Source: Aureococcus anophagefferens
Taxonomy: Eukaryota; Sar; Pelagophyceae; Pelagomonadales; Pelagomonadaceae
Assembly: GCF_000186865.1 (NCBI RefSeq)
Contig: NW_008705599.1
Span: 55,881-119,880 of the forward strand
Length of the DNA stretch: 64,000 nt
Reading direction: 5' to 3'
Numbering within the stretch: the stretch's first letter is position 1; every line of letters starts with the position of its first letter. This document shows, piece after piece, positions 1 through 64,000 of the stretch. The notes beneath the pieces were generated by a model. It saw nothing but the letters and a program-made list of their open reading frames with translations, was not told where the DNA came from and did no database searches. The position numbers and the translations under genes were made by a program.

Positions 1-733
1 CGGGCGCCCTCTTCGGCGGCGGCGCGACGTCGACGGGCGGCGGCTTGCGGACGGCGTCCTTCGCGGCCGCGGGCCGGCGCCGCGGCGCGGGCGCGGGCGC
101 GTCCTCGGCCTCGAGGCCCTCCCAGCGGTTCACGGCGCGCCGGTGGATGTCGACGGCGGCCTTGCGCGCCCTCGCGGCCTCGGCGGACAGCGCGCCGTGG
201 CCGCGCTTGCTCTTGACGACCTCCATGGCCTCCGCCGGCGTCGGCTCGCGCCGCGCCGGAGGCCGCGGCGGCGGCGGCGCGGGCGCCTTGGGCGGCGGCG
301 CGGGCGCCCTCGGCGGCGGCGGCGCGCGCTTCGGCGGCGCCGCGGGCGCCTTCTTCGGCGGCGGCGGCCGCGCGGGCTCCGGCGGCGGCGCGCGCGCGGG
401 CGGCGGCACCGCGGCGGCGGCGGCGGCCCACGAGGTCGCCGCCGGCGGCGCCGGCTCCTCGGGCCGCGGCGGCGCCGGCGGCGGCGACGGCTTCTTCTTC
501 TTCGGCGCCCGGGCGGCCTCCCCGGGCGTGGCGCCGGAGCCGCTGGCTTCGCTGGCTTCTTCGGCTCCTCCGCGAGCGGCGCCTCGCCGCCGCCCGACGC
601 GTCGCCGCGCGGCGTGCTCGCCGGCGTGCTGCTCCGCGACCGGTTCGACCAGACGGCGCCGCGCGGGCTCGGCGCGGGCGAAGGCAAAGCGGCCTCGGAA
701 CGCGGCGATCGACAGTCCTTTTGCTCCTCCATC
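1..733 (-). CDS. Partial proline/alanine-rich protein of unknown function (3' end outside the window)
   Basis: I do not recognise the family. Reading starts at MEEQKDCRSPRSEA and stays good for about 60 residues (serine/proline rich, then EEPKKPAKPA). Near 560-585 the coding signal moves by one frame to AEEASEASGSGATPGEAARA. It then runs through a long PPPRAP-type tract to a better-conserved-looking basic helical stretch (EAMEVVKSKRGHGALS, then AVNRWEGLEAED). No stop is reached at the window edge. No GT donor lies at the switch, so it is either a one-base sequence error or a small unrecognised exon boundary. The composition suggests a disordered nuclear or cytoskeletal protein, but no function is assigned. 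Confidence 0.45.
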
Positions 734-1015
734 GCGTTCACTGGGCAGCCCCCCGGGGCCCCGGGGCCGCGATGCGGCATCGAGCCGGCTTCGAGCAGTC
801 GGCGAGTCCTTATGCCCCCTCGGGCAGACCCGGTCATCATGCGGCCACCGCGGCGCGACCCCGACGGAGGCATCCAGTGCTATTACGCCCTACGCGACCT
901 TGACCGCGCGCACCATCGCCGTAAGGCAGATCTTCAGCGCAAGCAGCTGAGCTCGCGACTTGTACTCAGACGTCCCTCATACTCGACGCGCCCGCCGTCG
1001 CGCCATCGTACTCAG

Positions 1016-1714
1016 ATGGCCCTCATGTTCCTCCGGTCGCCTTTGCAGCCGTGCTCCAACGGGGACGCGGCGCTCGCCAAGGACGAGGAGCTGCTCCACG
1101 CGCTCGACGGCGTGGGCTGCTCCGTGGCCCGCCAGGACCCCGAGGAGGGCCGCGAGCTCGAGGCCTGGGGCCGGGGCGCGCTGCGCATCACGTCGCAGCG
1201 CGCGCTCTGGCAGCGCGACGCGCCGCCGCCGGCCGACGCGGCGGACCCGGCCATGGGCGGCTTCGCCGTGCGCGTGCGCCACGTGGGCCTCCACGCGATC
1301 ACGCGCGATCCCGAGACGTTCCCCGAGCCGTGCCTCTACGCGCAGCTGCTGCTCGACGACTTCCCCGAGGACCCGTCGCACCCGACGGAGCTCTTCTTCG
1401 CGCCGGCCGACGGCGACGCGCTCCAGGACCTCTTCGACGCCTTCTCCCGGGCCGCGATGCTGAACCCGGACAGCGACGAGGAGGAGGACGACGACGACGC
1501 GATGATCTCGCTGGGCGACGACGGCGCGCTCATGCGCGGCGTCGGCCTCGAGGACGACCTGGGCATCGACGACGACGCCGCGGCGGCCATGCTGCGGCGC
1601 TTCGACGACATGCTCACGGTGGACCCGGGGGTGCCGCAGCCGGCGCTGCCGATGGGCGCGCCCGGCCAGTTCGACGACGCGGACGAAGGGGGCGGCGACG
1701 AGTACGCGTATTAA
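1016..1714 (+). CDS. CLNS1A: pICln-like methylosome subunit (Voldacs domain)
   Basis: 232 residues. The Voldacs/PH-like region covers roughly residues 30-155: it contains GRGALRITSQRALW, then VGLHAITRDPETFPEPCLY, then ELFFAPADGDALQDLFDAFS. These follow the order and spacing of pICln proteins. The second half is acidic (DSDEEEDDDD) and ends in an acidic tail with an aromatic end (DEYAY), as in pICln. Known role: chaperone of Sm proteins for PRMT5-dependent methylation and snRNP assembly in the cytosol. The start chosen gives a family-like N terminus. It is convergent with the RING gene, with about 40 bp between the stops. No intron is needed. Confidence 0.85.
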   Translation: MALMFLRSPLQPCSNGDAALAKDEELLHALDGVGCSVARQDPEEGRELEAWGRGALRITSQRALWQRDAPPPADAADPAMGGFAVRVRHVGLHAITRDPETFPEPCLYAQLLLDDFPEDPSHPTELFFAPADGDALQDLFDAFSRAAMLNPDSDEEEDDDDAMISLGDDGALMRGVGLEDDLGIDDDAAAAMLRRFDDMLTVDPGVPQPALPMGAPGQFDDADEGGGDEYAY

Positions 1715-1755
1715 GAAGGATCGTCGTACTCTAAAAACAGGGCTATACACACGGC

Positions 1756-3123
1756 CTACTTGGCGACGCCGGCCCAGGTCGCCTTCTTCTTCGCGGCCTC
1801 CCGCTTCTCGTCGGCGACGATCGCGCGGACGGACGACGACGCCGCGGCCTTGCTCGCGCTCCAGGGCGCGGGCGTCGGCGCGGGCGGCTTCTTGTCGCCG
1901 CGGAGGAACGCCGACAGCGGCACGCCGGTCGTCGGCGAGTCCGGCGGCGAGGAAGAAGCCGGCCACGACGGACCGGAGGTCGTCCTCGCCCGCGAGGAGG
2001 GAGTCCTCGCCGCCGTCGCCGTCGTCGCTCCGGCCATGACGGACCGGAGGTCGGCCTTGGCCGCGGGCGCGGCGCCCCAGCCCCGGGGCGCGGCCCGCGG
2101 CGGCGGCGGCGGCGGCGCGGGCGCCGCGGCGGCGCTCAGCGGCCGCCAGGCCGCGCGCTTGCGCCGCGGCGGCGTCGGCGCCTCGGGCGTCGCCTCGGGC
2201 TCCTCGGCGCGCGGCGGCCGCGGCGCCGCGGGCTCGACGCGGAAGCGCCGCAGGAGCGCGTCCTGGAGGTCGTCGTCGCGCGGGCTCGACGGCTCCTCGC
2301 TTTCGCCGCCGCCCGCGATGGCCGCGGAAAAGTCCGGCGGCGGGCAGAGCTCGTGGCCCAGGTGCTCGCGCGGCGAATGGTAGCGGCCCGCGTCGCCGCA
2401 GCCCCGCAGGTGCTCGCGGAGCTGGGACAGGGGCACCTTCGCGCCGCAGTGGCAGGTCCCCGCGCGCTTCTTGAGCCGGGCCCGCGTCGCCGCCGCCACC
2501 ACGACCGTACAGCTCTTCGCCGCGCCGTCGTAGAACGGCGCGCGGCACACGGGGCACTTGACGTCGCTCGCGCGCTTGGCGCGCTTCGCGACGCCGGCGA
2601 CGCAGGCGCGGCAGAACTCGTGGCGGCAGGGCAGGGCCACGGGCAGCTCGAGCACCTCGCGGCAGCACGCGCACTCGAACGCGTCCTCGAATCGCACGTT
2701 CTCGAGGGCCGCGTAGATGGCGTCGGCGCGCTGGCGCTTCAGCTCGAAGCCGAGGAGCAGCGCCGACCAGGCCGCCCTCGCGGCCTCCGCGGCGTCGCGC
2801 CGCGAGAGCTTCGCGCGCTCCTCGTCCGTCAATCGCTCGTCGGCCTCGAGGCGCGCGTCGAGCGCGGCGATGCCGCGGAGCGCCTTCTCGACCTTGCGCA
2901 GGGCCCGCTCGGCGTCGGCCTCCGTCGGCGCGCGCGCGGCGTCGGCCGCCGGCTCCTCCGCGGCCTTCTCCGCCCGGCGGCGCCGGCGGCGCTCCATGTT
3001 GCGCCGCGCCGCGCGGCTCAGCTCCGGCTCCGGCTCGCTCAGGTCGTCGAAGGAGCCCGCGGACGTGGAGCGGCGCCGCCGCTCCACGGGCTCCCAATCA
3101 TCCGTCGCTGCGTCGTCGGCCAT
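1756..3123 (-). CDS. RING-finger protein, probable E3 ubiquitin ligase
   Basis: 455 residues from MADDAATDDWEPVERR. Acidic/basic N terminus with an RRNMERRRRRRAEKAA stretch, then a helical region (about 60-140). A C3HC4 RING follows at about residues 150-200: CACCREVLELP, PCRHEFCRACVAG, then VKCPVCRAPF. A second small Cys/His cluster follows (GTCHCGAKVPLSQLREHLRGC), resembling a zinc-binding TRAF-type or C2HC knuckle. The C-terminal half is proline rich and low complexity and ends in KKKATWAGVAK. The longer in-frame start 25 codons upstream is less likely because it lies in the intergenic region. A GAC-CGG-AGG segment is repeated near 1968-2052. Substrates are unknown. Confidence 0.7.
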   Translation of the reverse strand: MADDAATDDWEPVERRRRSTSAGSFDDLSEPEPELSRAARRNMERRRRRRAEKAAEEPAADAARAPTEADAERALRKVEKALRGIAALDARLEADERLTDEERAKLSRRDAAEAARAAWSALLLGFELKRQRADAIYAALENVRFEDAFECACCREVLELPVALPCRHEFCRACVAGVAKRAKRASDVKCPVCRAPFYDGAAKSCTVVVAAATRARLKKRAGTCHCGAKVPLSQLREHLRGCGDAGRYHSPREHLGHELCPPPDFSAAIAGGGESEEPSSPRDDDLQDALLRRFRVEPAAPRPPRAEEPEATPEAPTPPRRKRAAWRPLSAAAAPAPPPPPPRAAPRGWGAAPAAKADLRSVMAGATTATAARTPSSRARTTSGPSWPASSSPPDSPTTGVPLSAFLRGDKKPPAPTPAPWSASKAAASSSVRAIVADEKREAAKKKATWAGVAK

Positions 3124-3303
3124 GCTCCCGCCCCGGGAGCGGTCGATTCGAGCCGACGAATCGGACGCCGTCGACGTCGGTGGTAACCAAATCTGCAAGG
3201 CAGCTCACATCCAGGATGTCCTGCTCCATCCCTTCACCCAAAGCCATCGCCGAAGTTGCAGTGCGAGATGTGTCGTCGATTCGCGCAAGATAGACGCCCA
3301 ACC

Positions 3304-4089
3304 ATGTACGCCGCACTCTATGCAATCGTCGCTTTCGCCTCCCTGCAAGCTATCAATGCCGCCAAGCCGAAGAAATGCAAGGAATTCAAGTGCTACGGGA
3401 AGAAGGACATGGTGCCGCGGTCGCCCTACTTCAACCCGCGCGAGGACGGCACCTGCCCCGACGGCGTGTCGCCGGCGCTCGCGCCCTGCTGCTTCGCGCG
3501 CGACGCCTGCGCGGGCCTCTGCGGCGCGACGGAGGAGCTCTGCACGGCGGACTTCGCCTCGTGCGCCGCCGCGGCGTGCGACGCCGTCGACGACCTCGAC
3601 GACGCGGACCAGTGCCACGCGGACGCGAAGATGGGCGGCGAGGCGCCCTGGCGCGAGGGCTGCCCGGGCCACGCCGCGGAGCAGAAGAAGCGCTGCGAGT
3701 GCGTCCCGCGCGGCGCCGAGGCGGCGAAGCGGAGGACGCAGATCCTCGAGCACGTCTACCGGCGCTACAACGGCACGGACGTCGACGGCGCGAAGCTCGA
3801 GGCTCTCGTCGACAAGGCCGACAAGCCCGCCAAGTACGCCGCGCTCCTCCTGAAGCTCGCGGCCAAGTACCCGGCGCTGCTGCGCGACGCGCAGCCCCCG
3901 AAACCGAAGAAAGAGAAGGCGAAACCGCCGCCGAAACCGGCGAAGCAGGAGAAGCGGGACGAGGCGCCGACGCCCGACGCGAGCGCCGAGGCGACGGCCG
4001 AGACCGTCGAGGCGGACGACGGCGTCGACGACGACGCCGCCGCCGAGAACGAGGACGAGGAGGTCATCGATCTCGACGCGGAGTTGTAG
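3304..4089 (+). CDS. Secreted group XII phospholipase A2-like protein, probably catalytically dead
   Basis: 261 residues. Signal peptide MYAALYAIVAFASLQAINA, then a Cys-rich domain (about 22-135). The core spacing CC-x2-R-D-x-C-x3-C-x6-C-x3-F-x2-C-x4-C matches group XII sPLA2 exactly. The downstream GCPGHAAEQKKRCECV matches the family's last cysteines. The catalytic His of the CCxxHDxC motif is Arg here (CCFARDAC), while the Asp is kept. The C-terminal third is a Lys/Pro-rich then strongly acidic tail with no anchor. By analogy with the inactive PLA2G12B it may bind lipid rather than cleave it; that is inference. It lies head to head with the RING gene (180 bp apart). Confidence 0.65.
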   Translation: MYAALYAIVAFASLQAINAAKPKKCKEFKCYGKKDMVPRSPYFNPREDGTCPDGVSPALAPCCFARDACAGLCGATEELCTADFASCAAAACDAVDDLDDADQCHADAKMGGEAPWREGCPGHAAEQKKRCECVPRGAEAAKRRTQILEHVYRRYNGTDVDGAKLEALVDKADKPAKYAALLLKLAAKYPALLRDAQPPKPKKEKAKPPPKPAKQEKRDEAPTPDASAEATAETVEADDGVDDDAAAENEDEEVIDLDAEL

Positions 4090-4152
4090 CGCGGGGTCGT
4101 AAAATTGGCAGTCGTCTTTTTCTCCAGAGAGAGCAAACTAGCAACCCTCCAT

Positions 4153-5835
4153 TTAGTCCCGCGGCCGCTGCGTGCCGCGCAGGGGCAGGTTGTGCGGGTG
4201 GACCGACGGCGCGCGCGGGCCCGCGTCTCCCAGGCGGAAGTCGACGGTGACGCGGTACTGGCGCGCGGCGACGGACGACGTGCCCGCGCGCGCGCAGTGG
4301 AGGACGTGGCAGCCCGCGCCAAAGGCCGCGCACTCGCGCTCGAGGAACGCCCGCGTCCGCGCGCAGTCCGGCAGCTCGCGGTCCGCCGCGAAGTCCGTCC
4401 AGTGGACGACGGACGTCGGCGTCAGCAGCGGCAGCAGCGCCCGCAAAAAGAGCGCGCCGTCGGGCCCGCCGCCGCCGTCGCCGCCGTCGTCGGCGTCGTC
4501 CGCGTCGCCGTCGACGCGGTCGCCGTCGCGCCGGCCCTTGGGCCGCGGGCAGGTGACGCGGTCGAACGTCTCGCCCGAATCCGCGCGGCGCCGCAGCTCC
4601 AAAAGCGCGTCGTCCGTGACGATCTCGAGCTTGTCCGCCACACGATCCCCCTTGCTGCGCCGGAGCGTCTGCCGCGACCGCGCGAGGCAGGCCGTCGCGA
4701 CGGCGTTCGACTCCACGGCGACGACCCTTTCGCACGCCGTCTTCGCCGCGATGAGCAGCGCCTCGGGCCCGCAGCCCGCGAAGAGACAGAGCACGCGCTC
4801 CCCGCGCCCGACGGCCTTGGAGATGCGCAGGCGCTCCGTGGCGAGGCGCGGCGAGAAGAAGCAAGAATTGAGATCGACGACGATGGCGACGTCGTGCTCT
4901 TTGTGCGTCGTCACGAGCGGCGACCGCCTGCCCCCGCCGAGGATCGCGAACGGCTCCGACGGCGCGCAGGCCGCGCCGCCCGACGCGAGCGTCTGGCCCG
5001 CCGCCGGCGCGACGACGACGCGCAGCTTCGCGTTGGACGCGAGCGCGCGCGCCGCGACGGCCGCGCCGTCCTCGCCGTCGCGGAGCGGCCGCCGCAGGCA
5101 CGCGACGTCGCCGACGGCGTCGTAGCGCAGCTTGCCGCCCGCCGACGGCGCGCCGTCGTCGTCGTCCTCGCGCGCCGCCTCGAACGCGGCCAGCGCCGCG
5201 CGCAGGTCCGCCTCGAAGCGCGCGATCTTCGCCCAGTTGCGGTCGTGCTTGTCGTTGACCAACGCGGTCAGCCAGTCGACGTGGCGGTCGCGGAACAGAC
5301 TTTGGCCGTCTTCGTCGCGCAGCGGCATGTCCAGGCCCTCGTCGCCGACGATCGCCACGCAGACGCCGTCGGCCGTGAAGTTCGCGGACTGGAGGCCCAC
5401 GTTCTTGAACACGGTCCGCGCCGACCGCATCAAAGCGTTCGCGGCGGCCGCGTCCGCGCAGCGCACGTGCAGGATGAACGGCTCGAAGCGGAGCCAGAGC
5501 GCGCCGCCGTCGGTCCGCTCGGCGCCGAGCGGCGCCGCGGCGAAGCTCGCGTGCTCCTCGCGCGCGTCCGCGGCCAAAAAGTACGCGGCGTCGACGCGGT
5601 CGTGGCTCACGCGGCCCCGGCTGAAGGCCGCCGTCGCCTTGACGCCCTCGCCGCGCCAGAGGTAGCAGCGCCCGCTGCAGGACGACAGCGTGAAGAGCCA
5701 GGCGCTGTCGTTGACGGCGCCGCAGACGGACACGGCGCGCGGGTCGATGCGGCCGGCGCTCGACTTGTCGCACTTCGTCAGGGCCTGCTCCTTGGCGTTG
5801 GCGAAGGCGGCGCAAGGCATCGTGTTTGTTTTCAT
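4153..5835 (-). CDS. Bifunctional wybutosine enzyme: TYW3 methyltransferase fused to TYW2
   Basis: 560 residues, no intron. Residues about 15-215 are TYW3: LTKCDKSSAGRIDPRAV, the signature SSCSGRCYLW, SHDRVDAAYF, then RFEPFILHVRCAD and LTALVNDKHDRN. Residues about 290-540 are a Trm5/TYW2-type SAM-dependent domain: VDLNSCFFSPRLATERLR, the SAM-binding LCLFAGCGPEALLIAA, the acidic VVAVESN and FDRVTCPRP. TYW2 transfers the aminocarboxypropyl group of SAM and TYW3 N-methylates intermediates of wybutosine at position 37 of tRNA-Phe. Land plants also fuse these activities, but with a different order plus Kelch repeats. A second possible start lies five codons in (MPCAAF). It shares a divergent promoter region with the coiled-coil gene. 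Confidence 0.85.
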   Translation of the reverse strand: MKTNTMPCAAFANAKEQALTKCDKSSAGRIDPRAVSVCGAVNDSAWLFTLSSCSGRCYLWRGEGVKATAAFSRGRVSHDRVDAAYFLAADAREEHASFAAAPLGAERTDGGALWLRFEPFILHVRCADAAAANALMRSARTVFKNVGLQSANFTADGVCVAIVGDEGLDMPLRDEDGQSLFRDRHVDWLTALVNDKHDRNWAKIARFEADLRAALAAFEAAREDDDDGAPSAGGKLRYDAVGDVACLRRPLRDGEDGAAVAARALASNAKLRVVVAPAAGQTLASGGAACAPSEPFAILGGGRRSPLVTTHKEHDVAIVVDLNSCFFSPRLATERLRISKAVGRGERVLCLFAGCGPEALLIAAKTACERVVAVESNAVATACLARSRQTLRRSKGDRVADKLEIVTDDALLELRRRADSGETFDRVTCPRPKGRRDGDRVDGDADDADDGGDGGGGPDGALFLRALLPLLTPTSVVHWTDFAADRELPDCARTRAFLERECAAFGAGCHVLHCARAGTSSVAARQYRVTVDFRLGDAGPRAPSVHPHNLPLRGTQRPRD

Positions 5836-6117
5836 AGCAAGTGGATGGTGGCAACCAGGGTAGCGACGAGAATGGCAGTGGGCAGCGCGATCCTAGGCAG
5901 TGACAGCTCCATCGCTCAATGAGCTGTGGACAAAAAGCAACGAGGCATCGAGAGGCATCGAAACCGAGAGAGGTTTGCGCTGTCGCCCATCGGTTTGCGC
6001 CGTCGCGCCATCTTCAGCTCGATGCACCAGTCCATTGCCAGCAATATCCACTTCTCGCCACGGCCGGGGCTGGTTCGGCCGCCTCGCCTGCGGCATAGCT
6101 GGTTATCGTCGAACAGC

Positions 6118-8357
6118 ATGGATCCGTCGTCGCCGCGCCCCAAGGGCGGCGCCGGGACGGCGTCCGTGCGCCTCGCCGTCGCGGCGCCCCTGAAGAACCT
6201 GCCCGTGGCCTTCGACGTCCTCGAGCGCGACATGGTCGTGCGCAGCGTCGAGCGACAGGAGTGCTTTTTCGCGTGAATTTCGCCTGAAGATGTGAAGAAA
6301 TCCGACCCCGTCGCACTTGGTAGGTCGTGCGCCACGGCGTGTCCGAGGCCCATCTTTATGATCTGGCCCACATGCTCAAGCAGCAGGTCGACTACGCCGC
6401 GGCGCCGCCGGACGCGGCGGGCGCCGTGGAGCCCCTCGTGGAGAAGGCGGCGGCCGAGAAGGCGACCTTCCCCTACATGTCCACCATGTTCTCCATGGAG
6501 GACAAGGCCGCGAAGGCCAAGGCCGACGCCGACCGGGCCCGGGCGCGCGCGGACGCGGTCGAGGCGCGGCGCCGGGCCTGGGAGGCCTGGCTCGTCGGCG
6601 CCTACGAGAACCTGGCGGCGGTCCAGTCCGAGGCCTTCGCCGACTTCTTCGAGGACGGCGACGGCGCCGGCGAGGGCTTGTACGGCCGCGGCGAGGCGCA
6701 GGGATCGGGCGACGCGGCGATCGCGCGCGCCGCGCGGACGCGGCGCCTCGTCGCCGAGGCCAACGCCGCCGCCGTCACGAAGGAGCGCGAGGCGCTCAAG
6801 GCGACGCTGCGCGAGCGCGAGGCGGCCATCGCCGCGCTCTTGGGCGAGTCGGAGCTCGAGTCCGCCAAGGAGTCGCGCGCCGTCGCCGCGCTCCGCGCGC
6901 GGCGGTCCGCGCTCGAGAGCTTCGTCGAGGAGCAGACGCTGGAGAGCGACCGGCGCGCCGAGGTGCGCGAGGCCGCCGCCGCGCACCGCGAGCGGCTCCG
7001 CGACGAGGTGCGCCGCGCGGGCGAGACCGCGGACCGGGCGCGCGACGACGTCGCCGCGGGCCGCGACCGCCACGCCGCGGAGAAGGCGGCCTTCGAGGCC
7101 AAGTCGGACCTCCTCGAGCGCGCCGTCGACGCCGCCGCGGCGTCGCACCGCGCCGCGGCCGAGCGCATGGGCGCCGCGGAGGAGCGCGCGTCGCGCGCGC
7201 GCGCGCGGCTCAGCAGCCGCCAGGCGGACGCGGCGGCCGCGGCGCACGAGGCGACGCGCGCCCTCGAGGCCTGGACGAACCTCGAGCGGGGCGAGCTGCC
7301 CCGGGGCGGCCGCGACAAGGACCAGGCGGCGAAGACGCGCGAGGACGCGGACCGCCTCGCGGCCGAGCACCGCCGCGCGTCCAAGGCGCGCGCGACGCTG
7401 CTCGCCGTCGAGGCGTCGCGGCGCCGCGACGAGGCCGCCGCCGTCCACGCGCTCGCCAAGCTCCTCGTCTTCGACGACGACGCGGACGCCGCGACGCCGC
7501 CCGAGGCGCCCGCGCGCGACGAGACCGGCGGCCCCGAGGACGTGTCCGAGCCGCCGCCGCAGCAGCTCCCGGACGCGACGACGGGCCGCATGCCGAGCCG
7601 CGCGGGCAGCGCGCCGGGCCACCGCCTCGTGTCGACCTACGCGTCCGCGGCGGCCGCCATCGACGACGAGCTCGCGCGTTCCCGCAAGGAGGACGCGCGC
7701 CTCGAGCGGCTCCTGGCCAACGAGCTCGAGAACGCCGTCTCCGGCGAGTCGGCGCTGACGCGCGTCCACGTCGGCTCCCTCAAGCGCCGCGACGAGCTCA
7801 AGGCCGCCGCGTCGGCCGCGCGCCGCGACCTCGCGTCGTGCGAGGCCGCGCGCGAGGCGACGGCCGGCGACCTCGAGGAGGCGTCGGACGCCCAGTCCCG
7901 CGCGCGCGACGTGCTCGGCGCCGCCGAGGCGGACCTGAAGGCGGCCCAGGGCGCGCTGAAGGACCACGCGGCGTCGACGCACGGCACGAAGCTCCGCCAC
8001 GCGCTCGACGCGGACGAGCACGTGCTCGCGCGCCACGAGTCCGCCAAGTTCTCCGTCGCCGACGCGCTGGCCGCCGCGGGCGACGACATCAAGATCGACG
8101 GGCTCAAGTGCCTGCCCCACGTCCTCGACCTCGCGAAGAACGAGATCATCCTCGTCGACGACCAGATCGACGGCCACGAGGCGAAGAAGGCGGCGCTCCG
8201 CAAGGACATCGCGGACGTCCACGCGGACTGGGAGACCGAGTCCGTCTCCCTCCGGGCCAAGCTCCACGGCGCCGAGTGCCAGCTCAAGCTCCTCAGCGAC
8301 GACGCGCGCGCCGCGGAGATGGTCCAGCGGGACATCCTCGAGACCGGCTCCATCTGA
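6118..8357 (+). CDS. Long coiled-coil protein of unknown function (two exons)
   Basis: Join 6118-6234 and 6324-8357, 716 residues. Exon 1 gives MDPSSPRPKGGAG then LKNLPVAFDVLERDM; exon 2 continues VVRHGVSEAHLYDLAHMLKQ. From about residue 110 onward the chain is nearly all Glu/Arg/Ala heptads (for example RAEVREAAAAHRERLRDEV), with one break near residues 440-490 (DDDADAATPPEAPARDE and a Pro/Gln stretch). I see no enzymatic motif, signal or membrane segment. The short N-terminal head may be the partner-binding part. Other coiled-coil families, for example cytoskeletal or centrosomal, cannot be told apart from sequence alone. Confidence 0.6.
6235..6323 (+). other. Intron, 89 bp, flanked by direct repeat GTCGTGCGC
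   Basis: Phase 0, ATG|GTCGTGCGCAGCG...TTGGTAG|GTCGTGCGCC. The first nine intron bases equal the first nine bases of exon 2. It contains stops in the host frame, so it must be removed to join the two halves of the coiled-coil protein. Confidence 0.7.
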
Positions 8358-8430
8358 GCGGACGTTCCCCCCGCTCTCCCCCTTTTTCGTCTAAGATCCG
8401 GTCGCCAGCAGGGTGCGCTCCCGCCTTAGG

Positions 8431-8500
8431 TCGCGCGGCGGCTCGGGCGGCGGCTCGGGGTGGTGAGCCGCCGCCGTCATTTCGCCCGCGCGGACGGGGT
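8431..8500 (-). promoter_or_regulatory. Candidate SECIS element in the 3' UTR of selenoprotein S
   Basis: On the minus strand an ATGA core (8480-8477) is followed by C, then an 11-bp perfect stem. Its arms are GGCGGCGGCTC (8475-8465) and GAGCCGCCGCC (8456-8446). The apical loop is ACCACCCC, and CGA follows the stem (8445-8443), which gives the UGA/GA quartet. A lower helix can form from GCGCGG and CCGCGC. The loop has CC rather than AA, a known variant. The core starts 53 nt after the stop codon. Fold by eye only. Confidence 0.65.
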
Positions 8501-8532
8501 CGCGTCGCTCGCGCGCCTCTCGGGCGCGGGTC

Positions 8533-8913
8533 CTAGCCTCAGCCGCCGCCGCCGCCCGGGCGCGTGCGCCGCGTCGGCTGGTAGCCGCCGCCGCCGGCGA
8601 ACCCGCGGAGCCCGCCGGAGCCGCCCTCGAACGCGGCCGGCGCCGGCTTCGGCCTCGGCTTCGGCTTCGGCTTCGGCGGCGGCGGGTTGTTCTTGACGTC
8701 CTCGGCCAGCGTGTGCTGCTGTCGGTCGACGACCTCCCGCCGTTTCCGGTCCAGCGCCTCGCGGCGCGCCGGGTTCTGCGCCGCCGCGAGGGACCGCGCG
8801 TGGCTCAGCTCCTCGAGCTTTGGCCGCACGACGAAGACGACGACGAGCGCGGCGCCGACGCAGTACCAGCCGTAGGACTGCAGGAAGGCGCCGGCCTCGC
8901 CGACGGGGTCCAT
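8533..8913 (-). CDS. SELENOS: Selenoprotein S (VIMP), Sec encoded by in-frame TGA
   Basis: 126 residues when TGA at 8541-8539 is read as selenocysteine; the true stop is TAG at 8535-8533. Start MDPVGEAGAFLQSYGWY. A single membrane segment (GWYCVGAALVVVFVVRP) is followed by a charged helix (NPARREALDRKRREVVDRQ), a KPKPKPRPKP linker and a Gly-rich tail. The end is Gly5-Sec-Gly, the same penultimate position as in animal SELENOS (GGUG). Known role: ER-membrane partner of the p97/Derlin degradation machinery, with a redox Sec near the C terminus. Ordinary gene calling would stop two codons early at the TGA. A candidate SECIS lies just downstream. An alternative ATG 23 codons upstream adds a basic leader. 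Confidence 0.85.
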
Positions 8914-9033
8914 GGCGTCGGTGACGGCGCGCGGCAGTGGCGCTGTTGGCAGCAGCAGCAGACGAAGCCGGTCTCGGTGCACCTTCGCGGCTCCGCAGCG
9001 TCAACAACCTGAAGTTGAGCCGCAGGGCAGCCC

Positions 9034-10575
9034 ATGGACCAGCAGAATCCGGCCGAAGAGGAGGCCGCGACGCCGCGAAAGTCGTCGCTGGCGGACCTGC
9101 TCTTCGGCGCGGAAGTCGACGAGCCGGCGCGGACGCCGCCGCCGCTGCCGCCGCGGCCGCCGCCGCCGTCGGCGGCCTTCACCGAGGCCGGCGAGAGCGA
9201 CGACGAGGCCGACGCGCCGGAGGAGCTCCGCGCCGCGCCGATCGACGAGCGCGACGCGCGCGCCGCGGCGCCGCCGCGCGCCGAGGCCGTCCTCGACGAG
9301 CTCCTCGGCGACGCGGCCGGCGTCGCGGCCGTCGTCGCCTACCTGCGCGAAAAGCGGCCCGACGTCGTCGCCGCGCTCGCCGACGCCGACTCCGAGTCCG
9401 ACGGCGACGCGCCGGCGGCGAAGCGCGTCACCTTCGCGGAGCTCCGGGAGGCCCACGCGGCCGGGTTCGAGCGCTCGTTCTCGGGCTTCCGGACCGTCGG
9501 CGACTCGTCGGACGACGAGAGCGACGGGAGCGACGCGTCCGACGACGACGACGACCGCGGCGGCGCCCGCGCGCCCCGCGACGTCCTCGGCGAGCTCCTC
9601 GCGCGCACCGAGAACCAGGCCTGCGCGGACTGCGGCGCCGACGAGCCCACGTGGGCGTCGACGACGCTCGGCTGCTTCGTGTGCACGGCCTGCAGCGGCG
9701 TCCACCGGAGCCTCGGCGCGCACTTGAGTTTGGTGCTTTCTTGTCGCCTCGACGACGCCCAGTGCGCGGCGGCGTCTCGACTTCATTTTCGAAAGACTCA
9801 CCGAAGCGTTCTTAGGTGGACGCCGGCGCGGCTGCGGCGCGTGGCGGCGCGGGGCAACGGCGCGGTCAACGAGAAATTCGAGTTCCACGTGCCGGCCGCG
9901 TGGCCCAAGCCCCACGCGGCCGAGGGCCGCGACTACCGCGAGCGCTACGTCCGGGAGAAGTACGAGCGCCGCGGCTTCCTCCGGCGGCGGCGGAAGCCCG
10001 CGGCGCTCCGCGCGGCGCCCGGCGGCGCGCTGGCGGCGGGCGCGGGCGGCGTCGAGTTCGTCGGCTTCGTCGCCTGCAAGCTGAGCGCCGCGCGCGACCT
10101 TTTGGACGTCGGCAAGACGGCGCTGTCGCCCGCGACGAAGCTCACGGCCGTGCTGCGCCTCGGCGACCAGACCGTGCGGTCCGTCGCGAACTTTAGGGGC
10201 GAGCGCGGCGCGTCGCCCATCTGCTGGGACGCGGCGCAGGACCTCATGCTCTGCTGGGACGGGGCCGCGGCGCTCCACGTCGACGTCTTCCTCGACCTCG
10301 AGCACGTCGGCGGCGCGGACGTGCCCCTCGGCCACCTCCGGGGCGGCGGCCCGCCGCCGGCCATGTCCACGGCGGACGGCGGCGTCTGGGTCCACCTCAG
10401 CGACCGCGACCGCAACCTCAACGTGCGCCAGTCCGCGGGCGCCGCGGCGGGCCTGAAGAAGTCGCTCCGCCGCGCGCTCCGGGGCTCCGTGAACCTCGGC
10501 ATCGTGAAGAACTCCGCGCGCCGCGCGCGCGGCGAGGTCAAGCTCGGGCTCGCCTTCACGCCCCTCGACCACTAA
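9034..10575 (+). CDS. ArfGAP-domain protein with C-terminal C2-like domain
   Basis: Join 9034-9761 and 9816-10575, 495 residues. An acidic, low-complexity N terminus (to about 190) precedes the ArfGAP zinc finger: [13 protein letters not shown], then [19 protein letters not shown], where the Arg of HRSLG is the GAP arginine. After the intron comes [20 protein letters not shown], the usual GNxxxN helix. Residues about 325-450 form a C2-like beta fold ([31 protein letters not shown], then [19 protein letters not shown]). The role would be Arf GTP hydrolysis at membranes with C2 lipid binding, like the plant AGD ArfGAP-C2 group; the lipid part is inferred. Confidence 0.85.
9762..9815 (+). other. 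Intron, 54 bp, in frame and without stop codons
   Basis: GCCCA|GTGCGCGGCGGCGTCTC...GCGTTCTTAG|GTGGAC. Read through, it would add 18 residues in the middle of the ArfGAP fold. Removing it restores [15 protein letters not shown], which fits the family. Confidence 0.75.
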
Positions 10576-10782
10576 CGGTAGGGGTGCCGGGCCTCGGCTC
10601 GGCGGCCGCGACGCCGCGCGGCTTCGACGCCGCCGGCGTGTGCCGAGTACGCGACCTCGACCGCAGCCCCCCGAGACGCCAGGCTTTTTGTGCGGTCCCT
10701 TAGCGCGCGCGCCCGGCGGCGCGCGATCGGACCCGCGGGATCGGACGCGAGACACGAGCGAGGGGCGGTTCCGACAACCGCC

Positions 10783-11517
10783 CTACGCCTCCGTGGCCTG
10801 GGTCTTGGACTTGCGGGAGCTGCGGCGCTTGGAGATGGCCGAGCGGCGCGCGTCCTTCTGCTCCTGCATGCGCATCGTCTTGACGCGGTTGTACTCGACG
10901 GCCTCGGCCTTGGCCTTGGTGATCGCGGCCATCTTGACGCGCTTGCGGTCGCGCTTGCGCTGGAGGCAGAGGGGCGTGATGAGGCGCTGGATCTTGGGCG
11001 CCTTGGTGACGGACTTGCCCTTCTTGTTCTCGAACTTGCGCGCGATGACGTACTTGCGGACGTCGTCGTCCTTGGTGAGCGCAAAGAGCTTGCGGATCTT
11101 GTTCGCGCGCTTGGGGCCGAGGCGCACGGCGACGGGCGTGTCCGTGAGGCCCTCGATGTCGGCGTCGCCCTGCTTGACGACGACCAAATTGAGCACCGCG
11201 AGGTCCGCGCCGACGATGCAGCCGCGGACCGACTTGCGCTTGCGCTCGCCCGCGCGGCGCTGCCGGTAGCACGACGCGCCGGCGCGGAGGAGCAGGCGCA
11301 CGCGGTGGTTGCAGAGCACGCCCTGCTTCATGGGGAAGCCCTGCTTGTCGTTGCCGCCCGTGATGCGGAAGACGTAGCCCGCGAATTCCTCGCCGAGCGC
11401 CTCGCCGTCGACCTCCTGCGAGATGCGGCGGTCGTAGAGCGCGCGCAGCTTCTTCTCGTCATCGATCTCGAGGAACTTCTGGGCCCCCGTCGACGGGCAC
11501 GCGATGTTCAGCTTCAT
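10783..11517 (-). CDS. RPS6: 40S ribosomal protein eS6
   Basis: 244 residues, full family length. [20 protein letters not shown], then [36 protein letters not shown] and [20 protein letters not shown] are all diagnostic. The C-terminal tail [17 protein letters not shown] keeps the basic serine cluster that S6 kinase phosphorylates in other eukaryotes. Immediately upstream of the ATG is a pyrimidine run ending in TAG (CCCAACTCCCCTCCCCTAG), which looks like a 3' splice site. A 5'-UTR intron is therefore likely, although I could not place its donor. It is convergent with the ArfGAP gene. Confidence 0.95.
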
Positions 11518-12135
11518 CGTAACCTAGGGGAGGGGAGTTGGGCTTCGACTTCGGTTGGGAGAGCGCGCGCGCGCGCGAGGGGGCGACGCCCCGCCCGCGG
11601 TCGTTCCGCCGCGCCGCCACCGAGCCGCCGAAACGCCGCAGAAACCCACCGCGCCGTCCGCGACCGCGTCCCGAGCCCCAGCGCGCGCCGCTTGAGGAGC
11701 GGTGCCGCGCAGGACGTCGGCGACGGCGATGCGGCATGCGCTCGCGGCTTCGTTGCGGCTCGTCGGCGTCGGCGCGGCGCGTCGGACAGAACCACGGCAA
11801 GACGTCGGCAACCCCCAAAGGCGCGCGTAGTCGACGGACGCGGCGCGGCACGGCGAGGCTGATCGATCGGCGACAGCAAAGGACAAGGCGGCGAGAGCTG
11901 AGTTAGGCTATTTACCCTAGTCCGGGCGCCGGGGGTCGTGTACCGTAACCATGCCTTCAGTATCACCCCAAACCGCGGAGCGCTGCTGCTGCTGCCGGTG
12001 GGGCTGGGCCAGGCGCAGCCCGCCCGCAGCCCTCGCCACCCAGCGCCGCCGCGGGGCCGCGCCCGCGCCGCGGCGCGCGCCGACGCATCGCGACAAAAAA
12101 ACAGACGGCCAAAACACTGAAAACGTATATGAACC
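11518..12135. other. Divergent intergenic region between eS6 and the LRR gene
   Basis: About 620 bp without a convincing gene. It should hold both promoters and probably the 5'-UTR intron of eS6. An A-rich stretch (CAAAAAAACAGACGGCC, near 12092) lies just upstream of the LRR start. I see no tRNA-like or repeat structure. Confidence 0.5.
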
Positions 12136-12987
12136 ATGCTCGACGAGGACGACCTCACGACCGAGCCCGGGGTCATCGACCTCGCGATGCGCGGCTGGCG
12201 CACGCTCGACGAGCACCCGCTGGACACGCAGGCGAAGCGGGTCCAGCTCGAGCACAACAACCTCTCCGCGCTGCCGCGGGCCATCGGGAGCCTGACGTTC
12301 ATGCTCAAGCTCGACGTGTGCGCGGCGGCGCGGCGGGGAAATAAAACCGCGGCGCTCTTGGAACACCACTCCTCTAGGTCCCACAACATGCTCGAGACGC
12401 TGCCCAAGGCCATCGGCAAGTGCACGCGGCTCCGGGTCCTCTACGTCGACCACAACAAGCTCGAGGAGCTGCCCAAGGAGGTCGGCAACCTCTTCTTCCT
12501 CGAGGAGCTCAACGTCCGCGGCGCCGCGCGCGCGAATCGTGAAATTCCAGCACCGATTCGTATGTTTTCGTAGGCCGAGTACAACCGATTGATCACGGTG
12601 CCGTCGACGCTCGGCGGTCTGGTCGCGCTCCATAGCATCCGCCTCAAGCACAACAAGCTCGAGATGCTGCCCTACGAGATCGGCGGCCTCGAGACGCTGG
12701 ACGTCCTGGACTGCTCGGAGAACGACAAGCTCCACATGGTCCCCGAGGAGCTCCGGGACGACTCCGAGATGGTCAAGTTCGTGATCCGGCTCCACTTCGA
12801 CACGATGGGCCACATCAACAAGATCAAGCAGGAGTACGTCGACCTCCAGCAGAAGCTCCTCGTCCAGGAGCAGTCGAACCTGAGGCTCCGCGACGCCATC
12901 GAGAACAGCAAGTCCGAGAAGACGTCCATCATCGAGTCCCTCATCCCGGGCTCGGGCATCGCCTCCAAGGCCTGCACGATCATGTAG
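12136..12987 (+). CDS. Leucine-rich-repeat protein with C-terminal CaaX prenylation box
   Basis: Join 12136-12317, 12378-12513 and 12574-12987, 243 residues. At least five LRRs of the LxxLxLxxNxLxxLP type: VQLEHNNLSALPRAIG, KLDVSHNMLETLPKAIG, VLYVDHNKLEELPKEVG, EELNAEYNRLITVPSTLG and SIRLKHNKLEMLPYEIG. A short coiled coil (about 180-225) then leads to the end KACTIM. CTIM is a CaaX box whose final Met favours farnesylation, so the protein is probably tethered to membranes. It resembles small RSU1-like or plant PIRL-type Ras-group LRR proteins. Both introns fall exactly within repeats, and removing them restores repeat spacing. Confidence 0.8.
12318..12377 (+). other. Intron, 60 bp, in frame
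   Basis: GACGT|GTGCGCGGCGGCG...CTCCTCTAG|GTCCCAC, phase 2. It shares its first 13 bases with the ArfGAP intron at 9762. It contains no in-frame stop, so it is easily mistaken for coding sequence. Splicing restores LDVSHNMLE. Confidence 0.75.
12514..12573 (+). other. Intron, 60 bp, phase 0
   Basis: CTCAAC|GTCCGCGGCGCCG...TTTTCGTAG|GCCGAG. The 3' TAG is an in-frame stop. Joining gives EELNAEYNRLITVP with correct LRR spacing. Confidence 0.75.
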
Positions 12988-13311
12988 TACTGTCGCTTCG
13001 CTTCGTTTTTTTTTTTCTGGCTGCGGGGCGGGGCGTCGGTCGTCTCATCGTCGCCGCGTCGCGTCGGGTGACGCCTCGGGTGGTCGGATCGGTCGGACGC
13101 GGCGGACGACGGCAGCCCACACGAGCCCGGTTCGAACGAGCTCGAGCTGAACCGTCGCAGCTCACCAACGACGCGGCGTCGGCGCGAGCGCGCTCACCAC
13201 CGCTCGCGTGCGCACACGGCTTCGGAACGCCGCGAAACCACTACGTGCGCAACCGCGCGCGCGCGACGCGTTCGCACGCCTCCACGAGACGAAACGGAGC
13301 TAAACTGTAAC
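12988..13311. other. Intergenic region between two co-oriented genes
   Basis: 324 bp holding the 3' end of the LRR transcript (a T-rich run near 13006-13017) and the upstream region of the coiled-coil gene. A GGTTCGAA box near 13130 resembles a tRNA T-loop, but no acceptor or anticodon arms fit. Confidence 0.4.
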
Positions 13312-14549
13312 ATGGACGTCGTCGCGCTGCTCAACGGGCGCGAGATGCCTCCGGACGACGACGGCTCGGACTGCTCGCTGCCCGGCCTGCACGTCGGCGA
13401 CGACGGCGCGCTCATCGACGAGTTCCTCGCGCGGCAGGAGGCGACGCTCGGCGGGCCGGCGCCGGCCGCGGCCGCGGCCGCGCGGCGCGAGGAGCCGCCG
13501 CCGCGGCGCCTGCTCGAGGCGGAGCCGGAGCCGATGCGCCAGGAGCCCCTGCGCGCGAGCCGCGAGTCCGTCGCGTCGAGCGAGAGGCCCGCGCCGGCCT
13601 GGGAGGACGAGGCGTTCGCCGACGACTTCCGGCGACGGCCGCAGCACCAGCGCGCGGCCCTGCGCTTCGAGGACCGGCGCGACGCCGCGAGCCGGCGCGA
13701 GCGCGACGCGAAGAAGCAGAGCGAGCTCCGGCTGCGCTGCGCGGGCCTGTCGCGGTCCGTGCGCGAGCTCGGCGACTCGAACGCGCGGCTCAAAGAAGAG
13801 CTCGAGCTCGCGCGCGACGACCTCGCGCGGAGCCGCGCGCGGTGCGCGACGCTCGCCCAGGCCGTGACGCACGCGCGGCAGGAGCCGCCGCCCGCCGCGC
13901 CGTTCCGCGCGGCCCAGCCCGCCGCGGACGAGTCGGGCGCGGCCGCGCGGACCGCGCGGAAAAAGATGGAGGACTTGCGGTCGGACGTCGCGGACGCGCG
14001 GCGCCGCGAGAAGCGCGCCGTCGAGCTCGGCGCGGCCCTGCGCAAGCGCGTCGCCGAGGAGCGGCAGCGCGCCGAGGACGCGGAGGCGTCCGCGGCCGCG
14101 CTCGAGGCCGCGCTGGGCGCCGTGACGAAGGACCGCGACGCCGCGGCGACGCGGCTCCAGCGCGCGCGCGAGGCCCACGGCCGCAAGGACGACCGCGCCG
14201 AGTCCCTCGCGGAGAAGGCGCGGGCCGCCGCCCAGCGCGAGCAGGAGCTCGTGGACCAGCTCGCGGAGCAGCGGAAGAGGCACGGCAAGCAGCGCCGCGA
14301 CTTGGAGAAGCGGCGGCACGACGCGGAGCGCCGCGCGGACGCGGAGACGCGCAACGCCCAGGCGCTCCGCGACGAGTGCCTCGCGCTCCGCGCGCGCGTC
14401 CACAGCGCCGCGGCGGCGAAGCGCGTCGACGCGCTCTTCGACGCGCCGCGGCGCCGGCCGCTCGACGACGACAACAAGCGGCCCGAGCCCGCGCCGCCGC
14501 CGCCGCCGCCGCCGCCGCCGAAGCGCGACGAGCCGAAGACGTTCTGGTC

Positions 14550-14580
<31 letters not shown>

Positions 14581-14703
14581 GCGCCGCCGCCGGCGCCCGC
14601 GCCGCGGCCGGCGCCGCGGCCGCGCGTCGAGCGGCGGGACGACGCGACCGCGCGCTACGAGCGGCTCCAGGCGACGTTCTCGCGCCTCCAGAAGGACCTG
14701 TGA
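13312..14703 (+). CDS. Coiled-coil protein with acidic, proline-rich tail, unknown function
   Basis: 463 residues, single exon. N terminus MDVVALLNGREMPPDDDGSD, then a Pro/Arg-rich linker. Residues about 130-370 are continuous coiled coil (for example LSRSVRELGDSNARLKEELE). A polyproline stretch (about 10 Pro, from a CCG run at 14497-14519) and a polyaspartate stretch (GAC repeats, 14551-14577) follow, and the chain closes with YERLQATFSRLQKDL. No enzymatic motif or targeting signal is visible. It is convergent with the YHYH gene with 24 bp between the stops. Confidence 0.6.
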
Positions 14704-14727
14704 TAACGATATCCTTCGATCCCCCCT

Positions 14728-16922
14728 CTAGACGACCTCGCGCGTCGTCTTCTTGGGCTGCTTGTAGACGTCGTTGAGCTCGACGTCCGGGGAGCTCTCC
14801 CTTTCGGGCTCCTCGCCCGAGCCCGCGCACGCGTACCAGCAGCCGCAGATGCCGATGAGCGCGACGGCCGCGGCGAAGAGGACGAGCGCGAGCTGGCCCG
14901 GCAGGCCCAGGATCCGCCGCTTCGTCTTCTTCTTCTCGCGCTCGGCCGTCGGGCTCGGCGTCGGCGGCGCGTAGGGCGCCGCGTCGACGTCGAGGACCTC
15001 CTCGAGGCTCGCCGCGGCGGCCTGGGCGCCGGCGTCGCCCGTCGCCGCGGCCTCGGCGTCCAGCGCCTCCGCGAAGTCCGCGTCGGCGGCGCCCTCGAGG
15101 TCCGCGGCGACGGCGGCGCTGAAGGCCTCCGCGGACGCCGTCGACCGCGCGGTCACGTCGAACGTCGCGACGACGGCGCCGTCGAGGCGCCGCCTGTCCG
15201 CGAGTTCCGCGGCGACGTTCGCGACGTTGTCCGCCGCGAGGCCCAGGACGTCCGCGACGGCCGCCTCGAACGCGGCCTCGAAGGCCGGGTTTCGGAACGC
15301 GGCGACGTCGAGGCCCGCGAGGCGCATGCGCACGCCGCAGGACACCCAGGGCGCCGGCGCGGGCGTCGGCGCGGGCGTCGGGGCGGGCGTCGGCGCGACG
15401 ACGGGACCCGCCGTCGGCGCGGCCGCGGGCGCGGCCGTCGGGGCGACGGGCGCCGCGGTCGGAACGACGGGCGCCGCCGTCGGGCCGCCCGGCGCGACCG
15501 TCGGGCTCGGCGTGGCCGCGACGGGCGCGGGCGTGGGCTGGCCGGGCGCGACGGTGGGAGCGGGCGTCGGCGCCGCGGACGGGCGCAGCGTCGGCGGCGA
15601 CGACGGCCGCGGCGTCGGCGCGACGGGCGCGACCGTCGGCGGCGACGACGGCCGCGGCGTCGGCGGCGACGACGGCCGCGGCGTCGGCGCGACGGGGCTC
15701 GGCGTCGGGGGCGCGCCGTCGTCGTCGGAGTAGTCGGTGATGCCGTCGAGGCAGACAGCCGGGAACGGGTCCGTGACTCCCGGGGTCGCGGAAGCGACGT
15801 AGGCGTCCGTGACGCCGGACGTGCCGGAGCAGGAGCCCGCGCTCATCTCGTCGTAGGTGCAGCCCCGGTAGCAGTTGATCGTGAAGGGAAAGTACAAGGT
15901 CGCGTCGTCGGGCTTCGGGTCGCTCGGCAGGCTGTCGAGGTCTGACGTCGCGCCCGTGAAGTAGTAGCGGTACGTGAAGTCGTCGACGCCCGCGAGCTCG
16001 CCCTCGTAGCCGCCGCACTCGTCCTGGCAGTAGGTCGCGTCCGCGCCGTTTACGCCGCAGTTGGCGATCTCGACGCCGCCGGGGCCCAGGGGCCCGTAGA
16101 TGGGGAAGCCGTCGAATGACCAGCCAATCTGGGGGCTGTGGCCGTCGCTATAGTCGTCGAGCTGCGCGAGCAAGCACGACGGCGGGAAGTGGTAGTGGCT
16201 ACGGAAAAACACGGGTGAGTACGACGGCGACGAAAGGACGCGGGAGGACGCGCTACATGCCCGTGAGCTCCGCATGACCGGAGCAGCAGTCGAAGGACGT
16301 CCATTCCGCCATGCTGTCGGTGACGTCGAGGATCGAGCAGTCGCTCTCGACCTACGAAGCGCGGCGTTCCCGACCTCTCGACAGCCTTCATGAAGACGCC
16401 GCTCTCGACGGCGCCGGAGAAGATCGACACGCCGTTCAACGCGTAGGCGATTTCGCCCATCTCGCACTTCGTGTCGTCCGCCGTGTAGCGCGTCTTGAGG
16501 ACCGGCGACGCGGGGACGACTTTGGTCACGTCCTGGTCGCTCGCCTCCGTCGAGTCGCCGTTGGCGCCGATGGCGCCGCAGCCGCTGACGCCGTCCTTGC
16601 CCGTGCACATCGACTCGTGGTTCGGGCAGGTCGTTGTGACGATCGTGCGCGTGGCGACGCCGCCGGACGTGCCGATCGTCTCCTCGTATGCGGCGGACGT
16701 TCCGTCCGTGGCGCAGCTCGAGCTCGACGAGCCGCCGCCGCCGGGCGAGCCACCGCCGCCGCCGCCGCCTTGCGGCTGCGCATTCGTGATTGCCGCCAGG
16801 AAGCAGAGCCAATGGACGAGGCCGCGCCGCGACGGGAGGACGCGGCCGGCGACGCGCCGCTCCCGTCGCTGCCCGCGGCCTACCCGGACGAGACGCCGCT
16901 GGTCCACGGGCGGCCCCTCCAT
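14728..16922 (-). CDS. YHYH-domain surface protein with PT-rich stalk and C-terminal membrane anchor
   Basis: Join, in transcript order, 16922-16410, 16351-16257 and 16198-14728; 692 residues. A hydrophobic segment (VHWLCFLAAITNA) near residues 36-48 probably acts as a signal. The ectodomain contains FSGAVESDCSILDVTDSMAEW, then GIHYHFPPSCLLAQLDD and IGWSFDGFPIYGPLG, typical of the YHYH family. A long Pro/Thr/Ala stalk (15349-15715) leads to a folded module (MRLAGLDVAAFRNPAFEAAF). It closes with a membrane segment (LALVFAAAVALIGICGCWYAC) and a short charged tail. It is probably cell-surface exposed. The start is uncertain because the first 35 residues are basic. Confidence 0.7.
15349..15715 (-). 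repeat. PT/PAP-rich imperfect repeat coding a protein stalk
   Basis: Repeated units reading [13 protein letters not shown] and PRPSSPPT on the minus strand. The GGCGTCGG-type units recur throughout. Likely an extended, possibly O-glycosylated spacer of the YHYH protein. Confidence 0.7.
16199..16256 (-). other. Intron, 58 bp (YHYH gene)
   Basis: GGCAT|GTAGCGCGTCCTCCC...TTCCGTAG|CCACTACCAC, phase 2. Splicing creates TGIHYHFPPSC, the family signature. Confidence 0.75.
16352..16409 (-). other. Intron, 58 bp, flanked by direct repeat GTCGAGAGCG
   Basis: GGCGCC|GTCGAGAGCGGCGTC...CTTCGTAG|GTCGAGAGCGACTGC, phase 0. The first ten bases of the intron equal the first ten of the next exon. A third partial copy, GTCGAGAG, lies inside the intron. 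Confidence 0.75.
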
Positions 16923-17141
16923 GGCTTCTTTCGCGCGAAGTCGCGGGGCTGCTTGGGAAACGTCGAAAGGTGCAATCAACTTTGGCTAAGCGCGCCCAGC
17001 CTCGAGGTGGGCCGCGCAAATCGCGCGCTCGCGCCGACTCTGAACAGCGTCGACGCCGGAGTCGAGCCCTGCGCGCCGCACGGGGTTTGAGAGCCGGGCC
17101 GGGCCGTGCGCGACGTCGAACCGTGTGCGACAACAACACTA

Positions 17142-17939
17142 ATGGAAGCAGCACGCGCAACAGCGCGCCACCGTGCGCACATAATAAACGCATTCAACGC
17201 GGTCGAGGAGGATGACGAAGAGAAGCTGCACCAGGCGCTCGCACGCGGCGTGGACGTGAATCTCTCCAGTGACCGGCGCGCCGAAGACGATGAATTTACG
17301 CTGCTAACGTACGCCGCGTATATCGGATGCGAGCGTATGTGCAAAGCACTCTTGGCGGCAGGAGCCGATCCGAACCGCATAGACGGTGGCGGGGACGCGC
17401 CACTGGACCTGGTCTGTTATAGACATGGCGCCGGGGCCAGGGCAAAAACTCTCAGCGAAATCATAGCCTGTGTTCGTTGTCTTTTGGAAGCGAACGCGGA
17501 CGTCAACCAAAGAACCGTCAACCGCAGCATGCGGAGCGGCGATATCGTTCTGCATATGGCGGTCGAAACTATGGTAGAAGAGAATGTTGGCAAGGCCATA
17601 GGACTCATACAATTACTCCTGTCGCACGGCGCCAACATAGAAGCGAAGAACGGCACGGGTATGACCCTGCTAGCTGGAGCACTGTTCCACGGTGTGAAGC
17701 CCACTGTCCTGTTCCTCCTCCGCGCCGGCGCCTGCGTCAAGGTCTTGAAACACGACGACGTCCTCCAACAAAACAAGGCCCTCAACGACTACCTCATCGA
17801 AATAGTCAACGACGGCGGCTGGGCCGCGCGCGCGCGGCGACACCGGGACCGCTGCCTGGGCGTGGTCTCGCGCTGCAACCGACGGCTCCCGCGCGACGTC
17901 GCGCTCTCCGTCGTTTCCTTCTGGTCCCTGCCCCACTAA
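17142..17939 (+). CDS. Ankyrin-repeat protein with lower-GC body
   Basis: About 265 residues. After a short head come four to five ankyrin repeats: TLLTYAAYIGCERMCKALLAAGADPN, then VRCLLEANADVN, LIQLLLSHGANIEAKNGTGMTLL and TVLFLLRAGAC. The C terminus (VSRCNRRLPRDVALSVVSFW) looks like the closing motif of a multicopy algal family. The ankyrin part uses many A/T-ending codons, unlike its neighbours, while the last 60 residues are GC rich. An in-frame ATG 12 codons upstream is possible. It ends 11 bp from the stop of the RSH gene. Confidence 0.75.
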   Translation: MEAARATARHRAHIINAFNAVEEDDEEKLHQALARGVDVNLSSDRRAEDDEFTLLTYAAYIGCERMCKALLAAGADPNRIDGGGDAPLDLVCYRHGAGARAKTLSEIIACVRCLLEANADVNQRTVNRSMRSGDIVLHMAVETMVEENVGKAIGLIQLLLSHGANIEAKNGTGMTLLAGALFHGVKPTVLFLLRAGACVKVLKHDDVLQQNKALNDYLIEIVNDGGWAARARRHRDRCLGVVSRCNRRLPRDVALSVVSFWSLPH

Positions 17940-17950
17940 AAAAGCAGGTC

Positions 17951-19723
17951 TTACCTCGCCGGGGGCAGGGCCGCGCGTCGGAGCCGGAACCCGCGGCGCG
18001 CGGCGCCTCGCCGGACTCGTCGAGCGCGGCCTCGGTCGGCGTCGCCGCGCGCGGGCCGTCGTACGACCAGCGCCGGTGGCGCCGGGGGCAAAGCCGGGCG
18101 CGCGGCGTCGACGGCCTCGACGGTCTCGACGGCGGCGGGCGGCGGGAGCTCCGCGGCCTCGACGGCGGCGGGCGGCGGGAGCGCGCGCGGCAGGTCGACG
18201 TCGCCCGCGAGCGCGGCGTCGCGGCGCTCGACGGTGTACTTCGCGTGCGACGCGGCGCCGAAGGTCGCGTCCCAGTGCATCTGCTTCGACCGCACCTGCG
18301 CCTCGAGGCAGAGGCCGTCGTCGCGGACGAGCGTCGCGTGGAGCGACCGGTAGCCGGACGCTTTCGGGTACGCGACGTAGTCCTTGAAGCGGTCGCGCAG
18401 CTCTGCGCCGAGGCAGCGCAGCGCGTCGGCGACGGCGTAGAGCGCCGCCGCCGACGGCTCGTCGGCGGCGCCGGGCCCCATCATCGACGAGCCCCCGGGC
18501 CCGAGGACGACGACGCGTAGGCCGATGACGTCGCGGACCGCGCCGCGGTTCTTCTGCCGGAGCATCTTCCGCAGCGCCGACGCGGGCGACTTGACGCGCG
18601 CCTCGACGAGGAGCCGCCGCTCGAGCAGCGTCGCCAGCGGCAGGGCCAGAGCGCAGCCGACGTCGCCGCCGGGCTTCGCGAGCGCGGTCTTCTCCGCCGG
18701 AAAGAACGCGTCGCGCGCGCCCTCGGCCTTCGCGAGCGTCTCCGCGATCTTCGCGCGGCACTCCGCGGCGAAGGCCGCGGGGTCATTCACGACGTTCCGC
18801 GCGCGCAGGGCGTTGGCGCGCACGTGGGCGTAGGTCTCCGGGAAGAGCGTCGAGTAGGACCGGTCCTCGATCTCGTCCAAGAGAGACGCGAAGGGGCCGT
18901 CGCGAAACAGGAAGCCGCCCTTCTGCGCTTCCTTGAGGAGCTCGCCCAGCGGGAGGTGCACGTGGACCGCCTGCAGCGCCACGTTGCGCCGCCGCAGGGG
19001 GTCCAACCGTCGTAGGGCCACGGCCGTCGTCGCGAGCTCCGCCAGCACGGCCCGCCCGTCGGACGCCTCCATCGCCGCGCGCCGCCGGACGCGCATGGCG
19101 TACTCGTCGATGGCCAGCCAGGCGTCGATGGCCCGGTCCCCGCGGAGGGCCAGCTCCGCGCCGGCGCGCTCGCCCACGGGCCGGCTGACGAGCTCGCGGA
19201 ACCGCAGGACGTCCCCGACGAGCGGCGCGTCCGCGCCGTCCGCGTAGCCGGCGCTCAGGAACGCCGCGCGGCAGGCCTCGCCGTCGGCGCCGATGGTCAG
19301 CAGGGCCTCGACGACCTCGAGGCGCGCCTCGAGCGCCGACTCGAGGAACTCGGCGCCGTCGGCCGCCGCCGCGGGCGCGGCCGCGGCGAGCAGGTCGCGG
19401 AGCGCCTCGAGGTCCGCCGGCGCGACGTGGTCGAAGAGGCCCGACCGCTCCCAGCGCGCCCAGGCCGCCACGACGCGCCACCGCGGGCCCGTGAACGAGC
19501 CGGCGTCGTCGCGCTCGGCGTCGTCGTCGTACACGCCGACGTCGTCGTCGTTCTCGGGCAAAACGCCGACGTCGTCGTCGTTCTCGGGCAGGTAGACGTC
19601 GTGGACGACGTCGGCGAAGGAGCGGCGTACGGCGGCGCGTGGTCGCGGCGGCGAAACGTACGCCGACGCGCACGCGACGACGAACGCCGCGGCCCAGAGC
19701 CGGACCACGGACATCCTCGTCAT
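17951..19723 (-). CDS. Plastid-targeted RelA/SpoT homologue, (p)ppGpp synthetase
   Basis: About 590 residues. N terminus with signal peptide and a plastid-type cleavage region (VVACASAYVSPPRPR, like the heterokont ASAF motif). The HD-domain region is recognisable but degenerate: where the family has a conserved DRLHNMR-type stretch, this has TTAVALRRL, so hydrolase activity is unlikely. The synthetase domain is intact: ARVKSPASALRKMLRQK, RDVIGLRVVVLG, DYVAYPKASGYRSLHATLV and LEAQVRSKQMHW. It would make the alarmone that tunes plastid gene expression. The last 45 residues read poorly in this frame, while a neighbouring frame gives RWSYDGPRAATPTEAALDES, so the 3' end is uncertain. Confidence 0.8.
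   Translation of the reverse strand: MTRMSVVRLWAAAFVVACASAYVSPPRPRAAVRRSFADVVHDVYLPENDDDVGVLPENDDDVGVYDDDAERDDAGSFTGPRWRVVAAWARWERSGLFDHVAPADLEALRDLLAAAAPAAAADGAEFLESALEARLEVVEALLTIGADGEACRAAFLSAGYADGADAPLVGDVLRFRELVSRPVGERAGAELALRGDRAIDAWLAIDEYAMRVRRRAAMEASDGRAVLAELATTAVALRRLDPLRRRNVALQAVHVHLPLGELLKEAQKGGFLFRDGPFASLLDEIEDRSYSTLFPETYAHVRANALRARNVVNDPAAFAAECRAKIAETLAKAEGARDAFFPAEKTALAKPGGDVGCALALPLATLLERRLLVEARVKSPASALRKMLRQKNRGAVRDVIGLRVVVLGPGGSSMMGPGAADEPSAAALYAVADALRCLGAELRDRFKDYVAYPKASGYRSLHATLVRDDGLCLEAQVRSKQMHWDATFGAASHAKYTVERRDAALAGDVDLPRALPPPAAVEAAELPPPAAVETVEAVDAARPALPPAPPALVVRRPARGDADRGRARRVRRGAARRGFRLRRAALPPAR
19531..19592 (-). repeat. Two-copy 30-bp tandem repeat in the RSH gene
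   Basis: Encodes LPENDDDVGV twice in a row just after the transit region. The two copies are near identical, so the duplication is recent. Confidence 0.8.
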
Positions 19724-19798
19724 CGTTCGCGACGAGATCTCGGTGATCGAGCACTTCACGAGCACTGAAGTTTCATAGCAGCGGCCGAGCGGACCAGT

Positions 19799-22700
19799 AT
19801 GGCGCGCGCAGCCCGATGGTTGGGGCTGCTGCTCTGCTGCGTGGCCGGAACGAGCGCCGTCTCCCTCACCACGGCGAGCTCGGGCCTCGTCTACGAGCCG
19901 GACGTCGATTTCCACGGCAGCGACGAGATTACGGTCACGGTCCGCTCCGCCGCCGGCGAGTTCGCGTCGGCGGCCGTGCCCGTCGTCATCGAGGCGGCGA
20001 ACGACGCGCCGGAGCTCGCGGGCGTCGCCGCGGCGCGGGACGCCGCGGCGGCGCTCGACGTCGTCGCCGGCGGCGGCGCCCGGTGCGTCCTCGCGGCGCT
20101 CTCCGTCGTCGAGGCCGACGGCGACGGCGCGGTCGCGCTCTCCCTGACGGCAGAGCGCGGCGCGCTCGTGCTCGCGCCCCTCGCCGCCGAGGCCGCGGGC
20201 GTCGTCGTCGAGGCGCCGGCGACGAACTGGAGCGCGGCCTGGGCCCCGGCGCCCGCGAAGACGCTGCGGCTCCGCGCGGCGCCGCACCGCCTCCGAGACC
20301 TGCTCGCGGCCTGCGGCGTGACCTACGCGCCGCCGGACGTCGCCGGCGCCGACGCCCTCACGGCCCGGGCCGACGACGGCGCGCTCCGATCCGCTTTGGC
20401 GACCTTTCCCGTCGCCGTCGGCGCGCCGCGGGCGCCCGTCGTCGCCGCGTGCGGCGCCGCGGCCGCGGACGAGGACGGCGCCGCGGCGCTCAACCTGACG
20501 CTCGTCGGCGGCGCGCCCGAGGGCCCCTTCCTGCGCCTCTCCTGGACGACGAGCCACGGGGGCGCCGTGGCGCTGCGGGCGCAGGCGAACGCGACGGAGT
20601 TCCCGCGCGGCGAGTTCCGCGCGTCCGGGAGGAACGCCGTCGCGCTCGCGCACCCGCGCCAGCTCCGGGACCTCGTCGCGAGCGGCGCCCTCGTCTACAC
20701 GCCGGCGCGGCCGGGCCTCGAGTTCGCGACCTTCTCCCTGACCGCGGTCGCGACCTTCGACGGCGAAGCCGCGGGCGAGGCGACGTCCGCGACGTGCGGA
20801 GTGACGAGCGCGCCGGTCAACGACGTCCCGCGCCTCCTGGGCCCCCTCTGGCGCGGCGCGGCGACCTACCGCGCCGACGACGCCGAGTGGTTCACGGACG
20901 AGGACGTGCCCGCGGCCGTCCGCGGCGTCGTCGTCGCGGACGCGGACGCCGACGACGCCGCGGACGGCGAGGGCGTCGCCGTCTTCCTCGCGGCCCACCC
21001 GCCGGGCAGCGCCCTGGTCCTCGGCGGCGCGCCCGCGGGCGTGCGCATCTCCACGGCGAGCGGCGGCGGCGCCTGGCCCGCGGCGAGCGCCGCGCTCAAC
21101 GTCTCGGGCTCGCTCGACGGCGTGAACCGCGCGCTCGACGGCCTGCGCTACGTGCCGCCGCCGCACTTCGACGGCCTGGGCGTGATCGACTTCGTCGCCG
21201 AGGACGCACACGGCGCGCGCGACGCCGCGGCGGCTGTCATCCGCGTCGCGTTCGTCGACGACGCGCCGACCTTCGACCTCGGGCCGGCCGTCGACGGCGC
21301 CACGGGCGCCGTCGACGCGCTCGAGGACGCCGCCGTGCGCCTCGGCGGCGGCCTGCGGTCGGGCATCGGCGCCGACGCGCGGCGGACGCCGTCGCCGCGC
21401 GTCGCGGCGTTCTCCGACGCGGACTCGACGGCCGCGAGCCTCGTTATCTCGCTGTCTGCGGACGACGCGGCCGTCGCCTTCGCGCTCGTCGGCGACCACC
21501 CGGATGTCATCTTAGACGACGGGGAGCTCCGGGGCCTCGCCGGCGACCTCGCCGTCGCGTTCGACGACGTCGAACTCCTCCCGGCGCCGGACTGGCACGG
21601 CTTCGCGCGCGTGGCCCTCTCCGTCGCCGCCGCCGAGGACGAGGCGGCGATCCTCGCCTCGACGTCCTTCCTCCTGCGCGTCCGCGCCCTCCAGGACGCG
21701 CCCGCGGTCGTCGACGGCTTCCACGGCGCGCGGGAGGTCGACGAAGACGCGCCGCTCGCGCTGACGGGCGTGTCCGTCGTCGACGCGGACTACGACGACG
21801 CGGCCGTCGCCGCCGCGCCGTCGCTCTACTGCACGCTGCGCGTCTCCGCGCGGCGCGGGTCCGTAGCCCTCGCGGGCGGGACCTGGGCCGCGGCCGCCGC
21901 GGGCGCGTCCCTCGTCGACGACGACGCGGGCTCCTTGACGCTCGCGGGCCGGCCGGGCGAGCTCACGGCGGCGCTCGCGAGTCTCGTGTACACGTCGGCG
22001 CCCGACGGCGACGGCGGCGACGTCGTCGACTTTTCCGTCGACGACGGCGGCGCGTTCCCCTGCGACGACCAAAGCTGCGAGGCGCTCACGGGCGCGCTCG
22101 CGGTGCCGATAGCCGTCGCGTCCGTCAAGGACGCGCCGCGGATCACCGCGCCCGCGACCGTGCGCTACGCCGAGGCCTTCCGCGGCGTCGCCCTGGGCCG
22201 CAACGGCACGAAGCGCGAGACGCCCGTCGCCGGCGTCGAATTCGAGGACCCGGACAGCGACGTGCTCGCCGTGACCGTCGTCGCGGCCGGCGGCGGCGTG
22301 CGCACGGTGGACCGCGTGCCCGACGTCGACTACGGCGACGACCTCTGGAGCGAACGCGGCGCCGTCGTGCGGCGCGCGACGCTCCGCGCGAGCCCCGAGC
22401 GGCTCAACGCGGCGCTGTCGACGCTCGCGTGGGTCGGCGACGACGCCGCGGGCGACAAGGACGGGCTCGTCGCGGGCGCGATCACCATCACGGCGACGGA
22501 CGGCGACGGCCTCGAAACGACGGCGACCATCGCGCTGGAGGCGTCGGCGTTCAACGACGCGCCGGTCCTGTCCTCGGACCTGAGGTCCGCGGAGTTCGCC
22601 GAGGACTCGGGCTGGGCGGCGCTGCCGGCCGTCGCGGCGACGGACTTCGACGACGCGACGCTCGAGCTGCGGGCCGCGGCGCGGCCCGAGGGGGCGCTCG

Positions 22701-25700
22701 AGGTCCACGAGATCCGGACGGCGGCGAACGGCGGCGCGCGCGCGCCGGCGGTCCACGTCATCTCCGTATCGAACGCGTCGAACGCGTCGGACCCCGTGGG
22801 CGACGGCGGCTTCTACGTCACGGTCGACCTGCGGCACGTCCCGCGCCTGCCGCCGGGCGCGGCGACGCGGGAGACGACGGGCCTCATCCGCTTCGACGCG
22901 GTCGCGCGCATCGACGACGAGCGCCGCGGCGCCGCGGGCCGCGCGCGCCGCGAGACGCCCGACGGCTCGAGCGACCTCAGCGGCGAATCCCTGGAATCGA
23001 AGCTCCGCGCGCTGACGAACGTGCGCCTGAGCGGCTTGCGGGTCGTCGCCGCGCGCGACGACTACGCGGCCGAGGACCCGTTCGACGCGGAGGACATGCG
23101 CTACGACGGCGCGAAGCCGTCCCCCGCCAAAAAGGGCGGCCACGTCTGGCGCGTGACCATGAGCGGCGCGACGCCCGGGGCCGCGTCGGCGCCGCTGGTC
23201 GCGTCCGTGGACAACTCGTCGCTGCTGGCGGCGGCGTCTCGAGTCGCGCGGACCGCGAACGCCGTCGGCGGAACTTTGGACCTCGCCGTCGCGGGCTTCT
23301 GCTGCGCGAGCGTGGCGGCCAACGCGTCCGGGGCGGACCTGCAGCGCGCCTTGAACGCGTTGCCGTCCGTGGCGGCCGTGCGGGCGTCGCGGAGCGACGC
23401 CGAGGACGCGCAGGGCGGCTTTACGTGGTCGGTGACGTTCCTGGGGCTCGCGCCCTTCCTGGAGGCCAACGGCACGGCGCGCGCGAAGACCGTGGATTTG
23501 GCAGCACGGAGCGACCGCCTCACGGGCGAGGGCGCCGCGGCGGCGGCGACGCTGGTCACCGCGCGGTCCGGCGCGCCCGCGCTCTGGCGCGTCGAAGTCG
23601 GCCACGACGGCGACCGCGCCGTCCACGCGGTGACGCTCGGCGACGGCGCGGGCTTCGTGCGCCTGGGCCTGGACACGCGCAACTGCTCGTCTCGCGCGGG
23701 CGGGTCCGGCTACCTCGCGGCGGGCTCGCTGCGCTGGACGCGCCCCATCCCGCGCGCCGCGGTCGGCGACCTCGACGACGAGTCCTACGGCTGGACGGTC
23801 CGCGAGGGCCGGGTCGTCCCGGCCTACCCGCCCCACGCCGGCCACGAGCTCGGCGGCCCGAACTCGTCCGTCGAGGCGCAGCTGCTCCGCCTGCCGAACT
23901 GGCGGGACATGGGGCCCGCGCGCCTCGACGTCACGCGCCACGAGCACGGAAGCTCGAACCGAGTGACGTGGCGCGTGACCTTCTCCGACGCGCCCCACGC
24001 GCTGCCCCTGCTCCGCGTCAAGGCCGTCGCGGGCAACGACGACGAGGACTACGACGACCTGTCGCTGAGCGACGCGGACGCCGCGCGGGAAGAGGCGTGG
24101 GCCGCGGCGAACACGACGCAGACCAAGGTCGCGTCGCTCGGCAACCGCGCGAACGTGCGGAGCCGCGTCGCCCAGGGCGGCCGCGCGTCGACGGCGCTGG
24201 AGCTCGAGGCGCCGCCCCTGGGGGGCACGTTCCGCCTCGGCTGGGGCGACGACGGCCAGTGGACCGCGCCGCTGACCGTCGGCGCGTCCGAGGACGACGT
24301 CGCGGCCGCGCTCGGGGCGCTCCCGGCGTTCCTGCGGCCCGGCGCGGGCCGCGGCGCCGAATTCGTCGTCGCGCGCGACGGGCCCCTCGCGGGCGGCGGC
24401 TACGCCTACTGGGTCGCCTTCGAGCGGGACCCCTACGGCCTGACGTTCGCGAGCGAAGGCTTCGACGCGCTCGCGACGACCGCGGCGCTGCAGACCGACG
24501 CGGCGGCCCTGCGGGGCCCGAGGACGCGCCGCGCGCGCGCGCGCCTCTGGCGGCCCGCGCACGACGCGGGCGTCCTGCGCCTCGGCGTCGCGCGCGCGCC
24601 GCTCGCCGTGCTCTCCGGCGACTACCGGGGCGACGTCGCGGTGTCCGCGTCGGGGAGCCCCGCGAGCCTCACGGCGGCGCTCGCGGGGCTCGCCTTCCGG
24701 CCGCTGGGGGACTACTTCGGCGTCGTCGCCGTGGACCTCGCCGTCGCCGACGCCGCGGGCGCGACGGACCATCTGGGTTTGACCGTGACGGTCGCCGGCG
24801 CGAACGACGGCCCCCACTTCGACTGGTACGGCGCGGCCGTCGACGTGTCCGGCGCGGGCTACGGGACCTACGCGCTCGACGTCGACGAGGACGCCGAGGG
24901 GCGGCTCCTGGGCTTGGCGCTGCGCGACGCGGACGCGAACCCCGGCGAAGTCCACGCCGTGACGCTGAAAGCGAAACACGGCATCCTGGCCGTGCACCGC
25001 GCGCCCGCGGACCCCGACGCTGTCGCGCGCCGCGACGACGCGACGACGTGGCACGAGGACGCCGGCGTCCCGGGCGTCGCCAAGGAGCCGCTGCCGGCGA
25101 ACCGCACGGCGCCGGCCGCGGGCCGCTCGTCGCGCGACGACGAGAACAACGAGCTCGTGTTGACGGGGTCCCTCGCGGCGATCAACGACGCGCTCGCGAC
25201 GTTGACCTACGTGTCGCTCCGCGACTTCAACGGCGTCGACGCGGTGACGCTCGACGCCGTCGACGGGAGCGGCGCTCGAGCGACGCCTCGATCCCTCGCG
25301 GTCAGGGTGCGCCCGGTCAACGACTTCCCCGTCTGGGCCGTCGACGCGGAGGCGCGAAACTTCGCCCTCGCGCCGGAGATGGGCGCCGCGGACGTCGCGG
25401 GCCGCGGCGTCGCGCGGCTCTACGGCTACCACGCGTCGACGGCTTCCGCGCACGACGCGTCCGCGTACTTCAACGCGAACAACTACAGCGGCAACGGGTC
25501 CCTCGTCGTCGCGGCGCGCTTCGTCGACGAGGACTGCGGCTTCGTGCGCGTGGGCGGGCTGAGCGTCGACGACGCGGACGCGTACTCGCCGACGCTCGAC
25601 TCGCTCCCCGGCGTCGACTTCGGCGGCTGGCCCGCGCACCTCGAGGTGCGGGCGACCGTCGGCTTCGGCAAGCTGAACCTGCGCGCCGGCACGGGCGCCG

Positions 25701-28700
25701 GCGCCGCGGCGGTGCTCAAGGCCGCCGGCGCTAGCGACCTGCAGGTCGTCGACGGCGACGCCGTTGCGGGGTCGCGGACGCTCGTCGTCCGGGGGCGGAT
25801 CGCGGGCGTCCGCGCGGCGCTCGGCGCCCTCGCCTACGCGCCCGACGCCCACTGGAACGGCGTCGACGTGCTGGAGCTGACGGCGAGCGACGGCGGCGAC
25901 GCCGCGTACGGCGCGGGCGGGCCGCGGTCCGCGGCGGTGCTGATCGCGCTCGAAGTCGCGCCCGTCGCCGACGCGCCCCAGGTCGTCGTGCCCGCGGCCC
26001 TCGAGACGTTTGGCGTCGACGCTCTCGAGGACGAGGTGCTCCAGTTCGGCGGGCCCGCGGCGCAGGCGTCGCAGAACCGCGTCGCCGGCGCGTTCGCGGT
26101 CGTCGACGACGACCTCGTCGACTTGCGGAGCACGGCGCGGCGCTGGCTCGTGCCCTACTCGCGGTCGGCGGACACGTTGGACGTGCGGACGCCGCGACTT
26201 GGGGACCTCGACGGCGGCGAGGCGAACCGCGAGGACGCGTCGTCGACCAAGGGCACGTACGCCTACGCGAACTCCCACGAGCAGGCCGCGGCGGGCCTCG
26301 CCGTCGCCCACGTCGACGCGGGCGACGTCGAGAGCGACCGCCACGGCTACCGCGTGCACCGCGTGCGGGACCGCTACACGCTCGTCGTCGCGGCGCGGCG
26401 CGGCTTCGTGGCGCTGCCGACGGCGCACGCGCCCGAGGACGCGGACTGGAAGAAGGAGCACACCCTGGTCAACTACACGCTCGCGGAGGCGAACCGGGCT
26501 CTAGTCGGCCTGCAGTACGTGCCCGACTTCAACTGGAACTCGGCCGCGCAGGCGCGGAAAGCCGCGGACGTCGCGGGCTTCGACGGCCGCGTCGACGGCG
26601 ACGGCCCGCTGGAGACGATCACGGTGGCGGCCTACGACGCCACGGGCCGCTCCGGGTCGTCGACCTACGAATTCTACGTCAAGCCCGTCAACGACGCGCC
26701 CGTGCTCGCGAGCGTGCGGAGCGGCGCGCGCGACCCGTACGCGGGCGAGGCCGACCAGGCGACGCGGTTGACGTTCCGCGCGGACACGCTCGTCGTCGCC
26801 GAGGACGGGTCCTCGAGCGACCTGGGGGCGACGGTGCGCGACGTCGACGCCCTCGACGTCGTCGGCGGTTTGATCGACGTCGTCGCCGTCGCGACGCGCG
26901 GCGTGCTGCGCCTGGACGACGCGGCGCTGGCCGCGGGCGGCCGCGGCCGCGTGCGGCTGAGCGCGGGCGCCGAGGGGTCGCGCCTCCTCGGCTTCTCCGG
27001 CGAGCCGGACGCCGTCGCCGCGGCTCTCGGGGCGCTCAACTACGCGCCCGACGCGGATTTCGCGGGCGACGACGCGGTGCTCGTCACCGCGTCGGATCGA
27101 GGGAACAGCGGCGCGGGCGGCGACGGGTCGGACGCGCTGGAGCTGCCCGTCGAGGTGCGGCCGACCTGCGACGCGCCCGTGGTGGCGCCGCGGTCCCGCG
27201 CCTACGCGACGGCGGAGGACGCCGCGGCGACGGTCGGCTTCGACATTTTCGACGAGGACCACGCGAACCTGCTCCGCGCCTACGAGGCCGGCCTCGACGT
27301 CAGCGGCGCGCCCGTCAACGCGACGTCCGACGCGACGTTTTTTCCCCTGGTGTCCGCGACGCTGACGGCGGGCAACGGCTCGCTGACCATCGAGGAGGGC
27401 GCGCGGCGCGCGCTGCGCTTCGTCCGGGGCACGTCGGGCGTCTCGGAGTCGCTCATCGCGTTCCGCGCGACCATCGCCGACGCCGCGGCGGCCGTCGCCG
27501 CCGTGAGCTACGCGCCGCGGCGCGACTACTTCTCGGCGCCCGTCCGCGCGGGCGTGCCCGCGCTCGACCGCGTCGAGCTGGTCCTGGAGGACCTCGGCCT
27601 CGACTTCGGCGGCCTGCCGGACGGCTTCGGGGGCGTGGACTGCGCGCCGCTCGTCGGGTCGGCCCACGCCAAGGTGCGCGTCGACGCCGTCAACGACGGG
27701 CCCGTCGTCAAGGTGCCCGGCGCGGTCTACGAGGCGTCGGACCTCGCGGGGTCCACGTTCCGCGACGGCGCGGTCCGCGGCGACCTCGTCCTGAAGCGCA
27801 TCAAGCCCATGGCCGTGCCCGAGGACACGATCTTGGAGCTCGGGAGCCTCGTGTCCGTCGCCGACGACGCCGACGACGCCGACGCGTTCCCGGACGCCGT
27901 CGGCGCGCTGACCGTGTCCGTCTCGAACGGCGAGTTCGCGCTCGGCGTCCTCGGCGCGGGCGCGGCCGTCGCCACGGACCCGCGCGACGGGCCCGTGGAC
28001 GACGTCGACGACGGCGTCGACGACGAGGACGACGACCGCTTCCGCGCGGGGTCCCGCTGGCGCCGCGCGGCGGTCCGGTGGCGCGTCCGCCCGGGCGACC
28101 GCGACGCCGCGCTCCGGGGCCTGCGCTTCCGGGGCCTGCCGGACGCCCACGGCAACGCGTCGCTCACGGTCGCCTGGGAGGACGGGGGGCACGGCGGCCT
28201 CGGGAACGCGCGCGGCGTCGCGGGCTGCCGCGACTGCTCGCCGGCCTTCCGCGGCTCCGCGGAGGATCTCGCGCCGTCGTTGCACGACGCGAAGACCATC
28301 CCCGTCGTCGTCGCCCCGGTGCCCGACGCGCCCTACGTCGACTCGGCCTACGGCGGCGGCGCGTCCGTCGAGGTGCCCGAGGACGGCGACGTCTGGCTGA
28401 GGGGGGTGCGGGTCGTCGACCCGGACGACGCCGACGCGCCGTTCACTTTACGCCTCGCCGCGGACCGGGGCAGCGTGAGCCTCGGGTTCCCGCCGCCGTC
28501 GTCGCTCCGCTTCGAGGTCGGCGACGGCGACATGGACCGCGCCGTGCGCTGCCGCGGGCCCCTGAGCGCGATCAACGCGGTGTTGGCGGATTTGCGCTAT
28601 GCTCCGCCGCGCGACTTCACGACGGCGGGCGCGGGCGCGCTCGACGTGTTATCGCTCGTCGTCCACGACGTCGACGACTTCGACCGCTCGGCGTCGTCGA

Positions 28701-31700
28701 CGATCCGGCTGCGCGTGGCGCCGTCGTCGAACTGGAACGACGCGCCGGCGCTGCGGATCCCCAACGCGTCGCGCGTCGGATCGCCCTGCGTCGCGCGGCC
28801 CGAGGGCGCGCTCCGGCGCACGCGCGGGCGCACGGAGGACCCGGGCCGCGACGCCGACGAGGTGCCCGTCTGCGACCGGCGCGTCGCCGTCGCGAGCATG
28901 GCCGGGTTCGTCGAGGACGTCGTGCGCCATCCCTTTGGGGGCATAACGTTCTCGGACGCGGACGAGGCGGAGATTCTGTACACCGCGCCGCGTCTGGAGG
29001 TGCGGCTCGCGGTGACGAACGGTCTGTTGAAGTTCGACGGCGCGGACGGGCTGGGCCTGCAGGCCCTGGACGAGGCGGCGCCGCTGGGCGTCTTCCGGTC
29101 GCGCCAGGCCTTCCGGGGCGCGCCGGACTTATTGACCGCGGCGATGCGGTCGCTCGCGTACGTCACCAAAGAAAACTGGTACGGCGTCGACGCGCTCAAC
29201 ATCTCCGTCGTCGACGGCAAGGGCCACGACGACGCGGCGACGATCATCCTGGACGTGGACCGCGCGCCGGACCGGCCCTTCCTGGAAGCGCGCGCGGACG
29301 AGGCCGCGCCGCTCTACCGCTACGGCGGCTTCGGCGGCCCGACGGGCGCGTGGGGCCCCGCGGCCGCGCTCGAGGACGCGCCCTTGCTCACGTCGGAAGA
29401 CGTGCGCTTCCGGCTCCCGACGCTGCGCGTGCGCGACGTCGACGCCGAGGCGAACGCGGACGCCGTCGCGGCGGCCGGCCGCGCGGGCGAGACCGCCGCG
29501 GACGCGATACGGGAATTGGTGCGGGGCCGCGAGGTGCCCAACGCGCTCGAGGGCCCCAAGGTCGAGGTCGAGGCGCGGCTCACGCTGCGGGTGTCCGTGC
29601 ACTTTGGCAAGGTGAGTTTGTGCGCGCTCAAGTGCCCGGGCGTGTCCTTCCTCGAGCCCGACTACGCGTTCGAGGCGCGGCGCCGCGGTGGCGTCGCGGC
29701 GCTCGCGGGCGTGCGCGCGCCGCCCTTCGAGCCCTACGCCGTCCTCGAGGCGGGGGCTCGCACCGGCGACGGGACCGTGCGCACGGGGCGGCCCCAGCTG
29801 CGCTGGTGGCGCAACGCGACGCTCCGCGGCACGGCCGCGGCGCTGACGCGGGCGCTCTGGGACGCGCACTACTGGCCGGACCTCAACTACAACTCCGACG
29901 CCGCGGGCCGCGAGGACGACGTGCTCACCGTGCGCCTCTCCGAGGAGCCGCCGAGCGGCGACGGGTCCCCGAGCGACGAGGCCGTTTTGCGCGTCCAGGT
30001 CGCGGCGGCGAACGACGCGCCCGTCGTCGCCGCGGCGCGCCTCGAGACGCTCGCGAGGCCCCTGTCGTCGACGGGCGAGGCGCCGACGACGGGCGACGGC
30101 CTGAGTCTGGCCGTCGTCGCCGTGGACGACGACGCGCTCGTGACGACGGAGGACGAGCCCCTGGTGCTCGCGGAGCTGTTTTCGGTGAGAGACGCGGACG
30201 CGGCCGAGGCCGGCGGCGACGCGACGGCGCTGGAAGTCACCGTGGACGCGACGCGGGGCGCGGCGGCCTTCGCTCTAGACGCGCCGGACGTGCTCTTCCT
30301 CGAGCCGGCGGACTGGGGCGCCTGGAACGACACGGCGGCGGCGGCCTACGAGACGCGGCAGCCGTGGCGCGACGTCGGCGCGCGGCGCGTCGTCTTCCTC
30401 GCCGGGCCCGACGCGGCGAACGCGGCGCTGGCGGCCCTGGCCTTCATCCCCGCGCGGGACTGGCACGGCTCCGGCGCGACGGTGACCGTGACCTGCGACG
30501 ACCGGGGCAACTTCGGCGCCGGCGGCGCCGCGCGGGCCGCGCGGACCGTCAAGATCCGCGTCCGCGAGGCCAACGACCCGCCGACGCTCGCGGCGCCCGA
30601 GCTCGGCGGCGCCGACGCGCTCTACCTCGACGCCGGGGGCCGCGGGCGGCTCGCCGGCGCGTCGGCCGTCGACGCGAAGCTCGGCCACGTCGCCGCGTTC
30701 GCGCCGCGGGACCGCTTCGGCGCGCTGCGGCGCATGGAGGCGGGCCTCGAGCCCCACGCGCCCTACGCCTCCCCCGACGAGGCGGCCCACGCGGGCTCCG
30801 AGCTCTGGCGGTCCGCGCCCGCGCGCGGCACGCGCGACGTCGTCGACGACGCGTACTACGCGGGCGCGGGCAGCGACCCGGCGCACGGCTGGCGGTCCGC
30901 GAACGTCGGCGACCTCGCGGCGCGCGGCTCGAGCCGCCCGCGCTTCTTCAGCGAGCTCGACGACCGTTTGTATTTCGCCGCGGACGGCGACGGCGGCCGC
31001 GGCGCGGAGCTCTGGGCGTCCGACGGCACGGGCAGCCACCTCGTCGCGGACGTGCTCCCGGGCGCCGGGTCGTCGGACCCGCGCTTCGTCACGACCTACG
31101 GGGACCTGCTCTACTTCAGCGCCCGGGGCAACGACGCGAGGAACTGGCGCGTGCCGCTGGACCACGTCGACGACTGCGGGAGCGCGCGGCAGTCGTCCTT
31201 CGAGCCGCGGGCCCACTTCGTCGTCGCCGAGCACAACGTCTGGGAGCCGGGCTGGACCTACGACTGCCCCCAGGGCTTCCGCTGGATGACGTCCGCGGAG
31301 GGCGACGCGGCGTTCACGGGCGCGAACTTCGGGCCGAGCACGGGCGCGGGCTGGGTCACGGGCGACGACACGAGCGAGCCGCTGGTCTACTACGACCAGT
31401 GCGGCTGGGAGGGCTACCGCTGGGGCGGCAAGGCGCGCGAGCATTTCCGCTTCTCCGACAGCCACATCACGGGGAGCTACAAGTCGGCCGGGTCGCCCGA
31501 CGGCCGGCGGCCGGACCTCGACCGCAAGCGCAGGGGGAAGGTGGACCTCCGGGTGAACAAGTTCGCGGGGATCATGTGCATCGAGGACGGCGCCTACGCG
31601 GGCGTGTCGCCGACGGGCGCCGAGCTCTGGGTCTCCGACGGCCGCACGGAGACGTACCGCGCCGCGGAGATCAGGCCGGGCGGGCCCGAATCCCACAGCG

Positions 31701-33544
31701 ACCCGCGCTACCTCGCCGTCTTCGACGGGGCCCTGTTCATGTCGGCGGACGACGGGTTCCACGGGCGGGAGCTCTTCCGCTTCGTCGCCGACGACGACGC
31801 GGGCCGGGGCTCCGCGCGCATGGTCGGCGACCTCCGCCGGGGCCCGGAGCCGAGCCACCCGAGGTACCTCACGGCCTGCGGCGGCTTCCTCTGGTTCGCC
31901 GCCGACGACGGCTTCAGCGGCGACGAGCTCTGGGTCTCGGACGGCAAGCTCGGCTTCCTGGACCGCGACCGCGGCGACGCCGCGCACCCGTCGTCGTTCC
32001 CGGAGGTCGGCGGCGCGGGCACGCGCGTCGCCGCGGACGTCTTCGCGGGGCGGCCGGGCTCGCAGCCGGACCACCTCGCCTGCCTCGACGGGACCTTATT
32101 GTTCGCGGCGTCGACGAAGCACGAGGGCCGCGAGCTGTGGCGCGCGACGTGGAAATATCGCAACGACACGGCCACTCTAGACGTGGCCCTCGTCAAGGAC
32201 ATCCGCCCCGGCACGAAGCCGTCGAACCCGAGCTCCATCTTCGCGTTCAACGGCCGGGCCTACTTTGCCGCGGACGACGGCGTCGTCGGCGCGGAGCTCT
32301 GGGTCACGGACGGCTCGGGCGCGAACACGCGGCTCCTCGAGGACCTGAGGCCGGGCGCGCGCGGCTCGAGCCCGAAGTACTTCACGGCGCTGACGACGGA
32401 GGCGAGCCGCCTCTTCTTCCTCGCGACGACGTCGGACCTCGGCGACGCGCGGGGCTCGTCGCTCGAGGCGCCCGTCGCGCGGCGGCTCTTCGAATCCGAC
32501 GGCACGCGCCACGGCACGAAGCGCGTCTACGACCAGACCGAGGCGCTGTTCGACGTGGACGACGAGGTCTTGGACGCGGCCTGGCCCCGGACCCTGGCGC
32601 CGCTGGGCGCCGCGCTCTACTACCCCGCGCGCCGCGGGTCGACGAAATTGCGCGGCGGCGCGGCCGCGGGCCGCGCGACCTCCGGCGCGCCGCGGCGCCT
32701 GCGCACGCTCGCCTTCGCGGTCTACGACGTCGACGTCGGCGAATCGCTCCACATGACGCTGACCGTGGACCCGCCGGAGGCGGGCGGCTTGACGCTCGGC
32801 GATTTAAGGGGTTGTACGCTCCTGGACGGCGACGGCGTCCGCGACGCGAAGCTGGACCTCCGCGGCTCGCGGGACGAGCTCAACGGCGCCATGGAGGACC
32901 TGTCCTTCGAGGCGCGCGACGGCTTCCACGGGCGGGCGATCGTGTTCGCGTCCGTGAAGGACGACGCGCCGCGGTGCCCCGCGGCGAACGCGACGGACGG
33001 CACGCGGGGGCCCAACGCGACGGCCGACGACTGCGTGCGCGGGTTCAACGCCACGGCCTACGGCAACGCGACGGTCTTCGTGCGCAAGCGGAACCTGCCG
33101 CCGTCGATCGTCGTCGCCCGGGGCCCCGTCGGCGCGGCGCCGGACGCGACGCCGACGCTCATCCGCAAGGCGGCCGTCGTCGACGACCCGGACGCGACGG
33201 AGACGAACTTCGGCGTCGACCCGACGACGGGGCTGCGCGTGGCGCCGAGGCTCGTGGTCACGGTCGCGTCCGCGCGCGGCCGCGTCTCGCTCGCGGCGAC
33301 GGACGCGGCGCTCTCCTTCCTCGAGGGCGAGGGCACCCAGGACCGGCGGACGGTCTTCGACGGCGCGCTGCCGGACCTCAACCGGGCGCTCGCCACGCTG
33401 GCCTACGAGTGCTGGAGCCTCGACGGCTGCGCCGCGGGCGAGGCGGACGCGATCAACGTCACCGTCGACGACGGCGGCTTCTCGGGCTACGGCGGCGCCC
33501 TGACGGCGTCGGGGTCCATCCCCGTCGTGCTCGTGGGCTACTAG
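19799..33544 (+). CDS. Giant secreted cadherin-like repeat protein, 4581 residues in one exon
   Basis: Signal peptide MARAARWLGLLLCCVAGTSA. Most of the chain is tandem beta-sandwich units. Each ends in variants of N-D-A-P (ANDAPELAG, VNDVPRLLG, FNDAPVLSS, GANDGPHFD, ANDPPTLAA) and carries LxYxPxxDFxG and VxDxDxDD stretches, as in bacterial and algal cadherin-like/VCBS-type domains that bind calcium. I count about 18 junctions. Residues about 1030-1570 hold a different repeat (GGTLDLAVAGF; GGFTWSVTFLG; GGTFRLGWGDDGQW). Residues about 3660-4280 hold ELWxSDG-type propeller repeats with an inserted Trp/Cys-rich module (31190-31600). The chain ends GSIPVVLVGY with no anchor. The likely role is adhesion or matrix, by inference. 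The stop is 6 bp from the next gene's stop. Confidence 0.85.
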   Translation: MARAARWLGLLLCCVAGTSAVSLTTASSGLVYEPDVDFHGSDEITVTVRSAAGEFASAAVPVVIEAANDAPELAGVAAARDAAAALDVVAGGGARCVLAALSVVEADGDGAVALSLTAERGALVLAPLAAEAAGVVVEAPATNWSAAWAPAPAKTLRLRAAPHRLRDLLAACGVTYAPPDVAGADALTARADDGALRSALATFPVAVGAPRAPVVAACGAAAADEDGAAALNLTLVGGAPEGPFLRLSWTTSHGGAVALRAQANATEFPRGEFRASGRNAVALAHPRQLRDLVASGALVYTPARPGLEFATFSLTAVATFDGEAAGEATSATCGVTSAPVNDVPRLLGPLWRGAATYRADDAEWFTDEDVPAAVRGVVVADADADDAADGEGVAVFLAAHPPGSALVLGGAPAGVRISTASGGGAWPAASAALNVSGSLDGVNRALDGLRYVPPPHFDGLGVIDFVAEDAHGARDAAAAVIRVAFVDDAPTFDLGPAVDGATGAVDALEDAAVRLGGGLRSGIGADARRTPSPRVAAFSDADSTAASLVISLSADDAAVAFALVGDHPDVILDDGELRGLAGDLAVAFDDVELLPAPDWHGFARVALSVAAAEDEAAILASTSFLLRVRALQDAPAVVDGFHGAREVDEDAPLALTGVSVVDADYDDAAVAAAPSLYCTLRVSARRGSVALAGGTWAAAAAGASLVDDDAGSLTLAGRPGELTAALASLVYTSAPDGDGGDVVDFSVDDGGAFPCDDQSCEALTGALAVPIAVASVKDAPRITAPATVRYAEAFRGVALGRNGTKRETPVAGVEFEDPDSDVLAVTVVAAGGGVRTVDRVPDVDYGDDLWSERGAVVRRATLRASPERLNAALSTLAWVGDDAAGDKDGLVAGAITITATDGDGLETTATIALEASAFNDAPVLSSDLRSAEFAEDSGWAALPAVAATDFDDATLELRAAARPEGALEVHEIRTAANGGARAPAVHVISVSNASNASDPVGDGGFYVTVDLRHVPRLPPGAATRETTGLIRFDAVARIDDERRGAAGRARRETPDGSSDLSGESLESKLRALTNVRLSGLRVVAARDDYAAEDPFDAEDMRYDGAKPSPAKKGGHVWRVTMSGATPGAASAPLVASVDNSSLLAAASRVARTANAVGGTLDLAVAGFCCASVAANASGADLQRALNALPSVAAVRASRSDAEDAQGGFTWSVTFLGLAPFLEANGTARAKTVDLAARSDRLTGEGAAAAATLVTARSGAPALWRVEVGHDGDRAVHAVTLGDGAGFVRLGLDTRNCSSRAGGSGYLAAGSLRWTRPIPRAAVGDLDDESYGWTVREGRVVPAYPPHAGHELGGPNSSVEAQLLRLPNWRDMGPARLDVTRHEHGSSNRVTWRVTFSDAPHALPLLRVKAVAGNDDEDYDDLSLSDADAAREEAWAAANTTQTKVASLGNRANVRSRVAQGGRASTALELEAPPLGGTFRLGWGDDGQWTAPLTVGASEDDVAAALGALPAFLRPGAGRGAEFVVARDGPLAGGGYAYWVAFERDPYGLTFASEGFDALATTAALQTDAAALRGPRTRRARARLWRPAHDAGVLRLGVARAPLAVLSGDYRGDVAVSASGSPASLTAALAGLAFRPLGDYFGVVAVDLAVADAAGATDHLGLTVTVAGANDGPHFDWYGAAVDVSGAGYGTYALDVDEDAEGRLLGLALRDADANPGEVHAVTLKAKHGILAVHRAPADPDAVARRDDATTWHEDAGVPGVAKEPLPANRTAPAAGRSSRDDENNELVLTGSLAAINDALATLTYVSLRDFNGVDAVTLDAVDGSGARATPRSLAVRVRPVNDFPVWAVDAEARNFALAPEMGAADVAGRGVARLYGYHASTASAHDASAYFNANNYSGNGSLVVAARFVDEDCGFVRVGGLSVDDADAYSPTLDSLPGVDFGGWPAHLEVRATVGFGKLNLRAGTGAGAAAVLKAAGASDLQVVDGDAVAGSRTLVVRGRIAGVRAALGALAYAPDAHWNGVDVLELTASDGGDAAYGAGGPRSAAVLIALEVAPVADAPQVVVPAALETFGVDALEDEVLQFGGPAAQASQNRVAGAFAVVDDDLVDLRSTARRWLVPYSRSADTLDVRTPRLGDLDGGEANREDASSTKGTYAYANSHEQAAAGLAVAHVDAGDVESDRHGYRVHRVRDRYTLVVAARRGFVALPTAHAPEDADWKKEHTLVNYTLAEANRALVGLQYVPDFNWNSAAQARKAADVAGFDGRVDGDGPLETITVAAYDATGRSGSSTYEFYVKPVNDAPVLASVRSGARDPYAGEADQATRLTFRADTLVVAEDGSSSDLGATVRDVDALDVVGGLIDVVAVATRGVLRLDDAALAAGGRGRVRLSAGAEGSRLLGFSGEPDAVAAALGALNYAPDADFAGDDAVLVTASDRGNSGAGGDGSDALELPVEVRPTCDAPVVAPRSRAYATAEDAAATVGFDIFDEDHANLLRAYEAGLDVSGAPVNATSDATFFPLVSATLTAGNGSLTIEEGARRALRFVRGTSGVSESLIAFRATIADAAAAVAAVSYAPRRDYFSAPVRAGVPALDRVELVLEDLGLDFGGLPDGFGGVDCAPLVGSAHAKVRVDAVNDGPVVKVPGAVYEASDLAGSTFRDGAVRGDLVLKRIKPMAVPEDTILELGSLVSVADDADDADAFPDAVGALTVSVSNGEFALGVLGAGAAVATDPRDGPVDDVDDGVDDEDDDRFRAGSRWRRAAVRWRVRPGDRDAALRGLRFRGLPDAHGNASLTVAWEDGGHGGLGNARGVAGCRDCSPAFRGSAEDLAPSLHDAKTIPVVVAPVPDAPYVDSAYGGGASVEVPEDGDVWLRGVRVVDPDDADAPFTLRLAADRGSVSLGFPPPSSLRFEVGDGDMDRAVRCRGPLSAINAVLADLRYAPPRDFTTAGAGALDVLSLVVHDVDDFDRSASSTIRLRVAPSSNWNDAPALRIPNASRVGSPCVARPEGALRRTRGRTEDPGRDADEVPVCDRRVAVASMAGFVEDVVRHPFGGITFSDADEAEILYTAPRLEVRLAVTNGLLKFDGADGLGLQALDEAAPLGVFRSRQAFRGAPDLLTAAMRSLAYVTKENWYGVDALNISVVDGKGHDDAATIILDVDRAPDRPFLEARADEAAPLYRYGGFGGPTGAWGPAAALEDAPLLTSEDVRFRLPTLRVRDVDAEANADAVAAAGRAGETAADAIRELVRGREVPNALEGPKVEVEARLTLRVSVHFGKVSLCALKCPGVSFLEPDYAFEARRRGGVAALAGVRAPPFEPYAVLEAGARTGDGTVRTGRPQLRWWRNATLRGTAAALTRALWDAHYWPDLNYNSDAAGREDDVLTVRLSEEPPSGDGSPSDEAVLRVQVAAANDAPVVAAARLETLARPLSSTGEAPTTGDGLSLAVVAVDDDALVTTEDEPLVLAELFSVRDADAAEAGGDATALEVTVDATRGAAAFALDAPDVLFLEPADWGAWNDTAAAAYETRQPWRDVGARRVVFLAGPDAANAALAALAFIPARDWHGSGATVTVTCDDRGNFGAGGAARAARTVKIRVREANDPPTLAAPELGGADALYLDAGGRGRLAGASAVDAKLGHVAAFAPRDRFGALRRMEAGLEPHAPYASPDEAAHAGSELWRSAPARGTRDVVDDAYYAGAGSDPAHGWRSANVGDLAARGSSRPRFFSELDDRLYFAADGDGGRGAELWASDGTGSHLVADVLPGAGSSDPRFVTTYGDLLYFSARGNDARNWRVPLDHVDDCGSARQSSFEPRAHFVVAEHNVWEPGWTYDCPQGFRWMTSAEGDAAFTGANFGPSTGAGWVTGDDTSEPLVYYDQCGWEGYRWGGKAREHFRFSDSHITGSYKSAGSPDGRRPDLDRKRRGKVDLRVNKFAGIMCIEDGAYAGVSPTGAELWVSDGRTETYRAAEIRPGGPESHSDPRYLAVFDGALFMSADDGFHGRELFRFVADDDAGRGSARMVGDLRRGPEPSHPRYLTACGGFLWFAADDGFSGDELWVSDGKLGFLDRDRGDAAHPSSFPEVGGAGTRVAADVFAGRPGSQPDHLACLDGTLLFAASTKHEGRELWRATWKYRNDTATLDVALVKDIRPGTKPSNPSSIFAFNGRAYFAADDGVVGAELWVTDGSGANTRLLEDLRPGARGSSPKYFTALTTEASRLFFLATTSDLGDARGSSLEAPVARRLFESDGTRHGTKRVYDQTEALFDVDDEVLDAAWPRTLAPLGAALYYPARRGSTKLRGGAAAGRATSGAPRRLRTLAFAVYDVDVGESLHMTLTVDPPEAGGLTLGDLRGCTLLDGDGVRDAKLDLRGSRDELNGAMEDLSFEARDGFHGRAIVFASVKDDAPRCPAANATDGTRGPNATADDCVRGFNATAYGNATVFVRKRNLPPSIVVARGPVGAAPDATPTLIRKAAVVDDPDATETNFGVDPTTGLRVAPRLVVTVASARGRVSLAATDAALSFLEGEGTQDRRTVFDGALPDLNRALATLAYECWSLDGCAAGEADAINVTVDDGGFSGYGGALTASGSIPVVLVGY

Positions 33545-33550
33545 TAAGAC

Positions 33551-33883
33551 TTACGTCTTCCACCCCTTATCGCGCTGGTTGCCCATGTAGTCCACGTAGC
33601 CGGCCCACTGCTCCGCGAGCTTCTTCTTCTGCTCGTCGGTCAGCTCGGGGGCCGCCTTGGAGAGCGTCGCGTCGTCCTTGGGGGTCGGGAGGCGGTCGGG
33701 TTTGTTCTTCGTCGCGGCGTCGTCGTCGTCGCCGGGCGGCGCGGCCGTCGACGCGCGGCGCCGCGCGGCGGGAAAAATGGCGGGCGGGTTTGGCGTGGTC
33801 GCGTAGAATAATTTGTGTGTCTTTGTGTGTCGTAGCGTTGTCGTGCGCAACGCTACGGCGCCTCCGCGCAGCGCGGAGAACAT
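33551..33883 (-). CDS. Small protein, probably mitochondrial, unknown function
   Basis: 110 residues. The N terminus is basic, Ser/Thr-rich and free of acids (MFSALRGGAVALRTTTLRHT), as in a mitochondrial presequence. A Pro/Asp linker follows. The C-terminal helix LTDEQKKKLAEQWAGYVDYM then GNQRDKGWKT looks like the conserved part. I do not recognise the family. A 10-bp-arm hairpin lies inside the presequence codons. An intron in the N-terminal part cannot be excluded, but no suitable acceptor is visible. Confidence 0.55.
   Translation of the reverse strand: MFSALRGGAVALRTTTLRHTKTHKLFYATTPNPPAIFPAARRRASTAAPPGDDDDAATKNKPDRLPTPKDDATLSKAAPELTDEQKKKLAEQWAGYVDYMGNQRDKGWKT
33831..33857. repeat. Perfect 10-bp inverted repeat (hairpin)
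   Basis: CGTAGCGTTG, loop TCGTGCG, CAACGCTACG. It lies within the presequence codons of the small mitochondrial-type protein. Confidence 0.8.
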
Positions 33884-34268
33884 CTTCTCTTTGCTTTATG
33901 CTGTGGCAAAACCGCACCGGAGTTGGTTCCGACGCGATCGACGCGGTGCCTGGCGCTATGCGACGCTGCAGCGGTGGCTGTAGAGAGGTTCTAGGTGCTC
34001 CCTCCCGTGACTCCCGCGCGCCGAAGCCGCTTCACGCGCAGCTCGTGTCGATGCCGTCACCGCCCTCGGCCTCACCGTCGACCTCTGGCGTATTTTTTGT
34101 CCGACCGAGTTTTGGCGCGCAAAGCGGCGCGATGGACCGGCTCAAACGGCACTGATTATCTCCTCACAATAAACTCGGGAAGCCGAGGCACGATCGCCAC
34201 ACCCACCATCGATCGACGCTAGACGCCCGTGAGCGCGCGCGCGCCACGAAACGGCGTGGAACGTCGAT
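33884..34268. other. Divergent intergenic region
   Basis: 385 bp between the starts of two divergent genes. It is less GC rich than the flanks (for example TATTTTTTGTCCGACCG, near 34091). No gene, tRNA or repeat found; it presumably holds both promoters. Confidence 0.5.
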
Positions 34269-35978
34269 ATGGAAGACCACATCAAAACAACCACCACGAC
34301 ACAAGCCCGCCCGCCGTCGACGCCGGACAGCCAGCGGCGCCAGTCGAAGAACCAGAGCCCGCGGCGGTCGAGCCACGCGCACGCGCTCTTCGAGCGCTTC
34401 GAGGACCTCGCGGCCGCGGGGCGCCGCGCGTCGGCGGCGTCGGACCCCGTGGACGCGCTCTGCGACGTCGTCCACCGCGCGTGCATGGACAGCGTCGCGC
34501 GGCGCGTGCCGACGCCGCGCGCCCTCGCCGTCGAGTGGGTGCCGCGCTTCGTCACGGAGTTCGCGGGCGTCGCCGCGGCCGGCGCGCGCGACGGCGCGGC
34601 CGCGCTCCGGCGCGCGGTCCGCGCGCGGTGCGTCCGGCCGCCCCTGGAGCTGCCCGAGGACGCGAAAGTCGCGTCGCCGGCCAGGGCCCGGTCCGAGAAG
34701 GCGTCCGCCGACGCGACGCGGCGCCGGCTGCGGGACGCGGAGCTCCAGATCCTGCTGCGCGTCGTGCTGGCGAAACAACCGAAAGCTTTAAGCGACCGCG
34801 ATTCCCGCGCGGTGCAGGCCGTCGCGGAGAACGCGTCCTTCGCGCTCCAGGCGCCCCACGTCGAGTGCGAGCCGCCGCGGCGGTCGAGCTCCCGCGGGTC
34901 CGGCGACTACCTCGTGGATTACGCGTCGCTGCGGTCGTTCTTCGACACGGCGCTCGCGCCGCCGCTCCGGCGCCTCGCGCCGGGCACGCTCGCCGGGCTC
35001 CGCAGGGCCTTCGAGTTCGACGCCGCCGCCGAGCCGCGCCGGCCGCGGGGCCGCGACCGCGGGGGGGCGTCGACCGGCGAGGCCTGGCCCGCGCGGCCGC
35101 CGTCGATGGTGCCGCCGTCCAAGCGCGCCAAGCCGTCGCCCGGCGGCTCGTCCGTCGACGAGCCGTCGCCGCCGAGCCACCGGAGCCGCATCATCCACTG
35201 CTCCCAGGACAGCGAGAAGGACGACGACGACTCCCAGGGCTGGGCCAACTTCTGCGCCGCGGACACCGAGGAACCGCCGGCGAAGCGGCCGCGCCGCGCG
35301 GCGCCGTCCGCCGCGGAGCCCGCGGCGCCGCCGGCGCCGGCGACGCGCAAGAAGCCCGCGGCGGCGCCGCCGGCATCGCAGCCCCTGCGCCGCGAGGCGT
35401 CGCAGCCCCTGCGCCGCGCGGGCTCGCTCGACCGCGCGGGCTCGCTCCGCGCGCTCGGCGCGGCGTCGCAGCGCCGCGCGCTCGGCCTCGGCGCGCCGGC
35501 CCTCGCCCGCGCGCCCGCCGCGGACCCGCCGCCGCGGGGCCGCGCGCCGCCGCCGCGCCGCGCGACGGTCGCCGCGGCGCCGCGCCGCGCCGCCGCGGAC
35601 CCGCCGCCGTGGCGTGCGAGCGCCGCGCCCGCCGCGCGCGCGCCCGCCGCGGCGCCGCCGGCGCCGGCCGCGCCGCCGTCGGCGTCCGCCGCGAGCCCCG
35701 CGGCGTCGCGCAAGCTCAAGCACGTGGCGTCGCCGTCGCCGCCGCGCCAGCGCGGCGGCGCGCGCGCGGCGCACGCGCAGCGGCGCCGCGTCGGCGGCGC
35801 GGCCGCGCGGCGCAGCGGGCCCACGTCGGCGCCCGCGGCGCCGGAGCCGTCGCCGCCGCGGCGCCGCGTCGTCGAGGACACGCCGGACCAGGACGAGCCC
35901 CAGATGCCCGCGCGCATCAAGCACAAGCGCGCGCGCGACCAGGGCAAGGACGACGTCCGCGGCCGCCTCGCGTTCTAA
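34269..35978 (+). CDS. Proline/arginine-rich nuclear-type protein, possible Sld3/Treslin relative
   Basis: 569 residues. The ordered part is residues about 40-250: ALFERFEDLAAAGRR, ALAVEWVPRFVTEFAG, then RRRLRDAELQILLRVVLA and DYLVDYASLRSFFDTALAPPL. The middle helix with D-A-E-L-Q-I-L-L-R resembles the Sld3/Treslin domain of replication-initiation proteins, but I would not rely on that. The rest is disordered, with PPSKRAKP (nuclear-localisation-like), an acidic patch (SEKDDDDSQGWANF), tandem SQPLRREA/SQPLRRAGS motifs and a basic end. No intron. Other nuclear scaffold proteins are equally possible. Confidence 0.5.
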   Translation: MEDHIKTTTTTQARPPSTPDSQRRQSKNQSPRRSSHAHALFERFEDLAAAGRRASAASDPVDALCDVVHRACMDSVARRVPTPRALAVEWVPRFVTEFAGVAAAGARDGAAALRRAVRARCVRPPLELPEDAKVASPARARSEKASADATRRRLRDAELQILLRVVLAKQPKALSDRDSRAVQAVAENASFALQAPHVECEPPRRSSSRGSGDYLVDYASLRSFFDTALAPPLRRLAPGTLAGLRRAFEFDAAAEPRRPRGRDRGGASTGEAWPARPPSMVPPSKRAKPSPGGSSVDEPSPPSHRSRIIHCSQDSEKDDDDSQGWANFCAADTEEPPAKRPRRAAPSAAEPAAPPAPATRKKPAAAPPASQPLRREASQPLRRAGSLDRAGSLRALGAASQRRALGLGAPALARAPAADPPPRGRAPPPRRATVAAAPRRAAADPPPWRASAAPAARAPAAAPPAPAAPPSASAASPAASRKLKHVASPSPPRQRGGARAAHAQRRRVGGAAARRSGPTSAPAAPEPSPPRRRVVEDTPDQDEPQMPARIKHKRARDQGKDDVRGRLAF

Positions 35979-36083
35979 ACAACTTCGAATCGGTCGCCCC
36001 GGCCGTTACGCACGCGGGGCGCGGGCGCCGGCGCGGCCCGGGGGGCGGCGCCGCTCGGCGCGTCTTGGATTCGCGATAGGACT

Positions 36084-37313
36084 CTACATCTTGGCGAGGA
36101 GCGAGTCGATGACGGAGTAGAGGAAGACGCCGCCGATGCAGATGGCGGAGCCGAGGAGCTTGACGAAGGGGAGGTCCTCGCCGAGGACGAGCGCGACGCC
36201 GATGATGATGATGACGCGCTTGGCCGTGTTCGCGACGGACTGCGTGATCGCGTTCGTCTTCTTGATGGTCATGGTCGCGAGCTCGTTGTAGCCGTAGAAG
36301 TAGACGCCCGACAGGAGGAAGTTGGACTTGACGGCCGGGTTCGTCTTGAGGACCTCCATGAACTCGCCAAATTTCGCGCCCTCGGTCGCGAACATGAGCG
36401 GCAGCGACATGAGGAAGGCGAGGAGCGACGTGATGGCGAACTGGTTGCCGACGGAGCCGAGGCGGTCCTTGAGGCCCGGCGTCTCCATGAGCTTCTTGTT
36501 CTCGTTGCCCTTGAACGCCGCGAACAGATTCGCCGAGCACGCGGCGACGAGCGCGGACACGGCGAAGTCGAGCTCCTTGACGGACGCGATGATGACGCCG
36601 CCGATGACGGGGATGAGACAGAGCCACTTGGCCTGGGAGATGGGCTTGCCGTAGACGAACTGGGACAGCACCGCCGCGAACGCGGGCTCCGCGGCCTTGA
36701 CGATCTGGCCGAACGACACCGCGCCCGCGGACAGCGCGAAGACCGACGCGCAGTGGGCCATCATGGAGCAGAAGGCCACGGGGAGCATGGCGACGATGTC
36801 GTCCATCGTCAGCGCGGGGATGGACCGCATGTCGGGCGCGACCCACGCGAAGAGGGCGTAGACGACGCCGACGCCGAGCTGGAGCGACGCGATGGTCATG
36901 GGGAAGCCCTTGGAGCCGCCGGAGCCCTTGAGCGCGAGCTTGTTCGTGATGTTGTAGTAGTAGTTGCCGAGGTACCAGAAGAAGAAGTAGCCGAGCAGCG
37001 CGAAGTCGAGGCCCATGAACATGGACACGCTGCGGGCGGCGCGCGCGGTTCGAACTCCTTTTGGATGGGTTCATTCCGGGGACGCTGGCTCCATCACGCG
37101 CCGCCGCGGGCGGGCGTGGCGGCGACGGACTTGACGCCCTGGTCGAAGTCGCCGTAATCCGCGGACATGGCCGCCGAGCGGCCGACGACGGAGCCTGCGG
37201 TAGAGAGGGTTTCACGGGGCGTTTGCGTCGAGTCGGCACGCACCAGAGCGGCCCGCGGGCGTCAGCGCGACGGCCGAGCCGGCGAGGAGCGCAGCGGCGA
37301 CGACCGACTTCAT
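36084..37313 (-). CDS. Plastid triose-phosphate/phosphate-type translocator
   Basis: Join, in transcript order, 37313-37244, 37194-37098 and 37029-36084; 370 residues. Exon 1 is a signal peptide (MKSVVAAALLAGSAVALTPA). Exon 2 gives a short transit-like stretch (SADYGDFDQGVKSVAATPA). Exon 3 holds the TPT/EamA fold with eight or more membrane helices: FALLGYFFFWYLGNYYYNIT, VSFGQIVKAAEPAFAAVLSQ, then ITQSVANTAKRVIIIIGVAL with the conserved Lys-Arg pair, and a terminal LLAKM. It would exchange phosphorylated C3/C5/C6 compounds for phosphate across a plastid envelope membrane. The exact substrate class (TPT, PPT, GPT or XPT) cannot be read. Confidence 0.85.
37030..37097 (-). other. Intron, 68 bp (translocator gene)
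   Basis: GGCGC|GTGATGGAGCCAGCGTC...CGCCCGCAG|CGTGTCC, phase 2. Without splicing the frame hits TGA at once; with it the reading is ARGGAVSMFMGLDF. Confidence 0.7.
37195..37243 (-). other. Intron, 49 bp (translocator gene)
   Basis: CGCTCTG|GTGCGTGCCGACTC...CTACCGCAG|GCTCCG, phase 1. It joins the signal-peptide exon to GRSGSVVGRSAAMSA. Confidence 0.7.
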
Positions 37314-37546
37314 AGTTCTGGTGTCAAAAGCGAGTGGATCGCGGCGTGCCGCTCTGACGATTTTGAGGCGGCGAGACAGCGAAGCAGTGGCGAGGCAAAC
37401 CTCATCGTTGTGGCAGAAGTGGAGCGGACCGCGTCCGCGAGCTCGGCCGTGAGCGCGGCGTTCTCGGCCTCGAGCGTGGTCACGTTGCCCTGAGCAGCGG
37501 CCTTGTCCGCGACCGCGTCCGCAAGCTCGTCCTGCAATGCTGCGCC
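37314..37546 (-). pseudogene. Coiled-coil gene fragment in a divergent promoter region
   Basis: On the minus strand 37546-37403 reads ALQDELADAVADKAAAQGN then TTLEAENAALTAELADAVRS, a clean heptad pattern with the motif ELADAV twice. It then loses coding character. It sits between two divergent genes and has no plausible complete gene around it. Best explained as a relic or captured piece of a coiled-coil gene; a small expressed ORF is possible. Confidence 0.4.
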
Positions 37547-37554
37547 CTCTTGCC

Positions 37555-38334
37555 ATGCTCACCAGTGCGCTAGCGCTTGCGCCGCGCCGCGTCGTCACGC
37601 GGCATCGCACCTTCCTTGCCGCGACCGCCGACGACGGCTCGACGCGGCCCTGGGCGACGTTCCGCGTCGTCTTCGAGGACGACGAGGTCATCGTGTGCGA
37701 CAAGGGCTCGGGCCTGCTCGCCGTGCCCGGGCGCGGCGACCACAAGCAGGATTCGCTCATCACGCGGCTGCGCGCGACGCGCGGCGCGAGCACGACGCTG
37801 GCGCATCGCTTGGACCGCGACACGTCGGGGCTCGTCGTCGCGGCGAAGACGAAACGAGCGCTGCGGAGCCTGAGCATGGCGTTCGAGGCGCGCGAGGTCG
37901 AGAAGAGCTACGTCGGCGCCGTGCTCGGCTGGCCCGAGGCGACCTTCGGCACGGTCGACGAGCCCATCGGCAAGGTGAAGACGGACGCCGGCCACAATCG
38001 CGTCGCCGTCGTCGCCGAGGCGGACGGCGGCCGCCGGAGCCGGACGAACTGGGCGCTGCTGGAGAAGCGGGACGATGGGTCCTCGTTGCTCAGCCTCCAG
38101 CCCGTGACGGGCCGCTCGCAGCAGCTCCGCGTCCACTGCGCGCTGATCGGCCTACCGCTCCTCGGCGACGCGCTCCACGGCACCGAGGAGGCGGCGGGCC
38201 GCGCGCCGCGGCTCTGCCTCCACGCCGCGAGGCTGTCCCTGGACCTGCCCACGGCCGGCCCGATGACCTTCGAGGCCGAGGCGCCCTTCGCCGCGTCCGC
38301 GGACTACGCGTCCCTCCTCGACCCGCCTCGTTGA
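37555..38334 (+). CDS. RluA-family RNA pseudouridine synthase, organelle-targeted
   Basis: About 259 residues from MLTSALALAPRRVVTRHRT, an organelle-type leader; an ATG six codons upstream is the alternative. The catalytic motif is HRLDRDTSGLVV, whose second Asp is the nucleophile. The substrate-strand motifs VCDKGSGLLAVPGRG, LQPVTGRSQQLRVHCALIG and LPLLGDALHG are in the normal order. There is no S4 domain. Function: isomerises uridine to pseudouridine in rRNA or tRNA, probably in plastid or mitochondrion. The fold ends cleanly at LDPPR. Next comes the ZIP gene on the same strand, 50 bp away. Confidence 0.85.
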   Translation: MLTSALALAPRRVVTRHRTFLAATADDGSTRPWATFRVVFEDDEVIVCDKGSGLLAVPGRGDHKQDSLITRLRATRGASTTLAHRLDRDTSGLVVAAKTKRALRSLSMAFEAREVEKSYVGAVLGWPEATFGTVDEPIGKVKTDAGHNRVAVVAEADGGRRSRTNWALLEKRDDGSSLLSLQPVTGRSQQLRVHCALIGLPLLGDALHGTEEAAGRAPRLCLHAARLSLDLPTAGPMTFEAEAPFAASADYASLLDPPR

Positions 38335-38384
38335 AGCCTAAGGTGAAGGAGTTTCCGGAGAGCTGAACTTCGCTGAGCAGCCCA

Positions 38385-39332
38385 ATGGACGCGTTCATGT
38401 ACGCCCTGGCCCTCGTCGCGCTGCCCTGCTTGGCCATGATCATTCTCGCGGCCCTCGCCCTGTGCGTGCAGCCGCCGCCGGTCTTCGTCGCCGCGCTGCA
38501 GCACCTCGCCGCGGGCATCGTGCTCTCCGCCGTCGCCGTCGAGCCCAGCGTTTCGCACACGGAATGCTCGCCAGCGCGCGTTGAGAAGTCCGGTCCCCCG
38601 TAGGTCGAGCTCGTGCCCGTGATCAACGAGGCGCCGAGCTCCCTCGCGAACAACTCGGCCATCGCCGTCGGCTTCGCGCTCGGCGTCGCCCTCTTCGTCG
38701 TCGTCGGCAAGTTCTGCGGCGACGCGGACGACGACGGCGGCGACGAGACGCGGTCGCGGCTGCGCACCGTGTCGTCGGCGAACAGCGCCTGCTCCGAGGC
38801 CGGCCACGCGCCCAAGTCCAAGCTGGGCATGATGAAGGACTCGATGTGCGAGGCGGACTACGAGGTCGTCTCGGAGGCGCCGCGCTTCCCCAGGTACCCG
38901 ACGACCATGGTGCTCGCCGTGTTGGTCGACGCGCTCTGCGACGGCTTCCTGATCGGCGTCGCCGCGGCGTCGGGCACGAACGCGGGATTGATCATGGCCA
39001 TCGCGCTGACGATCGAGATGGGCTTCTTGTCGCTGACGTTCGCGACGACGCTGCGGCGCCAGCCGCGCGCCGTCGCCTTCGTGAGCATCGCGCTGCCGCC
39101 GGCGTGCCTCATGCTCGGCGGCGTCCTCGGCGCGTCGACGGCGAACGTCGTGTCGCGGACGCCCGCGCTGCACGTGGGGCTCGTGTCCTTCGGCGTCGCC
39201 GCGCTGCTCTACCTCGTCACGGAGGAGCTGCTTCTAGAGGCGCACGAGAGCCACGAGGGGCACATCTGGTGGGTGGACTGCTGCTTCTTCCTCGGGTTCC
39301 TCATGTCGTTCCTGCTGGATAAGCTGCTCTAG
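38385..39332 (+). CDS. ZIP-family metal transporter-like membrane protein
   Basis: Join 38385-38537 and 38604-39332, 293 residues. Exon 1: MDAFMYALALVALPCLAMII and QHLAAGIVLSAVAV, two membrane helices. Exon 2 begins VELVPVINEAPSS. A cytosolic loop (GDADDDGGDETRSR) precedes helices with LVDALCDGFLIGVAAASG and ALTIEMGFLSLTFATTL, where Asp/Glu in the membrane resemble ZIP metal ligands (the usual His are absent). More helices end in FLGFLMSFLLDKLL. At least seven helices in all. Metal specificity is unknown; loss of the His suggests an unusual ligand set. Its stop is 2 bp from that of the next gene. Confidence 0.65.
38538..38603 (+). other. Intron, 66 bp, flanked by direct repeat GTCGAGC
   Basis: GTCGCC|GTCGAGCCCAGCGTTTC...CCCCCGTAG|GTCGAGCTCG, phase 0. 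The start of the intron repeats the start of exon 2. The 3' TAG is an in-frame stop. Confidence 0.75.
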
Positions 39333-39334
39333 CG

Positions 39335-39970
39335 CTATCGCCGGTCTTTGAGGAGCGCGCGGGCGAGGATCGCGACGGTGCTCTCGAGGTGCGCGACGCG
39401 CGCCTCGACGGCGCCGACGCGCGCCTCGACGTCGCCGAGGCGGCGGTCGACCTCGTCGGCCGGCGCGCCGCGGCGCCGCGCCGCGCGGAGCTCCTTCTCC
39501 AGGGAAATCAGGAGCCGCAGCTGGTGGCGCACGGACTCCGTGCCGTCGTCGCCGGCGCTCGCCAGCTCCCGCACGAGCGCCTCGAGCTGCTCGACCGTCG
39601 CGCGCGGGTCGTACGCGTCGAGCGCGCCGGCGCCGTCGCCGAGCAGCGCCTCGACGGCCGACCGCTGCCGCTTCGCGAGCTTCGACAGCACCGCGACCTC
39701 GTGGGCGCTGTCCTGCGGTGTGGGCGGCGGCGCGGGCCGCGGCGGCGGCGGCGGTTTCGCTCGCGATGGTGACGACGGCGCGTCGACGACGCTCTGGAAG
39801 AGCTTGCGGGACGGCGACGACGGTCGCGCGACGTCGGAGCAGCCGCCGCCGCTCTGGAAGAGCATGCGGGACGGCGACGACGGCCGCGCGACGTCGTCGC
39901 TCGGGGACAGCGTCGCGCGCAGCGACTGTCTCCGGAGCTTGAGCGCCGACGTGAAGTGGTCCTCGGCCAT
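39335..39970 (-). CDS. Small coiled-coil protein with repeated SSPSR motifs, unknown function
   Basis: 211 residues. The N-terminal part repeats DVARPSSPSRMLFQS and DVARPSSPSRKLFQS, then a shorter DAPSSPSR, all likely proline-directed phosphorylation sites. A polyproline linker follows. The C-terminal half is helical (EVAVLSKLAKRQRSAVEAL; then LRLLISLEKELRAARRR) and closes with a short coiled coil (VEARVGAVEARVAHLESTV). No known family recognised. It could be a cytoskeletal or signalling adaptor; that is only inference from its layout. Confidence 0.6.
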   Translation of the reverse strand: MAEDHFTSALKLRRQSLRATLSPSDDVARPSSPSRMLFQSGGGCSDVARPSSPSRKLFQSVVDAPSSPSRAKPPPPPRPAPPPTPQDSAHEVAVLSKLAKRQRSAVEALLGDGAGALDAYDPRATVEQLEALVRELASAGDDGTESVRHQLRLLISLEKELRAARRRGAPADEVDRRLGDVEARVGAVEARVAHLESTVAILARALLKDRR

Positions 39971-40317
39971 GGTTCCTACCGCCTTGCCGCGTCAAGCCCC
40001 ACTACGAGGCGCTTTTCCAGCGCCGCGTCGAGCGTCTCCCTCTCCGCTCCGAGGCGCGCGTCTCGACCTAAGAGCTCAGGGGCTGCCTCGCACCATCGTC
40101 ATGTCAGCATCCCCTTCACTAATCGGTCAAGATATGTGTGCACTTTCCCGTGAAACGTCCGAAGTTTCGGCTCCCGCAATTCCTATCAAGTTTCAGGGCT
40201 GCGCCGCCCGGGAACCACCATGGGCGCCCGGCACTCTCCGCACAACGCAAAGCAACAAGCAACCAGGCATCGCCTCGGACCCCACCTCGCGCCCCCACGC
40301 CACCACCGCAAGCCGCC

Positions 40318-42329
40318 ATGAAGCTCTCCCTCGCCTGCGCCGCCTCCCTCGCCCTCGGCGCCTCGGCCTACCTGGACCAGATCTCCTGGGAGGACGGCGG
40401 CGAGGCGCTGGACCTGGCCCTGGAGCTCGAGGCGGCCCTCGCCAAGGACGCCGAGTACCTCGAGCAGTGGACGTCGGGCACGGACATGGAGCGCCTCGAG
40501 CTCCGGCGCCGCATGGACGCCTACTCGTACTTCTACACCGACGCGCCGACTTACGCGCCGGTCGAGTCCACGCCCGAGCCGACGCCCAACCCCACGCCCG
40601 AGCCGACCCCCAAGCCCACGCCGTCGCCGACCCCGCTCCCCGGCGACCCGTCCGCGGCGCCCGTCTTCGCCCCCACGGCCAAGCCCACGCCCGAGCCGAC
40701 GCCGAAGCCGACGCCCGCGCCGACGCCCGCGCCGACGCCCGCGCCGACGCCCCGGCCCACGCCCCGGCCCTCGCCCGAGCCCACGCCCGAGCCCACGGCC
40801 GAGCCCACGGCCGAGCCCACGCCCGAGCCCACGTCGGCGCCGACGGTCGGCGCCGTCGAGTCGGGCTGCGAAGATTCGACGTCCTGGTTCTACGACGACG
40901 AGCCCGACAAGAACTGCGCGCACGTGGCCGCGAAGTCCGTCCAGCGGCGTCTCACCCCTCAATTACTCCCCATCTGATCCTATTCCTCCTCAGGTTGTCC
41001 CGGTGCGACTCCAAGGAGGACGACACCGGGGTCCTGGCCAAGGACGCCTGCCCCGCGACGTGCTCGAACTGCCCCTCCGCGTGCGCGGACGACGTGACGT
41101 GGTTCTACGACGGCGACGAGGACAAGAACTGCGCCAAGGTCGCCGAGAAGCTGTCGCGCTGCGACTCCAAGGAGGACGAGGACGGGGTCCTGGCCAAGGA
41201 CGCCTGCCCGGTGACGTGCTCGAACTGCCCCGACGACGACGCGGAGGAGGACGACGAGGAGGAGGACGAGCCCGAGGAGACGTGCACGGACAGCACGAGC
41301 TGGTACTACAAGTCAGCAGCGGTGTCCCCCTCAATCCTACCCCACCCCACCAAATGATCCCGTCCCGCGGTTCCTCCCGGGCTCGCTACGTTCAGAGACG
41401 CGTCAAACCAAATGATCCCGTCCCTCCTCAGGAAGAGCAAGAACGACTGCGACTGGATGGCCAAGAACACGAACAAGTGCAAAAAGAAGGGTTTGGACAA
41501 GGTGAAGGGCCGCGATGCCTGCCCGGTCGCGTGCGACGAGTGCCCCGAGGAGGAGGTGTGCGAGGACAGTACTTCGTGGTTCCGCAAGAAGAGCAAGTAC
41601 GACTGCGCGTGGGTCGCGGAGTCCCCGTCGAAGCGCTGCGAGAAGGACGACGAGCACGGAATCGACGCCGAAGACGCCTGCCTCGTCTCCTGCGGCGTCT
41701 GCGAGGCGCCCGCGCCGACGCCGAAGCCGTCCCGCGAGCCGACGGCGAAGCCCACGTCCGCGCCGACAAGCAAGCCCACGTCCGCGCCGATTGTCGCCAC
41801 GCCGGTGCCCACGGTCGGCACGGTCGAGTCGGGATGCGAGGATTCCGTCAGCTGGTTCTACGGCGGCAATCCGGAGAAGGGCTGCGCGCGCGTGGCCGAG
41901 AGCCTCGGGCGCTGCGACAGCAAGGAGGACGACCACGGCGTGCTCGCAAACGAAGCCTGCAAGGCGACCTGCGGGACCTGCCCCACGACGCCCACGTGCG
42001 AGAACAGCGCCTCCTGGTTCTACAAGGACGAGAAGCGCGACTGCGACTGGGTCGCAATCAAGCCGGACGTCCGCTGCGCCAAGGAAGACGACGAGGACGT
42101 GTCCGCGCACGAAGCGTGTCCCACGGTCTGCGACGCCTCCTGCGCCGTCGCCGACAGCACATCGTGGTACTACGGCAAGCCGTCCAAGAATTGCGACTAC
42201 ATCGCGGAGAAGACGTCCCGCTGCTCGAGCAAGAAGGACGACGACGGCATCTACGCGCACGAAGCCTGTCCGGTCGCGTGCGCGGACGCGGGCGAGCAGG
42301 ACCGCAAGCTCCTCCGCGGCGCGAATTAG
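40318..42329 (+). CDS. Secreted protein with seven ShKT-like Cys-rich repeats and PT-rich linkers
   Basis: Join 40318-40934, 40994-41311 and 41432-42329; 610 residues. Signal peptide [18 protein letters not shown] short acidic region leads to a [10 protein letters not shown] linker (about 75-180). Seven Cys repeats follow the pattern C-D-S-x-S-W-F-Y, K-x-C, R-C, A-C-P-x-T-C-x-x-C, for example [20 protein letters not shown] then [11 protein letters not shown] second PT linker separates repeats 4 and 5. Six Cys in this order match ShKT-like domains, which in algae and oomycetes occur in extracellular enzymes and adhesins. Repeat 7 has lost its first and last Cys. No catalytic domain is attached. 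The role is probably cell wall or surface. Confidence 0.75.
40554..40850 (+). repeat. [14 protein letters not shown] repeat tract
   Basis: Twelve-base units (CCGACGCCCGCG and variants) coding PTPA, PTPE and PTPR, forming an extended linker in the ShKT protein. Confidence 0.8.
40935..40993 (+). other. Intron, 59 bp (ShKT gene)
   Basis: GCGAA|GTCCGTCCAGCGGCGTC...CCTCCTCAG|GTTGTCC, phase 2. It contains CTGAT as a possible branch site. Joining gives [12 protein letters not shown], identical in register to the next repeat. Confidence 0.8.
41312..41431 (+). other. Intron, 120 bp, with internal duplication
   Basis: TACAA|GTCAGCAGCGGTGTC...CCTCCTCAG|GAAGAGC, phase 2. The 17-base segment CCAAATGATCCCGTCCC occurs twice inside, about 60 bp apart. 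The intron looks like a unit-length intron doubled. Confidence 0.75.
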
Positions 42330-42380
42330 AGCCCCGAACCCACCCCCCCGCCCTCCGCCCCGCGCTACCGCCTAACATCC

Positions 42381-43643
42381 ATGCCTGCCGAGTCGGTCGC
42401 GGACGGTGTCCGGGTCGCCAAGTCCCTGGCAAGGCTTCATCAGGTGGTCCTCGCGATGTCGGAGCGCGAAGACGGCGAGACGAACGAGCCTGAGTGGATG
42501 ATGAAGAAGCGCGAGTATGAAGAGCGCATGGCCCGAGTGAAGAACGCCAAGCTCCGTACACTTTGCACAATTTGCTCGGCGAAAGCGAAGCTCCCATGCC
42601 CGTGCGGAACGACGCAGTATTGCTCGGTCGCCTGCCAAAAGGTCGATTGGCGCGAACGGGGCCACCGGAAGGCGTGCAAAGAAATCCGGGCGCGGGCGGA
42701 GGCGCCGACGCCCCCGCCGCAGGACGTCTTCTACGGGCCCGCGCCGCGGTCGCGCGCCGACGAGGCCCGTGCGCGCATCGCCGCGGAGCACGAGGCCGCT
42801 CGAATCAGGCGCGAGGCGAACCCGGAGCGGGCGCCGCTGTCGGCGCGGTACGGGTCGCGGTGCCCGATCTGTCTCGAGGAGTGGAACGTGAATGAGATGC
42901 CTACGTATCGTGCATGTTGCTGCCGAGTGATCTGTGATTCGTGTGGGCACAAGATCGGTGATGAACCTTGTCCTATCTGTCGGGAACCTGCTCTAAAGTA
43001 CGAAGAGGAACTGGCTGTGACCCGTCGCCACGTGGAGAATGAAGTGCCAGAGGCGATCGAATTCTTGGGAATTTGTTACCGCGACGGCGACTACGGCCTC
43101 GTGAAGTCCGGAAAGAGGGCCGCGAAACTTTTCAAGCGCGCTGTGGAGCTCGGGAGCGTGGATGCGATGAACAACCTAGGGTCGCTTTATGATACAGGAC
43201 CATGTGGCGTCAAGCGCGACTCAAGGAAGGCAAACCAGCTGTTTCGTATGGCTTCGGACCGGGGTGATGCGACGGCTCAGTTTAATCTTGCCCAGAATCT
43301 TCGAATAGGAGACGGCGTGCAAGCCCCAGACCGCACTGAAGCAAAACACTGGTATGAGCGATCAGCCGCCCAGGGCTACGCTAAAGCGCAGTTCAGCCTC
43401 GCTGTTATGTTGGATGAGGAGCAGAACGTCGAAGAATCGTTCCGCTACTACAAGCTCGCCGCCGAACGAGGTCACATTCTTTCGCAATTCAACGTCGGCA
43501 TCTGCTATGAGTACGGTGGTGAGGGCGTTGACATCGATCTCGCCGAAGCGATGACGTGGTACGCACAGGCGGCGGAACAAGGCCACAAAGGCGCCCAAGA
43601 AGCGCTCGACCGCGTGCGCGCCATAATCCAGCCCCGGGGCTAA
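42381..43643 (+). CDS. MYND zinc finger, RING-like and Sel1-repeat protein
   Basis: 420 residues. MYND finger (about 62-98): CTICSAKAKLPCPCGTTQYC, then SVACQKVDWRERGHRKAC. A RING-like cluster follows (about 155-200): CPICLEEWNVNEM, ACCCRVICDSC, then PCPICREP. Five Sel1 repeats finish the chain: AIEFLGICYRDGDYGLVKSG, AMNNLGSLYDTGPCGV, AQFNLAQNLRIGDGVQ, AQFSLAVMLDEEQNVEES and SQFNVGICYEYGGEGVD. This layout recurs as a multigene family in pelagophyte-type genomes. It is probably an E3-type scaffold. The Sel1 half uses many A/T-ending codons, unlike the N-terminal half. M26 (MSEREDGETNEP) is an alternative start. Confidence 0.85.
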   Translation: MPAESVADGVRVAKSLARLHQVVLAMSEREDGETNEPEWMMKKREYEERMARVKNAKLRTLCTICSAKAKLPCPCGTTQYCSVACQKVDWRERGHRKACKEIRARAEAPTPPPQDVFYGPAPRSRADEARARIAAEHEAARIRREANPERAPLSARYGSRCPICLEEWNVNEMPTYRACCCRVICDSCGHKIGDEPCPICREPALKYEEELAVTRRHVENEVPEAIEFLGICYRDGDYGLVKSGKRAAKLFKRAVELGSVDAMNNLGSLYDTGPCGVKRDSRKANQLFRMASDRGDATAQFNLAQNLRIGDGVQAPDRTEAKHWYERSAAQGYAKAQFSLAVMLDEEQNVEESFRYYKLAAERGHILSQFNVGICYEYGGEGVDIDLAEAMTWYAQAAEQGHKGAQEALDRVRAIIQPRG

Positions 43644-43707
43644 GAGAGCACCCTTAGTAGTGCTCCCCTAAACGCGACAACAACAGCACAGGGGGGTCGG
43701 CCGGGCC

Positions 43708-46700
43708 TCACGGCGCGGGCGCCGACGTCGCGTTGATCTCCGTGATGAAGGCGAGCGCGTCGTCCTTGGAGATGTGGTGCAGCTTGGACGTCTTGTGGTG
43801 GAGGGAGATGCCGAAGTGGGCGTCGGCGATGTTGACCTACGAAGTACGATTTCCACGCGCGAGAATCGATCGGAAAAGTATGCGCGACGCTGAATGGTGA
43901 CGAATTCCGGCCGAAACGTCGTCGTGATGAACTGCGCGGGCGCGTCCTCGGCCGCGGCCTGGCGCTTGACCAACGCCGCGACGGCCGCGCGGTGGTTCGC
44001 GTCGAGCGCCGCGTCGATCTCGTCGAAGAGGTAGAAGGGCGCCGGGTCGCAGCGCTGGATGGCGAAGACGAGGGCCAGCGCCACGAGGGCCTTCTGGCCG
44101 CCGGAGAGCTGGTTCATGGACACGTGCGCGTGCGCGGCGGCCGCGCCCGGGAACTGGACCGCGACCTGGACGCCGACGAAGGGCCCCGCGTCCACGGAGA
44201 GCGACGACGCCGAGGACTGGGACGGCGCCTCGGCGACGGGCCGCTTGACCATGACCAGCTTCGCCTCGCCGTCGGGCACGAGCTCCGAGAAGACGTCCGC
44301 GAAGTGTTTGGACACGCCGCGGAACGTCCGGTCGATGGCCTCGTCCTTTTTGGCGTCGAGCGTCCGGATGAGGTCCTCGATGGCCGTCGCGCCCTCGTCG
44401 AGCTCGCGGCGCCGGTCCAGCAGCAGCGCGCGCTGGTCCGCGAAGTTGACGTACTGGTCCAGCGCCTTCTTGTTCACGTGCGCGAATTTCGCCTTGTCGC
44501 GGTTGCACGTCGCGAGGTTCGCGAGCAGCTCGTCGATGCTGAGGTCCTTGAAGGCGTCGACCTCGCGCGCCGGCAGCGCGCCGACGCGCTGCATCTTCTT
44601 CATGTTCTCCTCGCGGCGCTGGAGCAGCACCGCGCGGCGGGACACGAGCTTCTCGGCCGTCTTCGCCGCGTCCGCGAGGTCGTCCGCGAGCGCCTGCCGC
44701 GCGGCGCGCGCCTCCTCGAGGGCCTGGGCGTCGGCGTGCGCCGCCTGGGCCGCCGACGCGACGCCGCGCTCCGCGGCCTCGACGGCGGCCTCGTCCGCGG
44801 CGTAGTCCGACGTCGCCGCGGCGAGCGCCGACTTCGCGGCCTCGAGCGCCTCGACGCGGTCCGCGCGCGCTGCGGCCGACTCGCCCTCGGCCGCCGCGCC
44901 CTCGTCGTCGGACTCGTCCATGGCGTCGTCGCCGCCGTCGTCGTCGTCCTCCTCCTGGGACGCCTCCGCGGCGACGAGGCCGAGCGCCGCGCGGAGGTCG
45001 TCGCGCTCCTTGCGGAGGCGGCCCTCGAGGGCCGCCTCGAGGGCCCGCGCGGCGCCCTCGGCGTCGTCGAGCGCCGCCCGGGCGTCGTCGCGCGCGCGCT
45101 GCAGCGCGACGCGCCGCGCGCCGCCCTCGGCCAATTCCTCGAGCTCCGCGCGCTCCGCCGTCGCGTTTTCCGACGCGCGCCACGGCGCCTTGAGCCGGCG
45201 GCGCGCGTCGCCGCAGGCCGCCTCGAGGTCCGCGGCCGCGCGGTCCGCGCGGGCGACGCGGTCCGGGTGGAAGGCGCGCAGCGCGTCCTCGGCGTCGCGG
45301 CAGCGCAGCGCGAGCTGGTCGTGCGCGGACCGCGCGGCGAACGCCGCGCCCTTGAGGTGGTCGCGCTGCGCCGCGAGGTCCGCGGCCTTGCGGCCGTCGG
45401 CTTCGAAGGACGTCGCCGTCGCCTCGACGCGCGCCCGGGCGGCGGCGAGCGCCGCGTCCGCCGTCGCCACGGCCGCCTCCGCGGCGCGGAGGTCGCCGTG
45501 CGCGAGGAGCGTCGAGTCCCGGTCCTCGCGCGAGCCGCCGTGGAGCGCGCCGAAGCGGCTCACCTCGTCGCCCTCGAGCGTGATGGCGTCGAGCTTGACC
45601 TCCGACGCGTAGCGCGTCGCCGCCTCGAGCGTCCGCGCGAGCAGCGTCTTGCCGAAGACGACGTCGAGCGCCGCGTCGACGTCCGGGCCGCCGCGGCGCT
45701 CGAGGAGCGCCGCGTCGCGCAGGGGCACGACGTCCGCCAGCGCGTCGTCGGGCATGGACACCTTGGGCGGCACGCGGAGCCGGTTCAGGGGCATGAAGGT
45801 CAGGCGGCCGAGCTTCGGGTCCTTCTCGAGGCGCTCGACGATCGTCGCCGCCGTCGCGTCGTCCTCGACGACGACGTGGAAGAGGCGCGGGCCCGCGGCG
45901 ACCTCGACGGCGACGCGGTACTTGTCCTCGGCGAGGTGGACGTGGTCCGCGAGGGGGCCGAGGCACTTGGCCGCGAGCTCCGGCGACTCCGCGAGCAGCG
46001 CGTCGAGCGCCGCGAGGCCGCGCGCCGTGTGGCCCGGCAGCAGGCGCCGCAGGTCGTCGCGGCGGCCCGCGGCGACGCGTTGCGCGGCGCTCTTCGCCTC
46101 CTCGGCCCGCGTCGCCGCCGCCTGGGCCGCCGCGACCGCGCGCTCGTCCGCGCGCGACTCGAGGACCGCGCGGCGCGCGTCGCCCGCCGCGGCGGCCTCC
46201 GCGAGGGCCTTGGCGCCCTCGGCGTGCTTGGCGGCCAGATCGCGCTTCATGGCCTCGAGCTGGCGCGCGGCGTCGTCGCGGGCCTCGCGCGCGGCCTCCG
46301 CGTTGCGCGCCGCGCGGTTCTTTTGGTCCTCGAGCTCGGCGAGCCGCGGCTTCAGCGCCGCGTCGCGCGCCGCGCGGCTGCCGAAGCGCTCCTCGCGGCT
46401 CAGCTCCGCGGCGCGCCGCTCCGCGCGCTCCAGCGCCGTCGCCGCGTCGAGGTACGCGTCGCGCTTCGCGCCGCGCGCCTCCGTCGCGGCCGCGAGGTCG
46501 CGCGCGCCGCGCGTCGCGGCGCGCGTCGCGCGCGCGAGGCGCCGCGCCGCGGCCGCGGCCCAGGCCGCGTCGCCCTCGACGCGCGCGCCGAGCGTCGCCA
46601 CGGCCTGCTCGGCGTCGGCGCGCGCCGCGAGGGACGCGGCGAGCGCGTCGTCCGCGGCCCGCTTCGCGTCGTCGAGCGCCTTCCGGCCCGCGGCCGCCGC

Positions 46701-47737
46701 GGCGACGCGCGTCTCGACGGCCTCGACGTCGCGGTCCGCCGCCGCCGCGGCCTCGTGCACGGCGTCCGCGGCGTCCGCGGCCGCGGCGCGCTCGTCCTCG
46801 AGGTCCTCGAGCTGGCGCCGCGCCTTCTGGAGCTCCGCGTCGTAGAGGCCGTACGCGAGCGCGCGGTGCTCGCGGTCGAGGCGCTCGTAGCGCTGGAGCT
46901 CGTCCTTCTCGCCCTCGAGCTCGCCGAGGCGCTCCTCGATGGTCGCGACGACGCTCCCGATGGTCGCGCGCTTGCCCTCGGTCTCGCCGAGCGTGCGCAC
47001 GGCCTCCTTGCGCTTCGCCTCGTAGACGCCCGCGCCGCCGACCTCCTTGAGCAGGGCGAGGCGCTCCTCGTCCTTCATGACGCAGAGCGCGTTGACCTTG
47101 CCCTGCTGGACGATGTAGTAGGGGTTCGCGCGGCTGAAGCCCGCGTTCTCGAGGAGGCCCTCGACCTCCTTCTTCGTCACGCGGCGCCGGTTCACGAAGA
47201 ACTCGTCCTTCTTGACGCCGAGCGCGCGCCGGAGCACGACCTCGTCGCCCTCGAGGGGGATGCGCCCGCCGCCGTTGTCGAAGACGATCTCGACGTAGGC
47301 GCTCATGGCGTTGGCGCCCGCGCCCTCGTGCAGCAGCCTAGGGCGGGGACGGTTCCGGGCGGCGGAATCGACGCGGCGAGGCGGCGCGCGCGCGCGAACG
47401 GAAGCGACGGGCGGCGTGCGCGTTTGAGTGTTCGGGTTCGAGACGGCGGAATCGCGGACGCGACGCGACGGCGCGCGCGGGAGGGGGGGGGGACGGCGGA
47501 AGCGCGGAAGCGTCGCGCGGACGCCGGGGCGCGCTGCTGCCGCTCCTCCTGGCGCAGGTTGTAGAACCGCGGCGACAGCAGCACGAACTGGACGGCGTCG
47601 AAGAAGTTCGACTTACCGCTCCCGTTGCGGCCAATGAGCGCATTGTGGCCTGGATCGAACGACTCGATCGCGTCCTGCTGGCGGAACGAGCGAAATCCGC
47701 TAATCGAAATGGTCTTGATGGAGAGCGCGGCGGCCAT
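43708..47737 (-). CDS. SMC3: Cohesin subunit SMC3
   Basis: Join, in transcript order, 47737-47535, 47337-43902 and 43836-43708; 1255 residues. Walker A GRNGSGKSNFFDAVQFV. LLHEGAGANAMSAYVEIVFD follows intron 1. The pair of acetyl-acceptor lysines is kept (RALGVKKDEFF), then AGFSRANPYYIVQQGK. Two long coiled coils flank the hinge (KCLGPLADHVHLAEDKYRVA). The signature LSGGQKALVALALVFAIQ, Walker B FYLFDEIDAALD and ITTTFRPEFV lead to exon 3 (NIADAHFGISLHHKTSK). Function: ATPase of the cohesin ring. Without the two splices both the Walker A half and the C-terminal strand are lost. Confidence 0.95.
43837..43901 (-). other. Intron, 65 bp, with near-direct repeat GTCA(C/A)CAT
   Basis: GAATTC|GTCACCATTCAGCGTCGC...CTTCGTAG|GTCAACATCG, phase 0. 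Joining gives FRPEFVNIADAHFG, as SMC3 needs. Confidence 0.8.
47338..47534 (-). other. GC-AG intron, 197 bp (SMC3 intron 1)
   Basis: CGGCAGCA|GCGCGCCCCGGCG...CCCTAG|GCTGCTG, phase 2. There is no GT donor compatible with EERQQLLHEGAG, so a GC donor is inferred. Confidence 0.65.
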
Positions 47738-48266
47738 CGTTCACGTTGTGGGTCGGGTGGCTTGGCGTGCGCGGGTGGCTTGGCGCGCGCGGGTGGCTTG
47801 GCGCGTGCGGGTGGCTTGGCGCGCGCGGGCGTCTGCGGTGCTTCGGGGTCCGAATCGCCGGCTGCGTGCGGCGGCGGCGAGTGGGCCGGAAGCGCGGGCG
47901 CGTGTGTTCGCTGATGCGCAAGGTTGAACAGGTCACGCGGAGAGTACCGCGCGAGTGATTACGTGCGTCGAGGCGCTCGTCGGGCGCTGGCTGCGGCGCG
48001 ACGACGGAGTGCGACTCTGCTTCGGTCGAGGCGCGAAGTCGTCTCGTCTCGGACCGGGGCTTTTTCAAAAAGCGAGCCGATGGGCGGACGCGCGCGCCGC
48101 GCGCGCTCCGCATCCCTGGCCAGCGGTGAAGACCCCGGCTAGGCTTCTCGGGGTCCGGGCGAGGCTGACGGGTGGTTTATAGGTCGGCGCGACTGCAGTC
48201 GCCGTACATCATGATCCCGGGTCCCTGCCAGCCTGAGTGAGTACTCAGCGCTAGCAGGCTCGAGCA
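47738..48266. other. Region upstream of SMC3, includes an 18-bp tandem repeat
   Basis: About 530 bp without a gene. It holds the SMC3 promoter region, the tandem repeat at 47756-47827, and the 3' flank of the damaged locus. Confidence 0.5.
47756..47827. repeat. Tandem repeat, 4 copies of an 18-bp unit
   Basis: Unit GGTGGCTTGGCGCGCGCG, each copy differing at one or two positions, 20-90 bp upstream of the SMC3 start. Confidence 0.9.
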
Positions 48267-48962
48267 TCATGGCATCGCGTGGCTCACGAGGAAGCCCTCG
48301 GAGCCGGAGAGGTGCTGGCTCTTCTGGAGCTGGAGCATCGTCGCCTCGTCGACGTCGTCGGCGCGGTGCATCTTGTAGGCGTAGTAGACCACGATGAGCA
48401 TCTCCCACGCGAGGACTCCGAGTCCGGCGCGCCGCGGAAGGACGAGCCCGCGTGCTCCGCGACGTAGAGGAACGCGCGCTCGGACAGGCGCGCGAGGCGC
48501 TCGAGCTCCGCCGGCGCGTGCTGGAAGGCGCTCGGCGTCGCCCAATGCCTGAGTCGGACGACGTAGTTCCCCCTGTGGGTCTAGAGCCCCTGCTGGGGAG
48601 CAGCTCCGCCACTCGGGCGCCGCGAAGTCCGACTTCACGGACACGGCGCGCGCGAACCTCCTCCGCGAGTACGACATGGCGAAGCTGAACCCGATCAACG
48701 GGTCGGACGGCGGACGACGTGCTGGCCCACTGGCAGCCGCCGGCGGTCGCGCCGCGAGCGACAGAGAGTAGCCCACAACGGACGCCGCGTGGCTGAAGCG
48801 CCTCGTGACGAGAAGCTTGGACAGAAGATGGCGACGGGAGATTACGTCGGCGCACGGCACGGATCGGACCGCGTCGCGCGCGTCGACGTCGCCGCAGGCA
48901 GACAGACCCCCGGCGGCCATTCTCGCGAGCGCCACGCGGCATGGCTGTGTCGTTGTGAGCAC
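48267..48962 (-). pseudogene. Damaged or unresolved gene locus
   Basis: Pieces with good coding character occur in different frames on the minus strand: VVRLRHWATPSAFQHAPAEL and LARLSERAFLYVAEHAGSSF (about 48565-48435). Then, one frame away, LAWEMLIVVYYAYKM and DEATMLQLQKSQHLSGSEGF (about 48423-48285). On the plus strand 48633-48713 reads equally well as FTDTARANLLREYDMAKLNP. No GT-AG intron joins the pieces. Either it is a pseudogene with rearranged fragments or the sequence has indels. No family recognised. Confidence 0.35.
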
Positions 48963-49096
48963 GAGAGCAGGTCGCAGGGCAGCGGGCTCGTGCCGTCGCG
49001 CGCGTTATTAGCCGCGAAGAACGCGCGGAGCCGGTTGTGCAGCTCCGTCGCCCCGCCGAGCGTCGCGAGGCGGTCAGCGCGCCGCAAAAACACACG

Positions 49097-51395
49097 ATGG
49101 CCTTCTTCGCGCGCTCGCCCAAGAAGAAACCGAGCCCGAAAAAATACGCCAAGGACTGGAAGGCCGAGTCGGATGCGGAGACGGACGCCGCGGCGCGCCT
49201 CAACAAGATCATGGCCAAGCTCGAGGGCATCACGCCCGAGCGCGACGAGAAGAGCCTCGAGGCGGCCTACGCGCTGACGCAGGCCGTCGCCGACGTGTCG
49301 CTCGGCGACGTCTGGAGCGAGATCCGCCGCGCCTGCGCGCGCGGCGTCGCGCGCGTGCCGCTCGACGGCCCGCGGCGCGCGCGGCTCGCGGCCGTCTTCT
49401 CGGGCCAGCTCCGCGTCACGACGGACTGGCGGCGCGCCGACGGGCTGTGCACGGCTCTCAAGGGCCTGGCGACGCACGAGCCGTCGCCGCCCTGCGCGGC
49501 GCTCCACGACGCGCTGCTGGCGGCCGCGGAGGCGGCCGTCGTGCCCGTCGCGCTCGCGCACGAGTCCGCGCCCGTCCGCGAGGCCGCGAGCCGCGCGCTC
49601 GACGCCGTCGCGGAGCGCGCGGCGAGCGCCGAGGCGGCGGAGCGGCTCCTGGGCGCCGTCGGCGCCGCGCTGACCGCGGCGCTCGAGGCGCAGGCGGCCG
49701 AGGGCGGCGCGGACGGCAAGCGGCCGCCCGACGCGGCGGCGCCGACGCCGGACAGGGAGCGGCGCGCGGCGGCGCTCGCGGGCCTGCTCGGCGGCGCGGC
49801 GCGCCTCGTGCCGCGGGCGCGCGCCTCCGCGCTGGAATCCGGCGGCCTCGTGGACGTGGGCCGGCTCGCGGGCCTGCTGGCGCACGACGCGTCGACGGTG
49901 CGCCAGGCCGCGTCCGTGTGCCTCCAGCGCGTCGGCGCGAAGAGCGAGGGCCTGGGCGACGTCGCGCTCGGCGCCATCGACGTCGCGCGGCGGCCCGACG
50001 ACTGGCGCTGGACCGAGGGCGCGCTCATGGCCTACGACGGCGTGCTCTCGGACGAGGCGTCGGCGGCGACGGCGCGCCTCGGCGACGCCGCGGGCCCGTC
50101 GGCGGCGTTCCTGGAGCGGCTGCTGCGGGGCGCCTGGGACTGGCTGTTGGCGACGCTCGGCGAGGAGGGCTCCTTCGAGGTGCGGCGCGCCGCGCGGCAG
50201 CTCGCGTTCTCCGCGGCGCGCGCGGATTTCGCGTTCGACGCGCTCGGCCCGCCCGGCGCGGGCGGCCTGGGCTTCCTCGTGGACCCGGCGGTGCCGCCGT
50301 CGCACCGGGCCCTAGGCGCGCGGCTCCTGGCCCACGGCGTGAGCTTCGGGCGCTTCTGCGACGAGGCGCTCGCGGACGCGGAGTGCACGCCTTTGTTCCG
50401 CAAGTGGGGCCTGAGCCACGAGGGCGCCGGCGGCGACTCCGAGGCCGTGAGCAAGGCGGAGGCGGCCGTGCGCGACGCCGCCCGGGCGCGGCCGGCGGCC
50501 CTGCGGCGCCGCGTGGGCGCGCTGCGGCTCGCCGTGCTCGGCGCGGTGCCGCGGCTCGCTTTTCCGCCGCCGGAGCCGGCGGCGGCGCGCGCCGCGGAGC
50601 ACCTGCCCGAGTCCGCGGCGCCGCCGAAGGAGCCGCAGGAGGCGCGGCTCCTCGTCGTCCGGGGCCTCGCCTTCTGCGCGGCGGCCGCGCGCGACGCGCA
50701 CGCGGGCCCCGCGCGCGAGGGCCGCTTCGGCGCGGCGCGCGACGCGGCCTTTGAGGGCGGTGACGCGGCGCTCCACGGCGCGGCGGACTGGCCGCTGCTG
50801 CGGCTGGCGCCCGCGGAGACGCGGCGCCTGGCGGAGCCGGCCCTCGCGGAGCTCGTCGCGGGCCGCGCGCTCGCCGCGGGCGCGGGCCGCGCGCTCACGG
50901 CGTGGGCGCCGCCGCTGCTGGCCTGGCTCGCGGCGGCGGCGGACGACCTGAGCCCGCGGAAGCGCAAGGCGGGCGTCGCGCGGGCCGTGGTCGCGGACGT
51001 GCCGCCGGGCGCGCCGGCGGCGGGCGAGCGCGGCGAGGCGGCGACGGCCCGCGGGCCCGGCGCCGGCGACGCCGACGCGGGCGTCGCGGCCGCCGCGCGC
51101 GGCCGTGCCGGCCATCGACCCGCCGGACCCGCCCGCGACGCCCGTGACGCCCGCGAGCCCGTCGGCCGAGGACCCGCCCGACGACTGGGACGACTGGGAC
51201 GACGACGACGACGCGCCGGACTGCGGCGGCGGCGACGAGGACGACGACGCCCTCGACGCCGAGCGCGCCCTCACCGCGGCCATCGACGCCGAGGCCGCCA
51301 AGGACGGCCGCCGCCCGCCCTTCTACTCGTCCTTCGAGCCGGGCGCCGCGACGTCGGCCGGCAAGCCGCTCCTCCCGAGCCTCGCATTTTTCTAA
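49097..51395 (+). CDS. HEAT/armadillo-like helical protein with acidic DDWDDW tail
   Basis: Basic N terminus MAFFARSPKKKPSPKKYAKD, then about 600 residues of alpha-alpha repeats (for example LAHESAPVREAASRALDAVA; LAHDASTVRQAASVCLQRVG; SFEVRRAARQLAFSAARADF). The family is not certain. The good frame runs to about 51000. From about 51110 a different frame gives VPAIDPPDPPATPVTPASPS, then DDWDDWDDDDDAPDCGG and PPFYSSFEPGAATSAG, ending at the TAA. A one-base error or an unseen splice lies between. Acidic W-motifs like this bind clathrin-adaptor appendages in trafficking proteins, so a vesicle role is conceivable. Confidence 0.55.
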
Positions 51396-51594
51396 TTTTG
51401 GCGTTCGCGCGGCCGTCTTGCCTTTTCCTGCCGCATTCCCGCGCGCCGTCTTGCAGAGTCTTACCTTGGAAAAGCGGGTGCGCTCCGGACGGGGGTCCGG
51501 AGGGGCGAGACACGGGGGCGCGCCGCGGGCTCCCGTCGCGCGCGCCGGCGCCGCGGGTCCGCCGACCCGCGGGCCGAAGAGGCGCGTCGGCCGC

Positions 51595-52134
51595 CTAGTT
51601 CTTGACCTTCGCCAGCTCGGCCCTGGAGAGCTCCTTGTACCAGATCTCGACCTGCGTCTTCGTGACCCAGCCCTCGCACGGGTCCGAGATCCGGAGCCGC
51701 TCCTTGCCGCTGTCCTCGAGGGTGACGGTCTCCTCGACGGCGACGACGGTGCCACTCTCGATGATCTTCACCTTGTCGCTGTCCATCTCCTTGCCCTCGC
51801 GGACGATCGTGCCCTTCTTGCCGCCGACTTTGTAGTAGCGCGTGCCCTTTTCGTACGCTTCTATCGTCTCTTCGTTCATGGGCACGGCGGTCTTGGGCCC
51901 GCGCACGGGCGCGTACATCCAGCCGCCCTCGAGGGGCTCCTTGAGGCGCCAGATGATCTTGTTGTCCGGGTCGAAGGTCTCCGCGTCCGCCTTGATCATC
52001 TCTCCGATCTTGAGCTCGCCGATGCGCTCGCTGTGCTTGCCGCTGGGGCCCTCGTAGATGCCGCCGTCCTCGCAGATCATCCACTTGTAGTCTTGGCCCT
52101 TGGTGAACGCCTCGCGGACCATCTGGTTCGTCAT
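51595..52134 (-). CDS. Protein with SH3-like beta-barrel segments, unknown function
   Basis: 179 residues from MTNQMVREAFTKGQDYKWMI. Three short beta-rich blocks can be seen: EDGGIYEGPSGKHSERIG, WMYAPVRGPKTAVPMNEETI, and RYYKVGGKKGTIVREGKEMD running to GKERLRISDPCEGWVTKTQV. The closing phrase R-L-R-I-x-x-P-x-E-G-W-V resembles the end of SH3b-type domains seen repeatedly in algal proteins. No signal peptide. The frame stays open far upstream, but that part is low complexity and lies in the intergenic region. Confidence 0.6.
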   Translation of the reverse strand: MTNQMVREAFTKGQDYKWMICEDGGIYEGPSGKHSERIGELKIGEMIKADAETFDPDNKIIWRLKEPLEGGWMYAPVRGPKTAVPMNEETIEAYEKGTRYYKVGGKKGTIVREGKEMDSDKVKIIESGTVVAVEETVTLEDSGKERLRISDPCEGWVTKTQVEIWYKELSRAELAKVKN

Positions 52135-53030
52135 GGTGGCCGGGTGTTTTACAGCCTGCGGCGGTCGGCGCGTCGCGCGGCGGCGCGCGCGGTCGCGCGC
52201 GCGGGTCGATGGGCGCGGCGCGCGCCCCGCGGTTTCCCGCGCGTCGTCGTCGGGTTCGAGCGGCTGCCGGGACCGACGCGCCGCGCCGAAGGCGCCCGCC
52301 GGGCTGGCGGCGGCGCTCCCGGCTTCGGCGGCTTCGGCTGGCTTCGGCGACGCGCGGGGCGTTGTCAGCGATGCTTTTCCCGGTGTTTCGACGGACGAAG
52401 GGCGACGGACGACTCCCGGACCACGTAACCACCCGGCTTTGTGACTCGAGCGGCGCACCTTGGCTGAGAGAGGACTTTCTGGGTATACGCCGCGACGACG
52501 TGAGTGGACGAGGAGATGTGGAGGCTGTGGAAACTCGGAAACGCCGGCTTCAGCGAGGCCTAGCGAGCATGTTTGCCTCGGTCCCGGCGTACACGTGGGC
52601 TCGCGTTGCGCCCGGCGTCGCGGTTGCCGATCGGCAGACGCGTGCGATTTGATGGAGCTGCGCGGATTACCGCGTGAGTGAAGCCGCGCCGCGAGAACCG
52701 CGCCGCGCGCCGCGCTCACTGACATGAGCTGGAGGATTCCGTGCCCACACATCGAGCTCCACGACGCGCAGCGCTTGTCCCGAGGCCATGACTGCGAGCC
52801 CCGCGATGGCGCAGCAACATTTCTGCAACGATGCTGCACAACAAACGCGCCCGGGCTGTGGCCAGCCGGAACAGCGGGTCGAGCGACCGCGACGAAGCTC
52901 CGCAGTAGATCCGGGCCTGCCTCGTCGGCGCCGGCTCTCGCGCGCGCTCGACGAGTCGTAGTATCCCCGCCGCAGCCGTCGCCCCCCGCCCGGCATCGCC
53001 CGGCGTCGCCGCGCCGCCGGACGAAGGACC
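52135..53030. other. Long divergent intergenic region
   Basis: About 900 bp between two divergent genes. A GGGTTCGAG box near 52250 is not part of a foldable tRNA. 52300-52380 is a GGCTTCGGCGGCTTCGGCTGG-like simple sequence. I see no gene with support. Confidence 0.45.
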
Positions 53031-53882
53031 ATGTGCAGTCGCCTGGGCGGGTCCCTCATGGACCAGCGCGACGAGGACTGGCGGGACACGCTCTTCTACT
53101 GGCACGGCAAGGTGAGCTGGGTCGGCGGCGAGCGGAACGTCATGACCTGGCGGGGCACGTGGCTCAGCAGCGTGAGCAGCCACATGCCGCCCGCGGCGGA
53201 GTTCGCGGCGTCGTTCAACTTCTTCGAGCTCAACTTCGACGTCGACGCGGAGCGCGCGCAGCACCTGGCCCGGGGCCACACGGACCTCGAGCTCTTCCGC
53301 GGCCTGCGGGGCGAGTTCCGGGGCCACTACCTCATGGAGCCGCCGGACGGGACGGGGTACCGCCGCGCGTACCGCGACGACTCGCACCAGTTCCACATCG
53401 AGACGCACCTCGAGGACCCGCCGCCGGAGGTCCAGACGGCGCCGCCGCCGCCGCCGCCGGGCACCGCGCCCGCGCCGCCCTTCGCCATGTTCGTCGTGCC
53501 GCAGGCGCCGCGGCAGCCGCGGCTCCCGGGGCCCTACGCGCTCGTGGCCGCGCGGGGCTCCAACGAGTTCGGCACCTTCGTGTCCCTGGGCCACGCGCGC
53601 CGCGCGCGGTCCGGCGCCGACGACTCCGTGGAGCTCACGCTCGCGCGGCGCTACGTCCGCGACGACGACTCGCGATGGCGCTGGCCGCTCGAGGACCTCG
53701 TCAAGCACGTCACGGCGCCGCCGCGCGTCGCGCCCTGGGAGCACAGCCTCCCCTGCCGGCTGCCCGCCGACATCATGGCCGCGGACGCGCTCGCGCAGCC
53801 CGAGCCCGTCGACGGCGGCCGGCCCGCGCACCAGTCCGCGGCCTACGACGCCATGATGGCGCGCAAGCGCCGCCGCGCCTAG
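53031..53882 (+). CDS. Unknown conserved-looking protein with W-x-G-T-W motif
   Basis: 283 residues. The first 110 residues look ordered: RDEDWRDTLFYWHGKVSWVG, then MTWRGTWLSS and AASFNFFELNFDVD, then a second half FRGLRGEFRGHYLMEPPDG with RRAYRDDSHQFHIE. A polyproline linker (about 125-145) separates it from a second ordered part (FGTFVSLGHARRAR; DDSVELTLARRYVRDDDSRW). The tail is basic (ARKRRRA). F-x-W-x-G and M-x-W-x-G-T-W recall small beta-barrel domains, but I do not recognise the family. M10 (MDQRDEDW) is an alternative start. Confidence 0.55.
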   Translation: MCSRLGGSLMDQRDEDWRDTLFYWHGKVSWVGGERNVMTWRGTWLSSVSSHMPPAAEFAASFNFFELNFDVDAERAQHLARGHTDLELFRGLRGEFRGHYLMEPPDGTGYRRAYRDDSHQFHIETHLEDPPPEVQTAPPPPPPGTAPAPPFAMFVVPQAPRQPRLPGPYALVAARGSNEFGTFVSLGHARRARSGADDSVELTLARRYVRDDDSRWRWPLEDLVKHVTAPPRVAPWEHSLPCRLPADIMAADALAQPEPVDGGRPAHQSAAYDAMMARKRRRA

Positions 53883-53910
53883 CTAGGCCCGCCGCCGGCA
53901 CCCCCCTAGG

Positions 53911-54531
53911 TCACCGCGTTAGCACGTCCTCGGTCTCCGCGCCGTCCTCGTCGCCCGCGGCGCGGATCAGCGTGCACGCGTCCGCGCGGTCGATCTGCGT
54001 CTGCGGCACGAGGATCAGATCCATGGCCAGGGGGTCCGTGATCCACGTGGACACGAGATCCTCCTCGGCGTCCCGGGGGATGATTTTTGGGGTTGTGCCC
54101 GGGTCGAAGGTCTCGTAGTCGTCCGTCGGCCAGACGCCGAAGCGGTAGCTCAGCGCGCGCGCGGGCGGGTACTCGTGCGGGTTCTTGAGCTCGAGCATGA
54201 CGGCTAGTAATTCTTGAAAGAGCGACGTGCGCCGCAGCATGCCGTCGACGTTGACGACCTCGATGGGGATGCGGAGCCGCGCGAGCGTCGTCCGCTCGGG
54301 CTCGAACGGCAGCGTCACTGGCAGCCGCGGCGTGAGGCCGCCGAGGTCCACGGACCCGGCGATGTAGGAGTGGTACTCGCTCAGCGGCACGGGGAAGCGC
54401 CAGAGCCGCATGGTGAGCCGGTGCTTGAGCGGCGGCGCGTCCTTGCTCAGCTCGATGATGTCCAGCGGCGGCTCGTACGGCGGGCGGCTCGGCGTCGGCA
54501 GATTCTCGGCGTGGCCGTCCATGAGGCCCAT
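53911..54531 (-). CDS. Unknown protein, about 206 residues
   Basis: Start MGLMDGHAENLPTPSRPPYE, or the next Met at residue 4. It has a mixed alpha/beta look without low complexity: LTMRLWRFPVPLSEYHSYIA, LARLRIPIEVVNVDGMLRRT, SLFQELLAVMLELKNPHEYP and ALSYRFGVWPTDDYETF. It ends DAEEDLVSTWITDPLAM with an acidic tail. No signal peptide, membrane segment or metal motif. The even composition suggests a real folded cytosolic protein of an undescribed or poorly known family. It is convergent with the preceding gene, with 28 bp between the stops. Confidence 0.55.
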   Translation of the reverse strand: MGLMDGHAENLPTPSRPPYEPPLDIIELSKDAPPLKHRLTMRLWRFPVPLSEYHSYIAGSVDLGGLTPRLPVTLPFEPERTTLARLRIPIEVVNVDGMLRRTSLFQELLAVMLELKNPHEYPPARALSYRFGVWPTDDYETFDPGTTPKIIPRDAEEDLVSTWITDPLAMDLILVPQTQIDRADACTLIRAAGDEDGAETEDVLTR

Positions 54532-54992
54532 GGCTGCAACGGCGCGGTCGCGCGGGCGCGCTCGACGGCGGCGGTGCGCGGGCGCGCGACGACGGCGACG
54601 GCGCGGCGCTGCGGCTGTGTCAAAAACCGGCTCGACCACGCCGCCAGCCTCGCCGTCGCGCGCGCAGCCGCACCAACACCACAGCCCCACCACCACCGAC
54701 CGCAGCTGCCAACGCAGAGCGCTGCCAGCTGTCGCGCGCGACTCATCGACGAGCGCTGCGCGTCGCTCGAGCACCGCGCGCCGCACGCACAGCACGCGCA
54801 CGCACCCGGCGTCCCTCGCCTTATCTAAACCGACGCACTCATCTTCGAATCCCGCGTGCCTTTCGTCCGTGCTGCCGGGATTCTCCATACGCGTCGAAGA
54901 TCGACCGATGCGCCGTGGTGGCGCGCGGCGCGCGGCCGTCGAAGCGGGCCCCCTACGCGCCCGCGACGAGACCGGTCGCGCGCCCACAGGCC
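54532..54992. other. Divergent intergenic region
   Basis: About 460 bp between the unknown protein gene and the VMA21-like gene. It is slightly less GC rich, and no open frame has coding character. It presumably contains both promoters. Confidence 0.5.
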
Positions 54993-55349
54993 ATGGAGCC
55001 GCGGCGGCGGAAGCCCGACGACGACGCGGCGCCCGTCGCGAAGATGCGGCGCTGGGGGCCCGTCGACATCCTGTCCGCGCCGGAGAACCGCGCGACGGTC
55101 GCGAAGCTCGGCCGATTCATGTTCGCGGTGGCCGTGTGTCCCCCCGGCGCGTTCTTCGCCGCGCGGGACCTGCAGCGGCCGGGCGCGAAGCACCGGGACG
55201 CCATCGCCGCCGTCGTCGCGGTCCTCGTGCTCAACGCGCTCATCGCGGCCTACGTGATCTCGGCCTTCGCGGAGCCGGACGAGCGGCTCGCGGACGCGCC
55301 GGAGAAGGTCGTCCGCGTCGGCATCTGGAAGGAGCGACGAGCGGAGTAA
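54993..55349 (+). CDS. VMA21: VMA21-like V-ATPase assembly factor
   Basis: 118 residues: cytosolic N terminus (MEPRRRKPDDDAAPVAKMRR), helix 1 (KLGRFMFAVAVCPPGAFFAA), a short lumenal loop with ARDLQRPGAKHRD, helix 2 (AAVVAVLVLNALIAAYVISA), then FAEPDE and a charged tail (VRVGIWKERRAE). Length, two-helix hairpin, the Pro-Pro-Gly in helix 1 and the acidic turn after helix 2 match VMA21. The family helps assemble the V-ATPase membrane ring in the ER and cycles by a C-terminal retrieval signal; here the tail has KERR rather than KKxx. A longer reading of 26 more residues upstream is basic and less likely. Confidence 0.6.
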   Translation: MEPRRRKPDDDAAPVAKMRRWGPVDILSAPENRATVAKLGRFMFAVAVCPPGAFFAARDLQRPGAKHRDAIAAVVAVLVLNALIAAYVISAFAEPDERLADAPEKVVRVGIWKERRAE

Positions 55350-55397
55350 GAAGCGAGATCTGTGGGGAAGGGACGCGTACGGCCGCCGGAGTCCAAG

Positions 55398-56348
55398 CTA
55401 GGTCGTTGTTATCTGCGGTCGGCCCGACGAGGAGAGGACGAGGAGGCCCGGGCCGCGCGTCCTCAGGTGCTCCAGCCGGCCGCGAAGCCGCCGCGAGGGG
55501 AAGTGGGCCTCCGTGCCGAGGAAGAGGCCCACGTCGAGCGCGGCGATGGCGTCGTCGAGGAGCGCCGGGCTGTGCGCGCCGTGCGCGCCGTCGGCGACGG
55601 CGACGTTCGCGACCGCGCGCGCGAACGCGTAGCAGGCCTCGGCCACGAGCGCCGGCGGGCCCTTGACCGCGGCGCCCCCGGCGCGCCAGGCGTCGACGGC
55701 CGGCGCGAGCGCGTCGGCCGCGGCCTCCCAGCGGTGGCCCAGCGCTTTCGCGCGTTCGAGCGCCGCGGCGACGGCGAGCGTCGGGCACGGCGCCGGCGGC
55801 CCCTCGGGCGCGGGCGCGGGCGCCGCGGGCGCGGGCGCGGGCGCCGGGGCGGACGGAGGCGGCGGCCGCGCCTCGAGGACGACGGCCCTCGCGGGCGGCG
55901 GCGCGGGCGCGGCGGCCTCCTCCTCGGCCCTGGCGCGCGCCGCGTCGCGCGCGGCCTCCTCGCGCTCGATGCGCTCCATGAACCGCTCGGCGGCCTCGAC
56001 GGACGCGCCGAGGTCCGACCGCGAGCTGCTCGGCGGCGCCGAGGCCTCGAGCGCCTGCCGGCCGAGCTCGGCGCTCGCGAGGTCCGCGGTCTTCTGCGAC
56101 GCCACGAGGAACGCCTGCGCGTCGTCGATGGCCTCGCGCAGCCGCCGCGCGACGAGGCTCGGGGTGTCTTTGTTCGTGGCCCTGCGCCGGGCGGCCGCGA
56201 GCTTGTGCAGGTCGAAGGACGCCTCGGAGGCCCGCAGCTGCGACGCGAAGCGCGCGAAGAGCGGCGCGACGCCGGGCTCGTAGGTCGCCGACGCCGAGCC
56301 GTCGAGGACGTGCGAGAGCCGCGGGGTTGGGGTTGCGTCGGGCTCCAT
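55398..56348 (-). CDS. Unknown helical protein with Pro/Ala-rich middle
   Basis: 316 residues from MEPDATPTPRLSHVLDGSAS; a Met three codons upstream is possible. An N-terminal helical domain (about 25-150) contains FARFASQLRASEASFDLHKL, RRLREAIDDAQAFLVASQKT and a charged coiled coil (ERIEREEAARDAARARAEEE). The middle (about 150-200) is APAPAPAPAAPAP-type linker. A second helical part (ALGHRWEAAADALAPAVDAW; LVAEACYAFARAVANVAV) ends near LDDAIAALDVGLFLGTEA. No motif identifies it. It reads clean, without frame shifts, so I take it as real. Confidence 0.55.
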   Translation of the reverse strand: MEPDATPTPRLSHVLDGSASATYEPGVAPLFARFASQLRASEASFDLHKLAAARRRATNKDTPSLVARRLREAIDDAQAFLVASQKTADLASAELGRQALEASAPPSSSRSDLGASVEAAERFMERIEREEAARDAARARAEEEAAAPAPPPARAVVLEARPPPPSAPAPAPAPAAPAPAPEGPPAPCPTLAVAAALERAKALGHRWEAAADALAPAVDAWRAGGAAVKGPPALVAEACYAFARAVANVAVADGAHGAHSPALLDDAIAALDVGLFLGTEAHFPSRRLRGRLEHLRTRGPGLLVLSSSGRPQITTT

Positions 56349-56430
56349 CGTGTACAATCCTCGTTACGAGAGGCCGGCAACTTGCAGCGGACGTGAACTT
56401 GTCAACGAGCAGCAGTCCAGTCAGCACAGC

Positions 56431-56920
56431 ATGAAGCTCGTCTATGTCCTCCTCGTCGCCGCCGCGTCGGCCCTGAGCCGTCGGCAGCTCATCACCAAGG
56501 CGCCGGCAGCGGCAGCGCTGGTCGCGGCGCCCGCGGCGAGCTGGGCGTCCGGCGTTTCGCTGGAGGAGGCGGCGAAGTGATCCCGCGGCGTCCTCTTTGT
56601 CGCCCGCCGCGCGCGAACACCCCGCGCGCAGGAACGCGGAGCGGTACCGCGTCAAGGCCGGCATCTGCACGCCGACGAACCCCGCGGACTGCTCGGAGCA
56701 GTACGGGAAGATGCGCGCGCGCGGCGTCGACGCCGCCGCGCCGCCCGCCGCCGCGACCGCCGCCGCGCGCAGGTTGGACCCGCGCAAGGGCCTGAGCAAG
56801 GAGGAGCTCGCCGTGCGCGACAAGCGCAACGACGAGGAGCTCAACTCGCTCAAGGGCATGATGGCCGCCTACGACCCGGACGTCGCGCGCGACAACGCGC
56901 GGAAGCCGTCTCGGAAGTAG
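56431..56920 (+). CDS. Probable thylakoid-lumen protein with twin-arginine leader
   Basis: Join 56431-56576 and 56632-56920, 144 residues. The leader is MKLVYVLLVAAASA (signal peptide), then SRRQLITKAPAAAALVAAPA and SWASG. This gives a twin arginine, a hydrophobic Ala/Val core and an A-x-A-type site, as expected for Tat export to the thylakoid lumen in a plastid reached through the ER. The mature part has two Cys (AGICTPTNPADCSEQYGK) and a C-terminal helical region (KGLSKEELAVRDKRNDEELN). I do not recognise the mature domain; small extrinsic photosystem subunits have this size. It starts 82 bp from the divergent gene. Confidence 0.65.
56577..56631 (+). other. Intron, 55 bp (lumen-protein gene)
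   Basis: GGCGAA|GTGATCCCGCGGCGTCC...CGCGCGCAG|GAACGC, phase 2. Unspliced reading meets TGA at once; spliced reading gives EEAAKNAERYRVKAG. Confidence 0.75.
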
Positions 56921-56972
56921 GGCGCATCGCCTAAGACGCTTCGCTCGCGACCGTGGACACACAACACAACAA

Positions 56973-59900
56973 TTAGAGCCAGGCCGCCGGGGCGGCCCCC
57001 CGGTCCTTGGGCCGCCGCGCGATGGGCGGCGCGAAGGGCCGCGCGGCCGTGCACGCGCGCCGGTGCTTGCGGAGCGCGGGCTTCTTGAAGCGCCGCTTGC
57101 AGTGCTCGCACTCCGCGAGCGCGTGCGCGAAGTAGACCGCCTGGGACGCGTCGTTCGCGACCTCGAGCGCCGCGAGGTCGAGGCGGGAAAAGTCGACGCC
57201 CGCGTGCGGGTCCGGCGGCAGGGGCCCCGGGTCGTCGTCGTCGTCGGGCAGGTTCCGCTTCTTCGCGGCGTCGCGCGCCTTGGCCCAGCGGCTCGCGCAC
57301 GTCCTGCGGTGGTTCGCGAAGGTCGCCGCCGGGTTCAGCGCGCCGCACATGAAGCAGAGCGCCATCTTCGAGCCGCCCTTGCGCGGCACGGCGGCGACCT
57401 TGGACGCGCCGATGAGCTTGACCCGCGACGCGGCCACGCTCCAGCGCTTCTTCGCGCGCGCGGACGCGGCCGCGTCCTGCGTCTTCGCGACGTCCAGGCG
57501 CACGACCTTCCACTGGAGCAGGCACCGGTCGTGGCCGCCCGCCGTCGCGAGCCGCGCGACGACGTCGTCGCCCTCGCGGGCGAAGCCGCTGAGCCAGCGC
57601 ACGGCCGCGCAGCGGCTCCCGTGCGCCGACGCCTCGCGCGCGGGCGCGTTCTGGACGCACGCGGGCGCCGCGAGCACGCGCAGGTCGCCGACGTCGGCGC
57701 CGACGGCCAGCAGGCGCTTCCCGCCGCCCCGCAGGCCGCCGAGCGCCGCCCAGCGCTGCTCCGTGAGCCCCTCGAGGGCGTGGAGCGACGCGACGGCGCG
57801 CGCCGCGGCCGCCCTCGCGCGGCCCGCGGGCCACGCGCCGATGGCGTGCGCGCCGAAGACGCAGGTCGCGCCGGGCCAGGCCTTGTCGCTCGCCGCGCGC
57901 GCGCCGACGGGCACGACGCGGCGCTCGAAGTCGTGGGGCTTCGGGGCGTCGTCGCGGGCCGCGGCCGCGTCGACGTCGTAGTAGAGGAGCTCGTTCGTCG
58001 ACGTGCACACGCGGAGGCACGTCGACGTGGCGTCCCAGTCGAGGTGCGTGACGCGCGCCCTGGCGACGCCAAAGGCCGCGACGCGCCGCCGCGGCGGCGC
58101 CGCGCCGTGCACGGCGATCGCGCCGTCGCGGTGGCCCACGGCGACGCGGCGGCCGTCGGGCGAGAGCCGCACGGCGTCCGCGGCGCCGCGGAGCAGCGCC
58201 GCGGCCGTCGGCTCCGCGCCGTCGCGCGCGTCCTCCATGCCCGCGGCCGCCGCGGCGAGGAAGCCGGCGGCGCCGCTCCGCGCGGTCGTCAGCGCCTGGC
58301 CCGCGCGGTCCGCGGCGCCCGGCGGCGGCGCGACGGGCGGCGCGGCCTTCTTCGGCCTGAGCGGCGGGACGGCCGGCGGCGACGGCGCGAGGGCCGCGCC
58401 GTCCCAGGCGAAGAAGGCGACGGAGCCGTCGTCGAGGCCGACGGCGATCGTCGCGCCGACGGCGTCCATGGCCGTCGCCGGCCGCGGCAGCTCCGCCCAG
58501 GCGACGAGGCGCCGCGCGGCGACGTCGCGGACCGCGAGGACGCCGTCGCCGCCCGCGGACGCGACGAAGGACCCGCCGCCGAGCGCCGCGACGGCCGAGA
58601 GCACGGTCTGCACCGTCGGCGCGAAGTGCGCCGCGAGTTTTGGGGTCGCGGCGCCGTCGTCGACGGCGAAGACGACGCCGCGCGTCGTCGCCGCGACGAG
58701 CTTCGCCGCCCCGTCGCCGAGGACGACGTCGCGCACGGGCGCGCCCCGCGCCGCGCTCCGCAGGTCGCGCGCCGCGTCGCCGGCGTCGCCGGGCGCGCGG
58801 TCGCGCGCGTCGAGGAACGTCTTGCCGACGGCCGCGAAGCCCGCGTCGTTGGCCCCCGCCGCGTCGAAGCCCCAGGCGCGCACGACGCCCGCGGCGTCGC
58901 CCGTCGCGAGCGTGCGGCCGTCGCGGCTCAGGTTGAGCCCCTTGAGCGGGCCGTCGCCCGCGTCGAACGCCGCGAAGCAGGCCGTCCCCCGCCACGCGTA
59001 GACGCGCCCGTCGCCGCCGCCCGTGAGCAGGAGCCGCGGCTCCCGCAGGAAGACGCAGCGGTGCATGGCCGTCGTCGCGAACTCCGGGAGCCAGGACCCG
59101 GCGACGGACCGCACGAGCCACGACCCGGCGCCGTCGGCCTCCGCGAACCAGAACTTGACGTGGCGCCCGGGCCCGACGGTCGCGAAGGACGGCGTCGCCG
59201 TGCCCGCCCGCGCCGCGTCTTCGTCTACATCCGCCTCGGCGTGGTCGCCGTCCTCGAAGAGCCAGCAGCCGTCGTAGATCGCCGGCGGCTCGAAGACCTC
59301 CGCGCGGCGCTCCGCCGCGGGCGTCCGCTCCGCCGCGGCGAGGGCGCTGCCGGCCTCGTCGGCGTCGCCGACGCCGGACCAGTGCGCTGCCGCCTCGCCC
59401 GCGGAGGCCTGGGCGGCGCGGCGCTCGCGCCGGAGCTCCGCGCGTCTTCGGAGCTCGCCGAGGCGCCAGTAGCCCAGCGAGTGCTGCGTGTCCGCGTCGA
59501 CGGCGACGAGGGCCTCGGCGTCGGGGCTGAAGAAGACGAGGAGCGCCGCGGCCTTGAACCAGCCGTCGCCGAGGCGGTGCTGGACGACGAGCGTCTCGAC
59601 GTCCCAGACGAGGATCGCGGGGTCGGCGGCGGCGTCGCCGGACCTAGGGGGGGAGGGACGCGGTGCCGGCCCGCGGCCCGCCGCGGCGCGGAGACGCGCG
59701 CGACGAGGCGCCGCCGCGTCGGCTCGACGGCGAGGCAGGACACGCGCGTCCGGCCGTGGCCCCGGAAGTGGCGCTGGCGGTGCCGCGCGACGTCGTAGAC
59801 GACGACGAGCGCCGCCGCCGCGTAGACGACCTAGTGCGTTGCGTGCGTCGCGGGGAACACACACACCCCCCGAGCGACGCGGCGGGGACGCGCGCGGTCG

Positions 59901-60468
59901 CCGGCGACCTCCCAGAGGTTCCGCGAGACGACGAACGTCGTCTCGAAGCCGTAGCACCACCTGGGCGGGACCAGGGCGATTCGACGCGAGTGGTCCGCGC
60001 GCGCGCGCGTTCCCGAAAACTCATTCACACGTCGAGAGCGCTCCGAGAGGTGATCGCTCGTCCAAAGATCGGCCGAAACGAGTGGAAAGCGGCCGAGAGA
60101 GGAGCCCTCGAAGTGGGGACCGTCGCGCCCTTTTCCTGCCCTGAGCACCACTCGAGGTCGAGGCGGAGCGGCGGCGGCTTCGACGAGCGCCGCACGGCGG
60201 CGTCGACGTCGAGGCCCGCGGGCACGCCGACGGGCGTCGTGCAGGGCCAGGCCGAGACGACGTCGCCCGCGCGCGCGGCGCCGTGTCCCGAAGGCACGTG
60301 GAGCGGCCGCCGCGCGGCCGCGCCCGCGTGGGGCGCCGCGAAGCCGCCGCGGCGCAGGCGGCGCTCGGGCTTCGGCCGCGGCGCCGGCGCCGGCGCCTTC
60401 GCGCGGCGCGGGACGGCCTCGGGGTAGCCGCCCTCGCGCGCGGCCCACCGCGGCGGCGACGCGGGCTT

Positions 60469-60516
<48 letters not shown>

Positions 60517-60755
60517 GTCGAGCCGCGCGGCGTCCGCGAGGCTCACGGGCCCCTCGCCGCGGTCCGGCAGCCGCGCGCGCACGTCCTCGAAGCCCGGCGC
60601 CGCCGCGTAGTCCTCGAGCGTGTGCCTAGGAAGCGGCGGGTTTCGTGGGTCGCGCGACGCTGGCGAGGCGACGGCGCGCGCGCATCGACGGCGCCCTCCG
60701 CGGCGCGCGCCGCCTTGTGCAGCTGCTGGGCGCCGAACTCGTCGAGGCCTTCCAT
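56973..60755 (-). CDS. EML-like HELP/WD40 protein with C-terminal zinc fingers
   Basis: Join, in transcript order, 60755-60673, 60625-60152, 59960-59909, 59830-59700 and 59643-56973; 1136 residues. N terminus MEGLDEFGAQQLHKAARAAE, then a Pro-rich linker. The HELP motif RLDLEWCYGFETTF spans an intron. VVYAAAALVVVYDVARHRQR and LVASGDAAADPAILVWD begin the WD40 array, which forms at least two propellers (for example LLTGGGDGRVYAWRG; VGHRDGAIAVHG). The C terminus has two C2HC-type fingers, CFMCGALNPAATFANHRRTC and CEHCKRRFKKPALRKHRRAC. EML proteins bind microtubules; the fingers are an unusual addition. Four introns were placed by family conservation and all phases close. Confidence 0.8.
59644..59699 (-). 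other. GC-AG intron, 56 bp (EML-like gene)
   Basis: CTCGTCGC|GCGCGTCTCCGCGCC...CCCCCCTAG|GTCCGG, phase 2. No GT donor gives the expected LVASGDAAADP; a GC donor does. Confidence 0.65.
59831..59908 (-). other. Intron, 78 bp (EML-like gene)
   Basis: TGGGAG|GTCGCCGGCGACC...AACGCACTAG|GTCGTC, phase 0; GTCG is shared at both ends. Joining gives NLWEVVYAAAALVV. Confidence 0.75.
59961..60151 (-). other. Intron, 191 bp, flanked by perfect 8-bp direct repeat GTGGTGCT
   Basis: CTCGA|GTGGTGCTCAGGG...CCGCCCAG|GTGGTGCTACGG, phase 2. Eight bases at the intron start equal the first eight of the next exon. Splicing yields LDLEWCYGFE, the HELP motif. Confidence 0.8.
60473..60513 (-). repeat. GGC triplet run coding polyproline
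   Basis: Uninterrupted GGC on the plus strand, read as about 15 consecutive prolines in the EML-like protein. Confidence 0.9.
60626..60672 (-). other. Intron, 47 bp (EML-like gene, first intron)
   Basis: GCGCC|GTCGCCTCGCCAGCGTCGC...CTTCCTAG|GCACAC, phase 2. It carries CAGCGTCGCGC, also present in the SMC3 intron at 43837. Spliced product: AVDARAPHTLEDYAAAPGFE. Confidence 0.7.
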
Positions 60756-60907
60756 CTATGGGCAGCGTTCAGGCACCATCATCGCATGCTTCAAAAAGTC
60801 AACACCGTTGGTTGAAGTTATGCCAGTTGGCTGTTGTAGCAGCCCTTCGACGAGGCCGCGCCGCGCAGCCCCGTGCTCCACCGTTGGGGTCGCGGCAGCC
60901 CTTCGCC

Positions 60908-61795
60908 ATGGAGACGCCGCCGCGCGACAAGCCGCGCCGCGCCCTGTCGGAGAACAACGCCGACGGCGCGGTCGGCCTCCGGTTCTACGACTGGGCGACG
61001 CCCGCGAAGCCGTCGCGCCCCGGGGGCCGCCGGGCGTCGCAGGGCGTCGAGGGCCGCGGGCGCGCGCTGTCGCACCCGGCGCTGCGGCACCAGCCGGGCC
61101 CCGCGACGCCGCTGAGCAAGGTCGTCCGCGCGGCGCAGCTGGAGCGCGACGCCGCGCTCGGCCCCGCCTACGCGAAGAAGCGGGACCTGCTGCTGCGCCT
61201 GGGCCGGTGCTTCGACGTCACGTTCGACTCGCCGGGCCCGCTCGGCTTCAAGATCTGCCTCGGCCGCGTCGGCGACGCGGGCGGCCCGTCGACGCGGAAG
61301 CGCGTCCTCGTCGACGAGACGTTCGAGACGAGCCCGGCGTTCGATGCGCTCCGCCCGCGCGACGAGCTCATCGCCATCAACGGCCAGCTCGTCATCGAGA
61401 TCGACGCCGAGGCCTTCGCGGCGCTCGTGGCGCGGCTCCGGGCCCTGCCGCGGCCGCTCGTCCTCACGTTCGCCAAGGGGCACGGCCGCGCGCGCGCGTT
61501 CGAGCGGCAAACCGCGAAGCGCGCGGACGCCGCGGAGCGCGAGGCGGCCGTCGCCGCGGCGTCGGAGGTCGCCGCGCGGCGCCGCGCGGGGCCGGCCCGG
61601 GCCGCGCGCGCCCACGAGGACATCGACGCCGCCGGCGTCGTCGAGGCGCCGCCGTCGCCGGGCGCGCTGGCCATCCCGCCGCTCGACCGCGCGGACGACG
61701 ACGCGGACCTCGCGCCGTCCTGCGGCGTCATGTGCTTCGGCGTCTCCATCTCCTGCGACTACGTCGTCGACGAGCCCCGGGCCCGCCTCCTCTGA
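60908..61795 (+). CDS. PDZ-domain protein
   Basis: 295 residues, single exon. A basic N-terminal part (METPPRDKPRRALSENNADG) and a linker lead to a PDZ domain at about residues 98-195. The carboxylate-binding loop is PGPLGFKICLGRVGD, then FETSPAFDALRPRDELIAIN and GQLVIEIDAEAFAALVARLR, with RPLVLTFAKG as the last strand. A short Glu/Ala-rich helix follows. The C terminus has a Cys-containing hydrophobic patch (SCGVMCFGVSISCDYVVDE) that could be a lipidation or membrane-contact site. PDZ domains bind C-terminal peptides; the partner is unknown. It is convergent with the SH3-RING gene, 22 bp apart. Confidence 0.75.
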   Translation: METPPRDKPRRALSENNADGAVGLRFYDWATPAKPSRPGGRRASQGVEGRGRALSHPALRHQPGPATPLSKVVRAAQLERDAALGPAYAKKRDLLLRLGRCFDVTFDSPGPLGFKICLGRVGDAGGPSTRKRVLVDETFETSPAFDALRPRDELIAINGQLVIEIDAEAFAALVARLRALPRPLVLTFAKGHGRARAFERQTAKRADAAEREAAVAAASEVAARRRAGPARAARAHEDIDAAGVVEAPPSPGALAIPPLDRADDDADLAPSCGVMCFGVSISCDYVVDEPRARLL

Positions 61796-61817
61796 GGCGC
61801 CGCGCCCGATGATTTTT

Positions 61818-62795
61818 TTAGAGAAAGATCCGCATCGTCGACCGCACGGCGACGCGGCACACGGGGCACTCGTCGACGATCCTCGAGTCGTTGGCCTTGG
61901 ACACGCAGACGCCGCAGAGGACGTGGCCACAGGGCACGAGGGCCGTGTCCTTGGCCCGCTCCATGCAGACGGCGCACTCGTCGCCCGGGTCGAGGTCCTC
62001 CGGCGGCGGCGGCGGCGGCGGCGCGGCCGCGGCGGCCGGCGGCGGCGCCGCGCGGCGGACGTCGAGCTCGCGCGCGAGGCGCGCGCGCTCCGCCTCCGAG
62101 GACCGCCGCGCGGCCTCGAGGGCCTCGTTGCGCGCCCGGAGCGCCTCGATCTCGGCGTCGCGCCCCGCGTCGGCCGGCGGCGGCGGCGCCGCGTCCGCGG
62201 CCGACGGGCTCCGCTTCTTGCCGCCGACGAGGCCCCGGAGGCTCCGGCGCGCGCTCTTCAGCGCCGCGCGCGGCGTCGAGAGGCGGGGCCCGCCGGACGC
62301 GCGCCGCGGCGACGCGAGGCTCGCCGCGTCGATGGGCTCGGGCGATTCCGCGAAGAGCGCGGAGTCGACGCTCAGCGGCCGCGGCCGCGGCGCCGGCGCC
62401 GGGCGCTGGAGCGCGGCGAAGGACGCGCTCGCCGGCCGCGCCGGGAGCCGCGGCGGCGGCTCCGGCGCGCTCGGCGGCGCCGGCGCGGGCGCGGGCGCGG
62501 CGGCGGACGACTCGCTCAGAGACAGCGCCATCGCCATCTTGAGCTTGAAGTCGAAGTCGTCGTCGGCGTCGGCCGCGTCGTCGCCCTCGGCGGCGGCAGC
62601 GTCGAGCACGATGAACGTCCTCGGCACGTAGCCCTCGCTGCCGTCGCGCTTCCGCGCGTACCACCAGCCGCTTTCATCCGGCCAGCACTCCAGGGCCTCG
62701 TCCGCCGCCAGCGGCAGCTCCGTCGGCTCGTTGGGCACGTGGGAGAACGACGCGCGACACGGAGTCGGAGGACCGTAGTCCGGCTCCTCGGTCAT
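61818..62795 (-). CDS. SH3-UIM-RING protein, probable E3 ubiquitin ligase
   Basis: 325 residues. N-terminal SH3 domain (about 13-64) with the typical WWYARKRDGSEGYVPRTFI, where WW is the ligand Trp and G-Y-V-P the closing motif. A helix DFDFKLKMAMALSLSES (about 80-96) matches the ubiquitin-interacting motif pattern. A disordered Pro/Ser region with a basic stretch and a short coiled coil (AEIEALRARNEALEAARRSS) precede a C-terminal C3HC4 RING: CAVCMERAKDTALVPCGHVL, CGVCVSK, then ECPVCRVAV. The late single-RING position resembles the MGRN1/LOG2 and XIAP style. SH3 would bring substrate and UIM would bind ubiquitin. Confidence 0.85.
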   Translation of the reverse strand: MTEEPDYGPPTPCRASFSHVPNEPTELPLAADEALECWPDESGWWYARKRDGSEGYVPRTFIVLDAAAAEGDDAADADDDFDFKLKMAMALSLSESSAAAPAPAPAPPSAPEPPPRLPARPASASFAALQRPAPAPRPRPLSVDSALFAESPEPIDAASLASPRRASGGPRLSTPRAALKSARRSLRGLVGGKKRSPSAADAAPPPPADAGRDAEIEALRARNEALEAARRSSEAERARLARELDVRRAAPPPAAAAAPPPPPPPEDLDPGDECAVCMERAKDTALVPCGHVLCGVCVSKANDSRIVDECPVCRVAVRSTMRIFL

Positions 62796-62967
62796 CGTCG
62801 TCGGCTCGGAGCTTCCATCGTGCGAGGCCTAGGCGGCATCGAGGGCTGCTTTGGTGCTCGAGCGGCTCCTCGAGGTTTGCCTGCTCGATCATGTCTCGAT
62901 CACTCGGTTGACGCAACTCGATCGCGGCCGCCGTGCTCGACCCCTCGACGCGCGCGCGCAGCCGCTG

Positions 62968-64000
62968 ATGGCCTTCTCCTTCGGAGCGGGTGCGCCGGCA
63001 GCAGCGCCGACGCCGGGCTTCTCATTTGGCGGCGCTGCGACGCCGTCGAAGACGCCGCTCTTTGGCGCCGCAGCAACGGCCGCCGCGCCGGCGCCTGCCG
63101 GAGGCGCGTTCAGCTTCGGGGCCGCCGCCGCCGCGCCCGCAACGCTTCCGACGACGCCGGCGGCGCCCGCGCCCGCCGGAGGCGCGTTCAGTTTCGGCGC
63201 CGCCGCCGCCGCGCCCGCGGCACCAGCCGCTGCGGCGCCCGCCGCTCCGGCGTTTTCGCTGGGTGGTGCCGCCGCGCCCGCGGCGCCGCTCTTTGGCGCG
63301 CCGGCGTCGACGCCCGCGGCGCCCACGACGCCCGCGGCGCCCGCCGCCGGCCTCTCCTTTGGCGCCGCGGCGCCCGCGGCGCCCGCCGCCGCGCCGGCCG
63401 CCGGCCTCTCCTTTGGCGCCGCGGCGCCCGCCGCGCCGGCCGCCGCGCCGGCCGCCGGCCTCTCCTTTGGCGCCACTCCCGCGGCGCCGGCCGCCGCGCC
63501 GGCCGCCGGCCTCTCCTTTGGCGCACCCGCCACGCCCGCCGCGGCGCCCGCGGCGTCCGCCGCGGCGCCCGCGCTCTCGTTCGGCGCGCCCGCGGCGTCC
63601 GCCGCCGCGCCCGCGGCGGCCGCGCCGACTCTATCCTTCGGCGCGCCCGCGCCCGCGGCGTCGGCGGCGCCTCCGGCCCTTTCGCTCGGCGCGCCCGCGG
63701 CGCCCGCGGCCGCGGCGCCCGCGGGCCTCTCCTTCGGCGCCGCCGCGTCCACCACTACGACCGCGACGACGTCCGCGCTCACCTTTGGCGCGGCCGCGCC
63801 GAGCCCCGCGGCCACGACGGCGCTCGCCGCCGCGACGTCGACGGCGCTCGCCACGACCACGACCACGACGGCGCCGACGGCGACCGTCGACGAGACGCTC
63901 CGCGCCGTGATCGGGCGCTGCAAGGACGCGACGCTCCTCGGCGCCGCGGACGTGCTCGCGCTCGAGGCCGGCGGCGCGTCCTTCGCGACGCTCAAGGCCG
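62968..64000 (+). CDS. FG-repeat nucleoporin, N-terminal part (3' end outside the window)
   Basis: 344 codons up to the window edge, no stop. Start MAFSFGAGAPAAAPTPGFSF. About fifteen FG units of the F-S-F-G, L-S-F-G and L-F-G type are spaced by Ala/Pro/Thr linkers with almost no charged residues, as in the permeability-barrier domain of Nup62/Nsp1-type nucleoporins. At about residue 310 the composition changes to a charged helix (TVDETLRAVIGRCKDATLLG), the expected start of a coiled-coil anchoring domain. Which nucleoporin it is cannot be said without the 3' part. It lies divergent from the SH3-RING gene, 172 bp apart. Confidence 0.75.
   Translation, partial: MAFSFGAGAPAAAPTPGFSFGGAATPSKTPLFGAAATAAAPAPAGGAFSFGAAAAAPATLPTTPAAPAPAGGAFSFGAAAAAPAAPAAAAPAAPAFSLGGAAAPAAPLFGAPASTPAAPTTPAAPAAGLSFGAAAPAAPAAAPAAGLSFGAAAPAAPAAAPAAGLSFGATPAAPAAAPAAGLSFGAPATPAAAPAASAAAPALSFGAPAASAAAPAAAAPTLSFGAPAPAASAAPPALSLGAPAAPAAAAPAGLSFGAAASTTTTATTSALTFGAAAPSPAATTALAAATSTALATTTTTTAPTATVDETLRAVIGRCKDATLLGAADVLALEAGGASFATLKA
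63349..63525 (+). repeat. Coding minisatellite, about 54-bp unit, in the FG domain
   Basis: GGCCTCTCCTTTGGCGC starts at 63349, 63403, 63457 and 63508, with near-identical GCC/GCG-rich spacers (GLSFGAAAPAAPAAAPAA). Suggests repeat-number change by slippage or unequal exchange. Confidence 0.85.

Follow-up and report, generated by a model that had tools for sequence, protein, structure and literature searches.

Huff et al. are said to have described, in 2016, introners of Aureococcus anophagefferens that behave like DNA transposons, drawing one splice site from the target-site duplication (TSD) and the second from the element itself. A class of 200-210 nt is cited for this species in a passage of PMC9481584, and the section of a 2021 paper that treats these elements says that they always have canonical splicing motifs (PMC7789003). 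Excerpts of PMC9860276 describe two related systems. Introner family 4 of Aureococcus sp. TARA_AOS_82_MAG_00129 has an 8-bp TSD and a 77-nt example, and its splicing adds 12 bp; in Symbiodinium microadriaticum the element supplies the 3' splice site and the TSD the 5' splice site, with a 4-bp TSD and clear terminal inverted repeats (TIRs). The non-canonical introners of Amoebophrya, in the part of PMC7789003 devoted to them, have donors far from GTRAGT, boundary direct repeats of 3-5 nt and no clear dinucleotide signature.

We analyzed a 64,000-nt stretch of A. anophagefferens DNA (the window) and searched a 49-Mb genome (G000) for relatives of its introns. Aureococcus introners are already known, and the short families found here, S1 and S2, add a new member to that kind. 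They share with A. anophagefferens introners the genus, a transposon-like build and an apparent split of the splice sites between TSD and element, but differ from the published ones in their 80-81 nt length, weak terminal inverted repeats and mostly GC donors. Two longer families, A and B, fit the 200-210 nt class as the passage of PMC9481584 gives it. By description rather than sequence, S2 resembles family 4 of TARA_AOS_82_MAG_00129 as excerpted in PMC9860276, with an 8-bp TSD and 81 nt minus 4 giving 77; unlike that account, the evidence here favours exact excision from the repeat over a 12-bp addition. The S elements would divide their splice sites as S. microadriaticum introners do but lack the 4-bp TSD and clear TIRs reported in those excerpts. 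With the Amoebophrya introners, as that part of PMC7789003 portrays them, they have in common that they are repeat introns bounded by direct repeats, with donors unlike GTRAGT; here, however, the donor is G(T/C) in 78/79 copies and the repeat is 8 bp.

S1 elements are 80 nt long and S2 elements 81 nt. In both, CAGCGTC starts immediately after repeat 1 of an 8-bp TSD, and (C)TTGGTAG ends immediately before repeat 2. Repeat 1 starts with G(T/C), the putative donor, and the element terminates in TAG, the putative acceptor. Judged from these sequences, the motif downstream of the donors very probably marks the left end of short, non-autonomous introners that resemble DNA transposons, with repeat 1 providing the donor and the element the acceptor. 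A transposase would make a staggered 8-bp cut, and repair would duplicate the target; the spliceosome would then find its donor in the two leading bases of repeat 1 and its acceptor in the TAG that closes the element. Exact excision would leave the protein unchanged, so that insertions into targets starting with GT or GC would survive in exons. The TSD length of the S copies matches that of the hAT superfamily. An 8-bp TSD is not unique to hAT, and domain searches for hAT (PF05699) and KDZ transposases gave no match, but their controls matched nowhere either. By eye, S1 and S2 have no proper terminal inverted repeat, S1 having only a subterminal GTRACGATTTT pair. One S1 word searched in viral contigs had no match.

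Similar introns occur at many non-homologous positions. The pattern CAGCGTC..TTGGTAG, which covers S1 and S2, has 213 genome matches against 7 for the control. Among the 39 best-scored S1 copies besides the query (the best 40 of 146 candidates were scored), 31 have a TSD matching at at least 7 of 8 positions (null mean 0.24, maximum 3 in 1000). So do 20/20 S2 copies, which were picked as S2-like by eye among the pattern matches in listed order, skipping two shortened ones, and are all pattern-selected at both ends. Removing repeat 1 plus the element keeps the reading frame in 37/39 S1 and 20/20 S2 copies. For the frame and TSD-start counts, two S1 copies with an indel beside the element (L111 and L127) were re-registered by hand; without this step, 36/39 S1 copies start with G(T/C). 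The window's S2 element is identical at 80/81 bases to a copy at G000:C1:3383947.

A shorter, more diverged S set has the ends CGGCGTC...CTTCGTAG. The pattern GCGTC..TTCGTAGG has 110 matches against 19 in the control, and we fetched 80 copies in order from 100 listed, leaving out the first, three in an already covered 200 kb, second rows sharing an end and those from C28 on; two whose interior was repeated were then removed. Of the remaining 78, 9 have a TSD matching at 7 or more of 8 positions (null mean 1.35, maximum 7 in 1000); in 9/9 of these the repeat ends directly before CGGCGTC, while 69/78 non-redundant copies have none. Ageing copies would appear to lose length and TSD identity as the motif drifts from +9 to +10 or +11.

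Duplications are also evident when the motif is ignored. In a motif-blind scan of 159 introns called by a hidden Markov model (HMM) gene finder, with one intron containing an N run left out, 24 carry a repeat of at least 7/8 (null mean 2.5, maximum 8 in 200 shuffles), and 12 carry a perfect 8/8 repeat against 0.22 in the null. The TSD length is fixed at 8 bp in S1, S2, A and B copies.

Families A and B have other sequence at +9. The family A pattern has 1141 matches against 2 in the control, with one copy in the window. Its element ends are CAGGGCAG...CTGCCC(A/T)G, the left end lying at +9 in 20/20 fetched copies (rows 7 to 26 of the pattern list). A third pair of element ends is CTGTGTGG...CCACACAG. 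When the ends are inverted and compared over their first 15 positions, 13 match in A and 14 in B.

These families bear on a rival idea, in which unrelated introns carry the motif because selection keeps it as an extended 5' splice signal and not because they share descent. An unusual extended 5' splice signal had been offered in the first-pass annotation as the alternative to shared, introner-type descent. Diverged copies such as those at 38538 and 43901 do retain the left end while the interior is barely recognisable, and no GTRAGT-like consensus follows the donor G(T/C). Yet near-identical whole elements with TSDs show descent directly, A and B introns have something else at +9, and the distance of the motif from the donor drifts to +10/+11. 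We consider a selected signal very improbable, and with a family as large as A using a different left end it is not needed. Shared descent finds support in near-identical copies genome-wide, 8-bp TSDs at fixed positions and a frame restored on exact excision.

Within the window we placed 17 introns by HMM gene finder, homology and TSD inspection, so that donor choice was partly TSD-informed (Table 1).

Table 1. Introns and associated repeats in the window, with motif positions counted from the donor.
Feature	Position	Strand	Length	Motif or element	TSD	Family similarity
Family S2 introner intron	6235..6323	+	89 nt	81-nt element 6243-6323, CAGCGTCGAG...CTTGGTAG	GTCGTGCG, 8/8	
TSD copy 2, exon 2 start	6324..6331	+			GTCGTGCG	
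ArfGAP-gene intron	9762..9815	+		CGGCGTC at +9	only 5/8	S1, p = 0.02, uncorrected
LRR-gene intron	12318..12377	+		CGGCGCG at +9 (not the motif)	none	S2, p = 0.003, uncorrected; origin unproven
LRR gene, second intron	12514..12573	+		none	none	
YHYH-domain-gene intron	16199..16256	-		loose form only	none	
S-type introner, YHYH gene	16352..16409	-	58 nt	CGGCGTC at +9; end CTTCGTAG	GTCGAGAG, 8/8	S model, E = 0.036 (top-ranked window match)
Intron	37030..37097	-		CAGCGTC at +11	none	
S-type introner, ZIP transporter gene	38538..38603	+	66 nt	CAGCGTT at +9	GTCGAGCC/GTCGAGCT, 7/8	
Intron	40935..40993	+		CGGCGTC at +11	4/8	S1, p = 0.02, uncorrected
S-type introner, SMC3	43837..43901	-	65 nt	CAGCGTC at +10; end CTTCGTAG	GTCACCAT/GTCAACAT, 7/8	
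Intron	56577..56631	+		CGGCGTC at +10	none	
Family A introner intron	59961..60151	-	191 nt	element CAGGGCAG...CCGCCCAG	GTGGTGCT, 8/8	81% identity to family A query, 167 positions
Intron	60626..60672	-		CAGCGTC at +11	none	S2, p = 0.003, uncorrected

In 9/17 of these introns the strict motif, C(A/G)GCGT(C/T), begins between +9 and +11; among 41,037 G(T/C) sites in coding sequence it follows 2.9% (p ~ 3e-10). A loose form, GCG(G/C)0-2GTC, occurs in 6/17 and either form in 11/17; the six with neither include the family A copy. The first-pass count of 14 motif-bearing introns in 18 could not be reproduced, and its statement that most introns share the motif by family was too strong: only two introns are recognisable full repeat-family copies, three more keep TSD and motif, and five have the motif without a TSD. 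Its donor at 6235 is present. Five of its six quoted examples are exact, downstream of the donor and on the correct strand, the other, at 16409, reading GCGGCGTCTT instead of GCGGCGTCTC. Donors begin GTC, GTG or GC, as it proposed, in 16/17 introns, the exception at 16256 beginning GTA; none of the 17, this one included, is GTRAGT.

A second count used HMM donors picked without motif or TSD input (one N-containing intron dropped). Among short introns having a stop or frame shift, 16/68 carry C(A/G)GCGTC between -14 and +25 relative to the donor, while 40,472 coding sites do so at a rate of 5.3% (p = 4e-7); the window part alone has 6/21. The same sequence is not enriched in short calls without a stop or frame shift (2/43) or in longer HMM introns (4/40). 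The form originally proposed, GCG(G/C)?GTC(C/T), is not significant near HMM donors (4/68 short introns, p = 0.21). The C(A/G)GCGTC forms are far above the coding rate, and C(A/G)GCGTC is the useful core of the motif. Chance, through GCGGCGTC being common in GC-rich sequence, can claim that motif forms occur in 2.2-7% of coding windows; it is refuted by the TSD, pattern-versus-control and enrichment statistics, and we give it practically no weight.

Several window junctions are backed by homology. ArfGAP homology supports the junction of the intron at 9762, and P0001, with LDVSHN, supports the first LRR intron. The introns at 9762, 40935 and 60672 are probable old copies, the first two of S and the last of S2. 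The YHYH introner at 16352..16409 is not significantly similar to single S1 and S2 copies in a shuffle test (p 0.13 and 0.12). The SMC3 gene aligns to the SMC3 of solved structure 7w1m; over 16-44% of its length it agrees with A. anophagefferens models at 89-99%, which marks G000 as an Aureococcus genome. Its junction FRPEF/VNIAD is read through in P0126, P0128 and P0129, though not in P0127. The ZIP junction is backed by uninterrupted relatives with SAVAVELVP; the ZIP relatives P0007 and P0008 (63% identity) have a single uninterrupted ORF over the site on contigs of 1.5 and 1.2 kb that may be DNA or cDNA.

These junctions help to decide which donor is used. The element could instead carry its own donor at +13 (CAGC|GTC in S, CTGT|GTG in B, CAGG|GCA in A), so that the mRNA gains 12 nt, 8 from the TSD and 4 from the element, or four codons; both donors could even be used side by side. 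Element positions 5-6 are indeed G(T/C) in 39/39 S1 and 20/20 B copies, and by pattern in S2 and A; 12 nt preserve the frame, and S2 less 4 nt has the published 77-nt length. The HMM also first chose the +13 site at 6247, 38550, C1 15892 and C1 54816, and since the repeat donor is GT at two of the four, its penalty on GC explains the choice only in part. But an internal donor needs no G(T/C) at repeat 1, yet this is found in 78/79 copies, against 34/79 for the corresponding dinucleotide at the opposite end, and in B at least one side has G(T/C) in 20/20 copies against 37% expected from coding frequencies. Use of the +13 site in SMC3 would cause a frame shift of 13, and the repeat boundary is exactly where three database sequences, including two gene models, read through; in ZIP it would add four residues to a stretch uninterrupted in relatives. 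Use of an internal donor in place of the repeat therefore seems improbable to us, although the element end may also have a splicing role, given its G(T/C) at positions 5-6 in S1, S2, A and B.

Base composition at the repeat also favours a repeat-1 donor. The TSD starts with G(T/C) in 78/79 S1, S2 and A copies against a background of 0.20 (48 GC, 30 GT, 1 other). GT is favoured over GC only ~2.3-fold, the GC:GT ratio being 48:30 in copies and 3.7 to 1 in coding sequence. If this start reflected a transposase target preference rather than donor selection, a symmetric preference would predict (A/G)C at the repeat end, and that is about twofold enriched (34/79 against 0.22). The asymmetry between 78/79 at one end and 34/79 at the other is strong, however. 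Family A has the G(T/C) start in both interior orientations, and in B either side of the element can carry the G(T/C): among the 20 best-scored copies after the query (18 distinct flanks, as two pairs share theirs), with element ends fixed, it is forward only in 10, inverted only in 5, both in 5 and neither in 0. We regard target preference as an unlikely account and favour selection for a working donor.

Folding of seven introns gave no backing to a hairpin as the cause of donor choice, since a single S2 copy, at z -2.4, exceeded the z -2 mark and the S2 copy of the window scored z 0.45 and an S1 copy z 1.06. U6 snRNA is canonical. An Rfam search found no U1 snRNA, its control likewise matching nowhere, and the sequence behind the only match to a U1 5'-end word was not recognised by Rfam.

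A bolder reading, which we hold as doubtful, is that position rather than sequence sets the donor, namely the G(T/C) lying 8 nt before the transposon's left end, and that the published 12-bp addition is a gene-prediction artefact. If so, the element's left end, that is, the motif, would anchor the choice of 5' splice site; a donor that is mostly GC would serve, with next to no shared sequence between +3 and +8, and disallowing GC donors would have favoured the 12-bp artefact. Prediction programs that do not allow GC donors would be likely to put such introns in the wrong place. More broadly, one genome displays intron birth at base resolution, with perfect-TSD copies alongside shrunken, diverged copies that keep mainly their ends. 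Each insertion tries out one target 8-mer and the survivors reveal working donors, so that these families amount to a natural experiment on splice-donor choice.

Introners are already known in Aureococcus (Huff et al. 2016). The first-pass annotation placed a motif, GCG(G/C)?GTC(C/T), close to the donor in about 14 of 18 introns. Its quoted example coordinates were correct when re-read in the window (GC content 63-81% in 2-kb steps), and the sequence quoted at 16409 differs by one base from the actual DNA. After setting the ends of 17 window introns using homology and repeats, we counted the strict form, C(A/G)GCGT(C/T), at +9 to +11 from the donor in 9, against a background of 2.9%. A small HMM gene finder, trained on the window and a further 200 kb of this genome, both strands included, and limited to codon usage, base composition, start and stop codons, GT or GC donors and AG acceptors, yielded 160 introns from this sequence. 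The literal pattern was not enriched near the donors of its short introns (4 of 68). C(A/G)GCGTC, however, lay near the donor in 16 of 68 short introns with a stop or frame shift, compared with 5.3% of 40,472 coding sites; it was not enriched in 43 doubtful short introns (2/43) or 40 longer ones (4/40). Against these backgrounds, the motif is real, but it occurs in about half of the window introns rather than in 14 of 18.

To look for 8-bp target-site duplications (TSDs) without reference to the motif, we compared the 8 nt that open each intron with those that open the following exon. Seven or more positions matched in 24 of 159 HMM introns (mean 2.5 and maximum 8 when donors and acceptors were shuffled), and all eight matched in 12, compared with 0.22 in shuffles. 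Two long repeat families account for 11 of the 24: A (CAGGGCAG...CTGCCCAG, about 192 nt) with 8 introns and B (CTGTGTGG...CCACACAG, about 203 nt) with 3; five of the other 13 have C(A/G)GCGT at +9 or +10. Searches of the genome (G000; 49.05 Mb, 86 contigs) with one copy of each family gave at least 40 scored matches, the best 40 of 2095 first-look candidates for A and of 1774 for B. The two families are probably related elements, since they share a central segment in inverted relative orientation (about 75% over 87 nt; L016:4869-5060 versus L020:9691-9893). Among 20 fetched family A copies (L170-L189), the interior runs one way in 11 and the opposite way in 9, both sets, as selected by the search pattern, reading CAG...CAG on the matched strand; the family comprises two lineages of opposite polarity, and in both the right end supplies an acceptor AG. 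Two family B loci about 2.5 kb apart on contig C7 (L152 and L154) have identical TSDs and flanks, a local duplication, and two on different contigs (L166 and L168) likewise have flanks and TSD in common.

The pattern GCGTC N20-50 TTCGTAGG had 110 matches genome-wide versus 19 for a reversed control. We fetched 80 with flanks, 78 of them non-redundant. A TSD matching at 7/8 or more was present in nine (null mean 1.35, maximum 7) and in every case ended immediately 5' of CGGCGTC; because 69 did not, many matches are old or unrelated. A search with one copy of the 80-nt family S1 returned at least 40 scored copies including itself, the best 40 of 146 candidates, and many shared about 90% identity across the leftmost 54 nt. 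Among the 39 others, 31 had a TSD of at least 7 (null mean 0.24) and 29 formed 88-nt introns, the element plus 8 nt. CAGCGTC N52-80 TTGGTAG matched 213 times versus 7 in the control and included a second family, S2 (81 nt), whose TSD was a perfect 8 bp in 19 of 20 fetched copies and 7/8 in one. The window intron at 6235-6323 and another S2 copy are identical apart from 1 base in 81.

Judged from sequence, S1 and S2 copies are putative introns of coding exons. Removing the 5' TSD copy together with the element leaves the flanking frames in phase in 37/39 S1 and 20/20 S2 copies. S1 intron length is 1 mod 3 in 31/39, so retention would shift the frame. In the SMC3 gene, the repeat boundary at 43901 gives FRPEF/VNIAD, residues that are identical in database proteins P0126, P0128 and P0129 and align to SMC3 of structure 7w1m; gene model P0127 departs from them here. 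The spliced protein matches a 1177-residue database protein at 99% over the whole length, and three named A. anophagefferens proteins at 89, 90 and 99% over 25, 44 and 16% of length. We take the source to be an Aureococcus. The ZIP boundary gives SAVA/VELVP, matching uninterrupted relatives (best named relative of the spliced protein: Pelagophyceae sp. CCMP2097, 58%), and homology of the ArfGAP, YHYH and LRR genes is consistent with other window junctions.

In 78 of the 79 copies of S1, S2 and A the 5' repeat begins with G(T/C), against a background of 0.20; the mirrored dinucleotide at the opposite end of the repeat occurs in 34 (background 0.22). This asymmetry suggests that a splice donor is under selection. 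These donors comprise 48 GC, 30 GT and 1 neither; with GC:GT at 3.7 to 1 in coding sequence, GT is only about 2.3-fold preferred (p = 5e-4). No GTRAGT-like consensus was found at +3 to +8 of the 79 donors, and mild excesses occur of G at +3 (41/79) and C at +8 (43/79). In diverged copies the motif has moved from +9 to +11, an argument against a strict distance ruler between donor and motif. U6 snRNA is canonical in the genome; neither a 5'-end word nor the Rfam model, for which the control was also empty, identified a U1.

It is possible that the element's own G(T/C) at positions 5-6, 12 nt beyond the repeat donor, serves as donor, or that both are usable. GT occupies these positions in 39/39 S1 and 20/20 B copies and, by the search patterns, in S2, with GC in A. 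Its use would add exactly 12 nt and keep the frame, so that our frame test gives equal results for either donor; PMC9860276 (Fig. 2F legend) describes a 12-bp addition for one Aureococcus introner, and the HMM picked this inner site in four introns (repeat donor GC in two, GT in two). However, the repeat boundary is supported by the constraint to G(T/C) at the repeat start, by SMC3, whose inner site (offset 13) would be out of frame, and by the relatives of ZIP. We therefore favour exact excision from the repeat, apparently often with a GC donor.

Family B ends match as an inverted repeat. G(T/C) stands on at least one side in 20/20 copies (18 distinct flanks; expectation about 37% from coding frequencies): forward only in 10, inverted only in 5 and both in 5. 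The same element thus seems to create introns in both orientations, as introners of Huff et al. do according to a passage of the review PMC10228655.

The remaining 7 of the 17 window introns, including that at 12318, showed no clear introner sign.

Introner signs and other features in the window (similarity p values from 300 shuffles, uncorrected for 34 comparisons)
Position	Family or feature	Motif	TSD >=7/8	Remark
6235	S2			recognisable full copy
60151	A			recognisable full copy, 81% to A query
16409		yes	yes	
38538		yes	yes	
43901		yes	yes	
9762		yes	no	weak S1/S2 similarity, p 0.003-0.03
37097		yes	no	
40935		yes	no	weak S1/S2 similarity, p 0.003-0.03
56577		yes	no	
60672		yes	no	weak S1/S2 similarity, p 0.003-0.03
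12318	one of remaining 7	no	no	S2 similarity, p = 0.003
38385-42329	ZIP and next gene (cysteine-repeat protein)			fused in environmental protein P0009: either deletion allele or assembly chimera
40318-42329	cysteine-repeat gene			introns in some repeats, absent from similar repeats
19799-33544	giant open frame, 4581 residues			sole Pfam match bacterial Ig-like domain Big_9

Our comparison with published introners rests on portions of PMC9860276, PMC9481584, PMC10228655 and PMC7789003. In passages and search listings from open-licence papers, we found no account of 80-nt Aureococcus introner families. PMC9860276 describes an introner of Aureococcus sp. that is 77 nt long and has an 8-bp TSD. 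Without its CAGC, S2 is also 77 nt, so on length the two may belong to one family. Splicing of the published introner is said to add 4+8 bp, whereas exact excision from the repeat is favoured here. The paper also gives GC donors as 0 to 50% per introner family, compared with 24/39 in S1 and 14/20 in S2.
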